Origin: Thermoplasmata archaeon
GTDB taxonomy: Archaea; Thermoplasmatota; Thermoplasmata; WALJ01
Length of the DNA stretch: 43,151 bases
Assembly (NCBI GenBank): GCA_027006785.1
Contig: JALTFR010000039.1
Coordinates: 1-43,151 of the forward strand
Direction: 5' to 3'
Shown: positions 1-43,151 of the stretch, piece by piece
Position numbering within the stretch: position 1 is the first letter of the stretch
Layout: each line of letters opens with the position of its first letter
Translations under genes and position numbers: made by a program
Notes under the pieces: generated by a model
Told to the model about the DNA's origin: nothing
The model's input: the letters and a program-made list of their open reading frames with translations, nothing else
Database searches by the model: none

Positions 1-1
1 T

Positions 2-865
2 GTGGATGCCCGTAAGGTTCCCAGCACTCCGATGATGGAGATATACCTCGTGGACAGCATTAAGAACGACCTTGACTCGGTTAAAAAGGTGGCCTCCAAC
101 ATAGAGATAACCACTCTAAAAGAGATATGCTCCATAGAGACCGATGTGGCCCACATGGAGATAGTCGTCAGACCTGACAGAGAAAAGATGAAGAAAAAGG
201 ACCTGAGCACAGAGGACATAGTTGGAAAGATAATGAAGATACGGGGACTGAAAGCGAGCGTGAATGTTGAAGGAGATGAGATACATATAAAGATGGACGA
301 GTTCTCTTTCAAGGTCCTTCAGGACACCCTCGGAACAGTGCGCAACCTCACACTGAAAGGCATAAAGGGAATCAAAAGGGCCATCATAAGGAAGAATAAC
401 TCCGGCGACGAATATGTCATATATACGGAAGGTTCAAATCTGGCAGAGGTGCTTTCCATGGATGAGGTAGACCCTGTGAGGACCAGCACCAACAGCATAA
501 TGGAGATAGGTGAGGTTCTCGGAATAGAGGCTGCCAGAAATTCCATAATAAAAGAGGCCTATAATACACTGTCAGAACAGGGTCTTTCCGTGGATAAGAG
601 GCATATCATGCTTGTTGCGGATATAATGACCAACGATGGAAATGTGCGGGCCATAGGCAGGCACGGTATATCCGGAAGAAAGACCAGTGTGCTGGCAAGG
701 GCTGCCTTTGAGATCACGGCAGCGCACCTGCTACATGCAGGTCTGATAGGAGAAGAGGACATGCTCACCGGTGTTGCCGAGAACATCATAGTCGGACAGC
801 CGATAACCCTCGGTACCGGTGCGGTGAAGCTGAAATATGTAGGAAGAAAGAAGATGGAGGAATAG
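2..865 (+). CDS. rpoA2: DNA-directed RNA polymerase subunit A'' (C-terminal part, 5' truncated by window edge)
   Basis: Carboxy-terminal three quarters of the archaeal RNA polymerase A'' subunit, the half of the split largest subunit that carries the end of the bridge-helix/trigger-loop region and the jaw. The reading frame is already open at the window edge, so the true start lies outside; archaeal A'' is usually about 370-400 residues and 287 are visible. Recognisable pieces are VDARKVPSTP near the visible start and, near the end, the A'' signature GRKTSVLARAAFE followed by ENIIVGQPITLGTGAVKL. It is followed after 1 nt by rpl30e and then nusA, the standard archaeal rpo-transcription-factor cluster, so one transcript is expected. 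The ribosome site for the next gene (gatggagg) lies inside its last codons. Confidence 0.97.
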   Translation: MDARKVPSTPMMEIYLVDSIKNDLDSVKKVASNIEITTLKEICSIETDVAHMEIVVRPDREKMKKKDLSTEDIVGKIMKIRGLKASVNVEGDEIHIKMDEFSFKVLQDTLGTVRNLTLKGIKGIKRAIIRKNNSGDEYVIYTEGSNLAEVLSMDEVDPVRTSTNSIMEIGEVLGIEAARNSIIKEAYNTLSEQGLSVDKRHIMLVADIMTNDGNVRAIGRHGISGRKTSVLARAAFEITAAHLLHAGLIGEEDMLTGVAENIIVGQPITLGTGAVKLKYVGRKKMEE

Positions 866-866
866 A

Positions 867-1154
867 ATGAACATAGAGAGAAGTCTGAAACTGCTTGTGG
901 AAAGCGGAAAGGTTTACTTTGGCGTGGACCAGGCGAAAAAGGCAGCAAAAACGAAAGAGGCGAAGATGATAGTGGTCTCGAAGAACTGCCCTGAAGAAGC
1001 CTTTTCAGGAAAAAAATACAAAAACGTTCCGGTATATCACTTCAAGGGAACGAGCACTGAACTGGGCGCTGCCTGCGGGAAACCATTTGCAATATCTGCA
1101 TTGACGGTGATAGATGCAGGTGAATCGGACATACTGGATGCAGGAAAGGAGTAG
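867..1154 (+). CDS. rpl30e: large ribosomal subunit protein eL30
   Basis: A 95-residue protein of the L7Ae/L30e fold, a component of the 50S subunit. The sequence begins MNIERSLKLLVESGKVYFG and carries the family pattern GTSTELGAACGKPFAISALTV, which matches archaeal eL30 in length and order. It starts 1 nt after the rpoA2 stop codon with a GGAGG site inside the end of rpoA2, and ends 2 nt before nusA, so translation is very probably coupled. The placement between the RNA polymerase A'' gene and nusA is the classical archaeal arrangement. Confidence 0.96.
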   Translation: MNIERSLKLLVESGKVYFGVDQAKKAAKTKEAKMIVVSKNCPEEAFSGKKYKNVPVYHFKGTSTELGAACGKPFAISALTVIDAGESDILDAGKE

Positions 1155-1156
1155 AC

Positions 1157-1585
1157 ATGACGCAGGAAATAACATTCACCGGAGAACTCCTTGGATACAT
1201 ACGCATATTCGAGCAGGTTACCGGCACACAGGTCAAGGACTGCCTTGAAACCCCGGAGAAGATAGTCTTCATAGTGGCTCCCGGGCAGGGAAGCAAGGCC
1301 ATCGGAAAGAGGGGCGAGACCGCAACGAAGCTCAGGGAGATGCTGAAGAAGAATGTCCAGATAATCGAGTTCAACGAGGACCCGAAGGTCTTCCTGAAGA
1401 ACATATTCTGGCCCTACGGCGTCCAGAATGTTGAGATAGAGGACAGAGGAAGGATAGTCCACGCCACGATAACGGTGAAGCCCGAGAACAAGGCCAGGGC
1501 CATCGGAAAGCACGGCGCGAACCTTGACCTTGCCCGCAGGATAGTCAACAGGCACTTCGAGATAAACAGCGTCTCGGTGGCATAG
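1157..1585 (+). CDS. nusA: archaeal NusA-like transcription elongation/termination factor
   Basis: A 142-residue protein made essentially of two KH RNA-binding domains. The GxxG loops are visible as GKRG at residues 50-53 and GKHG at residues 117-120, each followed by the expected helix. Archaeal NusA is this short form and lacks the RNA-polymerase-binding N-terminal domain and S1 domain of bacterial NusA. It is the third gene of the rpoA2-rpl30e-nusA cluster. In many archaea this cluster continues with rps12, rps7 and elongation factor genes; here it is followed instead by a metabolic gene with its own TATA-like element, so the cluster is interrupted. Confidence 0.95.
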   Translation: MTQEITFTGELLGYIRIFEQVTGTQVKDCLETPEKIVFIVAPGQGSKAIGKRGETATKLREMLKKNVQIIEFNEDPKVFLKNIFWPYGVQNVEIEDRGRIVHATITVKPENKARAIGKHGANLDLARRIVNRHFEINSVSVA

Positions 1586-1586
1586 G

Positions 1587-1596
1587 TTTTTAATAA
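1587..1596 (+). promoter_or_regulatory. TATA-like element for the HPS/RraA fusion gene
   Basis: The AT-rich string ttttttaataa begins right after the nusA stop codon and is centred about 25 nt before the ATG at 1617. In archaea the TATA box sits about 26 nt before the transcription start, so the transcript would begin at or next to the ATG and be leaderless. This separates the fusion gene from the rpoA2 operon. Confidence 0.55.
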
Positions 1597-1616
1597 CCCC
1601 TTCCAATCCCTTTACC

Positions 1617-2909
1617 ATGAGACCGGCCCTGCAGGTTGCACTGGACTTCATGAACCTACCGAGAGCGCTCCGCATTGCAGAGAGCGCTGTTAATGGCGGG
1701 GCCGATTGGGTGGAGGCAGGCACACCGCTGATAAAGAGCGAGGGGCTTGAGGCCGTCCGCTCCCTGAAAAAGAGATTTCCGAACCACACTGTTGTTGCAG
1801 ACCTCAAAACCATGGATGTCGGAGGGCTGGAAACTGAGATGGCCGCGAAGGCGGGAGCAGATGTTGTGACAGTTCTCGGAGTCTCCGATGACGGGACAAT
1901 AGAAGAGGCCGTAAGAGCAGGCAAGAACTTCGGAGCCAGAGTAATGGTGGACATGCTGGGCGTTGAGGACAAGATCAAGAGGGCTAAAGAGGTGGAGTCA
2001 CTCGGCGTGGATTACATCTGCATACATGTGGGCATAGACCAGCAGATGAAGGGGAAGGACCCCTTCGATGAACTGAAGAGGATAGCAGGCGAGGTCTCGC
2101 TGCCAATCGCCGTAGCAGGAGGAATAAACTCGGAGAGCGCTCCCCGTGCTATCGAGAATGGTGCGACCATAGTCATAGTCGGAGGAGCGATCATCAAGGC
2201 CGAGGACCCTGAGAGAGCGGCGAAGGAAATAAAAGAGGCCATGGAAAAGGGAGAGGGAAAGAGGACGGAACTGTATCGCAAATACGGTGAAGATGAGATA
2301 AGGAAGGCCTTTGAACTGGTCTCAACACCCAATATAAGCGATGCGATGCACAGAAAGGGTGCCATGCACGGAATAATCCCCAGAATAAACCCGGGAAGGA
2401 AGATGATTGGCAGAGCCATTACGGTAAGAACAATGGATGGAGACTGGGCGAAACCCGTCGAGGCCATAGAGAGGGCTGAGAAAGGAGATGTGATAGTAAT
2501 AGACGCAGGCGCTGGGTACAACGCGATATGGGGGGAGCTCGCTTCGTGGTCCTGCAAGGTGAAGGGCGTCGCGGGAGTTGTCATTGATGGCGCTGCCCGC
2601 GACATAGACGCGATAAAGGAAATGGATTTCCCTGTATTTTCAAGGAACATATCCTCCAACGCAGGAGAGCCAAAGGGCTATGGGGAGATAGGCGTGGAGA
2701 TAGTCTGCGGCGGCCAGACGGTCAGGGAAGGTGACTGGGTAATCGGAGATGAGAGCGGCGTGGTCGTAGTTCCAAGGGAAAGGGCCGTCGAGATAGCGAA
2801 CAGAGCGCTCGATGTCAGGGAACACGAGGACAGAATAAGGGCGGAGATAAAGGAAGGCAAGACCCTATCCGAAGTGATGGAGCTGGACAGATGGGAGAAG
2901 ATAGGGTAA
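1617..2909 (+). CDS. bifunctional 3-hexulose-6-phosphate synthase / RraA-like (HMG/CHA aldolase family) protein
   Basis: A 430-residue fusion. Residues 1-210 are a TIM barrel of the OMP decarboxylase/hexulose-phosphate synthase suprafamily: the metal and catalytic DxKxxD motif is D62-K64-D67 (ADLKTMDVG), and the phosphate-binding loops are AVAGGIN (165-171) and IVGGAII. Residues 225-425 are an RraA-like domain with the DGAARD signature at 324-329. In archaea HPS usually runs in reverse or in formaldehyde fixation, linking hexulose 6-phosphate with ribulose 5-phosphate, and supplies pentoses when the pentose phosphate pathway is lacking. The RraA-like half is related to HMG/CHA aldolases and RNase E regulators; its role in archaea is unproven. 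No phosphohexuloisomerase gene is next to it. The substrate assignment is by family. Confidence 0.88.
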   Translation: MRPALQVALDFMNLPRALRIAESAVNGGADWVEAGTPLIKSEGLEAVRSLKKRFPNHTVVADLKTMDVGGLETEMAAKAGADVVTVLGVSDDGTIEEAVRAGKNFGARVMVDMLGVEDKIKRAKEVESLGVDYICIHVGIDQQMKGKDPFDELKRIAGEVSLPIAVAGGINSESAPRAIENGATIVIVGGAIIKAEDPERAAKEIKEAMEKGEGKRTELYRKYGEDEIRKAFELVSTPNISDAMHRKGAMHGIIPRINPGRKMIGRAITVRTMDGDWAKPVEAIERAEKGDVIVIDAGAGYNAIWGELASWSCKVKGVAGVVIDGAARDIDAIKEMDFPVFSRNISSNAGEPKGYGEIGVEIVCGGQTVREGDWVIGDESGVVVVPRERAVEIANRALDVREHEDRIRAEIKEGKTLSEVMELDRWEKIG

Positions 2910-2955
2910 GGTTTAAATCAAAGATTGAATAAGGCGTGAAAGCCGAAGAGATGAA

Positions 2956-2974
2956 CGCAATGGGCTCGTGGCCC
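2956..2974 (+). repeat. possible relic of a tRNA-Arg 5' end
   Basis: The stretch cgcaatgggctcgtggcc matches the region just before and at the start of the interrupted tRNA-Arg copy (3144-3161) at 17 of 18 positions, the single change being in the acceptor arm. After it the sequence diverges. It also forms a small GGGC/GCCC hairpin, so chance similarity is not excluded. Confidence 0.4.
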
Positions 2975-2978
2975 GAAA

Positions 2979-3022
2979 TCTTTCTTTATGCTCGCTGTGC
3001 TGGCTCACCCTCCAAAGAAAGA
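2979..3022 (+). repeat. inverted-repeat element copy 1 (upstream of tRNA-Arg)
   Basis: A 9-bp perfect inverted repeat (tctttcttt at 2979-2987 and aaagaaaga at 3014-3022) encloses a loop beginning atgctcgctgtgctgg. A second copy with the same arms and a very similar loop is at 3348-3392, just downstream of tRNA-Arg, and a decayed third piece (gctcgttgcactg then aaagaaa) lies around 3599-3627. In both good copies a two-hairpin element follows downstream, so the pair may be one composite repeat. Confidence 0.7.
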
Positions 3023-3039
3023 GCTCGTCTAGAAAGAAC

Positions 3040-3090
3040 GCGACCTTTCATTTGAAAGGTCTGGTCGCACGGGCGTGACCGTGCTCCACT
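3040..3090 (+). repeat. two-hairpin element, copy A
   Basis: Two consecutive perfect hairpins. The first has arms GACCTTTC (3042-3049) and GAAAGGTC (3054-3061) with a 4-nt loop; the second has arms GCACGG (3067-3072) and CCGTGC (3079-3084) with loop gcgtga. The connector tggtc precedes the second hairpin and ctccact follows it. The same layout recurs at 3172-3220, 3459-3510 and 42916-42965. No reading frame is supported. It could be a structured RNA or a small non-autonomous repeat. Confidence 0.75.
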
Positions 3091-3148
3091 CGGGTTCGCC
3101 TGCTCGCTCGCAAACATTAAATCTCTTAAACATTCACCTAACCGCAAT

Positions 3149-3171
3149 GGGCGCGTGGCCTAGCCTGGATA
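3149..3171 (+). pseudogene. truncated tRNA-Arg 5' fragment (nucleotides 1-23)
   Basis: These 23 nt are identical to nucleotides 1-23 of the intact tRNA-Arg(CCU) at 3267-3341, covering the acceptor 5' strand and most of the D arm. The match then stops and a two-hairpin element begins. After that element (from 3220) seven bases, tggcggc, match tRNA nucleotides 24-30 before similarity is lost; no anticodon arm or T arm follows. AT-rich sequence (attaaat, cttaaac at 3117-3131) lies 20-30 nt upstream, so the fragment may still be transcribed. Confidence 0.8.
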
Positions 3172-3220
3172 CACGACCTTCCATCCGAATGGTCTGCTCG
3201 CGAAGATGAACTTCGCTCGT
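3172..3220 (+). repeat. two-hairpin element, copy D, inserted after tRNA-Arg nucleotide 23
   Basis: A 49-nt insert beginning cacgaccttcc and ending gctcgt. Hairpin 1 pairs GACC-TTC with GAA-(t)-GGTC around the loop catcc; hairpin 2 pairs GCGAAG (3200-3205) with CTTCGC (3211-3216). The connector tctgctcgc is the same as in the tRNA-Ala copy at 42916-42965, but hairpin 2 has different bases that still pair. That pattern, changed sequence with kept pairing, argues for selection on folding. Confidence 0.75.
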
Positions 3221-3266
3221 GGCGGCCTGCCGCCCCGGAGCCAAAACCTCTTAGTATACGCAAAAT

Positions 3267-3341
3267 GGGCGCGTGGCCTAGCCTGGATATGGCGGCAGCC
3301 TCCTAAGCTGCAAGCCGGGGGTTCGAATCCCCCCGCGTCCG
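3267..3341 (+). tRNA. tRNA-Arg, anticodon CCU
   Basis: A complete 75-nt cloverleaf. Acceptor GGGCGCG (3267-3273) pairs with CGCGTCC (3334-3340); D arm gcc/ggc; anticodon stem GCAGC/GCTGC around the loop CTCCTAA, giving anticodon CCT (3302-3304) for the codon AGG; variable loop AAGCC; T stem GGGGG/CCCCC with loop TTCGAAT; discriminator G at 3341. CCA is not encoded and no intron is seen. Pair 3-70 is a G-U wobble, normally an alanine identity signal. The gene sits among partial copies of itself and hairpin repeats; a clear TATA box at the usual distance is not obvious. Confidence 0.95.
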
Positions 3342-3347
3342 TCGGGC

Positions 3348-3392
3348 TCTTTCTTTTCTGCTCGTTGCGCTGGCCCACCCTCCAAAGAAAGA
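3348..3392 (+). repeat. inverted-repeat element copy 2 (downstream of tRNA-Arg)
   Basis: The arms tctttcttt (3348-3356) and aaagaaaga (3384-3392) are the same as in the copy at 2979-3022, and the loop (tgctcgttgcgctggcccac) differs at only a few bases. It begins 7 nt after the tRNA-Arg discriminator base, so the stem-loop could also act in 3' processing or termination of the tRNA transcript. A separate 8-bp hairpin, GGACTTCC/GGAAGTCC (3424-3442), sits between this copy and the next two-hairpin element. Confidence 0.7.
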
Positions 3393-3458
3393 CACCACAC
3401 GAGGAGTGGCGCCTCCGAGTGCGGGACTTCCGCAGGAAGTCCGTGGATGGGAAAGAAC

Positions 3459-3510
3459 ACGACCTTTTCAGAGAAAAGGTCTGGTCGCACGGGCGTAACC
3501 GTGCTCCACT
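3459..3510 (+). repeat. two-hairpin element, copy B
   Basis: Hairpin 1 has arms GACCTTTT (3461-3468) and AAAAGGTC (3474-3481); hairpin 2 has arms GCACGG (3487-3492) and CCGTGC (3499-3504) with loop gcgtaa. The connector and the trailing ctccact equal copy A. Relative to copy A, about 50 extra nt separate it from the inverted-repeat element upstream. Confidence 0.75.
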
Positions 3511-3679
3511 CGCTCGGCCCTGCTCACGCTAATATTCCAAAAATGGCCTTTCCGAGCCGATAGGCGAGGCAGGGACTTTTCTTTTAAATCTCCAGTGTAT
3601 TTTTTGCTCGTTGCACTGTAAAGAAATTCGGGGGGTGGAGATTTTACAGATGCTTTCTTCTCAATGTCGGGCAAAAAGG

Positions 3680-3687
3680 TTTTAAAA
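3680..3687 (+). promoter_or_regulatory. TATA box upstream of the dehydrogenase gene
   Basis: ttttaaaa preceded by an A-rich BRE-like stretch (gcaaaaagg). With the usual spacing, transcription would start near 3709. This rules against the upstream ATG at 3687, which overlaps the box, and supports a TTG start at 3717 preceded by GGTGAT (3708-3713). Confidence 0.55.
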
Positions 3688-3716
3688 TGCATCGGGATGC
3701 TCAGCACGGTGATATA

Positions 3717-4832
3717 TTGGCAAAACACAGGATAGCCGTACTTCCCGGAGACGGAGTAGGTGTAGAGGTGATAGAGGCCGCGATGCTGGTGCTTGAGGAG
3801 ATAGGTCTGGATGCCGAGTACATCTACGGGGACATAGGATGGGAGTTCTGGAGGACCGAAGGAGACCCTCTGCCCGAGAGGACCATAGAGCTCATGAAAA
3901 GCACGGATGCCGCCCTTTTTGGTGCCATAACATCGAAACCGAAGGAAGAGGCACAGAAGGAACTCGTTCCGGAACTTCAGGGCAAGGGGTTGCAGTACTT
4001 CAGCCCGATAGTCAGGCTCAGACAGGAGTTCGACCTCTATGCGAATGTCAGGCCCGCCAAGGCATACAAAGGGAATTCCCTCAATTACAGGGACGACATC
4101 AACATAACTGTCTTCAGGGAGAACACGGAAGGCCTTTACGCAGGAGTGGAGTTCTACCCGGTTCCCGAGGAGATAGATTCCGCGCTCCAGACCCATAAGA
4201 AATACCAGAGGTTCGTAGGAGAGGACAAGGCCATATCCGTCAGAATAATCTCTAAGAAAGGTGCCGAGAGGATCGTTCGGAGCGCATTTGAGTTCGCCCG
4301 GGACAATGGGCTGAAGAATGTCACTGTCGTCGAAAAACCGAATGTGCTGAGGGAGACCAGCGGGCTCTTCGTCAGGACCGCCAGAAAGGTGCATGAGGAG
4401 TTCCCGGAGATAGAGATGTGGGAGACGAACATAGACGCCCAGGCCATGTGGCTCGTGAAGAACCCGGAGAAATACGATGTTCTGGTGACCTCCAACTTGT
4501 TCGGCGACATAATCTCTGACCTTGCGTCACAGTTGACAGGAGGCCTTGGGTTTGCAGCCTCCGGGAACATGGGAGAGAAATACGCCGTCTTCGAGCCGGT
4601 GCACGGCTCTGCACCCAAGTATGCGGGACAGTACAAGGTGAACCCCATTGCCACCATAAGGGCCGTCAGAATGATGCTCGACTACCTCGGAGAGCACAAG
4701 AAGGCTGACAGGCTCGAGAGGGCCATAGAGATCGTTGTCGAGGAAGGCAAGGTGAGGACCTACGACATGGGCGGAGATGCCGGAACCCTCGATGTCGCAA
4801 GGGAGATAGCGAAGAAGTACTCCGAGCAGTAA
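3717..4832 (+). CDS. isocitrate/isopropylmalate dehydrogenase family beta-decarboxylating dehydrogenase
   Basis: A 371-residue NAD(P)-dependent decarboxylating dehydrogenase that oxidises a 2-hydroxy acid such as isocitrate, 3-isopropylmalate or homoisocitrate. Landmarks in order: LPGDGVG (9-15), the substrate arginines in SPIVRLRQEFDLYANVRP (from 96), RENTEG (134-139), metal-binding Asp240 and GDIISD (263-268), and the nucleotide-loop motif EPVHGSAP (293-300). I chose the TTG at 3717 because it gives MAKHRIAVLPGDG, the standard family N-terminus, has GGTGAT 3 nt upstream, and follows a TATA box; the ATG at 3687 overlaps that box and would add 10 atypical residues. No leucine-pathway genes are adjacent, so isocitrate or homoisocitrate is at least as likely as isopropylmalate. 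Confidence 0.9.
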   Translation: MAKHRIAVLPGDGVGVEVIEAAMLVLEEIGLDAEYIYGDIGWEFWRTEGDPLPERTIELMKSTDAALFGAITSKPKEEAQKELVPELQGKGLQYFSPIVRLRQEFDLYANVRPAKAYKGNSLNYRDDINITVFRENTEGLYAGVEFYPVPEEIDSALQTHKKYQRFVGEDKAISVRIISKKGAERIVRSAFEFARDNGLKNVTVVEKPNVLRETSGLFVRTARKVHEEFPEIEMWETNIDAQAMWLVKNPEKYDVLVTSNLFGDIISDLASQLTGGLGFAASGNMGEKYAVFEPVHGSAPKYAGQYKVNPIATIRAVRMMLDYLGEHKKADRLERAIEIVVEEGKVRTYDMGGDAGTLDVAREIAKKYSEQ

Positions 4833-4862
4833 GCTCATATACCCTTTTCCCTTTTCTTTTCC

Positions 4863-5603
4863 GTGCTTCGAGTGAGGAACCTTTCCAGCGGCAGCAAAGG
4901 GAATTCAACCCTGGTGTGGACCGACGATAATGCCATTCTTCTCGATGCAGGGATAAGCGCTCTCCAGGTGCGCCGGAGGGTGGCCGATTCAGGCATTGAG
5001 ATAGAGGATGTTGATGCCATACTGATATCCCACGAGCACATAGACCACATAAGGGGAATAGATGTGCTTTCCAGAAGGTACGGGAAGAAGGTATATGCCA
5101 CATCCAGAACCTGGGAGAACATGAAGATAGTGCCTGATGAAAGAGGGATTCTGAGAAGGGAGATGCGCTTCGGTGACATAGTGATAAGGACCTTCCCTGT
5201 TCCCCACGATGCGGTTGACCCTGTGGGCTTCGAGATATACCATGAGGACAGCAAGGTCGTTGCCGTGACCGACATAGGCCATGCTCCGCCATATCTCCTC
5301 GAGACCATGAAGGACGCATCCTTAGTTCTTATAGAGTCCAACCACGATGTGGACATGCTGCAGAACGGACCGTATCCGTACTACCTGAAGCAGAGGATAC
5401 TGAGCGAGGAAGGGCACCTGTCAAACGAGGACTGCGGAAAGGCACTTGCCTCTTCCCTTAACAGGGACGCTGTGGCCGTTATGCTGGCCCATCTCAGCGA
5501 GGAGAACAACACCCCTGAGCTAGCGAGGAGAACCGCAGAGGAGAATGTGGATGTCCCTGTGATAGTAACAGGTCTGGAGCCGACGGACATCATCGAGCTT
5601 TGA
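4863..5603 (+). CDS. metallo-beta-lactamase fold hydrolase, WalJ/YycJ-like
   Basis: A 246-residue single-domain metallo-beta-lactamase protein. The zinc-binding signature is HEHIDH (57-62); further metal or active-site elements are PHDAVDPVGF, VTDIGHAP, ESNHD and GHLSN. The start region MLRVRNLSSGSKGNST is typical of the YycJ/WalJ branch, thought to be exonucleases or nucleic-acid hydrolases; the substrate is unproven here. The GTG start at 4863 lies about 24 nt after tcatata (4836-4842), consistent with a leaderless transcript. The gene is convergent with the SHMT-family gene, whose stop overlaps its last codons by 14 nt. Confidence 0.88.
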   Translation: MLRVRNLSSGSKGNSTLVWTDDNAILLDAGISALQVRRRVADSGIEIEDVDAILISHEHIDHIRGIDVLSRRYGKKVYATSRTWENMKIVPDERGILRREMRFGDIVIRTFPVPHDAVDPVGFEIYHEDSKVVAVTDIGHAPPYLLETMKDASLVLIESNHDVDMLQNGPYPYYLKQRILSEEGHLSNEDCGKALASSLNRDAVAVMLAHLSEENNTPELARRTAEENVDVPVIVTGLEPTDIIEL

Positions 5604-6720
5604 GAGAATTCAGTATCATATCCGCTATCCGTTCCATGTCCGAGGCATCCATCCCCCTGTGAGTTACCTCGGCAACCCCTATTCTTCCAACGGCATCAAC
5701 GATGATCCCGTTTCTGTCCAGCGCATCGCTGAACTCCTGTGGCGTGAGGCCCCATCTGCTCATGAGCATATCTGTGTCCAGAAGCAACTGGTGAGACTCC
5801 GTGTATATCGGGTGAAATCGTATCGGTATCTCGCGTTCATGGAGCGCTCTCCCGAGGACCTTTGCATTCTCAACCACCTTTCTTCCATAGTCCCTGTCCT
5901 GTTCAAGTTCATACATGGCATGGCCTAGGGCCGCTATCCTGTTCAGGTGCGGGTTGTCCATGGTTCGCCATGTTGTGTTGAACCTCACCCTTTCAATGAG
6001 TTCATCGTTGTAGACCAGAACGAGCCCGCCCTGAGGGCCATAAAGGCTCTTGTGCGTTGAACCCACAAGGATGTCCACCATCTCAATGTCCATCTGGAAT
6101 GTGCCTGTTGCGATGAGCCCCATGACATGCGAGCCGTCGTATCCCAGATATCCATCGTAGAACTCCCTTATACGCCTTATGTCGTAGGGAAACGGGAAGT
6201 AGCTCGCTCCGAGGACGATGAGCTCCGGCATTATCCTTTTCACAGCGCTCTCCATCGCATCATAGTCTATCTGCATCCTCTTGCTGTCGAACGGTATCTC
6301 ATGCATATCGTAGCAGAACATCTCAGGCAGGTAATCCAGCATGTATCCGTCATAGCCTCCGTTCTCGGCGGATATGGCCATGAACGCATCCCCTTTCTTC
6401 AGCGTGCTTAGAAGCATCATCTCCGCGGCTATGTGCCCGCCTATGGGCTGAACCTCGGCGTATTTCGCCCTGAAAAGCTGCTCCGCTTTCTCTCTGGTGA
6501 GTCGGATTATCTCCTCCGCATACCTCGTTCCGCCATATGCGTTCCTCACCATTGAGCCGTGGACCTCAGCGTTTATCTCAAGGGAATAGCGGCCTGCAAG
6601 GTCGGATGCCAGTATCCTCCTGACCTCGTCGCTGAGAAAGTTCTCGGACGGCAGCAGGTTTATCGCATTCGAGCGGTATTCGTCGTGCCTTTCCACAAGT
6701 TCAAGTATCGGGGAGCGCAT
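5590..6720 (-). CDS. serine hydroxymethyltransferase-family PLP-dependent enzyme
   Basis: A 376-residue fold-type I aminotransferase-like protein. The PLP lysine is K224 in the motif GSTHKSLYGPQGG, the counterpart of TTHKxLRGPRGG in SHMT; LLPSENFLS (22-30), YGGTRYAEEI and VQPIGGHIAAE also align with SHMT landmarks. SHMT makes glycine and methylene-tetrahydropterin from serine. It is shorter than classical GlyA (about 410-430) and the YDGSHVMGLI segment departs from the usual VDMAHIAGL, so an aldolase-like or altered-cofactor activity is possible. I use the ATG at 6720 (MRSPILELVE); a longer frame from 6891 would start outside the conserved domain and overlap the divergent gene at 6837. Confidence 0.85.
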   Translation of the reverse strand: MRSPILELVERHDEYRSNAINLLPSENFLSDEVRRILASDLAGRYSLEINAEVHGSMVRNAYGGTRYAEEIIRLTREKAEQLFRAKYAEVQPIGGHIAAEMMLLSTLKKGDAFMAISAENGGYDGYMLDYLPEMFCYDMHEIPFDSKRMQIDYDAMESAVKRIMPELIVLGASYFPFPYDIRRIREFYDGYLGYDGSHVMGLIATGTFQMDIEMVDILVGSTHKSLYGPQGGLVLVYNDELIERVRFNTTWRTMDNPHLNRIAALGHAMYELEQDRDYGRKVVENAKVLGRALHEREIPIRFHPIYTESHQLLLDTDMLMSRWGLTPQEFSDALDRNGIIVDAVGRIGVAEVTHRGMDASDMERIADMILNSLKAR

Positions 6721-6836
6721 GGTAATAGAACCATTATGAAAAAGTATGCTCTTCGCACGAGCTTCTTCCCGCCCCTTGAAAACATGAATGAAACGCGGGG
6801 GCGAAAATCTATTATACGGAAAATAGATACTGATAT

Positions 6837-7295
6837 GTGGAAAAAGATAATGCCGTCCTGGGAAGAAAGATCGGTTACGGGCTCTTCGCATTGAATTTAT
6901 TAGTTTGGCTTCTATTGCTGTTTGACATCAGAACAACGCCTCTTCCTGTGAATTGTGCAGGTGCGTGGTCCTCTGCAACTGGACTTTATTGCGGTTTCAT
7001 ATTCTTATTGTATTTTGCAATCGTATCGGTTGAGAAGAAATATTTTCATCTATCTATCGTGCACCCTGTTTTTGCCATTTTTATTATGATATCTATAACA
7101 ATATTGATCTTTTGTTTCTTAAATCCCGTCATAATGGATCTTTGTATGTGCTATAATCCAGAGATAATCACAAAGACATATCTTTGGGCTTCCTTCGCCT
7201 TTATATTCGATTCTATCGCTAAAGCATCCATTGTTTCAGGGCTGGGAACGGAATATTCCAGGAAGTTCCATGAGAAAAAGAAATCGAATGGATAG
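6837..7295 (+). CDS. hypothetical membrane protein with about four transmembrane segments
   Basis: A 152-residue protein I do not recognise. Hydrophobic segments are visible at about residues 11-28, 45-64, 73-97 and 112-130, with a short basic C-terminus (RKFHEKKKSNG). Several cysteines occur, including CMC at about 100-102. The GTG start at 6837 lies about 24 nt after attata (6811-6816), suggesting a leaderless transcript. Codon use is AT-richer than in neighbouring genes, with many TTT/ATT/TTA codons, which fits a lineage-specific or recently acquired gene. It is divergent from the SHMT-family gene and convergent with the transglutaminase-like gene, 3 nt away. Confidence 0.7.
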   Translation: MEKDNAVLGRKIGYGLFALNLLVWLLLLFDIRTTPLPVNCAGAWSSATGLYCGFIFLLYFAIVSVEKKYFHLSIVHPVFAIFIMISITILIFCFLNPVIMDLCMCYNPEIITKTYLWASFAFIFDSIAKASIVSGLGTEYSRKFHEKKKSNG

Positions 7296-7298
7296 GAT

Positions 7299-8108
7299 TC
7301 ATTCACAGTCCGTTGGCTCTATCTGCGGATCGGGTATGTCCCACTCATAATGCACCTTCGGGCCGGCACCTATGCGCACGCTGTAGTCCGATATGGCAGG
7401 ATTGAACTCCTCCACCTTGAGAACGATGTAATTCCTCGTGTGCGAGCCGATGTTGTTGAGCGCGATATCCGCGGTGAGCCAGCCGTGTATTGGCGAAAGG
7501 ACCTCCGCCCATGCATGCCTTTCAGGCTTTTCTTTCATGAAAAACCCGGTTATCCTTCTGCACGGGATCCCTCTCATTCTGGCAAGCGACATGAAGATGT
7601 CCGTGAACTCGTCGCAGTCACCTATGCCTCTTTTCAGGGCCTCCTCGGCGCCCCAGCGTCTTTCCTGATCCTCAGGTTCTATCCTTTTTCGGATGTAGCG
7701 CCATGCCGATGCCACCCATTCGGACAGGTCGTCGCTCTCGAACCAGCCCTCTTCAACATCTATGGTATCGGGCCAGAAGCGGGATGCCTGCCTGTACTTC
7801 GCGGCCAGACCTCTGTCTATGTCGCTTATCATTCCCCATCCTTCCTTCAGCGATACCTTTCTTTCCTCGGGAAATACCTGCAATTCCCTTTCCAGAGAAA
7901 TGATGCCCTTCGAGGCGACTTTTCCATTGAAGACCAGAAACCTGTTCTGCCCCTTTTTCTTTACCCTGAAACTTGACGGCAGGCGCTCCCCAGCAACCTT
8001 CTGCCGATATTCGGGATAGTGATAGACCTTCAACTGTATCTGAGGGCTTCCCGAATTGGCGCGGTATGTGAAGCGCTCCCTGTGATATATGTGCCAGCCG
8101 CAGGGCAT
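7299..8108 (-). CDS. transglutaminase-like cysteine protease-fold protein
   Basis: A 269-residue protein with a transglutaminase-like core in its C-terminal half. The catalytic triad is visible: C165 in GIGDCDEFT, H198 in ERHAWAEV, and D214 in LTADIA. Archaeal members of this family are usually taken to be peptidases or amidases rather than cross-linking enzymes. The N-terminal 100 residues resemble a beta-rich domain and no signal peptide or membrane segment is clear, so a cytoplasmic site is likely. On the minus strand a TATA-like tttttaata (8130-8138) lies about 26 nt before the ATG, implying its own leaderless promoter rather than read-through from the operon upstream. Confidence 0.83.
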   Translation of the reverse strand: MPCGWHIYHRERFTYRANSGSPQIQLKVYHYPEYRQKVAGERLPSSFRVKKKGQNRFLVFNGKVASKGIISLERELQVFPEERKVSLKEGWGMISDIDRGLAAKYRQASRFWPDTIDVEEGWFESDDLSEWVASAWRYIRKRIEPEDQERRWGAEEALKRGIGDCDEFTDIFMSLARMRGIPCRRITGFFMKEKPERHAWAEVLSPIHGWLTADIALNNIGSHTRNYIVLKVEEFNPAISDYSVRIGAGPKVHYEWDIPDPQIEPTDCE

Positions 8109-8142
8109 GAAAGGAGATGCACTTCCGTATTAAAAAGAAAGC

Positions 8143-8763
8143 CTACTTTGCATGCTTTTCTTTCCATCTCTGAATGTCCAGACCACAGGAATAACATACT
8201 GTGGCATCCCTGCTCAAAAGGGTTCCGCAGTTCGGACACGGAACCTCGCCGGAGCTTATGGCCTTTTCCGATGTTTTCACTATCTTCGCAGCCTTTCTGT
8301 TCTTCGGCTCCTTTTTCAGTATCTCTGCCGCAATCTCTCCGGCCCTTTTCACATCTCTCTTAACATACCATTCAGCCACCATTATGCCAATCTTCGTGTC
8401 CCCGCTACTTTTCCAGTATTCCTCATATACCTTCATAGAGGAATCCACGTCCCTCATTCCCTCAGAATAATACATCGCCAGATTGAGCGCGTAGTCCTCA
8501 CTGGCGGGTTCCATCTCAAATGCCTTTTTCGCATATTCCAGCCCGCTCTTATCAGGTATCGTGAGAAGCGAGAGAATGTAATATGCCCTCGCGCTCTCCC
8601 TGTTCGCCAGCACCTTTTTCAGATAAGAGACTGCCACATCCTTTTTCATCTTCCTGCTCTGTATGGCCTTACGGAATATCAGGTCAAAAAGGGCGTCGTA
8701 ATCTCCGGACAGATACAGGTCTTCGGCTTCCTGCTCCGGCTTCTTCCCGCCGAAAAGACCCAT
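8143..8763 (-). CDS. helical-repeat (TPR-like) protein with C-terminal zinc ribbon
   Basis: 206 residues. Residues 10-165 form a run of amphipathic helices with TPR-like spacing (for example YAKKAFEMEPASEDYALNLA), and the end carries a zinc ribbon with C176/C179 (CPNCG) and C190/C193 (CYSCG). Such proteins usually mediate protein-protein contacts; no enzymatic motif is visible. The ATG is 1 nt after the stop codon of the epimerase gene (TGATATG), so the two are translationally coupled and the protein may serve the same envelope pathway. Function is unknown. Confidence 0.75.
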   Translation of the reverse strand: MGLFGGKKPEQEAEDLYLSGDYDALFDLIFRKAIQSRKMKKDVAVSYLKKVLANRESARAYYILSLLTIPDKSGLEYAKKAFEMEPASEDYALNLAMYYSEGMRDVDSSMKVYEEYWKSSGDTKIGIMVAEWYVKRDVKRAGEIAAEILKKEPKNRKAAKIVKTSEKAISSGEVPCPNCGTLLSRDATVCYSCGLDIQRWKEKHAK

Positions 8764-8764
8764 A

Positions 8765-9724
8765 TCACTTCCCCAGCAATGCCCTGACCGTAGCCCTGAC
8801 GGCCTCGTCGCTGCTCATCTTCGGTGACCAGCCCTTCGATTTGAGAGCGCTTATGTCCAGGTGCATGAGCTTCACATCGCCTTTCCATCCTCTTCCACCG
8901 TCAACTCCACCTGTCCATTTATACTCGGGTTTCAGGCCCATCTCCTCTGAGACGATGTCAGCGATGGTCTTCACATCGGTCATGTCCTCGCTCCCGATGT
9001 TGTATATGGAGACCCTGTCCATTGAGACATGCACTCCGTGTATGATCCCCTCAATCGTGTCGTCTATGTGCACATAGGACTTCCTCGTGCCCGGCTCTGC
9101 GCCCAGTATCTCAAGTTCATTCGGGTTATTCTTCAGTTTCTCTATGAAATCGTATATCACACCGTGGGTGCTCCTCGGCCCCACCACATTCGCGAACCTG
9201 TAGAGAACGGCCTTCATGTCGAATGTGTGCGCGTATGCGGATATCATGGCCTCTGCGGCCAGCTTTGAGCCTCCGTAAAGGGATATTGGAACAAGTGGGC
9301 CGTAGTCCTCAGGCGTCGGGACCTTATCGGCCTCACCATACACCGTTGATGTGGATGTGAATGCTATTGCGGGAACTCCCATTGCCCTCATGGCTTCCAG
9401 CACGACATAGGTTGCAATTATGTTCTGCTCGAGATGGACCGAGCTGTCGGATTCCCCTATCCTCACATCAGGGTTCGCCGCGAGATGAAAGACTATGCTA
9501 ACGCCGTCCATGTACTCCTCCAGCCCCTCATCCTCCAGCAGATCGTATTTGATGAACTTGAACTTCCTCTTTCTTTTAGCGCTCTTCAGGAACTCCTCCT
9601 TTCCGGATGAAAGGTTGTCTATCCCGATAACCTCGCACTTCATCGAGAGCAGCCTGTCCACGAGATGGCTTCCTATGAAGCCCGCCGCACCGGTCACCAT
9701 AACCTTCTTACCTTCTATGATCAT
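8765..9724 (-). CDS. NAD-dependent epimerase/dehydratase, UDP-glucose 4-epimerase-like
   Basis: A 319-residue extended short-chain dehydrogenase/reductase. The Rossmann glycine motif is GAAGFIG (12-18), and the catalytic S/T-Y-K set is TSTSTVYG (123-130) with Y150 and K154 in SLYGGSK. It should interconvert nucleotide sugars, most likely UDP-glucose and UDP-galactose or their N-acetyl forms, feeding glycan or glycolipid synthesis; substrate specificity cannot be read from sequence alone. It overlaps the upstream export-protein gene by 17 nt and is followed 1 nt later by the TPR/zinc-ribbon gene, forming a three-gene minus-strand operon. Confidence 0.88.
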   Translation of the reverse strand: MIIEGKKVMVTGAAGFIGSHLVDRLLSMKCEVIGIDNLSSGKEEFLKSAKRKRKFKFIKYDLLEDEGLEEYMDGVSIVFHLAANPDVRIGESDSSVHLEQNIIATYVVLEAMRAMGVPAIAFTSTSTVYGEADKVPTPEDYGPLVPISLYGGSKLAAEAMISAYAHTFDMKAVLYRFANVVGPRSTHGVIYDFIEKLKNNPNELEILGAEPGTRKSYVHIDDTIEGIIHGVHVSMDRVSIYNIGSEDMTDVKTIADIVSEEMGLKPEYKWTGGVDGGRGWKGDVKLMHLDISALKSKGWSPKMSSDEAVRATVRALLGK

Positions 9725-10472
9725 CTATAGCACCTCTTACATGGTCTGTTAGATATTTTCTGTTGCTCGCAATCCACAACCCGATAAGTATTAAAACTAT
9801 TATGCCCGCAACGACCGAGACCATCTTGAACATGTCTCCACCTGTAGCCTCTATAAGTTTATCCGCCGCATAGTACGATATCAGCCCTATGGTAAAACAT
9901 CCCGAGAAAGCCCCTATCGCTATTGCCAGTACGGTCTTTGCAGGGCTTAGACCTGCTATCCTCCCGAGTATGCTGGCAACTACCCCTCCGCTTCCCTGAA
10001 ATGGCACCATCACGAATGCAACTATGCCCCAGAAGAGAAATGCCCTGCTCTTCCTGGACTCCTCCATCCTCTTCTTTCCGGCCTGCTCTATCTTCTTCAT
10101 CCATTTTCCAAGCAAGGGTATCTTGAGGGCAAGGTCGAAGTTCCATGCGAGGAAAAGGGCGGTGGCGACATCGACGAAGGCTATGGAGAAAGGAACGAGA
10201 AAAAGGCTGTAGAACGCACTGTTATATCCATGGGACTTCATCCAGATTATAGTGAGAGGTATCACGGACTCCTTTCCAAGGGGAGGTACGAAGTAACCGC
10301 TCATGGCACTCCCTATTGCCGCAAAAATGTCGTAGGGAAGAGTCTTGTAAAGTGCGTATATGTATGCGCCTGCGAATGCGAAGGGGAATACCAGGTAGAA
10401 TAACCTGAGCAGGATCGGGTAGCGGTTGAATATCATACTGAGGGTGGTCTTCACAACAGGGCATAGACTCAT
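9708..10472 (-). CDS. small multidrug export-protein family membrane protein (COG2426 type)
   Basis: A 254-residue integral membrane protein with about five or six hydrophobic segments. The family hallmarks are visible: LGKESVIPLTI in the first half and the re-entrant-like VPFQGSGGVVASILGRIAGL in the second half, matching the family Pfam calls putative small multidrug export proteins, whose actual substrate is unknown. The first gene of a minus-strand operon with the epimerase and the TPR/zinc-ribbon protein. The start is uncertain: the ATG at 10472 lies only about 17 nt from one TATA-like box, whereas a GTG at 10454 (seventh codon) is about 25 nt from another (atttaaaa, 10475-10482). Confidence 0.78.
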   Translation of the reverse strand: MSLCPVVKTTLSMIFNRYPILLRLFYLVFPFAFAGAYIYALYKTLPYDIFAAIGSAMSGYFVPPLGKESVIPLTIIWMKSHGYNSAFYSLFLVPFSIAFVDVATALFLAWNFDLALKIPLLGKWMKKIEQAGKKRMEESRKSRAFLFWGIVAFVMVPFQGSGGVVASILGRIAGLSPAKTVLAIAIGAFSGCFTIGLISYYAADKLIEATGGDMFKMVSVVAGIIVLILIGLWIASNRKYLTDHVRGAIDDHRR

Positions 10473-10510
10473 GGATTTAAAAGTTATTAAAAAGGGAAAT
10501 GGGAATGGGT

Positions 10511-11611
10511 TTATTTCTGTTTCTGCGCCTTGGCCATGTTCTCTATCTCTCTTTTCTCAGCCTCATCTGCCTTTTTCTCCTCTTCCTCGAGGCGCTTGAG
10601 CTCCTCCTTGATGGCCCTTTCATCCGGAATCTCTCCGAGGACCGTATCCGGGTCGCCGACGACCTTTTCGAGCTCATCCATGGAGGACACCGGCCTGTCC
10701 GGTATCTGCGTGCTCACACCCAGATATTCTGATACTCCGCGCAGCAGGTTGGTTATCTCGAATGGGACGACTATCTTCGTTGCCGCACCCTCTCCGAGAG
10801 CCTTCAGTGAATCCAGTGAAAGCACGGTGAGTGCCTTATGGTCCAGCGGCGCCGCTCCGAGGCTGAGTATCCTGAGCTTCTGGGCATCTGCCTGTGATTT
10901 CAGTATGGTCGCTGTCTTGTCTCCTTCTGCCTCAAGTATCTTGGACTGCTTGTACCCCTCGGCCTTCAGGATAGCGGAGCGCTTCTGACCTTCCGCGACC
11001 AGTATGGCGGACCTTCTCTCTCCGTCCGCCCTGAGGATCGCTGCCCTTCTCTCCCTCTCTGCGGATATCTGCTCCTCCATGGCCTTCTTGACCGGGCCTA
11101 CGGGATCCACTTCCTTTATCTCCACACTCTCAACCTTGACTCCCCACGGGTCGGTGGCCTTGTCCAGGTCGTTCCTCAGTTTCTCATTGATAACATGCCT
11201 GTTCGAGAGTATCTCATCCAGTTCCATGTCACCGATGACTGACCTCAGGTTCGTCTGAGCAAGGTATATTGTGGCGGTCTTGTAGTTCTGAACCTCGAAG
11301 ACGGCCTTCTTCGGGTCAACGACCTTGATGTATATGACCGCATCCACATTTGTCGGCGAGTTGTCCTTCGTTATCACTTCCTGTTTCGGCACATCAAGGG
11401 TCTGCACCCTCTCATCTACCACTATGACCTGTCTGAAAAAGGGAGATACAAAGTTCCATCCCGGCTTGAGTACCCTCCGGAATGTTCCGAGAAGGATGTA
11501 TATCCCCTCTTCATACGGCTGTATTATCACTATTGCCTTGGCCAGCGATGCCACCACAAAAATTAGCAGCACCATCAGACCTATTCCACACCAAATCGTT
11601 CCTGCATCCAT
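10511..11611 (-). CDS. SPFH/band 7 (stomatin-like) membrane protein
   Basis: 366 residues: an N-terminal transmembrane helix (about 8-28), an SPFH/band 7 domain (about 30-190, with PGWNFVSPFFRQV and the strand DAVIYIKVVDPKKAVF), then a coiled coil with four near-repeats of the type R-x-A-I-L-x-A-E/D-G (roughly 195-240), and a Lys/Glu-rich tail. Band 7 proteins oligomerise in membrane microdomains and often regulate membrane proteases. The gene follows an NfeD-like gene with a 9-nt gap and a GAGGTGA site, which is the standard NfeD-stomatin pairing. Confidence 0.92.
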   Translation of the reverse strand: MDAGTIWCGIGLMVLLIFVVASLAKAIVIIQPYEEGIYILLGTFRRVLKPGWNFVSPFFRQVIVVDERVQTLDVPKQEVITKDNSPTNVDAVIYIKVVDPKKAVFEVQNYKTATIYLAQTNLRSVIGDMELDEILSNRHVINEKLRNDLDKATDPWGVKVESVEIKEVDPVGPVKKAMEEQISAERERRAAILRADGERRSAILVAEGQKRSAILKAEGYKQSKILEAEGDKTATILKSQADAQKLRILSLGAAPLDHKALTVLSLDSLKALGEGAATKIVVPFEITNLLRGVSEYLGVSTQIPDRPVSSMDELEKVVGDPDTVLGEIPDERAIKEELKRLEEEEKKADEAEKREIENMAKAQKQK

Positions 11612-11620
11612 TTTTTCACC

Positions 11621-12070
11621 TCACTTCTTTATCTCCTTAACAACAACGTGCACTCCTTCGCTGCTTACGACCTCAACCATCGTTCCTTCGGGAATCTCAT
11701 GGTCCGCAGTAGCGCTCCACATCGTGTTCTCTATACTCACTTTACCATCCAGACTGTTGGGAATGACCTTCTTCCTGACAATCCCTTTCTTGCCAACAAG
11801 ACTGGAAGCTACCATCAACTGGGGCTCCTGGGTCTCTGCCATGGTCTTGTAGATATAGAGAACAATAACCCCTGCAAGAGCAGCCAGTATAAAGGCCACT
11901 GATATTGATACAGGGCTGTAGAGGTAGTCTGGCTTAAAATAGCCAACTATTCCCATAGCAAGGAAAAATACACCCACTACAGATATGAAGAATCCCGGGA
12001 CAACGGGCTCCAGTGCAATCAATATCAGGCCAATCAGTATGAGCAGTAAGCTCACCGTGTAGATATCCAT
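11621..12070 (-). CDS. NfeD-like membrane protein with OB-fold domain (short form)
   Basis: 149 residues with three hydrophobic segments in the first 80 residues and a C-terminal soluble OB-fold domain (LVGKKGIVRKKVIPNSLDGKVSIENTMWSA...) typical of NfeD. The N-terminal ClpP-like protease domain of long NfeD proteins is absent, so this is the short, structural form that partners stomatin. The start at 12070 is supported by GGTGA 5 nt upstream and by a TATA box (tatatatatc, about 12099-12108) giving a leader of around 8 nt. It heads the two-gene nfeD-stomatin operon. Confidence 0.88.
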   Translation of the reverse strand: MDIYTVSLLLILIGLILIALEPVVPGFFISVVGVFFLAMGIVGYFKPDYLYSPVSISVAFILAALAGVIVLYIYKTMAETQEPQLMVASSLVGKKGIVRKKVIPNSLDGKVSIENTMWSATADHEIPEGTMVEVVSSEGVHVVVKEIKK

Positions 12071-12135
12071 GTTTTCACCGAACCTACACTGACTTGCAGG
12101 TATATATATCTTTCTAAAAAGTTATGGAAGATGAG

Positions 12136-13551
12136 TTAATAGGTTTTTGCGAAGTAGAGGTATGTCTTTGCGGGTTTTCCGCAGACCGGACATGTGCCTT
12201 CCGCTTCCTCTTCATGTTCCGCTGTTCCGAGAGCACTGGTATCTGTCCTTTCCTCTATCTTCAGGCCGCATTCCTCGTCACCGCACCACCTGACCTTCAT
12301 TATGTCCGGTACTTCCTCTATTTCCATCGGGTTCTCCACCAGAGCCGTGTGGCCCTTCATCTTCTCCTTTGCGCGCTCATACAGGTTCCTTTCGATGTCC
12401 GAGAGCATGTTTCGGATGTACGGGATGAGCTCATCGCGTTTCACGACCTCCTTATCCATGGTGTCCCTGCGGAACACCATGACCGTGGCATTTTCCATGT
12501 CCCTCATTCCCAGCTCTATGCGGACCGGAACTCCACGCAGTTCCCAGTGGTAGTACTTGTTCCCCGGCCTGAGCTCCCTGAGGTCAACATGAACCCTGAA
12601 GCCTCCGGCTTTCAGTTCGTCCGCAAGGGAATTGCATACACCATATACCTCGTCCTGATGCCCTTTCTTGGGAATCGGGACTATGACGATCTGATAAGGT
12701 GCCAGTTCGGGCGGGAGTATGAGCCCGTGGTCGTCCCCGTGGATCCCTATTATCGCTCCGAAGAGCCTTTCGCTCATTCCGTATGTGGTCTGGTGCACAT
12801 GGTGGTGCTCACCATTCTCGTCCTCGTATGTTATGTCGTAGGGCTTTGAGAAGTTGTCCCTGTACTGGTGTATCGAGCCTATCTGAAGTATGCGCCCTGC
12901 CATCAGCGTGTCTATTCCGAGGGAGTAGTATGCACCTGCGAACTTGTCCCAGTCCGGCCTCTTATGGACCTCGTAGGGTATGCAGAGCTTCCTCATCAGG
13001 TTGTCCAGTATCTCCAGGTCCTCCTTTATCTGCCTCTCGGCATCCTCGTAATCCCTGTGGGCCGTGTGGGCCTCGAAGAAGTGTATCTCGCGGACACGGA
13101 TGAATGCGCGGGTCTGCTTCGTCTCGTACCTGAATGTGCTCACAAGCTGGAATATCTTCAACGGAAGGTCGGAGTGGGAACGAATCCAGAGCGAGAACAT
13201 GGGATACATCGCGGTCTCACTGGTGGGCCTCAGGAGAAGGCGCACATCCAGTTCGTTCTCGCCTGCGTGGGTTACCCAGTAGACATCCTTTCCGAAGCCC
13301 TTTATGTGCTCGGCCTCCTTTGAGAACTCGCTCTCGGGAATGAGCGTGGGAAAATTGACCTCGTCGTGCCCTGTGCGCTCCATCTCGTTCCTTATGAGAG
13401 AATCTATGGAGAGCATGACCTTCCAGCCGTAGGGCGTCCAGACATTCATTCCCTTTATCGGGTACCTCTTGTCCGTGAGCCCGGCCTTCTCAACTATCTC
13501 GTTGTACCAGTCGTTGAAATCATCCCTTGGTGGCAGTTCGTCAAGGCGCAT
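12136..13551 (-). CDS. proS: prolyl-tRNA synthetase, archaeal/eukaryotic type
   Basis: A 471-residue class II aminoacyl-tRNA synthetase that charges tRNA-Pro. The catalytic core begins after a short N-terminus and includes the TSE motif [13 protein letters not shown], motif 2 [26 protein letters not shown] (given here only in outline) and the HGDDHG stretch near motif 3. The C-terminal domain has the zinc-type cysteines CGDEECG and CPVCG and ends in the tyrosine (FAKTY) characteristic of this family. It lacks the bacterial editing insertion. The ATG is 24 nt from ttttaat read on the minus strand (13571-13577), so it is probably leaderless and divergent from orc1/cdc6. Confidence 0.96.
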
Positions 13552-13570
13552 GGGCGGTCATCGGAATGCG

Positions 13571-13604
13571 ATTAAAAACTTTGCCGGTGGGAAAATCTTT
13601 TAAT
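13571..13604. promoter_or_regulatory. divergent leaderless promoters of proS and orc1/cdc6
   Basis: attaaaa (13571-13577) and ttttaat (13598-13604) are reverse complements facing opposite ways. Each is about 24 nt from its gene's first codon (13551 for proS, 13625 for orc1/cdc6). The whole intergenic space is only 73 nt. No long GC-rich inverted repeat of the origin-recognition-box kind is visible, so there is no evidence for an origin here. Confidence 0.55.
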
Positions 13605-13624
13605 CCCGTCTTCCTTCCTTTATC

Positions 13625-14755
13625 GTGGCGCTGATAAGAGACCCGAGGCCGCTGTCCTACGACTACCTTCCGCCTGAGCTTCCGCACAGGGAGAGCCAGT
13701 TGAAGGAGATGAGCGCTCTCTTCGACAGGGTCAGGGATGGGGGAGCGCAGAACATCATGCTTAAAGGAAGGGTCGGCACCGGAAAGACGGCGTCCGCCCG
13801 CATCTTCACCGAATCCTTCATATCCGAGATGGCAGGAAAGGGAAAAAGGATAGTAAAGGCATACATCAACTGCAGAAGCAAGACCAGTTCCCACGCTGTC
13901 TTCGTTTCCATAGCCCGCTCCTTTTCTTCGGGTTTTCCGAGCGCAGGGATATCCGAGGACCAGATGATGGACGCCATAGCCACGCACCTTGAAAGGGAAG
14001 GGGTCCATCTGATAGTCATACTGGACGAGGTGGACTACCTTCTCAGAAGGGTGGGCTCGGATGTGATATACAAACTGAGCAGGTTCTCCGAGTTCTCTGA
14101 AAGGCCGCAGAACATCTCGATAATAGGGATATCTCAGCAGGATGCCATATCCCTCATGGACGAGGCTGCGAGGAGCACGTTCAGGCGCTCCAATGTCATA
14201 CTCTTTCCGCAGTACAGCGCGGGAGAGCTGGCTGACATCATAAGGCAGAGAGCGGAGCTCGCGCTGGCCCCGGATGCCATAACCTCGGATTCCATAGAAC
14301 TGATGGCCGACATATCCGCAAGGGATGGGGATGCCAGGTATGCCATAGAACTTCTGGAAAGGGCGGCGTTGATGGCACAGGCCACCGGTAACGACCAGAT
14401 AAGGGCCGAGCATGTGCGCAGGGCCTCCGCGGAGAGCTCTGTGATGTTCGGCGAGGAATCCCTTGAGAACCTGAATATGCAGGAGCTCCTTGTCTTCCTG
14501 GGAGCGCTCCGCCGACTCAGGGCTTCGGCCTATGCGACGACAGGCGAGGTCGAGGAGGAATACAGGGCGGTGTGCGAGGAATACGGGCAGGAGCCCAGGG
14601 GGCACACGCAGTTCTGGAAGTACCTGAACGACCTTGAGCTGGAAGGGCTGGTGAGCACCGAGCTCGTGAGCGGAAAGGGGAGGACCAAGAGGATAAGCAC
14701 GGACATACCGGTTGAAGATGCGATAGCGGTCATCGAGAAAAGGCTGGGAGCATGA
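13625..14755 (+). CDS. Orc1/Cdc6 family replication initiator
   Basis: A 376-residue AAA+ ATPase with Walker A GRVGTGKT (48-55), Walker B VILDEVD (131-137), sensor 1 IIGISQQ and a sensor 2-type DGDARYAIELL, followed by a winged-helix DNA-binding domain from about 280 (QELLVFLGALRRL... GHTQFWKYLNDLELEGLV). It should bind replication origins and load the MCM helicase. The gene has a GTG start 24 nt from its TATA box. Its last four bases overlap the start of queE (ATGA), so the initiator and a tRNA-modification enzyme are translated from one message. Archaea often carry several paralogues; which one this is cannot be told. Confidence 0.92.
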   Translation: MALIRDPRPLSYDYLPPELPHRESQLKEMSALFDRVRDGGAQNIMLKGRVGTGKTASARIFTESFISEMAGKGKRIVKAYINCRSKTSSHAVFVSIARSFSSGFPSAGISEDQMMDAIATHLEREGVHLIVILDEVDYLLRRVGSDVIYKLSRFSEFSERPQNISIIGISQQDAISLMDEAARSTFRRSNVILFPQYSAGELADIIRQRAELALAPDAITSDSIELMADISARDGDARYAIELLERAALMAQATGNDQIRAEHVRRASAESSVMFGEESLENLNMQELLVFLGALRRLRASAYATTGEVEEEYRAVCEEYGQEPRGHTQFWKYLNDLELEGLVSTELVSGKGRTKRISTDIPVEDAIAVIEKRLGA

Positions 14756-15375
14756 TAGTCAACGAGATATTCTTCAGCATACAGGGCGAGGGGAAGGAGA
14801 TAGGGCTTCCAACTGTGTTCGTAAGGCTGACGGGCTGCAACCTGAGATGCAGATGGTGCGATACGAAGTACGCCTTCACCGAAGGAAAGGAGATGGAGAT
14901 TTCGGAGATAATTGATAGGGTGGAGCGCTACGGTATCAAAAGGGTCTGCCTCACAGGCGGGGAGCCTCTGCTTCAGGACGACAGCCGGATCCTCATGAAA
15001 GAACTTCTGGAAAAGAGATACAGCATCGTTCTCGAGACCAACGGCTCTCTTCCGATAGACGATGTGGATGAAAGGGTGCTCATAAGCATGGACTGGAAGA
15101 CGCCGTCCTCTGGAGAGCAGGATAGGATGCTTGAAAGCAACCTGAAAATCCTGAGACCGAAGGACCAGCTGAAGTTCGTCATAGCGGACGAGGAGGATTA
15201 CGAATACGCGCTCTCCATCATAGACTCCCATGAAATAGCAACGGAAATAATCTTCCAGCCCCTCGGAGGAATGAACCTTAGATGGCTTGCGGAGAAAATA
15301 ATAGAGGACAGGGTGGATGTCAGGGTGCTTCCGCAGCTGCATAAGGTGATATGGGGGGAGGAGAGAGGTGTCTGA
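14752..15375 (+). CDS. queE: 7-carboxy-7-deazaguanine synthase (radical SAM)
   Basis: A 207-residue radical SAM enzyme that contracts 6-carboxy-tetrahydropterin to 7-carboxy-7-deazaguanine, a precursor of preQ0 and thus of archaeosine in tRNA. The 4Fe-4S cluster cysteines are C29, C33 and C36 (CNLRCRWC), preceded by the family start FFSIQGEG and followed by the SAM-binding LTGGEPLL. The gene overlaps orc1/cdc6 by 4 nt and a two-TM hypothetical gene by 8 nt. The final archaeosine step (ArcS) is encoded at 29269-30885; QueC, QueD/PTPS and the transglycosylase ArcTGT are not in the window. Confidence 0.93.
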   Translation: MIVNEIFFSIQGEGKEIGLPTVFVRLTGCNLRCRWCDTKYAFTEGKEMEISEIIDRVERYGIKRVCLTGGEPLLQDDSRILMKELLEKRYSIVLETNGSLPIDDVDERVLISMDWKTPSSGEQDRMLESNLKILRPKDQLKFVIADEEDYEYALSIIDSHEIATEIIFQPLGGMNLRWLAEKIIEDRVDVRVLPQLHKVIWGEERGV

Positions 15376-15877
15376 AAGGCAAACTTACGTCGGAAGCTGG
15401 GAATATGTTTCTAAGAATCCGCTTACAACAAGAGATATTCTGCTTCTTCTTGCGGTAAGTCTGGCATTTCTCTTCTCACTCTCATTTGTTCTGGCTCCTC
15501 TCCTTCCAAACCTAATTCTCTACGATTCTACAATTTCAATACTTATAATCGCCTTCCTTCTTTTCATAAGAAGACACAATATAAAGAAGATAGGCTGGTA
15601 TGACCTTGCGCTCTCCGGAAAAGATATACAGGGAAAGGAGGTCATCTCTATTGTAAAATGGGTTCTCCATTCGGAAGGATATGCTGCTGAGGGGAGGGAC
15701 AAAATGTTTCAAAAGTGCTTCTATCTGGAACCTCTGGATTTCTCGGTATGCGTATACTCCTCAAAAGAGGTCGCACTGATAAGCATTGGACCACAGAATG
15801 AACTCAACAGAAAGGCGATAAAAGATATCCGGGATGCGATTGATGAAAAACTGCATGAACGCTATAAACGGCAATAG
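15368..15877 (+). CDS. hypothetical two-TM protein, paralogue of the next gene
   Basis: 169 residues, not recognised. A short hydrophilic N-terminus, transmembrane segments at about 23-46 and 53-70, and a soluble C-terminal domain of roughly 95 residues. The soluble domain aligns with that of the next gene: GWY near the membrane, a helix ending in LxSxGY, a strand with DF, an IGP motif (residue ~142), and a final helix pair ending in ERYK/KRY. The GTG start at 15368 overlaps queE by 8 nt, so it is probably translated by coupling, yet its codon use is AT-richer than that of queE. Function unknown. Confidence 0.65.
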   Translation: MSERQTYVGSWEYVSKNPLTTRDILLLLAVSLAFLFSLSFVLAPLLPNLILYDSTISILIIAFLLFIRRHNIKKIGWYDLALSGKDIQGKEVISIVKWVLHSEGYAAEGRDKMFQKCFYLEPLDFSVCVYSSKEVALISIGPQNELNRKAIKDIRDAIDEKLHERYKRQ

Positions 15878-15920
15878 AATTCTGTGCTCTTAAAAGTCCA
15901 TATCATATGACGAAATGTAC

Positions 15921-15957
15921 TTATATATCTTAATATGTGTGTTAAATCTAAGAGGTG
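15921..15957 (+). promoter_or_regulatory. TATA box and ribosome site for the second two-TM protein
   Basis: ttatatatct (15921-15930) is a strong TATA box; AGAGGTG (15951-15957) lies 5 nt before the ATG at 15963. Together they give a short leader with a ribosome site and show that the upstream in-frame ATG at 15915 lies inside the promoter and is not the start. Confidence 0.6.
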
Positions 15958-15962
15958 TAAGT

Positions 15963-16535
15963 ATGAGTGAAAAAATCAGAATGCTTCTGGAGAACAAATG
16001 GGAACGCTATGATGAGAAAAAGATGAGAAGGATGAAGATTTTGATAGGCATCTTTGCTTTTTTGTTCATATACATCATGTTGTTCATAATGGTTTACTCA
16101 TTTTCACATAATTATATTACCAGCGCCCTCTGGGCAGCCGGACTTCTTCCTATCGTTGTTCTTATTTTTTATCTTAAACTTAGACAGATGGACCAGAAAA
16201 AGGATGGCTGGTATTTTTCAGGACTGCAGGATGAAAGACTGAAAAGAGAGGATATTCTCGAACTTATCAGAAAATTCCTTGATTCGAAGGGCTATGTGTT
16301 CCATGAAGAAGAGACTCACCGAACTGCCACACTCTGGATAACATATTTCACGCTACCCACCACAGATTTCAAACTCAGACTCTGGTTTTCCAAACTCGGA
16401 GGTGTTCCCACCGCAGAAGTCGGAATCGGCCCTGAAAGCCCGGTTAATAAAGAACTTCTTGAAGAGCTCAGAAAAGAGATAAGTGAGGAATTCGTGAAGC
16501 GCTATGGTATGAGAAAAATTGAAGGGGAGAATTAA
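15963..16535 (+). CDS. hypothetical two-TM protein, paralogue of the preceding gene
   Basis: 190 residues from the ATG at 15963 (MSEKIRMLLENKW). A charged N-terminal helix of about 24 residues, transmembrane segments at about 25-47 and 52-72, then a soluble domain sharing GWY, LxSxGY, DF and IGP landmarks with the protein at 15368-15877. The arrangement puts the C-terminal domain and probably the N-terminus in the cytoplasm because of positive charges on either side of the hairpin. AT-rich codon use and its own strong promoter suggest regulation separate from queE. No known function; a duplicated pair suggests a hetero-oligomer or ongoing family expansion. Confidence 0.68.
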   Translation: MSEKIRMLLENKWERYDEKKMRRMKILIGIFAFLFIYIMLFIMVYSFSHNYITSALWAAGLLPIVVLIFYLKLRQMDQKKDGWYFSGLQDERLKREDILELIRKFLDSKGYVFHEEETHRTATLWITYFTLPTTDFKLRLWFSKLGGVPTAEVGIGPESPVNKELLEELRKEISEEFVKRYGMRKIEGEN

Positions 16536-16540
16536 GAGAT

Positions 16541-18163
16541 TTATTTCTTCCTGTTCTTCACTGCGGTCGGAGTGAGTTTCTCTATCTCGCCCTTCTCCAG
16601 CTTCTCCTTGAATATCTGGGTCAGACGGAACTTCTGGACCTTTCCCCTTCCGCTTATGGGAAGCTCGTCCACGATTATCACATATCTGGGCACCTTTGCG
16701 CTCGCTATCTTCCCGTAGCAGAAATCCACGATCTCTATCGGGTCTATGCTCACGCCTTCCTTGGGTATCACAGCAGCGCCCACGACCTCTCCGAGCTCCC
16801 TGTCAGGCACTGCAGCTATCGCCACATCCTGCACCTTGTCGAACTCCCTGATGAACTCCTCGATCTCCCTGGGATAGACATTGAATCCTCCGACGATTAT
16901 CATCTCCTTCTTCCTTCCGACTATCTTCACATATCCGTACCTGTCTATGGTCGCAAGGTCACCGGTGTATAGCCAGCCTTCCTCGTCTATGGTCTCGGCC
17001 GTCGCCTCGGGCCTCTTGTAGTATCCCTTCATCACATTGTAGCCCCTGCACGCCAGCTCTCCCATCTCGCCTATGGGAACCTCCTTCCTGTCCTCGTCCA
17101 CTATCTTCACACACACGCCGGGTATGGTCCTTCCAACCGTTTCCGCCTTGAGCTCGTCGCTGTCGTCGAAGCTTGTCATGGTTATTACCGGCGATGCCTC
17201 CGTCAGCCCGTATGCAATCAGCACATCCATGTTCATCTCGCTCTTGACCGCCTTGACAACATCCACCGGGCAGGGCGCTCCGGCCATTATTCCCGTTCTC
17301 ATTGAGGACATATCGTAGTTCACATTCTCAAGTATCTCCAGCATGCGTATGAACATCGTGGGGACGCCGTGCACTATGCTTGCCTTATTGTCCTGTATGG
17401 CCTTCAGGCTGTTCTCTGGAGTGAAAACTGGCAGCGGTATCACAGCAGATGCCTTTGTCACGGCAGCGGTTATACCGAGCACACATCCGAAGCAGTGGCT
17501 GAACGGAACCTGAACCAGATACCTATCCTCCTCCGTTGCCCTCAGGGTGTTCGCCGTATCCAGTCCGTTCTGCACTATGTTGTAATGTGTCAGCATGGCT
17601 CCCTTCGGCTTTCCGGTGGTTCCTGATGTGTAAAGGATGAATGTCACATCGTCGAGGTCCAGTTCCCTCTGCCTCTTGGCATAATCTTCATCGTTCTCAT
17701 ATCCCTCGCCCATCTTCAGGGCATCCTCGAAGCTCGTTCCCCATTCCGGAGCGTTGCCAACAACGATCGCATTCTTCAGGTCCGGAAGGTTCGGCCTCAG
17801 GTCATCGAGCATCTTCGTGAACTCTATCTTACCGTGGCGCTCCGATGTTATCACAGCAACGGACTCAGAGTGCTGGAGTATGTATTCCGCCTCGGATGGC
17901 TTGTACCATGTGTCCATCGGTACGACCACGCCGCCGATCCTCGGGACAGCGAACCAGCCGACCACCCATTCGGGTATGTTCTGCATCCAGAGGCCGACCT
18001 TGTCCCCTTTCTTCACTCCCATCTTAAAAAGGGCGTATGCGAGGCGGTCCACCATATCGTCCAGTTCCCTGTAGCTTATCTCGCGCTCCCCGAACTTGAC
18101 CGCAAGTCTGTCCGGGAACCTCTCTGCCTGTTTTCTTAGAAGATCTCCTATCGTCTCTACCAT
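16541..18163 (-). CDS. AMP-forming acyl-CoA synthetase (long/medium-chain fatty acid-CoA ligase type)
   Basis: A 540-residue ANL-superfamily adenylating enzyme. The phosphate-binding loop is YTSGTTGKPKG (178-188); later motifs include AYGLTEASP, GWLYTGDLATID, the hinge region GRKKEMIIVGGFNVYPREIE and the catalytic lysine in SGRGKVQK. It should activate a carboxylic acid with ATP and transfer it to CoA. The motif set is that of medium/long-chain acyl-CoA ligases, but archaeal substrates range from short acids to aromatic acids, so specificity is open. The ATG at 18163 follows a TATA-like atataaag read on the minus strand (18191-18198), giving a leader of only a few nt. Confidence 0.9.
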   Translation of the reverse strand: MVETIGDLLRKQAERFPDRLAVKFGEREISYRELDDMVDRLAYALFKMGVKKGDKVGLWMQNIPEWVVGWFAVPRIGGVVVPMDTWYKPSEAEYILQHSESVAVITSERHGKIEFTKMLDDLRPNLPDLKNAIVVGNAPEWGTSFEDALKMGEGYENDEDYAKRQRELDLDDVTFILYTSGTTGKPKGAMLTHYNIVQNGLDTANTLRATEEDRYLVQVPFSHCFGCVLGITAAVTKASAVIPLPVFTPENSLKAIQDNKASIVHGVPTMFIRMLEILENVNYDMSSMRTGIMAGAPCPVDVVKAVKSEMNMDVLIAYGLTEASPVITMTSFDDSDELKAETVGRTIPGVCVKIVDEDRKEVPIGEMGELACRGYNVMKGYYKRPEATAETIDEEGWLYTGDLATIDRYGYVKIVGRKKEMIIVGGFNVYPREIEEFIREFDKVQDVAIAAVPDRELGEVVGAAVIPKEGVSIDPIEIVDFCYGKIASAKVPRYVIIVDELPISGRGKVQKFRLTQIFKEKLEKGEIEKLTPTAVKNRKK

Positions 18164-18193
18164 GATATCACAACCGGTGGATTGGGAAATGCT

Positions 18194-18919
18194 TTATATC
18201 GTTTTGGGAGGGCAGTTCTTCCTGCAGTAGAAAGGCCCTGCGATGACATAGGCGGATGTGCTTACCAGCACCAGAAAAGAGCCGTAGAGGGCGAGGCCGT
18301 ATCCGTAATAGAAGGATGCGGAAAGCAGAAGTATGAACATCAGCAGGATTATGGCCGAAACAGCGGCCAGCGGGCCCCTCGGCTTCGGGTACTTGAGAGG
18401 AGAGACCATCATTACAGATATGAGGGCTGCGATACCGAGCCCGAGCCACGACACAACCGGAAACCCTCCTTTTCCGATTATAAGTATGGATGAGAGGAGA
18501 ATGAGGGACGCGGATGGCGTAGGCAATCCCCTGAAATAAGGAAGCGCATAGCCTTCCCTTGAGAAGGCGCTCAGCCTCACTATCCCTAGGAAGACATAGA
18601 GGAGAGGGACGATGATGCTCACCTGGGCATCCAGGCCTCCGGAGTCCATGTGGTATCCCGCATATATCGCAAGAGCAGGTGCGGCGCAGAATGAGATGGT
18701 ATCCGCAAGTGAATCCACCTGCATCCCCCTTTCATGCGGACCTCCGTACCTTCGGGCCAGTATCCCATCAAGCCCGTCCAGAAGTATGGCGAGCGCTATC
18801 ATCAGCGAGCCCTTCACCATATCTCCATTGAGAAAGAAGGATATGGCTAAAAATCCCGAAAGTCCGTTGAGCGCGGAGATATAGTCCGCGGGTGAAAGTC
18901 TATTCAGTGGGGAGCGCAA
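18194..18919 (-). CDS. pssA: CDP-alcohol phosphatidyltransferase, probable archaetidylserine synthase
   Basis: A 241-residue membrane protein that should transfer serine to CDP-archaeol. The complete CDP-alcohol phosphatidyltransferase signature is present: D48-G-x-x-D51-G-x-x-A55-R56, then G65, D69 and D73. About six or seven hydrophobic segments follow. It overlaps the decarboxylase gene upstream by 20 nt. The pairing with an archaetidylserine decarboxylase makes serine the likely head group rather than inositol or glycerol phosphate. It is the last gene of the minus-strand operon beginning with aglB. Confidence 0.88.
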   Translation of the reverse strand: MRSPLNRLSPADYISALNGLSGFLAISFFLNGDMVKGSLMIALAILLDGLDGILARRYGGPHERGMQVDSLADTISFCAAPALAIYAGYHMDSGGLDAQVSIIVPLLYVFLGIVRLSAFSREGYALPYFRGLPTPSASLILLSSILIIGKGGFPVVSWLGLGIAALISVMMVSPLKYPKPRGPLAAVSAIILLMFILLLSASFYYGYGLALYGSFLVLVSTSAYVIAGPFYCRKNCPPKTI

Positions 18920-19550
18920 TTACTGTCTCACCTGCCTTCACCCTATCCCCTTCATTCACTATAACCTTAACCCCTGCCGGCATGATGGTATCCACCCTTG
19001 AGCCGAATCGTATCATACCTATCCTCTGCCCTTTCTCCACCTCATCCCCTTCCTTCACATAGGTGACTATGCGCCTTACGAGAACGCCTGCTATCTGAAC
19101 CACCGTAACCCTGCCGATGTCCGTGTCCATCTCGATGTACATGCGCTCGTTCCTCTCTGAATCTTTGCGGTATGCAGGGAGATATCCCCCAGGAACATGC
19201 CTCACTGAAACTATTTTTCCGGAGATCGGCGCTCTGTTCACATGCACATTGTGCACATTCATGAAGACAGCAACCCTTTTTCTACCGTCCTTCTCATCCA
19301 CTATGCTGACAACTCCGTCAGCCGGAGAGACTATCCCTTTCTCAGGTATCTCGCGCTCCGGGTCCCTGAAAAAGAGCAGAAAGAAAAGAAACGCCGCCAG
19401 ACTAAGCAACAGAACCGTGTATTCCAGCCACCTGAGTGGAAAGAAGTGCTCTAGCAGTATAAGTACTATGGCTCCCAGCAGCAAGGGCGATATTACGATT
19501 CCCAGAGAGTTCCTTGCAAGTCTCACAGTAGCCTTATCGAATGCCTGCAT
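18900..19550 (-). CDS. asd: archaetidylserine decarboxylase proenzyme (phosphatidylserine decarboxylase family)
   Basis: A 216-residue short-form PS decarboxylase. It is made as a proenzyme that cuts itself to create a pyruvoyl group; the site is visible as FGSR at 182-185, with cleavage expected between G183 and S184. Two N-terminal hydrophobic segments (about 15-60) anchor it, followed by SPADGVV (75-81) and the conserved His-rich MNVHNVHVNRAP (97-108). It should convert archaetidylserine to archaetidylethanolamine, the product of the next gene being its substrate. It begins 3 nt after the trm1 stop codon. Confidence 0.9.
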   Translation of the reverse strand: MQAFDKATVRLARNSLGIVISPLLLGAIVLILLEHFFPLRWLEYTVLLLSLAAFLFFLLFFRDPEREIPEKGIVSPADGVVSIVDEKDGRKRVAVFMNVHNVHVNRAPISGKIVSVRHVPGGYLPAYRKDSERNERMYIEMDTDIGRVTVVQIAGVLVRRIVTYVKEGDEVEKGQRIGMIRFGSRVDTIMPAGVKVIVNEGDRVKAGETVIALPTE

Positions 19551-19553
19551 ATA

Positions 19554-20618
19554 TCAGTTATGCCCGAAGACACGGAATATATCGTCCGGCGGAGCATCCG
19601 TCTTGAACCCCGTAGGCGAGAAATGGGTCCTTTCGGCCCTGTATCTCATCTCCCTCAACCTGCCCAGTATCCTCTCCATGGGGGGAGATGATGTTCCGAG
19701 ATGGGATGCTATCTCCGGGCTCTCATGGAAACATAACGGCATGTCCGCCTCCTTTTTCCATATTTCAAGCATCTTCTCCATCCTCTTCTTCGTGCCGAAA
19801 TGCTCCTCGACCCTCATGGAATCCAGGATATCCCTGTCAAAGAGAGGTCCGAGCCACATTGGCCCGTATTCCCTGCCTTCCTTCCATGAAAGGCCTTCGA
19901 AATCCAGAAATCCGATGCTTTCAAGGGCCTTATCCGCCTTCCTTGCCCCCTTCTCCACCCTCAGATATGCCCTGAAATAGTGGTCCGCGGAATAGGATAG
20001 CACTGGCCTGAGGCCGATGTCATGGGTGGCCGCTATCCTCACGATATATCCTATCAATATCCGAAGGCCTGCCTCGTGCATGCACCAGTTGTGCGCAGGG
20101 TTCGCCATGTACCTTCTTTTGCACACCTTCGGGTATGCTCCACAGAGAACCGCGGTGTCCGTAGCGCTCACCCCTATGACGCCCTTTCTTGATAAAGAAC
20201 GGACGGCAGCATCCAGAAATGGCACCGGTGTTCCGAAGGGGTCTATATCTATGTAATCAAAGCCTGTTTCCATGGCCAGAGCGTTGACATTCATGTTGTG
20301 CGCTATGGCATCCGAGGAGTTCAGTTCGATATTTCTCTTTATCAGTTCGAAGGCCTTCGGGTCCCTGTCGTTGATATGCACCTCTTCAGCGCTCGTCTCC
20401 AGTGAAAAACGGATTCCCCTTATCCCTGAGGCTGCAAGCCCGTCCAGCACCCTTCTCGGAGATAAGGTATTGAGAAGTGAGACCGAGATATCCCTGTTGA
20501 GCTCCATCGTTGGGTTGTAAAAGACCTCCACATCAGCGCTGTTCGGGCCCTTTCTCCATTCCGCAGGAGGGACCAGTATCCTTGCAAGGCCTTCCTCTAT
20601 CTCAACCAGACCTACCAT
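19554..20618 (-). CDS. trm1: tRNA (guanine(26)-N2)-dimethyltransferase Trm1
   Basis: A 354-residue SAM-dependent methyltransferase acting on G26 of tRNA. Motifs: LDGLAASGIRGIR (58-70) at the SAM site, the catalytic DPFGTP (126-131), and family stretches such as CGAYPKVCKRRY and HEAGLRILIGYI. The C-terminal part is shorter than in some homologues but no motif is missing. Its start overlaps the CARDB membrane-protein gene by 7 nt and its stop is 3 nt before the lipid decarboxylase gene, so a tRNA-modification gene is embedded in an envelope operon. Confidence 0.93.
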   Translation of the reverse strand: MVGLVEIEEGLARILVPPAEWRKGPNSADVEVFYNPTMELNRDISVSLLNTLSPRRVLDGLAASGIRGIRFSLETSAEEVHINDRDPKAFELIKRNIELNSSDAIAHNMNVNALAMETGFDYIDIDPFGTPVPFLDAAVRSLSRKGVIGVSATDTAVLCGAYPKVCKRRYMANPAHNWCMHEAGLRILIGYIVRIAATHDIGLRPVLSYSADHYFRAYLRVEKGARKADKALESIGFLDFEGLSWKEGREYGPMWLGPLFDRDILDSMRVEEHFGTKKRMEKMLEIWKKEADMPLCFHESPEIASHLGTSSPPMERILGRLREMRYRAERTHFSPTGFKTDAPPDDIFRVFGHN

Positions 20619-21391
20619 TTCTTCCTCTTGGGCATCCTCTTCTTCTTGCGGTGGTGTACTTCAAAGGCTATGGTCGCTGTTCCTGTGAAGACGATGGCGA
20701 GAGCTATCCAGAGTGAGGTTTTATTCTCCTTCATCTGACCCACATATATGTCCTGTACCAGCGTTGTCTTTCCGCCCTCAAAGGTCAGGTTGCTCTTGGG
20801 GTCTATGACTATCTTCATTGTATGGACGCCTTTTGAGAAATCCTTCGGATTCCATTTCAGAGTAACGCTAGAGCTCTTGCCTGCATCAACACTTACCTGC
20901 GTGCTGTACTGGTATTTTCCGTCTATGTAGAGGCTCACGGTCACGTTCTTTGCATCAACCGATCCTGAGTTATATATCGGCACCTGCACTGTATTTGGCT
21001 TAAGGGCGTTCACCTTATACTCAACCCGATTCCAGTATGTGTCGTTGCCTATGTCTGCCGTACCGTTCACCGTGATGGTGAATTTTGTCGCTGTATCGGG
21101 AGCCTTGATATGGACCGTGAGGACATTGCTATCTGTAGAGGAGTAATTCGCAGGGTTAACCGAACCGCCGGATGACACGCTAACGCGGCATCCCCATCTG
21201 TCAGCATCCGGAGCTCCCACTATCGTGACGGTGTAATCGTATTGCTCTCCTGTAAGTACGTCAGTTGGACCGCTAACTATGGTCCTTATCTGGCTTCCGG
21301 TTGAAGAGGAAGAGGCGGCATCGACATGCACTGGCACATGCAGAGCTGCGAAAAGCAGGGCTAGAAGTATTATGATTGCGAGCTTTTTCAC
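20612..21391 (-). CDS. secreted, membrane-anchored CARDB-domain protein coupled to AglB
   Basis: 259 residues from a GTG at 21391 (VKKLAIIILLALLFAALHV...). An N-terminal signal peptide, a beta-rich domain (about 35-130), a CARDB-like Ig domain (about 130-215, with VQVPIYNSGSVDAKNVTVSLY and GVHTMKIVIDP), a C-terminal transmembrane helix and a very basic cytoplasmic tail (HHRKKKRMPKRKK). Several N-x-S/T sequons lie in the outer part. The GTG start overlaps the aglB stop as GTGA, with a G-rich ribosome site upstream, so the protein is translated with AglB. The same C-terminal plan (Ig-like domain, TM helix, basic tail) occurs at the end of AglB, so it may be an accessory subunit; that role is inferred. 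Confidence 0.8.
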   Translation of the reverse strand: MKKLAIIILLALLFAALHVPVHVDAASSSSTGSQIRTIVSGPTDVLTGEQYDYTVTIVGAPDADRWGCRVSVSSGGSVNPANYSSTDSNVLTVHIKAPDTATKFTITVNGTADIGNDTYWNRVEYKVNALKPNTVQVPIYNSGSVDAKNVTVSLYIDGKYQYSTQVSVDAGKSSSVTLKWNPKDFSKGVHTMKIVIDPKSNLTFEGGKTTLVQDIYVGQMKENKTSLWIALAIVFTGTATIAFEVHHRKKKRMPKRKKW

Positions 21392-24300
21392 AGTATCGCC
21401 CCCTTCTTCCTCCCTATTATGTAGATGGCTGCCAGTACGCCCACTATGCCGAGTGCCCAATATATCGGTGTCATATCCATCTTCTGAGGATTCCACAGTG
21501 TGACATTCTCACCAGAGACCGTTATATCTGGCTTTATCTCCAGCGAAGGGAGCGGAGCGATCAGGGTCTTTTCATCGCTCGCACCGTTCGCACTCTGTAC
21601 GAGTATTGTGAACTTCGCATCATATGCAGGTGCATGAGCTATGGGTATCAGTTTCACATATACCCTTGAACTGGAATTCGCAGGTATGCTCAGCTGTACG
21701 CTATCTGAATAATTTCCTGATTTGCTGTCCGAGAGCCCTATGTCCCAGCCCATCGCATTGAGTTTGGCTCTATCCTGCGGAGTCACCGAGAATGTGTTCG
21801 GAGCATTTCCGGTATTGCGTATTTCAACTGAATACACGGCATTTCCTTCCAGCCATGATGAGGTGCTTATGTTTTCTATCCGTACGCCCGGGACCTCTTT
21901 AACGCCCAGAGCCAGCCTCAGAGAATCACTGTATGAGGGAGATGCGGATGAAGTTGCCACCACAGTAAGTGGCTCGTGGTTGAGCAAGGCATCGGAGGGG
22001 ACATGCACGGTAACTCTCACAGTTGTGCTCTCGGATGGCTGGAGCTCGACATAGTTCGGACTGAAATCACAGTGCCATGGGCTGGATGTGAAGGTGTATT
22101 TGTCAGGGGTATTTCCTGCATTCTTCACCGTTATAGTATAAACGACATCCGTGCCCGGCATAACGGTCACTCTCTGGGATGAATCCCATGACAGTTTAGG
22201 TTTGTATGTGTTGATCCTGTCAAGAACGATGTTCTGCTCCTTGCTGAATATGAGACTGACATCCAGATTCTTCAGATACGATGTCTGAATTCCATATTCC
22301 TCGTCCTTTGCGGACACGACCACGCTGTAATTTCCCCTTGGAACGGTTATCCTGAATTTTCCGCTGGAATTGCTTGAGAAGCTTTTCTGTATGCTCTGAT
22401 CATTCACATTTATCATGGATATGTTGGCGGATATGCCACTTCCGTCGCTTTTCACCGTGGTTCCCGAGAATACGGCAGCTGGATCCATGTGTATGCTCCT
22501 GTGCGTGTGCTCTCCGATGGTTATCTCGTCCATGACAGCATAGGGGCTGTCTCCCGCCTTTGATTCGGCATAGACGACATATGCACCCATCGGTACACTC
22601 GCATGGAAAGTTCCATCGGACGATGTAACGAAGGAATACTCTTGGCCGTTATCTTCGGACCTGAGGATGACTGAAGTGTTTCCTGCAGGTGAACTGTCAA
22701 CATACAGGGAGGCCGTAAGATTTCCCGGAGGTATATGGCGGCTGAGCATGAGATTGACGGTCTTCGAAGAGGATATAGCGGTGGTGAGACTTCCTGTGTA
22801 CGTCACGTTGCGCTCTATATTATCAACCGTCTCCATGTCCGTATAATCAACCGAGAACGTATAATCCCCCTTCGGGAGCATCAGATATATCTCGTTCTTC
22901 GACAGATATGTCTTCACCGCATTTTCAACAGATACGTTCAGAGGTATATTGGTGACTTTCTTGCCATCGACCTCCATGCGTACCGTGACCTCATTTGCCT
23001 CTTTGTATTTCAGAGTGATGTTCTCGGGCCCGGAGGCATGTATGGCATCATATATGGCAAAGATTCCGTTCGCGCTGCTCATCGTTGAATTTATTATGTA
23101 GTCTCCGACCGGGAGATATACCTTGAAAGTTCCGTTCGTGGTCCTGTATGGATATTCAACAGAACCGTTCGAGAAATACAGCACGTATGTCTGGTTTGAG
23201 GTGGCTCCGTCATAGATAGCCCTTCCCTCTATCAGGTATCTCTTCTGTATTGTCAGGTTCTTTACCGTTCCTTCCGAGTAAGGATTGACGTAGAGCCACT
23301 CGTAGTGAGAGAGTTCATACCTTGATGTGTGGTTCTCATCTGTATACTGGGCCACTATTACGGTGTATCTTCCTCCATAGAGCTGTATAGAGTAATTCCC
23401 CGTGCTGTCTGTGGTTGTATTGTAGGTGGAATTGTAGCCGTAGAAGCTTACATTTATTCCTGCAGCAGGATTTCCATTCAGATACACGGTTCCAGATACG
23501 GTGCTCTTCAGAGCCACCATGCTTACATTATGGTATATCTCATCTCCGGCTGAAAGATGTATGGTGCGCTCATAGGTCGAATATCCGTTTGAACTCACAG
23601 TCAGTGTGTAATTTCCGGGTGCAAGATAGTACTCATAGTCTCCTCTATCGTCGCTGAATGTACGGAAGCTATCTCCTGTTGCTTCGCTGGTGAAATCCAT
23701 TCTGGCCCTTTCCACCGGCAGGTTCTCAACACCTGTTATCTTTCCCTTGATGATTGCACCGTGTTCAAGATCGATGTTGACTACCCGGTCATGAGGTATG
23801 CTTATCCATGTGGAATATGCATACGGGAAACGGGCAAATGCGTGGGCCACATACATGTGATACGTGCCTGACGGCAGGTATGCCGAATAGTTGCCATCTA
23901 TGGAATATACCTCCCATCTGGCACCTTCGGAGTTGATGAATGATATGGGGAAATTGTCCTTGTAATAGTGCTTGTAGCGTATATAACCTCTCAATTCGTA
24001 TGCCTGCTTGAGCTGGAAGGTCTTCTGGCTTCTGTCCTTGAGATTGATGTGGTCCATAAGCATATATCTGGAGCCGCCGTGCATGTAAATTCCCGTTACG
24101 GTGTAACTGCCTCTCGGAAGTTTCAGAGAGAAATAGCCGTTCTTATCTGTTATAACGGAGCGCCTTGCTTCTACATCCGTATAATTCACAAAGTTCAGAC
24201 CGAAGTTCGGTATTGCCCGGCCGTCCAGAACCACGTAGCCGCTCAGCTTTGTAGCGGGATAAACTGAGATGTTCACAGTAGATGTGCTGTTTGTCATGAG

Positions 24301-27300
24301 ACCGAATCTTGTGTTTCCTCCGGTAAGGTTATCCGATACCGTATCTACCTGATATACTCCAGGTATAACTCCGTGTACGGAATATCTGCCCTCACGGTCC
24401 GTAGTGAAATTGAATTCATTGTGGGAATCGAGCGCATAGGCCCTGAATGTTATTCCCTGAGCTGCATTCCCGTTGATATAGCGCGCTACCCCTCTTATGG
24501 ATGACGTAGGTACGGGGACATCCTGTGTGGCCCCTTTGGATGGTTTTACCGTTACAGTTGCATTGATATATTTTACATAGCCGTTATAGTTCTCCTCAAC
24601 TCCATAATCTCCGGGTACAATATCCGAAAAGCTGTAGTTTCCTCCTGAATCAGATACGGCGGTGTAGTTTATGCTGAGGCTCTTTCCGTAGAGTGTGACC
24701 TTAACTCCTGAAAGTCCGTGTTCATCCGTGTCCTTAACACCGTTATTGTTCATATCAAGAAATGCATTTCCCCTTACTTTACTGGTGGAAACGACGGGGT
24801 CCTTTTCTATGAAATAATCCCACTTTCCATCCCCGTTCATGTCGTATTTCTCCCTCCATGCCTGATATCTCTCAACATGGAAATGAGTGGCATTCAGGAT
24901 ATTCTTCTCAGAGAGCCTTATCTTGTCCAGCGAACCCCCATTTGAAACAATGAGTGTTACATTTCCAAATGGTGCAAGTATGCTGTAATGGCCGTTACTG
25001 TCGGTCTTTACGGTTTCATGAGGAATTCCGTAGTCGTCATAAACAGTTACTCGAACATCACCGACTGGGTGCCTCTGTGGCGTCTCTACCGTACCATTGA
25101 CTATTGCTCCTTCGTAGTACTCGAGGAATGTTACTCCGCTGTATAGGGTCCCCGGACTCATATCCACGATTCCCTGACCTGTCTTTCTGTAATGGAAGGC
25201 CTCTTCCATGGAAACGGCCTGCCATGCATCACTGTGGTTCTTGTAATCCTTATATGGGTTCCAGTAAGCCGTGCGGTAGACAACCCTGAAATGAGTGAGA
25301 TTCCATGCCGGCATAGGGATGTTGTCTTTCATGTTCTGGCTGAGACCGGGCAGGCCATTGTCTCCGAGTCCTGCCTCTTTCGGACTGTATCCGAAATAAT
25401 TCCTGTAAATCATCGAATTATAGAACATATCCTTGTATTCTATCTCAGTATGATCTATATTCTCCCTTTCATCCTTGGGAATGTCGTCTATCGGGTATTT
25501 CTTCCCGTATTTTGTAACAGCATATATCATATAGAAATCGTAAGGGAGCCTGTGGTTGCCATTGCTTATCCTGCGGTCGGAAAGGACGGCAGGAGCATAG
25601 AAAATGCCTGTGTTCTGTGCAGAGAATGGTATTAGTCTCGAATCAACGGCAAAATACGATATCCTCTTCCCTGTAGTATCCTCAAGGGCTTTCAGCATCT
25701 CTACAAGGTGCTCTTCCGGATATGTCTGAAGTATTCCTCTCACAGCAACATAACGGGCATTCTTATCGTCCATCTGTGAGTCATAATAGCTGTATTTTTC
25801 GGGATGAGCGATTATCTGAGGGACATATTTCTGGGGGTGACGGTACATATCCACTATCTGGTTTACCTGTTCATCAGTAAGGTAGTGATGCATGAGATCC
25901 ATGGAACGCTCACTGAACTCCCCTGTTTTCGGGTTATACTCGGAATCCAGTATCCTCTCGATAAGAAGGGAAATGGCCTCGGTTTCATTCTGGGCCATGA
26001 GGAAACTGCCTGCTAACTGATAACCGTTCTGGAAGTTATCTGCCACTGCAGGGTGCTCTCCCTCCTGTATGGATTCGAAACCGTAATCCCACCAGCTGAG
26101 GAAACCGGGACGATTCTCAGGCAACTGGTCAGTATCTTGCGCCCTGAACCATTTCCATGCGGCAGGCCAGTACTGATTTGGTGTCGGAAGCTGATACCCG
26201 AACGCACCGAAATACCAGAGATCTCTCTGATTGGATGCATTGTATAAAGAAGAATCAGGCCTCATAAAATCAGGCATCGTGTTGTATACCTGAAGGTCAT
26301 ATTGCTTCTTCTCATTGGTTGGAATCCCGGCATCCACTGCATACCACACGTTGGGCATTACCACCATGAAGACAAGGAAGAGCACCACTATGATGTGTTT
26401 AATCTTCACGCTCTTCTTTATCGCATAGTACTTGTTCCCGCTCAGGCTCCTGTATGTCTTCTTCATAGAGCCGAAATCGGCCTCTTTTATGATGTAGTAA
26501 GTTATCCATGCGGCAGATATTGCAAAAGCAGGTGCCGCATTGAACATGAACCTCGCAGCAGAAACCGCCATATATATTGAAACTGCGCTCCATATCACAA
26601 AGAACACGTAGTCCGGCTCCCATTTCTTTCTCATCTTCCATATAATCCACAGAATGGCCAGAAGCGACATGAAGAAGGTTACCGGCCCGAAGGACATTAT
26701 CATGTTACTGATATATGGCGCCTGTGCCTCTGCAATGGTCTGATACAGCTTGGAAACTGTGAAATATCCTGTCTGGTGCTCAATGGTCTTGAATAACTTT
26801 GGAAGGAAGTAATACATCCCAACAGCTGCTATGGCAATAGCACCTATAAGAGCCGGGATGGTAAGTGTCCATGGAAGCCTGCGGGTCGTTGAGAAATAGA
26901 GGCCCATTACAAGTATTGCAGATGTCATTATTGCGGGCGCCCATACCCAGTAAACCTGATTTGTGATGTAGTAATACGGAAACGCAAAAATCAGAGGCAT
27001 GCCCATAGAAAGGAATGCCACGGATGTCAGAGCAAGTGTATCCCTTCCCCTGAATACGTTTATGAATACCTGAAATAGGAAATATATGACGACTATGAAG
27101 AACAGATATGAGAAACCCTTCCATGTGAGGGCAACAGTCATTGCCGAAACTCCGGAAAGCCCGGCATACAGGAAGGCCTGCCTGTTCTCCTTAGCCATTG
27201 CTGAAAAGCCGTTTCTTATCTCCGGGAATTTTCTCCAGCTATCAACCCAGTCTTTTTCCTTCAGTTTTTCAAGAGATACCAGAAGGAAATAGATTGATAG

Positions 27301-27867
27301 AACGATGAAGAATAGGACAAAGGGATCGTGATCAGCATAGGTCAGCTGGCTCCTTTGCATATGTGCGGGCATTGTTGCCACCAGAAATGCTGATATGAGG
27401 CCCACCCTTCGGTTGAAGACCTTCTTTCCTATGAGATATACAGGAAAGATGGTAAGTGAACCCCATATGACCGAAGAGAATATCAGTGCATATGAAAGGG
27501 CGGAATCAAGGTTTCCTCCAAGGAAAGGAGCAAGAAGATAACCCATAACCACTATGCTCCAGTCATATGCCGGAGGCCTCGGGTTGTGGCTTCCTATCGG
27601 GTATTTTAACATCGGATCATGTATGAGGGAATGGTGCTCATATGCCGCTGTCCAGATCGCTCTCTCATGATAGTAGGAGTCCGAACCGCCGGATACGAGG
27701 TAGGGGACTCCGTAAGCGGTCGCTTCACCCAATCCGAAGTATGTACGCAGGAAAACGGCGAGGAAGAATATCAGCAGGAGAGATATCCCTACAAGAAGGG
27801 TGTCTCTACGTAAGCTGCACTCACTCATTTTCCTTTTCATTCTTGAAAGGACGCTGTTCTCTGGCAT
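21388..27867 (-). CDS. aglB: giant AglB/STT3 oligosaccharyltransferase with about 11 tandem extracellular beta-sandwich domains
   Basis: 2159 residues, against roughly 700-1000 for usual archaeal AglB. Residues 22-510 hold a multi-span membrane domain with SDSYYHERAI (62-71) and ADHDPFV (178-184) as the first and second acidic motifs; the catalytic WWDYG is at 592-596. From about 920 to 1885 come about 11 domains of 75-90 residues, each with a Gly-tyrosine turn such as DSNGHYSILAP, DKNGYFSLKLP, DSTGNYSIQ or NSSGKFRITVP followed by a G-x-Y-x-V strand: carboxypeptidase-regulatory/CNA-B/SdrD-B-like folds. One (1030-1115) is preceded by a calcium-loop-like DMNGDGKWD (1009-1017). Two CARDB/NEW3-like domains (1890-2110), a TM helix (2132-2151) and GRKKGAIL end the protein. 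Over 30 sequons lie beyond residue 920. It transfers lipid-linked glycan to Asn-x-Ser/Thr outside the cell. Confidence 0.92.
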   Translation of the reverse strand: MPENSVLSRMKRKMSECSLRRDTLLVGISLLLIFFLAVFLRTYFGLGEATAYGVPYLVSGGSDSYYHERAIWTAAYEHHSLIHDPMLKYPIGSHNPRPPAYDWSIVVMGYLLAPFLGGNLDSALSYALIFSSVIWGSLTIFPVYLIGKKVFNRRVGLISAFLVATMPAHMQRSQLTYADHDPFVLFFIVLSIYFLLVSLEKLKEKDWVDSWRKFPEIRNGFSAMAKENRQAFLYAGLSGVSAMTVALTWKGFSYLFFIVVIYFLFQVFINVFRGRDTLALTSVAFLSMGMPLIFAFPYYYITNQVYWVWAPAIMTSAILVMGLYFSTTRRLPWTLTIPALIGAIAIAAVGMYYFLPKLFKTIEHQTGYFTVSKLYQTIAEAQAPYISNMIMSFGPVTFFMSLLAILWIIWKMRKKWEPDYVFFVIWSAVSIYMAVSAARFMFNAAPAFAISAAWITYYIIKEADFGSMKKTYRSLSGNKYYAIKKSVKIKHIIVVLFLVFMVVMPNVWYAVDAGIPTNEKKQYDLQVYNTMPDFMRPDSSLYNASNQRDLWYFGAFGYQLPTPNQYWPAAWKWFRAQDTDQLPENRPGFLSWWDYGFESIQEGEHPAVADNFQNGYQLAGSFLMAQNETEAISLLIERILDSEYNPKTGEFSERSMDLMHHYLTDEQVNQIVDMYRHPQKYVPQIIAHPEKYSYYDSQMDDKNARYVAVRGILQTYPEEHLVEMLKALEDTTGKRISYFAVDSRLIPFSAQNTGIFYAPAVLSDRRISNGNHRLPYDFYMIYAVTKYGKKYPIDDIPKDERENIDHTEIEYKDMFYNSMIYRNYFGYSPKEAGLGDNGLPGLSQNMKDNIPMPAWNLTHFRVVYRTAYWNPYKDYKNHSDAWQAVSMEEAFHYRKTGQGIVDMSPGTLYSGVTFLEYYEGAIVNGTVETPQRHPVGDVRVTVYDDYGIPHETVKTDSNGHYSILAPFGNVTLIVSNGGSLDKIRLSEKNILNATHFHVERYQAWREKYDMNGDGKWDYFIEKDPVVSTSKVRGNAFLDMNNNGVKDTDEHGLSGVKVTLYGKSLSINYTAVSDSGGNYSFSDIVPGDYGVEENYNGYVKYINATVTVKPSKGATQDVPVPTSSIRGVARYINGNAAQGITFRAYALDSHNEFNFTTDREGRYSVHGVIPGVYQVDTVSDNLTGGNTRFGLMTNSTSTVNISVYPATKLSGYVVLDGRAIPNFGLNFVNYTDVEARRSVITDKNGYFSLKLPRGSYTVTGIYMHGGSRYMLMDHINLKDRSQKTFQLKQAYELRGYIRYKHYYKDNFPISFINSEGARWEVYSIDGNYSAYLPSGTYHMYVAHAFARFPYAYSTWISIPHDRVVNIDLEHGAIIKGKITGVENLPVERARMDFTSEATGDSFRTFSDDRGDYEYYLAPGNYTLTVSSNGYSTYERTIHLSAGDEIYHNVSMVALKSTVSGTVYLNGNPAAGINVSFYGYNSTYNTTTDSTGNYSIQLYGGRYTVIVAQYTDENHTSRYELSHYEWLYVNPYSEGTVKNLTIQKRYLIEGRAIYDGATSNQTYVLYFSNGSVEYPYRTTNGTFKVYLPVGDYIINSTMSSANGIFAIYDAIHASGPENITLKYKEANEVTVRMEVDGKKVTNIPLNVSVENAVKTYLSKNEIYLMLPKGDYTFSVDYTDMETVDNIERNVTYTGSLTTAISSSKTVNLMLSRHIPPGNLTASLYVDSSPAGNTSVILRSEDNGQEYSFVTSSDGTFHASVPMGAYVVYAESKAGDSPYAVMDEITIGEHTHRSIHMDPAAVFSGTTVKSDGSGISANISMINVNDQSIQKSFSSNSSGKFRITVPRGNYSVVVSAKDEEYGIQTSYLKNLDVSLIFSKEQNIVLDRINTYKPKLSWDSSQRVTVMPGTDVVYTITVKNAGNTPDKYTFTSSPWHCDFSPNYVELQPSESTTVRVTVHVPSDALLNHEPLTVVATSSASPSYSDSLRLALGVKEVPGVRIENISTSSWLEGNAVYSVEIRNTGNAPNTFSVTPQDRAKLNAMGWDIGLSDSKSGNYSDSVQLSIPANSSSRVYVKLIPIAHAPAYDAKFTILVQSANGASDEKTLIAPLPSLEIKPDITVSGENVTLWNPQKMDMTPIYWALGIVGVLAAIYIIGRKKGAIL

Positions 27868-27871
27868 GTTT

Positions 27872-27915
27872 TCACCATATCCTCGTGTCTCCCCGCATTC
27901 CTAACTGTATATATA
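27872..27915 (-). promoter_or_regulatory. promoter and ribosome site of the aglB operon
   Basis: Read on the minus strand, a strong TATA box (ctatatataca, 27908-27915) predicts initiation near 27885, and GGTGA (27872-27876) lies 4 nt before the ATG at 27867. The message therefore has a short leader with a ribosome site, unlike many leaderless genes nearby. It drives aglB and probably the downstream CARDB, trm1, asd and pssA genes. Confidence 0.6.
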
Positions 27916-27991
27916 GGTTTTCGTCGGGGAGGGCTTTTCAGAGTTTTCCGGAGATGCTCAATCAATAAATAGATGATGGTAATGGACTGCC

Positions 27992-29272
27992 GTGGGCATA
28001 CACAGGACCGTGCTCAGGGACCCTGTTCACGGAGACATATTCCTCGATGCCGAGGACCTGCGCATTCTGGACACGAGAGAGGTCCAGCGCTTGAGGGGCA
28101 TAAAACAGCTGGGAACGGCATATCTCGTCTATCCCGGAGCAACCCACACCCGTTTCTCACATTCCGTCGGCACACTGCACATGGCATCCCTGATGGTGGA
28201 TGCACTCCGTTCCAACGGTGCTGAGATATCAAAGGATGATGAAGAGGTGATAAGGGCCTCGGCGATACTGCATGATGTCACCCACATTCCCTTCGGACAC
28301 ACCTTCGAGGATGAGAGGAAGATACTTCCGAGGCATGACAAGGACGGAAATAGGATGGATGTCCTCATAAAAGGGGGAGAACTGGGCGATGCCATCAAAG
28401 ATAAGGGGATACTGGATGAGGTCCTGGATGCGATAGCGGGAAAAGGCCTCTTCGGTGAAATTCTCGGAGGGACCATATGCGCTGACCTTCTGGACTATGT
28501 GCGCCGTGACCTCTATTTCACCGGCATAAACGGGAACTTCGATGACAGGATATTCAGGTACTTCACGGTGCATGATGGAAGACTGATACTCAACATGGAG
28601 AAAAGCGGAGAGTTGAGAAGGGATGCGCTCTCCACAGTCATCGATATCCTGAGGCTCAGGTATGTGCTCACCGAGAGGGTGTATTACCATCACGCGAAGG
28701 CATCCTCGGGTTCCATGATAGCGAAGGCCGTGGAAACAGCGATGAAAGGAAGGGAAGGGCTGAAAGCCGAGGATATGTACTGGATGAGCGATTCCGACCT
28801 GATATCATATCTGGCTGGAAGAAAGGACACTGAGAAACTGGCCGATGGCGTGAGGTACAGACGACTTTACAAGAGGGCCTATGTGGTGTCCGGAGAAAGA
28901 CATCGCGAGAACTTCGTTCCCTATCACCAGTCGCCCCCTTCAGACCCTGGTGCTGCGATGAAGAATAGAGAGAGCGCAGAGTGGGTCATCTCATCATCCC
29001 TCGGAATTGAGCATGACGACCTGATAATATATGCTCCGAGCATGAACATGCAGATGAAGGAGGCATCCATTCCCGTGAAAATACCCGGAGAAAAGGAGCC
29101 GGTTCCATTGTCCTCCGTGCCCGGGCTTCCTGAGATAGACAGCCTTATGGAGAACTACCGCAGGCTATGGAGGTTCTATGTCTTCGCATCTCCGGATGCA
29201 ATAAAGAAGAAAGGCAGGGACAGGATAAGGAAGGCGTGCGAAAGGCATTTCGGAGTGGAGAGTGAGGCATGA
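27992..29272 (+). CDS. HD-domain phosphohydrolase (SAMHD1/dGTPase-like)
   Basis: A 426-residue HD-superfamily protein. The metal site is visible as H57 (TRFSHSVGT), H94-D95 (ILHDVTHIPFGH) and D165 (CADLLDYVRRD). The N-terminal IHRTVLRDPVHGDIFL is typical of the SAMHD1/YdhJ-like group that hydrolyses nucleotides, mostly dNTPs; the substrate is not determined here. The GTG start lies about 25 nt from aataaat (27964-27970), so it is probably leaderless. Its stop overlaps the arcS start by 4 nt (ATGA), tying a nucleotide phosphohydrolase to a tRNA-modification enzyme. Confidence 0.87.
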   Translation: MGIHRTVLRDPVHGDIFLDAEDLRILDTREVQRLRGIKQLGTAYLVYPGATHTRFSHSVGTLHMASLMVDALRSNGAEISKDDEEVIRASAILHDVTHIPFGHTFEDERKILPRHDKDGNRMDVLIKGGELGDAIKDKGILDEVLDAIAGKGLFGEILGGTICADLLDYVRRDLYFTGINGNFDDRIFRYFTVHDGRLILNMEKSGELRRDALSTVIDILRLRYVLTERVYYHHAKASSGSMIAKAVETAMKGREGLKAEDMYWMSDSDLISYLAGRKDTEKLADGVRYRRLYKRAYVVSGERHRENFVPYHQSPPSDPGAAMKNRESAEWVISSSLGIEHDDLIIYAPSMNMQMKEASIPVKIPGEKEPVPLSSVPGLPEIDSLMENYRRLWRFYVFASPDAIKKKGRDRIRKACERHFGVESEA

Positions 29273-30885
29273 TCGAGACTGTCAAAAGAGATGGAATCGG
29301 AAGGATTGCAGGGGGCGAGCACGGCCTTGAATTCATTGGTTCCTTGCGCTCCCCGGCATTTCTTAGCCCCGACATATCTCCGAAAGAGATATTCCCTCAT
29401 GTTCCATACCCGATCTCAGCGGCGGACCTGAATGCGATATCGGGAGAAGGGAAGTATGGAGCGATATACTTCGGCCCTGAGGGGCTGATGAAGAGCCATG
29501 AGGCTGAGATATACTGGTTCCCTCACCTCGTGGAACTGATCGGAGACCCTCTGAAGCTCGTTGATGCTATGGTAAAAGCCCGAAAGCTCGTGGGGCCCGT
29601 TCCAATGATATATGCTCCGGCTGTCGGAAGGCCGAACCACCTTGCGCTCCTCACATACCTCGGGATTGACATATTTGACACGATACCTCTGAGAATGTCC
29701 GCCAGGAAAGGCATTTACCTCGATGAGAACGGAGAATGGAAGGAAGACAAGGGCTTTGACGAAGTGATGGAAAGGAACATGGAGAGCGCTCTCCGCGAAC
29801 TGAACATCGTTAAAAGGGCCATTGAGAACGGAAGATTGAGGGACCTAGTTGAGATGCGGGCGCGCTCCGAGCCATGGCTCTATGCTGCCCTGCGCCTCGC
29901 AGATGAGGAGCACTGGAGGCATTTCGAGATATATGAGGCCTTAAAGGGAAAGCCTGTGCGATACCCCGGCCCTGAGGGGATAACGAGGCCCGAAGTCATG
30001 AGGTTCAGGGAAAGGGTGCTCGAGAGATGGAGGCCTAGGGGCGAGGTGCTTCTTCTCCTGCCGTGCTCCGCAAGAAAGCCGTATTCAAGGTCCAGAACGC
30101 ACCGCAGGTTCCATGAGGTCCTGGAATCCGTCAGAGGATGGGGCACCGTGCAGGAGGTCATACTCACATCGCCGATGATAATGGTCCCGAGGGAGCTTGA
30201 GAGGTATTATCCTGCAGGGCACTACGATGCCGCTGTGCGGGGCAAATGGGACCGTGCGGAGGTGGAGGGCATAAAGGGAGCGCTCCACAACCTGAAGAGG
30301 ATGGGTGCCTTCAAGCACATAATAATCCATCTTCCCGGGGACATGGACTTCGTCAGCGATGCGATATACGGAGAATGGACCGTGGAAGGCTCCGTTACCT
30401 CGGAAAGATCACTTGAGAACCTGAGAAATGCGCTTGAAAGAGCACTCTCCGATGTCAGAGGAGAAGGCCCGAAGAAAAGGGCACTATGGACATTGCAGGC
30501 CATGGCAGAGTTCCAGTTCGGAATGCCCGGCGAAGAGATGCTGGAATCGGTGAAAGGAAGGTGGCCGAACATCAAGGGCTTCCTGAATGGAAAGCAGACG
30601 GTCACATTCATAGAAGGCAAAGGCGCGTTGTCTCTCACAACAGAAGGCGGGAAAATACTGGCCGAGAAGGGCAAATATCGGGTCTTCGTCGGTGATTTCG
30701 AGGTAAGAGGAGATATATTCGCGATAGGTGTGGAGTCCGCGGACCCTGAGATAAGAGAGGGAGACGATGTGGTCATCGTTCAGGACGGAGTGCCGGTGGC
30801 AGTGGGTATAGCAGAGCGCTCTGCCGCAGAAATGGTCCAGGCAAAGAAAGGGGTTGCTGTTAGAGTCAGGAAGAAGATGAAGTAG
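29269..30885 (+). CDS. arcS: archaeosine synthase ArcS (TgtA2)
   Basis: A 538-residue protein of the tRNA-guanine transglycosylase family that has lost transglycosylase function and converts preQ0 at position 15 of archaeal tRNA to archaeosine, the lysine-transfer/amidine-forming step. The ArcS signature PCSARKPYSRSRTH is at 265-278; a transglycosylase-like TIM barrel precedes it (for example VPMIYAPAVGRPNHLALL, 111-128) and a PUA RNA-binding domain ends the protein (about 460-538). It overlaps the HD gene by 4 nt and its 3' end overlaps the convergent racemase gene by 20 nt. QueE at 14752 provides an early step of the same pathway. Confidence 0.92.
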   Translation: MIETVKRDGIGRIAGGEHGLEFIGSLRSPAFLSPDISPKEIFPHVPYPISAADLNAISGEGKYGAIYFGPEGLMKSHEAEIYWFPHLVELIGDPLKLVDAMVKARKLVGPVPMIYAPAVGRPNHLALLTYLGIDIFDTIPLRMSARKGIYLDENGEWKEDKGFDEVMERNMESALRELNIVKRAIENGRLRDLVEMRARSEPWLYAALRLADEEHWRHFEIYEALKGKPVRYPGPEGITRPEVMRFRERVLERWRPRGEVLLLLPCSARKPYSRSRTHRRFHEVLESVRGWGTVQEVILTSPMIMVPRELERYYPAGHYDAAVRGKWDRAEVEGIKGALHNLKRMGAFKHIIIHLPGDMDFVSDAIYGEWTVEGSVTSERSLENLRNALERALSDVRGEGPKKRALWTLQAMAEFQFGMPGEEMLESVKGRWPNIKGFLNGKQTVTFIEGKGALSLTTEGGKILAEKGKYRVFVGDFEVRGDIFAIGVESADPEIREGDDVVIVQDGVPVAVGIAERSAAEMVQAKKGVAVRVRKKMK

Positions 30886-31561
30886 CCCTGTCCAGTATCG
30901 CCTTCATGTGTATCTTAGCGGTGTCCAGAACATCCTTCGAGACATCCTCTTCCTTTATCACCAGTGGGATCTCCGTGCATCCAAGGATGACCGCATCCAC
31001 ATCGTAGGACTCAATGAGGTCCACGAAATAGGGCTTGCTGCTCAGGTCGTTGAACATAAGTTCCCTGCGGATTATCCCGTCTATTCTGTCTATGTTCTCC
31101 TCATCTGGAACATGGACCTCGAAACCGCTCGATTCGAGGGCCTCCCTGTAGAACGGCATGCTCATGGTGGTCTTCGTGCCCAGCAGAAGAAGGATCTTCA
31201 GTCCCCTGCAGTGCGCTTCATCCGATACAGCATCTATGATGCTCACCCATTCGCCATCCACTTCCTCCTTTATCTGAGGGAATACGATGTGCGGCGTGTT
31301 GGCGGTTATTCCCAGGACCTCTGCCCCTGCGTTTCTAAGGCACCTTGCGGCGGATGTCAGCATCTCCTTCCTTCCGTCCCAGCCATCGGGATGCCCTGCG
31401 AACCGGCTGAAGTTCAGGCTGTATATCATCAGTTCAGGGTAGAAGCCGGGTTCGAAGCGCTCCCTGCTCATCTCGATGAAATTCTCATAGTAGTAAAGCG
31501 TGGATTCCGGGCTCAGCCCGCCTATGAGACCTATCTTCTTCATGCCCATACATCGTAGCAT
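30866..31561 (-). CDS. aspartate/glutamate racemase-family protein lacking the first catalytic cysteine
   Basis: 231 residues with the family N-terminus MKKIGLIGGLSPESTLYYY. The second catalytic cysteine is present in LGCTEIPL, but the first, normally C-N-T, is alanine here (GITANTPHIVF). Two-cysteine members racemise aspartate or glutamate by a two-base mechanism; single-cysteine relatives, such as the E. coli YgeA group, have altered stereospecificity or substrates. Start: the ATG at 31561 is about 25-28 nt from a TATA-like element shared with the divergent phosphoesterase gene; a second ATG at 31543 would begin exactly at MKKIGLIGG. Confidence 0.82.
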   Translation of the reverse strand: MLRCMGMKKIGLIGGLSPESTLYYYENFIEMSRERFEPGFYPELMIYSLNFSRFAGHPDGWDGRKEMLTSAARCLRNAGAEVLGITANTPHIVFPQIKEEVDGEWVSIIDAVSDEAHCRGLKILLLLGTKTTMSMPFYREALESSGFEVHVPDEENIDRIDGIIRRELMFNDLSSKPYFVDLIESYDVDAVILGCTEIPLVIKEEDVSKDVLDTAKIHMKAILDRATSSSS

Positions 31562-31586
31562 CGGATATGAAACTTGCGGAAACCTC

Positions 31587-31593
31587 TAAATAA
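31587..31593. promoter_or_regulatory. single TATA-like element between two divergent genes
   Basis: taaataa lies 21-27 nt before the ATG of the phosphoesterase gene (31614, plus) and 26-32 nt before the ATG of the racemase gene (31561, minus). The 52-nt intergenic space has no second good box, so one symmetrical AT-rich element may serve both directions. Confidence 0.5.
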
Positions 31594-31613
31594 GGATTGC
31601 ATATTGCATTACC

Positions 31614-32324
31614 ATGAAAATATCTCACATCTCGGACCTTCATGCCTCGCACAACGGAATGTTCAACGAATCCGCTGTGAAGAACGGAATAAGGATGATC
31701 AACGAGGAGAACCCGGACCTGGTGATCGTCACGGGAGACCTGACCTGCTGGGGAATAAAGGACGAATACGAGTACGCTCTGGAATTCCTCGAGATGATAG
31801 GGCCTGAGAAATTGATAGTCCCGGGAAACCATGATGAAAGGACAGATGGTTACCATAAGTTCGAGAGGTACATCGGGAAGAGGTACTTCACAAAGAGGGT
31901 GGATGACATATTCTTCATGGGGCTGGACAGCGCTGACCCTGACATGGACACCGGCCACATGGGAAGGGAAGCGATAGAGTGGGCGAGGAATGAGATGGGA
32001 AAGGCGAAAGGCATGAGAAAGGTGGTCTTCTTCCACCATCACCTTCTCCCGATACCGCACACTGGCAGGGAAAGGAACATACTGACGGATGCGCCGGATG
32101 TTGTGGAGTTCATAATGGACACTGGCATTGATGTCGTGCTCGGAGGCCACAAGCATGTGCCGTGCCTCTGGAACCTGAATGGAGTGGTAATATCGCACAC
32201 CGCATCCTTCGGCTCTAAGAGAAGCCCTGTGGAGAACTCGTACAACATGATGGATATAGATGAGAATGGGATCAGAATAGAGCGGGTGAACTCCGAGACA
32301 GGAAAAAGGGAGAGGTTGCTTTGA
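31614..32324 (+). CDS. calcineurin-like metallophosphoesterase
   Basis: A 236-residue two-metal phosphoesterase. All five blocks are visible: SDLH (D-x-H, 7-10), GDLT, GNHDE, the histidine block FFHHHLLP and GGHKH. The closest general type is the class III cyclic-nucleotide or small-phosphodiester hydrolases, but substrate cannot be inferred. The stop codon overlaps the lplA TTG start as TTGA, so it is translationally coupled to lipoate ligase; a role linked to lipoylation is only a guess from position. Confidence 0.88.
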   Translation: MKISHISDLHASHNGMFNESAVKNGIRMINEENPDLVIVTGDLTCWGIKDEYEYALEFLEMIGPEKLIVPGNHDERTDGYHKFERYIGKRYFTKRVDDIFFMGLDSADPDMDTGHMGREAIEWARNEMGKAKGMRKVVFFHHHLLPIPHTGRERNILTDAPDVVEFIMDTGIDVVLGGHKHVPCLWNLNGVVISHTASFGSKRSPVENSYNMMDIDENGIRIERVNSETGKRERLL

Positions 32325-33064
32325 GAGTGATAAGGGATGGATATCACCCTGCAGCGTACAACATGGCCCTTGACGAGGCCATCCTGAGATTGAACGAAGG
32401 GGCTGTGTTCCGAACATACTCGTGGGAGCCGTCCGCTGTGAGCATCGGGTATTTCCAGTCCATAGAGGAGGAGGTGGACCTCAATGCTGCCGAGAGGATG
32501 GGCGTTGATGTGGTGAGAAGGATAACAGGCGGAGGCGCCGTGTTCCATGACAGGGACGGAGAGGTAACATACAGCATCGTTCTACCACCCGGGCATCCTG
32601 CGGGAAAAAGGAGCGCTGCGGAATCATACGAAGTTCTCTGTGGAGGAATCGTGAAGGCCCTGGATATCCTCGGATTGAAGGCCGAGTTCGCAGGGATAAA
32701 CGATGTAGTGGTCAATGGAAAGAAGATATCGGGGAGCGCTCAGACCCGGAAGAAATGGGGCATACTCCAGCACGGAACGCTTCTCTACGACCTGAGGCCG
32801 GAGGTTATGTTCTCGCTCCTGCGTGTTCCGAACGAGAAGATAAGGGACAAGATGATATCGAACATATACGAAAGGGTGACCTCGATGCGCCATCTCGGGC
32901 TGGATGTGAGTAGGAAGGATGTGGAGGATGCCCTCGTAAATGGGTTCTCCGATGTTCTTGGTGAAGAGGTGGAGGATTCAGAGCCCGCGGAAGAGGAACT
33001 CGCTCTGGCAGAGAGACTGATGAGGGAGAGATATGGGAACAGGGAATGGAACTTCAGAAGGTAG
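32321..33064 (+). CDS. lplA: lipoate-protein ligase A, catalytic domain
   Basis: 247 residues corresponding to the large N-terminal domain of LplA. The lipoate-binding motif is RRITGGGAVFHD (66-77) and the catalytic lysine is in NGKKISGSAQ (K135). The start is a TTG at 32321 within the stop of the upstream gene, with AGAGG a few nt before it; no in-frame ATG exists near the conserved start RVIRDGYHPAAYNMALDEA. The accessory C-terminal domain is missing and is encoded by the next, overlapping gene, as in Thermoplasma acidophilum where both polypeptides are needed. No 2-oxoacid dehydrogenase or GcvH target is in the window. Confidence 0.92.
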   Translation: MRVIRDGYHPAAYNMALDEAILRLNEGAVFRTYSWEPSAVSIGYFQSIEEEVDLNAAERMGVDVVRRITGGGAVFHDRDGEVTYSIVLPPGHPAGKRSAAESYEVLCGGIVKALDILGLKAEFAGINDVVVNGKKISGSAQTRKKWGILQHGTLLYDLRPEVMFSLLRVPNEKIRDKMISNIYERVTSMRHLGLDVSRKDVEDALVNGFSDVLGEEVEDSEPAEEELALAERLMRERYGNREWNFRR

Positions 33065-33323
33065 GGCGGATTACAAGGTTCCAAGAGGGAAACTGATACG
33101 GGTCCGCGTTGTTCACAACAACGGCATCATAGAGAGCGTGAGGTTCAACGGCGACTTCTTCATGCATCCTGAGGAAGCAATGGAAGAACTTGAAGATATG
33201 CTTGCAGGAAAAGATATTGAGGAAGCCTGCACCATCATAGACGATTTTCTGAGGAATGTCGAAGTGGCGGGGGGGAGCGCTGAAGACTTCAAAAAGGCCC
33301 TTAAAATGGCAATGAATGGGTAA
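33033..33323 (+). CDS. lplB: lipoate-protein ligase accessory C-terminal domain (LplB)
   Basis: 96 residues equal to the small C-terminal domain of bacterial LplA: YKVPRGKLIRVRVVHNNGIIESVRFNGDFFMHPEEAMEELE... This domain is required in trans for lipoate adenylation by the split archaeal enzyme. Its ATG at 33033 lies inside lplA, a 32-nt overlap in another frame, with a GAGGGAGAG site upstream. The first 12 residues are low-complexity (GTGNGTSEGRAD) and may be dispensable. Confidence 0.88.
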   Translation: MGTGNGTSEGRADYKVPRGKLIRVRVVHNNGIIESVRFNGDFFMHPEEAMEELEDMLAGKDIEEACTIIDDFLRNVEVAGGSAEDFKKALKMAMNG

Positions 33324-33337
33324 AAGAGTAAAGGGTT

Positions 33338-35539
33338 TTATGGCCCGAAGAGAGCAAAGGCCAGTATGAACTGCGCGAAGACCAAGGAGACCATGGACAT
33401 GAGCTTCAGCAGTATGTTCAGGCTCGGGCCCGAGGTGTCCTTCAGCGGGTCGCCCACAGTATCTCCTGTTATCGCTGCCTTATGGTTCTCAGAGCCCTTT
33501 CCACCGTAGTGGCCCTGCTCTATGTACTTCTTCGCGTTGTCCCATGCTCCGCCTGCGTTTGCCATGAAAACTGCCAGTACAAAGCCTGATGCCAGTCCGC
33601 CTATCAAAAGGCCAACAAGTGCGGCAATACCGAATATCAGGCCTACGACTATCGGAACTACGATGGCTATGAGGGCAGGCCCTATCATCTCTTTCTGTGC
33701 TGCCTTCGTACTTATATCTACGGGTTTGGTGTAGTCTGGCTTCACACCCGGCTTTCCCTCAAGGAGACCGGGAATCTCTCTGAACTGCCTGCGGACCTCC
33801 TCCACTATCTTCTCAGCGGACTTTCCAACAGCACCCATGGTTATGGAGCAGAAGACGAATGGAAGCATGGCACCGATGAATACACCTGCAAGAAGCAGAG
33901 GATTGAGTACATTCAGGCCGTACAGACCCATTATATCGTTGTAAGGAACGCTGTGCGGGTCAGGGTAGAGGGCGCCTATGCCACCTATATTGTGATGCCA
34001 TGCAAAGCGCTTTATCTCGTCCATAAAGGCCGCGATGAGGGCCAGCGCTGTCAGTGCCGCAGAACCGATGGCGAATCCCTTTCCTGTGGCTGCCGTGGTG
34101 TTTCCAAGTGAATCCAGTGCATCTGTTCTCTCCCTGACATCCTCGGGAAGCGCTGCCATCTCTGCGATGCCCCCTGCATTATCCGCGACCGGTCCGTATG
34201 CATCGGTTGAAAGCGTTATTCCAAGGGTTGAGAGCATTCCCACAGCTGCTATTCCAATCCCGTAAAGTCCGAGTTGAGGCTTGTCCATCGTTCCACCTGA
34301 AAGGAAGAACGCCGCCAGAATTGCGAATGCAACGGTAAGGACCGGGATTGCGGTGCTCATCATTCCGACAGATAGACCGCGAATTATGACCGTGGCGTGA
34401 CCGGTCTCTGAGGCCAGAGAAATGGATTTGGTAGGTGAATAGTTGTCACTGGTGAAGTACTCGGTACTGAAGCCTATTATCACGCCTGCAATGGTCCCTG
34501 TAACAACAGCACCCCATATTCCAATATAGTCCCCACCGAGAACATATTCTATAATGAAATAACTGAAAATCACAATTAGTATGGTTGTACCATATATGCC
34601 CTTCCTTAAGGCCCAGAGAAGCTGCTTCTGTGTGGCCTCTTCCTTAGTGCGCACGAAGAAGCTTCCGAGTATGCTGGAGAGCATGCCTATTGCCGCAAGA
34701 ACCATTGGAATGGTGACAAAGGCAAGCATCGCCTCATCCGGACCTCCGAAAGCGCTCTGGGCATCGGTGGAAAGGCTGAGCGCTGCTGCGGTTCCGAGAG
34801 CCATCGTGGCAACTATGCTTCCCACATAGCTCTCGTAGAGGTCGGCGCCCATTCCTGCCACATCACCCACATTGTCTCCCACATTATCGGCTATGACCGC
34901 GGGGTTCCTCGGGTCGTCCTCGGGTATCCCTGCTTCCACCTTACCGACAAGATCCGCTCCGACATCGGCCCCTTTGGTGTAGATGCCCCCACCCACTCTT
35001 GCAAATAGAGCCATTGTGGACGCACCCATTTCAAATGTCAGCATAGCAGCGGTGACCTGATCTAGAGGAAGACTGAAGACATCCTTGAGAAAATAGAACC
35101 AGAAACTCAAATCGAGAAGTCCGAGACCCACCACCATGAATCCCATGACAGAACCGCTTGAAAAGGCGATTCTGAGAGCTTTGTTCAGGCTGGTGCGTGC
35201 CCCGTTGGCTGTCCTTGCATTCGCTTTGGTCGCTATCCACATCCCGATATACCCGCTCAATCCAGAGAAGAAGCCTCCTGTCAAAAAGGCAAATGGAACG
35301 AAGGGGGACAGATAACCTCCTGCAGCAACTCCCAGAAGAATGAAGAACATAACCACGAAGAATATGGTCACTCCGGTGTACTGTCTTTTGAGATATGCCT
35401 TTGCAGCGGTGTGTATAGCTCCGGATATCTCCTTCATCCTCTCAGTGCCCTCGTCCTCTTTCAGCAACTTCCATGTGAGGAAGAGCGCAAAGAGCAGGGC
35501 TATACTGGAACTTATCGGCGCCAGAATTGTCAGGTCCAT
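33338..35539 (-). CDS. hppA: membrane-bound ion-translocating pyrophosphatase, K+-dependent type
   Basis: A 733-residue protein with about 15-16 membrane helices that couples pyrophosphate hydrolysis to cation export. The pyrophosphate-binding segment includes [18 protein letters not shown] and the acidic [17 protein letters not shown]; the C-terminal substrate loop has [16 protein letters not shown]. The determinant of K+ dependence is in [10 protein letters not shown]: the second alanine stands where K+-independent enzymes have lysine, so the enzyme should need K+. Whether it pumps H+ or Na+ cannot be decided by eye. The ATG at 35539 has GGTGAT upstream. Single-gene transcription unit. Confidence 0.94.
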
Positions 35540-35703
35540 TATATCACCGACCTAGCATCGGCATTAAGTTAAAAGACTTTGCCCCGAAAGAGGTATATTT
35601 GACAGAAAGTCTATGTTTTCTTCGTCGTTTGACGACTTAGATGAAGATGATAAATTCTGCTCGAGATGAAAAAGGATTAATACGGATGTGCGTATGAGCA
35701 GGT

Positions 35704-36657
35704 ATGATGGATATATGGACCGAGAAGTACCGCCCGAAAACGCTTGATGAGGTGGTGGGACAGCAGAATGCAGTCAAAAGGCTGAAATCCTATGTGAAGG
35801 CGGGCAACATGCCGCACCTTCTGTTCTCAGGCCCAGCAGGTGTCGGTAAGACCACTTCGGCCATAGCCCTTGCTCGGGATATGTTCGGGGATAACTGGAA
35901 GAACAACTTCTACGAACTGAATGCCAGCGATGAGAGGGGGATAGATGTTGTGAGGGTGAACATAAAGGAATATGCCAGAACAGCCCCGTTCGGCGGCGCT
36001 CCCTTCAAGATAATATTCCTGGATGAGGCGGATGCTCTCACCTCCGATGCGCAGGCCGCGCTCCGCAGGACCATGGAGAAGTACTCCGGCACGTGCAGGT
36101 TCATACTCTCCTGCAACTACTCATCCAAGATAATAGACCCGATACAGTCAAGGTGTGCGATATTCAGGTTCATCCACCCTTCGGAAGAGGAGATAATCGA
36201 ATACCTGAAAAGGATAGTGAAAGGAGAGGAGATAGACATAGATGACGATGCTTTGAGACAGATAGCCCTTGTGTCGGAAGGTGATGTTCGAAAGGCGGTG
36301 AACACACTTCAGGTGGCAGCATCCTTCGCCGATGGTGGGAAAATAGACCTTCAGAGGATATACGAGGCCACAGCAATGGCAGACCCTTCCGATGTTAGGA
36401 ACATGGTTGGCCATGCCATGAACGGTGAGTTCATAGAGGCAAGAAAGATGCTGGACAGAATGCTGATAGACCAGGGCCTGTCGGGAGAGGATGTGATAAA
36501 GGCCATCCACCGCGTTGTGATAGATGAGCCCGGCATAAACGAGGAAACGAAGATAAGGATGCTGGAAAGGATCGGAGAGGCGGACTTCAGGATGGTCGAG
36601 GGCTCCAATGCAAGGATACAGCTCGAGGCCCTTCTCGCTTCTTTCGCGCTTATGTGA
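35704..36657 (+). CDS. rfcS: replication factor C small subunit
   Basis: A 317-residue AAA+ clamp-loader subunit that opens PCNA onto primed DNA. Walker A GPAGVGKT (43-50), Walker B DEAD (107-110), and the arginine-finger SRC motif (149-151) are all present, with the standard start WTEKYRPKTLDEVVGQ. No inteins interrupt it, though this gene often carries them. Start: tandem ATGs at 35704 and 35707; gattaatac (35674-35682) lies about 26 nt upstream, fitting a leaderless or nearly leaderless message. The large subunit RfcL is not in the window. Confidence 0.96.
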   Translation: MMDIWTEKYRPKTLDEVVGQQNAVKRLKSYVKAGNMPHLLFSGPAGVGKTTSAIALARDMFGDNWKNNFYELNASDERGIDVVRVNIKEYARTAPFGGAPFKIIFLDEADALTSDAQAALRRTMEKYSGTCRFILSCNYSSKIIDPIQSRCAIFRFIHPSEEEIIEYLKRIVKGEEIDIDDDALRQIALVSEGDVRKAVNTLQVAASFADGGKIDLQRIYEATAMADPSDVRNMVGHAMNGEFIEARKMLDRMLIDQGLSGEDVIKAIHRVVIDEPGINEETKIRMLERIGEADFRMVEGSNARIQLEALLASFALM

Positions 36658-36665
36658 GGATTCCC

Positions 36666-37116
36666 ATAAAGGTTTGCATTCGTATACGGAAGCAAGAGGG
36701 GGAGCACCAGAAAGATGGCCAAACTGATGGGAGAGGTGGCTTCTGGAAAGCATGATGTCCTCATCGCAGATGCAAAGGACATGCCAGATATTTCGTCCTG
36801 CGACCTCGTGATCGTCGGGACGCCGATATACTATGAGAAACCCCTGCCCTGCATACGCGAGTTCATAGACAAAAATGAAATGGAAGGAAAGAAGGTGGCG
36901 CTCTTCCTCATGTCAATAGCGGACAAGTTCGGCAAGAAGAGCGTGAAATACACGGAAAACAGGTATGCGGGGCTCACGAAAGATGGGATAAAGGGAGATG
37001 TCATCGCAATAAGGGTGTTCCACGGATGGATGCTGAAAGAGGATAAGAAGACGATGGAAGAGGGAAAGGAATGGATGAAAAGGGTGCTCGATGCCTTTGA
37101 GAACGGAAAAGGATAG
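36666..37116 (+). CDS. flavodoxin-domain protein with a disrupted 5' end
   Basis: A flavodoxin-like protein of about 148 residues if the 5' end is restored. The first usable start in the long frame is the ATG at 36715, but that frame runs upstream to a stop at 36667 and encodes FVYGSKRGSTRKM, the FMN phosphate loop, without any start codon. The missing N-terminus (K-V-C-I) is encoded one frame over at 36669-36680, preceded by ATA rather than ATG and by GAGGA (36656-36660). So one extra base near 36681 and an ATA start separate it from a normal flavodoxin. Later landmarks: CDLVIVGTPIYYEKPLP and FHGWMLKEDKKTM. It may be a young pseudogene, a recoded gene, or a sequencing error. Confidence 0.7.
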
Positions 37117-37187
37117 AGGGTGTTGAGCACAGTAAAAAATGATGCTCGTTCAGTAAATTTTTTAACCGATAAGCAGGTGCTGAACCG

Positions 37188-37907
37188 ATGAACATCGAAT
37201 CTGCGCTGAAAAGCAAGTTCGAGCATGCGCATTTATCAAAGGGAAACTGGGGTCGAGACGAGCAAGAAGCCAGTGAACTCAAGTTAAAGAAGGGGATGCG
37301 CAGTCTTCGAACCGTATCAGTACTGATTGCGATCGGTGCCATGATATCTTTCATTGCCGGATACTTTATAGAAGATTACTGGACGGTTTTTCTCGCCATC
37401 GCTGTACTTTTTCTGGTGATGTTCCTGACCATTGCGATACTTTATCTGATAATAAAGAGGAAGATCAAAAGGATTATCTCTGAAATAAACGAAAACCCCG
37501 CCTACGCAGCAGTGCACAGGATAAGACAGCAGGAGTGTGTCAGATATTACAGCGGGATCATGACAGAGAATGTGGATAACGACACCATGCTGAGCATCGC
37601 GTCGTGTATTAAAGAGCGCATATCTGACGAGTCAGAGTCCTACACCTTCAATATCATAGCATCATCGCCTGTCAAAGTGACAGAGGCCCTGAGCGGGAAA
37701 CAATGGACCCTGCATGACGGATACAGCCCGTTTTTCGTCAGCATAGCGAGATTCGACATCAAGGACACGGAGAATAAGATGGTCGAAGTGGATATCTACA
37801 TCACAAAAGACAGCGAAAAAGAACTGCATGATGTTATCGAGAGGATCAAATCCGGAATACAAAAATGCATCATGGACCGTATCGTTCCCCTGAATGGAGA
37901 GAAATGA
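37188..37907 (+). CDS. hypothetical two-TM protein, paralogue of the next gene (family 2)
   Basis: 239 residues, not recognised. A hydrophilic, helical N-terminus (about 40 residues), transmembrane segments at about 42-60 and 65-90, a basic KRKIKRI segment, then a soluble domain of about 145 residues. It shares with the next protein RKIKRI, IASCIKxxI followed by YTFNI, and WxLHDGxSPFF, clear evidence of duplication. ATG at 37188 is about 26-28 nt from ttttttaa (37157-37164), so leaderless transcription is likely. AT-richer than the upstream rfcS. Function unknown. Confidence 0.68.
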   Translation: MNIESALKSKFEHAHLSKGNWGRDEQEASELKLKKGMRSLRTVSVLIAIGAMISFIAGYFIEDYWTVFLAIAVLFLVMFLTIAILYLIIKRKIKRIISEINENPAYAAVHRIRQQECVRYYSGIMTENVDNDTMLSIASCIKERISDESESYTFNIIASSPVKVTEALSGKQWTLHDGYSPFFVSIARFDIKDTENKMVEVDIYITKDSEKELHDVIERIKSGIQKCIMDRIVPLNGEK

Positions 37908-37924
37908 GAGGCTGAGATGAGATA

Positions 37925-37934
37925 AATATTTATA
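37925..37934 (+). promoter_or_regulatory. TATA box of the second family-2 paralogue
   Basis: aatatttatat lies about 26 nt before the GTG at 37956, placing the expected transcription start at the initiation codon. The two paralogues therefore appear to have separate leaderless promoters even though they are adjacent. Confidence 0.5.
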
Positions 37935-37955
37935 TCAAAAGTTTGTTTCTCCATT

Positions 37956-38687
37956 GTGGATATGGATAAAATCGTACACAAGGTTGTAGAGAAACAGGAG
38001 CTTAAAAAGGGGCTCTGGGAAAAGAAGGAAGAAAGTGCTATGGATGGGCTGCAGAAGACCAAATGGAGAAGAAACATCTTCATCCTTCTATTTTTAATAG
38101 GTCTCGGTCTTCTTTTCCTGGATCTTTCATATCTCTATCCTCAACAAAAAGCCTTCTTTTTAGCTTATGGACTCGTTTTTCTTTTTATTGGCAGTGGGGC
38201 TACATTGTTTTTTTTACTGTTGTTCAGAAAGATAAAGAGGATTGAGGATAAGATGAGAAGCAGCCCTTCGGGATATGGTATTTATGAGTTCCGAAAACAT
38301 CCGACCCTAAAATATCAGACTGCGACAGAATTGAAAGATATCACCGAGGAAGATCTCGGGCGAATAGCATCATGCATAAAGGATGCCATAACAGAGATAG
38401 GAGAGCATTATACATTCAACATCGCATTTCTGGACGAGGCTGGCATCAAATTGCTAATTGTCCCCGGTGGAAGCACCAAGATGTGGTTTCTGCATGACGG
38501 ACACAGCCCCTTCTTCATAGCTCTCGGCGTGTCTAAAATCGAGGGGAGTTCGAAAAAGATATTTTCAATAGAGGTCAGAATCAAAAAAGAATCGTATGAA
38601 TCTCTGAAAGAACAGATAGAACAGGTCAAAGAAAGGGCCCGGGACTGTGCCCTTAAGGTAATCCATGAAATAGAGGGAAACAGTTGA
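37956..38687 (+). CDS. hypothetical two-TM protein, paralogue of the preceding gene (family 2)
   Basis: 243 residues from a GTG start (MDMDKIVHKVVEK). The same plan as its neighbour: charged helical N-terminus of about 40 residues, transmembrane segments at about 41-60 and 67-90, the RKIKRI segment, and a soluble domain with IASCIKDAI, HYTFNI and WFLHDGHSPFF. The last 40 residues form a charged helix. It also shows the overall plan of the pair at 15368-16535 but the soluble domains do not obviously align, so I treat them as separate families. Function unknown. Confidence 0.68.
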   Translation: MDMDKIVHKVVEKQELKKGLWEKKEESAMDGLQKTKWRRNIFILLFLIGLGLLFLDLSYLYPQQKAFFLAYGLVFLFIGSGATLFFLLLFRKIKRIEDKMRSSPSGYGIYEFRKHPTLKYQTATELKDITEEDLGRIASCIKDAITEIGEHYTFNIAFLDEAGIKLLIVPGGSTKMWFLHDGHSPFFIALGVSKIEGSSKKIFSIEVRIKKESYESLKEQIEQVKERARDCALKVIHEIEGNS

Positions 38688-38697
38688 AAAATGGGTT

Positions 38698-38967
38698 TTA
38701 TATGAGGCTCATGTCGGTGAGCTCTATGTTCTGAACTCCCTCTATGGCCTTCATCTTCTCCTCGAGCTCTCCAGATTTTCCGGACTTGTCGTCCATGACT
38801 ATGACGATCTCAAGGGCCTTCAGTCCGAAGGCTATCGGTTTTATGTCGGTCCTGTTGAGCTGTGCGCCCACTGACTCGGCAGCGCTCTTTATCTCGGCCT
38901 TTACCTTCTCAAGGTCAACATCCGGGCTTTCCGGCATAACGCTGTATATCATCGCTACATCGCCCAT
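38698..38967 (-). CDS. ef1b: translation elongation factor aEF-1beta
   Basis: An 89-residue guanine nucleotide exchange factor for aEF-1alpha. The family start GDVAMIYSVMPESPDVDLEKVK and the central strand IKPIAFGLKALEIVIVM are clear, and the length is standard for the archaeal form. GAGGTGA precedes the ATG, and the gene lies 9 nt after a small zinc-ribbon gene; this pair is a common euryarchaeal arrangement. Confidence 0.96.
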   Translation of the reverse strand: MGDVAMIYSVMPESPDVDLEKVKAEIKSAAESVGAQLNRTDIKPIAFGLKALEIVIVMDDKSGKSGELEEKMKAIEGVQNIELTDMSLI

Positions 38968-38976
38968 TATCTCACC

Positions 38977-39138
38977 TCACGGCCCAACAAACCCGCATTC
39001 TGGGCATACATACTCGACACTCTGGTCCCTGCACTGCTTGCAGCGGCCTATGATGGCCTTTCCACAGTTAGGGCACTTGAAGACAGTGTCCCCTTCGCCC
39101 GTGAGCCTGACACCACATGAATTGCATACTTCTACCAT
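38977..39138 (-). CDS. small four-CxxC zinc-ribbon protein
   Basis: A 53-residue protein read by hand from the minus strand: it begins MVEVCNSCGVRLTGEG and has four CxxC pairs, CNSC, CPNC, CKQC and CPEC, ending in CGFVGP. It matches the small archaeal double zinc-ribbon proteins usually encoded just upstream of aEF-1beta (DUF1610 type, such as the Haloferax mu-protein HVO_2753), which are thought to assist RNA or translation functions; the precise role is unknown. The ATG is at 39138, and translation is probably coupled to ef1b, 9 nt downstream. Confidence 0.88.
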   Translation of the reverse strand: MVEVCNSCGVRLTGEGDTVFKCPNCGKAIIGRCKQCRDQSVEYVCPECGFVGP

Positions 39139-39193
39139 GGTAATTCCTCACTCTCGCAATCTCATTCCCTATAAATAGTTTGAGGAAAGGGCC

Positions 39194-39775
39194 TCACTGG
39201 ACCGGCCAGAGAGGCAGAATCTCCTTTCCGTTGCTTTCGTTGAGTATCTCTGCGATGCCGGTGTATATCGCCGAGAACCCGCATATGATCCCTTCTATGC
39301 CTGCTATGACTCCGAGAGTCTCGCTTCCAAGGCCCTCTGCAATGGCCAGAAGGAAGAAGAGTATCGTCAGGCTGAAGAACACGAACTGTATCGCCCTGTT
39401 GGCCTTCAGCGTACCGAAGAACATCATTCCGGTGAATATTCCCCACATGGTCAGATAGGATACCATTCCGCCGGTTGTCGCCGGCTCGGACAGCCCGATC
39501 GCTGGGAAGGTTATTATGCCAACCAGACTGAGCCAGAAAAGGCCGTATGATGTGAAGGCCACAGTTCCGAAGGTGTTGCCCTTCTTCCACTCCATGCTTC
39601 CCGCTATTATCTGGGCCAGTCCGCCGTAGAATATGCCCATCGCCAGTATCATGCTTCCCAGAGCGAAGAGCCCCGCATTGTGAAGGTTCAGAAGCACCGT
39701 GGTCATTCCGAAGCCCATGAGCCCCAGCGGTGCGGGATTTCCCGTGCTGTCCTTGACCTTTACCTCGTTTTCCAT
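39194..39775 (-). CDS. satP: acetate/succinate transporter, GPR1/FUN34/YaaH family
   Basis: 193 residues with six membrane helices. The family signature NPAPLGLMGFG occurs just before the first helix. These proteins move acetate or succinate, with a proton or as a channel. I place the start at 39775 (MENEVKVKDSTGN) because AAGGAG (39784-39789 on the minus strand) is 8 nt upstream and the TATA box tttttataa (about 39812-39820) predicts initiation near 39791, downstream of the earlier in-frame ATG at 39805. Together with the AMP-forming acyl-CoA synthetase it suggests uptake and activation of short organic acids, but they are far apart. Confidence 0.9.
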   Translation of the reverse strand: MENEVKVKDSTGNPAPLGLMGFGMTTVLLNLHNAGLFALGSMILAMGIFYGGLAQIIAGSMEWKKGNTFGTVAFTSYGLFWLSLVGIITFPAIGLSEPATTGGMVSYLTMWGIFTGMMFFGTLKANRAIQFVFFSLTILFFLLAIAEGLGSETLGVIAGIEGIICGFSAIYTGIAEILNESNGKEILPLWPVQ

Positions 39776-39829
39776 GATGATTTCTCCTTGAGAGTAGCGC
39801 TCCATTTTGGGGTGTTATAAAAAGATTGC

Positions 39830-40840
39830 TCACTCGCCTGAGAGATAATCTCCTATCTCGTCAGCACTTATCACCCCTTTCTCCGTTATGTATCCTGTGA
39901 CATACCTTGCGGGAGTCACATCGAAGGCAGGGTTCCTTGCAGGGGATTCCGGGTTCGCTATAAGGCACTCTCTAGCATATCTCACTTCATCGGGGGAGCG
40001 CTCCTCAATGACTATTTCATTTCCGCTCTGTATGGTCCTGTCGAAGGTGCTCATCGGTGCGGCCACATAGAAGGGTATCCCGTTCTCCTTTGCCAGCACG
40101 GCCTTCTCGTATGTCCCTATCTTGTTGGCGAAATCCCCATTAGCAGCGATTCTGTCAGCGCCCACTATCACCATGTCTATCTCCCCTTTCCTCATGAAGT
40201 GGCCCGCCGCATTGTCCGCTATGACAGCATGCTCTATTCCCTCGTTGTACAGCTCCCATGCAGTGAGAGATGCGCCCTGAAGCCTCGGCCTCGTCTCGTC
40301 CACCCAGACGAAGACCCTCTTTCCCTGGGATTCGGCAACCCTCATGGGTGCAAGTGCGGTTCCGAAATCCACAGTGGCGAGCGCTCCAGCGTTGCAGTGC
40401 GTCAGTATGCGGTGGCCATTCCTTATGAGCTCCGCGCCATGCTTTCCGATGTCCTCGCATGCCCTTATCGTCCTTTCAACATATTCTTCTGCAGCAGCGA
40501 TGGGCTCCTTTCCCGATCTTATGGCCTCAAGCATGTGGTCCACGGCGTGAAAGAGGTCATGGGCCGTCGGCCTCGTGGATTTCAGGACATGCGCGCCATG
40601 CTCGGTCTCACCCTGCCTGTGGGCCAGTATCATCCCGTATACAGCGGCAGCGCCTATCGCCGGAGCGCCGCGCACCACCATCTCCTTTATGGCGAATGCC
40701 ACATCCCTGTAATCCAATGCCATGTATGTCTCTATCTCGAACGGAAGAGCCCTCTGGTCTATGAAACCCACCTGCCCTTTCTCTTTATCGTACCATACCG
40801 ACCTCATGTCCATCTGAGTGTTTCCTATGCGGACCTTCAT
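39830..40840 (-). CDS. mtnA: S-methyl-5-thioribose-1-phosphate isomerase (aIF2B-like fold)
   Basis: A 336-residue methionine-salvage isomerase converting methylthioribose 1-phosphate to methylthioribulose 1-phosphate. RGAPAIG (57-63), the catalytic cysteine C149 in THCNAGALAT and the catalytic aspartate D229 in VGADRIAANGDFANKIGTY match MtnA rather than the related ribose-1,5-bisphosphate isomerase or the aIF2B regulatory subunits. Start: the ATG at 40840 is about 25 nt from an AT-rich TATA element and gives the standard MKVRIGN start; the longer frame to 40924 would run through that promoter. Other methionine-salvage genes are not nearby. Confidence 0.92.
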   Translation of the reverse strand: MKVRIGNTQMDMRSVWYDKEKGQVGFIDQRALPFEIETYMALDYRDVAFAIKEMVVRGAPAIGAAAVYGMILAHRQGETEHGAHVLKSTRPTAHDLFHAVDHMLEAIRSGKEPIAAAEEYVERTIRACEDIGKHGAELIRNGHRILTHCNAGALATVDFGTALAPMRVAESQGKRVFVWVDETRPRLQGASLTAWELYNEGIEHAVIADNAAGHFMRKGEIDMVIVGADRIAANGDFANKIGTYEKAVLAKENGIPFYVAAPMSTFDRTIQSGNEIVIEERSPDEVRYARECLIANPESPARNPAFDVTPARYVTGYITEKGVISADEIGDYLSGE

Positions 40841-40860
40841 GGGGGTGAATGGACAGAAGA

Positions 40861-40870
40861 TAAAAAATAA
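40861..40870. promoter_or_regulatory. shared TATA element between mtnA and rqc2
   Basis: taaaaaataa is centred 25 nt from the mtnA ATG (40840, minus) and 23 nt from the GTG at 40888 of the Rqc2-like gene (plus). The intergenic space is only 47 nt and holds no other AT-rich box, so one element may direct leaderless transcription both ways. Confidence 0.5.
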
Positions 40871-40887
40871 GCGGTGCATTGCAGGCC

Positions 40888-42789
40888 GTGAAATCCTCGC
40901 TGTCCTCATTCGACATAGCCGCACTTGTCAAGGAACTGGACGATGTGCTGAAAGGCGCCTTCCTGGACAAAATATACCAGCCTGAGAGGGACGAGTTACT
41001 GCTGGTCTTCAACACGAAGTCCGGCAAAAAGGAACTCCTTCTGAAGGCAGGGCGCTACATGTTCCTGGGAAGGAAAGGCGAGAACCCGCAGGAACCGAGC
41101 AGCATGGTTATGTTCCTCAGAAAGAACCTTGGGAACGCAAGGGTCTCGGAGGTGAGGCAGCACGGCTTTGACAGAATCGTTGAAATCGAACTGGAAAAGG
41201 CTGAAAAGTACACGATAATCGCGGAGTTCTTCCGAAACGGGAACATAAGCGTGGTGAAGGACGGCATCATCCTTGTTCCGCTCTTCTTCCAGAGATGGTC
41301 CACCCGGGCTCTCATCCCGAAAGAAGAGTACAGATACCCGCCTGAGAGCGCTGACCCGCACACATTATCGGTGGAGGAGGTCGGAGAGCGTCTGAGAGAG
41401 AGCGATAAGGACCTTGTGAGGACGCTTGCGACACGGTTGAACCTCGGCGGCACATACGCGGAGGAGCTCTGCCTCATGGCAGGCGTGGACAAGAAAAGGA
41501 AGGCGAAGGAACTCGGGGATGATGAGATAGAAAGGGTGGCGAAGGCCCTGAAAGAACTGCTTTCGAAGGAAACGAGGCCTGCGATATACTACGATGGTGG
41601 GAATCCGAAGGATGTGGTCCCGTTTCCCCTGAAGGCCTACGAAGGCCTGGAAAGAAAGGACTTTTCCGACATGAACTCGGCGGTGTTCGAGTACTTCACC
41701 TCGATACATGAGGAAGAGAAGGAAAGGAAAAGCCCTGCCGTGGAGCGTATAGAGCGCCAGATAAGGCAGCAGGAAGAATCGATAGAGCAGTTCAGGAGTG
41801 GCAGCGAGGAAGCAAAGAGGAAGGCGGAGATAATCTACGCACATTATCAAGAGATAGACGCATTTCTCTCAAAGGTCCGGAAGATGAAGGGCAAGGACTT
41901 CGCATCCCTCAAGGACTTGCCGTACTTCGTTTCTGTCCGGCCGGATAAGAAGCTCATAATCATCAGAATAGACGGTGAGGATATAACCCTGGACTTCGCA
42001 GGTGTGAACGAGAGCGCTCAGCGTTACTACGAAGAGGCGAAAAAGCTGAGGGAGAAGATAGAAGGGGCGAAGAAGGCCCTTGAAGAATCGAAGAAGAGGC
42101 TGGAAAAGGCGGAACAGCAGGCCGAGGAATCAAAGAAGACGAAGAAAAGCAGGAAAAAGCAGTGGTTCGAAAGGTATCGGTGGTTCATATCCTCCGATGA
42201 GAACCTCGTCATCGCTGGAAGGGATGCGAAGACCAACGAGCGCGTGGTGAAAAAGCACATGAAGGACGACGACATATACGCCCATGCGGAGATCCACGGA
42301 GCGCCCAGCGTGATAGTGAAAAGTAACAAGGGGGAGGAGATCGGTGAGCAGACCCTGAAAGAGGCCTGCGAGTTCGCGCTCTGCTTCTCAAAGGCCTGGC
42401 CTTCAAAGATAGGAGGGGGAGCTGCATACTGGGTCAGACCATCTCAGGTCAGCAAGACACCTGAGGCCGGAGAGTTCCTTGCTAGGGGGGCATTTGTCAT
42501 AAGGGGAAAGAGGAACTATGTGAAAGCGGACCTGAAACTCGCTGTCGGAATGATGAACTACGGGGATTCAAAGATACCCACATGCGCTCCCCTTTCGGCA
42601 ATGCACAAGTGGTGCGACGAGTACCATGTCATCGTTCCGGGGGATGAAAGGAAGGAAAAGGTGGCCAAGAGGCTGGCTCAGGAACTGGGATGCGAAGTGG
42701 ATGAACTGGTGAGCGCTCTCCCTTCGGGTGGAATAGAGGTGGTTGAGAAGAGAAAGGGCGAAGGGAACAGGGTTACAAGGAAGTTCTGA
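40888..42789 (+). CDS. rqcH: Rqc2/NEMF homologue, NFACT-domain ribosome quality-control factor
   Basis: A 633-residue NFACT protein that binds split 60S/50S subunits holding stalled peptidyl-tRNA. Order: NFACT-N (from MKSSLSSFDIAALVKELDD), a helical HhH-like middle (about 170-240), a long coiled coil (about 280-430, very rich in E/K/R), and the NFACT-R domain beginning WFERYRWFISSDENLVIAGRD with the family stretch DDIYAHAEIHGAPSV. I start at GTG 40888 because it gives the conserved N-terminus and is correctly spaced from the TATA element; a TTG at 40879 would add three residues. The gene is followed by a small GC hairpin (cccg/cggg, about 42807-42820) before the tRNA-Ala locus. Confidence 0.92.
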   Translation: MKSSLSSFDIAALVKELDDVLKGAFLDKIYQPERDELLLVFNTKSGKKELLLKAGRYMFLGRKGENPQEPSSMVMFLRKNLGNARVSEVRQHGFDRIVEIELEKAEKYTIIAEFFRNGNISVVKDGIILVPLFFQRWSTRALIPKEEYRYPPESADPHTLSVEEVGERLRESDKDLVRTLATRLNLGGTYAEELCLMAGVDKKRKAKELGDDEIERVAKALKELLSKETRPAIYYDGGNPKDVVPFPLKAYEGLERKDFSDMNSAVFEYFTSIHEEEKERKSPAVERIERQIRQQEESIEQFRSGSEEAKRKAEIIYAHYQEIDAFLSKVRKMKGKDFASLKDLPYFVSVRPDKKLIIIRIDGEDITLDFAGVNESAQRYYEEAKKLREKIEGAKKALEESKKRLEKAEQQAEESKKTKKSRKKQWFERYRWFISSDENLVIAGRDAKTNERVVKKHMKDDDIYAHAEIHGAPSVIVKSNKGEEIGEQTLKEACEFALCFSKAWPSKIGGGAAYWVRPSQVSKTPEAGEFLARGAFVIRGKRNYVKADLKLAVGMMNYGDSKIPTCAPLSAMHKWCDEYHVIVPGDERKEKVAKRLAQELGCEVDELVSALPSGGIEVVEKRKGEGNRVTRKF

Positions 42790-42839
42790 GAAAAATGCTT
42801 TAATATCCCGTGCTTTTCGGGGGAAATGCAGATGTTCAA

Positions 42840-42915
42840 AAGGCAGAGGCCGCGGGAAAATCATTTAAAATCCATTTCGTTCGCAATCACATGGGCCGGT
42901 AGATCAGCTGGAAGA
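42840..42915 (+). repeat. 76-nt direct repeat, copy 1 (promoter plus tRNA-Ala 5' part)
   Basis: Identical over 76 nt to 42977-43052, a period of 137 nt. It begins with 17 nt equal to tRNA-Ala nucleotides 37-53, continues with a promoter (tttaaaa at 42864-42870), and ends with tRNA-Ala nucleotides 1-23 (42893-42915). The sequence upstream of it is unrelated to tRNA. Confidence 0.9.
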
Positions 42916-42993
42916 CATGAACTTCCTGACAGAAGTTCTGCTCGCACGGGCGTGACCGTGCTCGTGCTGCCTTCGCAAGGCAGAGGCCGCGGG
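42893..42993 (+). pseudogene. interrupted, 3'-truncated tRNA-Ala copy
   Basis: Nucleotides 1-23 of tRNA-Ala (42893-42915) are followed by a 50-nt two-hairpin insert, then tRNA nucleotides 26-53 (42966-42993, anticodon arm, variable loop and the 5' strand of the T stem). It then runs into the promoter of the intact gene, so the T loop, the T-stem 3' strand and the acceptor 3' strand are missing. It cannot make a normal tRNA even if spliced, but its TATA box is in place, so a transcript is expected. Confidence 0.8.
42916..42965 (+). repeat. two-hairpin element, copy C, inserted after tRNA-Ala nucleotide 23
   Basis: Begins catgaacttcc and ends gctcgt. Hairpin 1 pairs GAACTTC with GAAGTTC; hairpin 2 pairs GCACGG with CCGTGC around gcgtga. 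The connector tctgctcgc is identical to copy D (3172-3220), which interrupts tRNA-Arg at the same tRNA position. Hairpin 2 is identical in bases to copies A and B, while hairpin 1 differs from all others but still pairs. Confidence 0.78.
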
Positions 42994-43052
42994 AAAATCA
43001 TTTAAAATCCATTTCGTTCGCAATCACATGGGCCGGTAGATCAGCTGGAAGA
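42977..43052 (+). repeat. 76-nt direct repeat, copy 2
   Basis: Exact second copy of 42840-42915. Its first 17 nt are the end of the interrupted tRNA copy, its middle is the promoter of the intact tRNA-Ala (tttaaaa at 43001-43007, centred 26 nt before 43030), and its last 23 nt are the start of the intact tRNA. The exact identity points to a recent duplication or to an assembly artefact. Confidence 0.9.
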
Positions 43053-43102
43053 TCGCTGCCTTCGCAAGGCAGAGGCCGCGGGTTCAAATCCCGCCCGGTC
43101 CA
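43030..43102 (+). tRNA. tRNA-Ala, anticodon CGC
   Basis: A complete 73-nt cloverleaf. Acceptor GGGCCGG (43030-43036) pairs with CCGGTCC (43095-43101); D arm GATC/GATC; anticodon stem CTGCC/GGCAG around TTCGCAA, anticodon CGC for the codon GCG; variable loop AGGCC; T stem GCGGG/CCCGC with loop TTCAAAT; discriminator A73. The alanine identity pair G3-U70 is present. CCA is not encoded and there is no intron. The TATA box is 26 nt upstream. Confidence 0.96.
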
Positions 43103-43133
43103 CTCGCTCACTTCGTTCGCTCGTGGACCGGGC
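43093..43133 (+). repeat. 11-bp inverted repeat spanning the tRNA-Ala 3' end
   Basis: GCCCGGTCCAC (43093-43103), which is the tRNA 3' end, is followed after 19 nt by its perfect reverse complement GTGGACCGGGC (43123-43133). The loop is tcgctcacttcgttcgctc. A transcript would be able to fold the acceptor 3' strand into an alternative hairpin. Confidence 0.8.
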
Positions 43134-43151
43134 TTATGTTCGGCTATCGCC

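Follow-up and report, generated by a model that had tools for sequence, protein, structure and literature searches.

A two-hairpin repeat at precise loop positions of partial tRNA-gene copies in a family of Thermoplasmata

The window analysed here, a stretch of 43,151 nucleotides, is one contig (C39) of the 1.33-Mb genome of a Thermoplasmata archaeon (G000; 90% complete, 49 contigs). It carries an intact tRNA-Arg gene near one end and an intact tRNA-Ala gene near the other, each with a partial copy upstream. The features at the two loci are as follows.

2962..2973, + strand: outer partial copy of the tRNA-Arg 5′ end (GGGCTCGTGGCC), at -305 of tRNA-Arg
2974..3038, + strand: left part of a second palindromic element (CTTTCTTT...CTCCAAAGAAAG type), by sequence; recurs beside other tRNAs (C37, C42, C47, C49, C18)
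3039..3087, + strand: two-hairpin unit (49 nt) within the second palindromic element; model R1, 67.2 bits
3149..3171, + strand: partial copy of tRNA-Arg, nt 1-23, identical to the intact gene
3172..3219, + strand: two-hairpin unit (48 nt) in the D-loop of the tRNA-Arg copy; model R1, 40.6 bits; joined flanks restore the tRNA
3220..3266, + strand: short continuation of the tRNA-Arg copy, then an AT-rich promoter-like stretch (sequence, flank joining)
3267..3341, + strand: intact tRNA-Arg(CCT), by tRNA detection
3344..3457, + strand: second palindromic element downstream of tRNA-Arg, by sequence
3458..3507, + strand: two-hairpin unit within the downstream second palindromic element; model R1, 66.3 bits
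42841..42856, + strand: remnant of an earlier tRNA-Ala copy (about nt 39-51), by sequence comparison
42857..42892, + strand: promoter-like region 1 (ATTTAAAAT ... TTCGCAA), repeated at 42994-43029
42893..42915, + strand: partial copy of tRNA-Ala, nt 1-23 (sequence comparison, flank joining)
42916..42964, + strand: two-hairpin unit (49 nt) in the D-loop of the tRNA-Ala copy; model R1, 71.8 bits; flank joining
42965..42993, + strand: tRNA-Ala copy, continued as far as about nt 51 (29-nt right match)
42994..43029, + strand: promoter-like region 2, the repeat of region 1
43030..43102, + strand: intact tRNA-Ala(CGC), by tRNA detection
43123..43133, + strand: inverted copy of the tRNA-Ala 3′ end (GTGGACCGGGC), the beginning of a 3′ flank element that the end of the contig truncates

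The original prediction, made from the window alone, described inserts of 49 and 50 nt that interrupt a tRNA-Arg and a tRNA-Ala gene after nt 23. The site proved exact in both, but the inserts measure 48 and 49 nt, and what they interrupt are partial duplicates: because intact tRNA-Arg(CCT) and tRNA-Ala(CGC) lie just downstream, at 3267-3341 and 43030-43102, the interrupted genes are extra copies. The pattern of hairpin inserts in tRNA-gene copies is real, and the two further copies predicted beside tRNA-Arg are present at 3039-3087 and 3458-3507 (67.2 and 66.3 bits). These two sit in the second palindromic element (CTTTCTTT ... CTCACCCTCCAAAGAAAG ... GGGTTCGCCTGCTCG), which adjoins many tRNA genes (2974-3038 and 3344-3457 in the window; C37, C42, C47, C49 and C18 in the same genome); its stems interleave and, judging by few clean copies, could form a pseudoknot.

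The unit has the consensus CAC - hairpin 1 - CTG(C/G)TCG - hairpin 2 - CTC(G/C), and by eye the hairpin-2 loop frequently reads RCGTRA. Across 68 distinct sequences, standard pairs fill 94.4% of the paired cells against 73.0% in shuffles, and 214 cells are changed on both sides against 67.6 in shuffles; the alignment was fitted to the structure and is thereby biased in its favour, but the margin is large nonetheless, and slid structures drop to 45-65% standard pairing. The claim that stem bases differ while pairing is kept was therefore borne out. We then compared six tRNA-Arg copies of the sister genus between genomes and found that CAC with hairpin 1 is 97.5% identical and hairpin 2 only 65%, while identity is 97.4% in nt 1-23 of the tRNA, 58% in the upstream flank and 54% in the downstream one. 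Hairpin 2 is swapped wholesale at orthologous sites with pairing retained (GCGAAG/CTTCGC, GTGCCG/CGGCAC, GGAAAA.../...TTTTCC). Since hairpin 1 is kept at 97.5% identity while hairpin 2 is replaced yet stays paired, hairpin 1 appears constrained and hairpin 2 appears to be an exchangeable module.

A genome search had been proposed as a check on the prediction, and it returned many further copies. With a covariance model first built from eight units, about 25 well-scoring copies were found in the window genome, of which 24 have a tRNA gene within 400 nt, and the other four genomes of the family carry 6-21 copies each at the same score. A refined model gave 9-27 matches per genome in all five family genomes (n=5), and one weak match each in 2 of 115 other genomes of the class. 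The scores of the four window copies (40.6-71.8 bits, model R1), the strong covariation and the single weak matches in only 2 of 115 outside genomes argue against chance. In G001 and G003, several two-hairpin copies lie distant from tRNA genes. G001 also carries a dispersed non-coding element whose core is a double-hairpin array (CACGTCCTTCCACAAGGAAGGTCTGCTCGGAGC...; contigs C8, C9, C18, C53, C155, C166 and C192), several copies of which are not near tRNA genes. In G003, the two-hairpin unit also lies within a further palindromic element (GAGCCATGGTGC ... GGCACCATGG), in each of its three copies (C22, C39, C75).

We next consider where the unit lies within its hosts. In more than 20 copies, joining the flanks across the unit restores the adjacent tRNA with nothing lost or doubled, the match reaching up to 24 nt on the left (51 nt in one T-loop case) and up to 29 nt on the right. 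The unit follows nt 13 in the D-loop (between nt 13 and 14) of Val, Asp, Leu-TAG, Gln and Glu copies, and nt 23-24 (between nt 23 and 24) in Arg, Ala and Leu-CAA; at the T-loop, between nt 59 and 60, it occurs forward in Arg-CCG and in reverse in Val and Pro. An insert can also consist of two or three tandem units, as in Gln. The restoration of the tRNA at all three positions indicates that insertion is precise. The D-arm target proposed earlier is too narrow, as the unit also occupies the T-loop in both orientations, the second palindromic element, arrays without tRNA and, in G003:C33, the gene of an IS transposase. The transposase case was considered as a clean in-frame insertion and rejected: the unit adds a stop, and because a related copy in G004 seems to hold a remnant at the same place, it provides no clean empty site. 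At orthologous positions of the family genomes no clean empty site was found either, and copy and insert tend to come or go together; in a comparison of species-level genomes, the congener G003 has neither the tRNA-Arg(CCT) copy nor its insert. G002:C73, G003:C25 and G000:C42 (annotated Ile, Ile and Ser-gga) share a 5′ tRNA copy whose hairpin insert is of another kind (GGCAC..GCCCTTCGA...), and the conservation of this copy in the three genomes suggests an old insertion.

The copied tRNA ends are themselves widespread. Of the 43 tRNA genes in the window genome, 12 are preceded within 330 nt by a duplicate of their own 5′ end and 7 are followed by a duplicate of their 3′ end (nt 60-73), whereas a control with tRNAs of another amino acid gave 21 (5′) and 25 (3′) matches in 1884 trials. 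Upstream copies, with the unit excluded, typically reach about the anticodon loop and are followed by a promoter-like stretch and then the intact gene. Downstream copies most often comprise exactly nt 60-73 (14 nt; 15 of 37). Tandem arrays of tRNA-end copies occur in the sister genomes, among them four copies after tRNA-Ala (G004:C224) and three with a 70-nt period after tRNA-Leu (G004:C171). The Leu(CAA) duplication has its junction at a common CTCAAGAT, and the arrangement as a whole is patchy across isoacceptors and congeners.

Tandem units of about 70-75 nt also precede tRNA-Ala in other Thermoplasmata families (G018, a single-contig genome, G027, G053, G009, G013 and G125, with 81 nt in G125), as detected with a narrow survey pattern that carries no claim of absence elsewhere. 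Each is built of the 5′ 12 nt of the tRNA, a hairpin, often a strand that pairs with the copied end, and a tail. Since tRNA-end copying occurs in these families too, the two-hairpin unit is what this one family has added to a habit more widely spread in the class. Fold-back pairing with the copied tRNA end is significant in 10 of 15 other-family units and, within the window's family, in 6 of 6 tested units of 73-76 nt (p 0.005-0.035). It is not significant for most of the long units in that family that hold the two-hairpin inserts, so fold-back as a family-wide rule was rejected.

The explanation that we favour, with about even confidence, is a lineage-specific hairpin repeat that works like the mitochondrial double-hairpin elements and is sheltered in duplicated tRNA ends. 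A repeat of about 49 nt (CAC-hairpin1-CTGCTCG-hairpin2-CTCG), dispersed within the lineage, would insert as DNA at exact sites, mostly in the loops of structured sequences (D-loop edges, T-loop, palindromic element), and would do so without a short target duplication of its own. Hairpin 2 and the linkers would be the part most often exchanged. Units would persist beside tRNA genes because these carry local tandem duplicates, which comprise either the promoter with the 5′ part or, at the 3′ end, nt 60-73, while the intact tRNA keeps its function. The data show the exact junctions, the copy numbers, the association with tRNA genes, the restriction to the family, the covariation and the swapping of hairpin 2 at orthologous sites; we infer the movement of copies, the order of events and the linkage of duplication to insertion.

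The closest competitor, which we regard as possible but doubtful, is that the partial tRNA copy and its hairpins form a functional RNA in cis: transcribed as a 5′ leader or a 3′ trailer, it would regulate expression, folding or processing of the adjacent tRNA, with hairpins coevolving to hold the structure. The identity of about 97% in the first 23 nt of the tRNA and in hairpin 1 including the loop, against 54-58% in the flanks of the sister genomes, is consistent with this, as are the AT-rich promoter-like stretches 5′ of the copies and the units of about 73 nt in other families (tRNA 5′ end, hairpin and often a pairing strand). That hairpin 1, down to its loop, and the promoter-like stretches are conserved suggests selection over pure parasitism. 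However, the arrangement is patchy across isoacceptors and congeners, hairpin 2 is swapped wholesale, and units also lie distant from tRNAs. Some copies of the hairpin repeat may nonetheless serve as functional leader RNA.

The other explanations are less likely than either the hairpin repeat or the leader RNA. Errors of replication or recombination, such as template switching at strong secondary structure, could yield tandem partial copies and fold-backs with neither a mobile element nor a function, and the fold-backs of the shorter units (6/6 in the family, 10/15 elsewhere) and the Leu(CAA) junction at CTCAAGAT fit such errors. We consider this improbable: it leaves unexplained a sequence-similar two-hairpin unit of one family at a few exact positions, and most long units with two-hairpin inserts show no significant fold-back. 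Reverse transcription of mature tRNA, blocked at m1A58, was considered as the cause of the nt-60 boundary and rejected, since the copies lack the post-transcriptional CCA and the upstream ones include the promoter.

tRNA genes are favoured landing sites of mobile DNA, and the tRNA-end copies could be scars of site-specific integration in the style of a tyrosine integrase or a casposase, with 14-nt duplications later filled with hairpins. The predominance of exactly nt 60-73 among downstream copies (15/37) and their growth into arrays after some tRNAs resemble casposon and CRISPR integration, and casposons make duplications of 14-15 bp at tRNA 3′ ends (PMC6977970). However, in published casposon target sites the overlap with the tRNA gene is confined to its last 4-7 nt (PMC6977970, PMC4046053), whereas the repeats here lie wholly inside the gene, at nt 60-73; the inserts are tiny hairpins of 48-79 nt, and the 5′ copies include the promoter. 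No solo Cas1 casposase was found: the only Cas1 belongs to a cas4-cas1-cas2 CRISPR locus of the window genome, and none was found in the four sister genomes. That locus (G000:C19) is ordinary, with 15 or more repeats (GTTAGAATAAGACCTATAAGGGATTGAAAT) alongside cas4-like, cas1 and cas2 genes. No transposase was tied to the unit, and Y1 transposase was not found in G000, G001, G003 or G004 (74-91% complete); casposase and Y1 transposase thus gain no support as agents. A search for viral carriers gave no match for the two patterns used. Integration scars, examined here through Cas1, are a very unlikely account. An assembly artefact of repeats at contig ends can be dismissed almost entirely: several contigs do end at tRNA genes, but the same architecture recurs in the four other family assemblies, making five independent ones, and related units occur in the single-contig G018.

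At curated score, Rfam returned only tRNA matches. The literature open to search describes hairpin elements in mitochondria and, in archaea, tRNA fragments left by integrations, yet no case in which the two are combined, and hairpin inserts in archaeal tRNA-gene copies are seemingly undescribed. The double-hairpin elements of Allomyces mitochondria are short dispersed hairpin units, and the present repeat is like them in having two adjacent variable-stem hairpins with pairing kept, a likeness of principle and not a claim of membership. Such double-hairpin or repetitive hairpin-forming elements of fungi and sponges, and the GC clusters of yeast, are structurally divergent, merge into other palindromes and encode no enzyme (PMC2800124, PMC4478555). 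The repeat studied here differs in residing on archaeal chromosomes, in its strong tie to tRNA genes and in its fixed tRNA loop positions. REP/BIME elements with their RAYT (IS200/IS605-like) systems are small hairpin repeats with conserved short flanks, which the present repeat shares; in contrast, its stem sequences are not conserved and a Y1 (TnpA_REP) transposase was not found in four of five genomes. Partial tRNA copies beside intact tRNA genes are left in archaea by integrated elements (PMC9897764), but here both ends are copied, many tRNAs per genome are involved, the copies hold hairpin inserts and no large element lies between. Archaeal tRNA introns and split or permuted tRNAs likewise involve insertions or rearrangements in tRNA genes. 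In nearly all cases, however, the upstream copies lack the 3′ half and an intact gene adjoins, which on this criterion argues against spliced tRNAs.

Across the Thermoplasmata, we tentatively propose, with rather less than even confidence, an undescribed process that repeatedly copies tRNA-gene ends and plants hairpins at fixed loop positions, producing arrays on both sides (nt 1-13/24 upstream, nt 60-73 downstream) either through a new integration enzyme or as tRNA leaders of a new RNA class. That so small a non-coding hairpin repeat has built up at defined tRNA loop positions throughout an archaeal family offers a prokaryotic system for the long-standing question of how mitochondrial double-hairpin elements move. 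tRNA annotation in these genomes calls for caution, as it includes many partial copies, and if the leaders are functional, they would add a new layer of tRNA gene control.

Follow-up and report, generated by a model that had tools for sequence, protein, structure and literature searches.

Our data indicate that archaea of the class Thermoplasmata share an AglB oligosaccharyltransferase (OST) of more than twice the usual size, together with a coupled membrane partner. The catalytic motifs of this enzyme are intact, its core is followed by a conserved tail of tandem β-sandwich domains that ends in a membrane helix, and its gene forms a conserved pair with the gene of a small companion protein. 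The class includes Aciduliprofundum, the Methanomassiliicoccales methanogens and halophilic relatives, and the long layout is standard for it, neither an artefact nor a one-off. An earlier, sequence-only reading of this DNA had allowed that such a layout might prove both standard and already described for the lineage. It is standard in the class, while our search found no published description of the long AglB or of the companion; the search covered mainly open-access literature and may have passed over an earlier mention. Within the literature searched, the long AglB is a previously undescribed variant of a known OST. We tentatively favor, at slightly less than an even chance, the reading that it is a clade-specific OST in which a NOMO-like scaffold is fused to AglB and the companion serves as a subunit.

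The window analyzed here is the whole of positions 1-43,151 of contig JALTFR010000039.1 from a Thermoplasmata archaeon (assembly GCA_027006785.1). Within this window aglB is a single open frame at 21388-27867 on the minus strand, which encodes 2159 amino acids from an ATG start with 0 internal stops. A search of the source genome found this one AglB and no second copy. The sequence-only reading had given the coordinates and length exactly, leaving the strand unstated, and had raised the concern that the frame could be a misassembled fusion of two genes. The window does come from a draft assembly (49 contigs). Yet dozens of independent genomes, several of them assembled in one contig, carry this very fusion, which refutes misassembly and leaves it next to no probability.

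We found that the core is that of an AglB, as had been proposed. The STT3 profile PF02516 matches it at 33 bits, above cut-off, and the archaeo_STT3 profile TIGR04154 matches residues 29-967 at 246 bits, a score under the 450-bit cut-off for membership. An AlphaFold model of residues 1-1200 (pLDDT 88, pTM 0.79) had Archaeoglobus AglB (7e9s) as its best Foldseek match (E = 5e-28) and also matched human STT3 (4e-18), yeast STT3 and bacterial PglB (3e-12). The WWDYG motif stands where the sequence-only reading had placed it, the motif known as TIXE (PMC8342417) is present as TIAE, and putative metal-site acidic residues are conserved in external loops 1 and 2 (SD 62-63 and DHD 179-181). Since all catalytic motifs are kept, the OST core is predicted to be catalytically intact. 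The catalytic fold and motifs are shared with Archaeoglobus fulgidus AglB-L (3waj, 3wak, 5gmy, 7e9s); that protein, however, has about 870 amino acids, is described as single-subunit, and is without the tandem array, the CARDB pair and the C-terminal helix. Archaeal OSTs have been described as single-subunit enzymes (PMC8342417, PMC5131992), and the claim that a typical archaeal AglB is much shorter holds for the six characterized proteins, which have 754-1054 amino acids (PMC5131992). At 2159 amino acids, the source AglB lies outside the ordinary single-subunit archaeal form (~750-1050 amino acids, no tandem tail). The features of AglB and its companion are collected in Table 1.

Table 1. Features of the long AglB and its companion, with positions in the window
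Feature	Residues	Position	Strand	Basis
AglB catalytic core: multi-pass membrane region and external catalytic domain	1-916	25120..27867	-	PF02516, TIGR04154, AlphaFold, Foldseek
TIXE motif (TIAE)	377-380	26728..26739	-	T and E invariant, I in 98% of class proteins
WWDYG catalytic motif	592-596	26080..26094	-	Sequence; invariant in 55/55 class proteins
D1, first sandwich domain; adjoins core, best conserved of the tail	917-977	24937..25119	-	Mostly inside TIGR04154 match; AlphaFold
Linker after D1: QA(W/M)R and D-x-N-x-D-G-x-x-D loop	1002-1018	24814..24864	-	Between D1 and D2; highly conserved
D2-D11, ten tandem prealbumin/CarboxypepD_reg-like sandwiches	1029-1876	22240..24783	-	Pfam; repeat profile; AlphaFold
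Two CARDB-type domains	1886-2106	21550..22212	-	Tail-derived profile, 89 and 68 bits
C-terminal membrane helix, then short basic end	~2133-2155	21403..21471	-	Hydropathy; AlphaFold helix
Companion, 259-aa membrane protein		20612..21391	-	Sequence and overlap; family at 48/49 testable loci

The tail begins with a prealbumin-like (transthyretin) array, D1-D11, that spans residues 917-1876. The sequence-only reading had counted about 11 tandem β-sandwich domains. With a profile derived from the tail we detected 11 copies in tandem (906-1896), and a search with CarboxypepD_reg (Pfam) agrees, matching 8 stretches of AglB with E = 1e-56 for the whole protein. The shared turn that it had described among the repeats is real as well, since the strict form [DN]xxGx[YF]...P occurs 6 times versus 0.05 in shuffles, and the two CARDB/NEW3-like domains and the terminal membrane helix were both found, separated from each other by a flexible linker. 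The remaining tail may have grown out of D1, which carries several invariant residues and would then represent the ancestral end of AglB. In the linker that follows, Q1002 and R1005 are conserved in 96% and 98% of sequences, DG..D is present in the consensus, and the acidic loop looks like a calcium site and may bind calcium.

We modeled residues 960-2159, a structure prediction that had been suggested as a check, and found well-folded domains in an arrangement of uncertain overall shape. The mean pLDDT of 86 lends confidence to the fold of each domain, but at a pTM of 0.43 the shape of the whole cannot be relied on. Foldseek searches with the tail returned generic strings of Ig-like domains only (alpha-2-macroglobulin, complement, axonemal proteins). 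One claim about the tail did not survive: it had been expected to project far from the membrane, whereas its own C-terminal helix brings it back to the membrane. With both ends held there, a simple outward rod would be impossible, and the tail should instead form an arch or a hairpin or lie along the membrane, probably over or beside the catalytic domain.

We questioned how widely this layout is distributed. A survey of AglB length, another of the suggested checks, covered the phylum (the class and its sister classes) and established the long form as standard in the class. In the family of the source organism, 5/5 genomes carry the long AglB, 2 of them in shorter frames that are apparently cut by contig ends. 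An STT3 match was found in 158/200 genomes of the class sample, with most frames among the matches listed at 2,080-2,280 amino acids, and the more sensitive TIGR04154 search found AglB in 375/390 genomes of the phylum. Named relatives with a long AglB include DHVE2, Aciduliprofundum, Cuniculiplasma, Methanomassiliicoccales and halophilic Thermoplasmata. Across 55 full-length class proteins, whole-AglB length is 2148 +/- 68 amino acids (~3% variation) and domain order is kept, while the identity of the tail to that of the source AglB is about 20% (~15-30%), with few gaps. Two CARDB-type copies are present in 53/55 of these proteins, and a hydrophobic helix with basic residues ends nearly all complete class AglBs. 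Because length and order are kept at such low identity and with few gaps, selection on the tail seems to preserve the number and spacing of its domains, that is, its geometry, rather than its surface residues.

Sister classes are more varied. Those sampled contain AglBs of 902-981 amino acids with 0-1 repeats, of 1023-1427 amino acids with 2-6 repeats but lacking a terminal anchor, and of about 2300-3041 amino acids with 6-11 repeats and, mostly, CARDB-type domains and a terminal helix. This series forms a natural experiment on scaffold function across the phylum; since our tree of the core was quick and has long branches, we draw no order of events from it. The graded repeat numbers of the sister classes and the low identity of the tail are what one would expect if the tail of this surface enzyme were a nearly neutral expansion of repeats. 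Neutral repeats, however, would gain and lose units, whereas total length in the class is nearly constant and the CARDB pair is almost always retained, so we regard near-neutral expansion as very improbable. Several observations on individual sister lineages may be added. Families f52, f50 and f44 (L131, L132 and L133) have canonical AglBs of 902-981 amino acids that score above the TIGR04154 cut-off, and two of these genomes carry an extra, longer AglB frame (1358 and 1135 amino acids), possibly a paralogue or the product of horizontal transfer. The largest AglB seen, at 3041 amino acids, belongs to L127 (G280), and its catalytic motif is shifted to residue 815.

Among solved structures, the tail profile matches NOMO2 best (E = 1.7e-35 as a sum over several segments). 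NOMO has a dozen tandem prealbumin-like domains and, as part of the BOS complex of the endoplasmic reticulum multipass translocon, lies beside the export machinery (PMC11186639). The AglB tail resembles it in having tandem prealbumin-like domains and a membrane anchor, a likeness of architecture only, and NOMO differs in being a separate protein that contains no enzyme. We know of no CARDB pair in NOMO. We rejected the possibility that the tail is a true NOMO orthologue, as the matches are not collinear along the NOMO chain: the same few tail domains (tail segment 87-301) align to several segments of NOMO, scoring 33-39 bits on each, and the match to an SdrD B domain, at 32 bits, is close to these per-segment scores. 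Non-collinear matches with scores barely above SdrD indicate that the NOMO likeness is one of plan within a superfamily, not of orthology. NOMO is predicted to form antiparallel homodimers (PMC11186639), and this, together with a length conserved at low identity, would suit a tail that acts as a NOMO-like oligomerization or spacing device and sets the distance between OSTs or between OST and the Sec translocon. Since sister families carry 0 to 11 repeat copies, the phylum as a whole does not require one fixed spacing, and we consider a spacing device rather improbable.

We asked whether the tail is a target of the enzyme to which it is fused. The sequence-only reading had counted over 30 N-x-S/T sequons in the extension; we counted 34 in residues 960-2108, versus 15.2 +/- 3.4 in shuffles (34 was reached in 0/2000) and 17 reversed motifs. 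Class tails contain 1176 forward sequons versus 682 reversed, and the companions 264 versus 95. The idea that the enzyme glycosylates itself gains indirect support from this excess, which is found in the tails of the source AglB and most relatives, but it loses from the halophilic members, with only 5-9 tail sequons, and from the sites themselves. Almost no tail sequon site is conserved among the 55 class proteins. The best column, that of residue 1714 (about 22726-22728, minus strand), reaches 67% of class AglBs, and the source AglB has no Asn there, so we rejected the idea that the tail has conserved sites of self-glycosylation. In the source organism a glycosylated tail is plausible, judging from its sequon count; across the class, glycans are unlikely to be the reason for the existence of the tail.

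The same sequon excess, in tails and companions alike, bears on whether the tail is mainly structural, a glycosylated arch within a disordered glycoprotein coat with little direct role in catalysis. Thermoplasmatales mostly have no lattice S-layer and instead an unordered, unidentified surface glycoprotein layer (PMC12448462), as a coat function would lead one to expect. Against it, halophilic members retain the tail with so few sequons, sequon sites are scarcely conserved, and a single-copy enzyme is probably not abundant enough to make up a cell coat. We therefore consider a mainly structural tail unlikely. The general lack of an S-layer in Thermoplasmatales also makes doubtful, for part of the class at least, the earlier suggestion that the extension holds S-layer proteins near the active site.

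Directly downstream of aglB lies the companion gene, whose GTG start shares 4 bp (GTGA) with the aglB stop; the mechanical start of its open reading frame, at 21496, is too far upstream. The predicted protein has a signal peptide, a CARDB ectodomain (one match), one C-terminal helix and a basic tail. The companion family adjoins aglB, on its downstream side, in 48 of the 49 loci with enough sequence to be testable, without exception on the aglB strand and in many cases with the 4-bp overlap, and in 6/6 genomes compared by coordinates. The CARDB profile matches 44/45 family members, and three companions held out of the companion profile still score 151-263 bits against it. A whole-genome search of 25 genomes found the full-length family in the class and, outside it, in a single sister family (f36); the 18 other sister-class genomes had either no match or incomplete CARDB matches, most of which fell within larger proteins. 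The architecture can do without the companion, since in several sister lineages a long AglB that ends in a C-terminal helix is present and the companion is absent.

In plan the companion resembles TRAP-beta, with its signal peptide, Ig-like ectodomain, single helix and short basic tail. We rejected this identity: the TRAP_beta profile matches 0/45 members at E <= 0.01, in contrast to CARDB, and a 16.6-bit TRAP_beta match came from the over-long translation from 21496 and was lost with the corrected start. No TRAP chain stood among the listed PDB profile matches for the companion. The conserved gene adjacency suggests that the companion may be the first known archaeal OST accessory subunit. We hold it somewhat short of even that the OST of the class consists of two parts, the catalytic chain, which includes a NOMO-like scaffold, and a CARDB protein that serves it as a dedicated subunit; no earlier archaeal OST has been described with an accessory subunit, so this would be the first. 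A companion that is a subunit would mean that OSTs gained complexity outside the eukaryotes as well.

A scaffold role for the tail would be consistent with the constancy of its length and domain order and with the presence of a coupled membrane partner. In our preferred reading, of a scaffold fused to AglB with the companion as subunit, the 11 prealbumin-like and two CARDB-type sandwiches and the return helix on a single AglB would leave the chain anchored at both ends, by the catalytic domain and by the last helix, as an arch or apron on the outer membrane face beside the active site. The companion would most likely bind this arch as an accessory subunit, perhaps via the two CARDB domains by the final helix, and AglB and companion would collect or hold surface proteins that have just been exported, during glycosylation of their sequons, by analogy with the extra OST subunits and NOMO around the eukaryotic translocon. 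Physical association, the arch shape and substrate holding are what we infer from an architecture, a conservation, a set of catalytic motifs and a gene pair that the sequences show directly. In function, a comparison may be drawn with the accessory subunits of eukaryotic OST, such as Ost1/ribophorin I and Wbp1/OST48, which surround STT3 with β-rich external domains on single helices; most of the archaeal scaffold is instead part of the catalytic polypeptide itself. Such an enzyme bears on surface glycosylation in archaea that are mostly without an S-layer.

Conservation of the neighborhood does not extend beyond the companion. None of 15 other neighboring frames tested is conserved beside aglB in relatives, and a wider conserved set (TRM1, PSD, archaetidylserine synthase, HD, ArcS) was rejected, with no adjacent conservation. 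The genes for archaetidylserine synthase and archaetidylserine/phosphatidylserine decarboxylase lie near aglB in the window (18194-19550, minus strand) and not beside it in the relatives checked. TRM1 is present in three loci, ~5 kb upstream, and ArcS in one. Elsewhere in the window, a single 430-aa gene (1617-2909, plus strand) fuses an orotidine-decarboxylase/HUMPS-type domain to an RraA-like domain.
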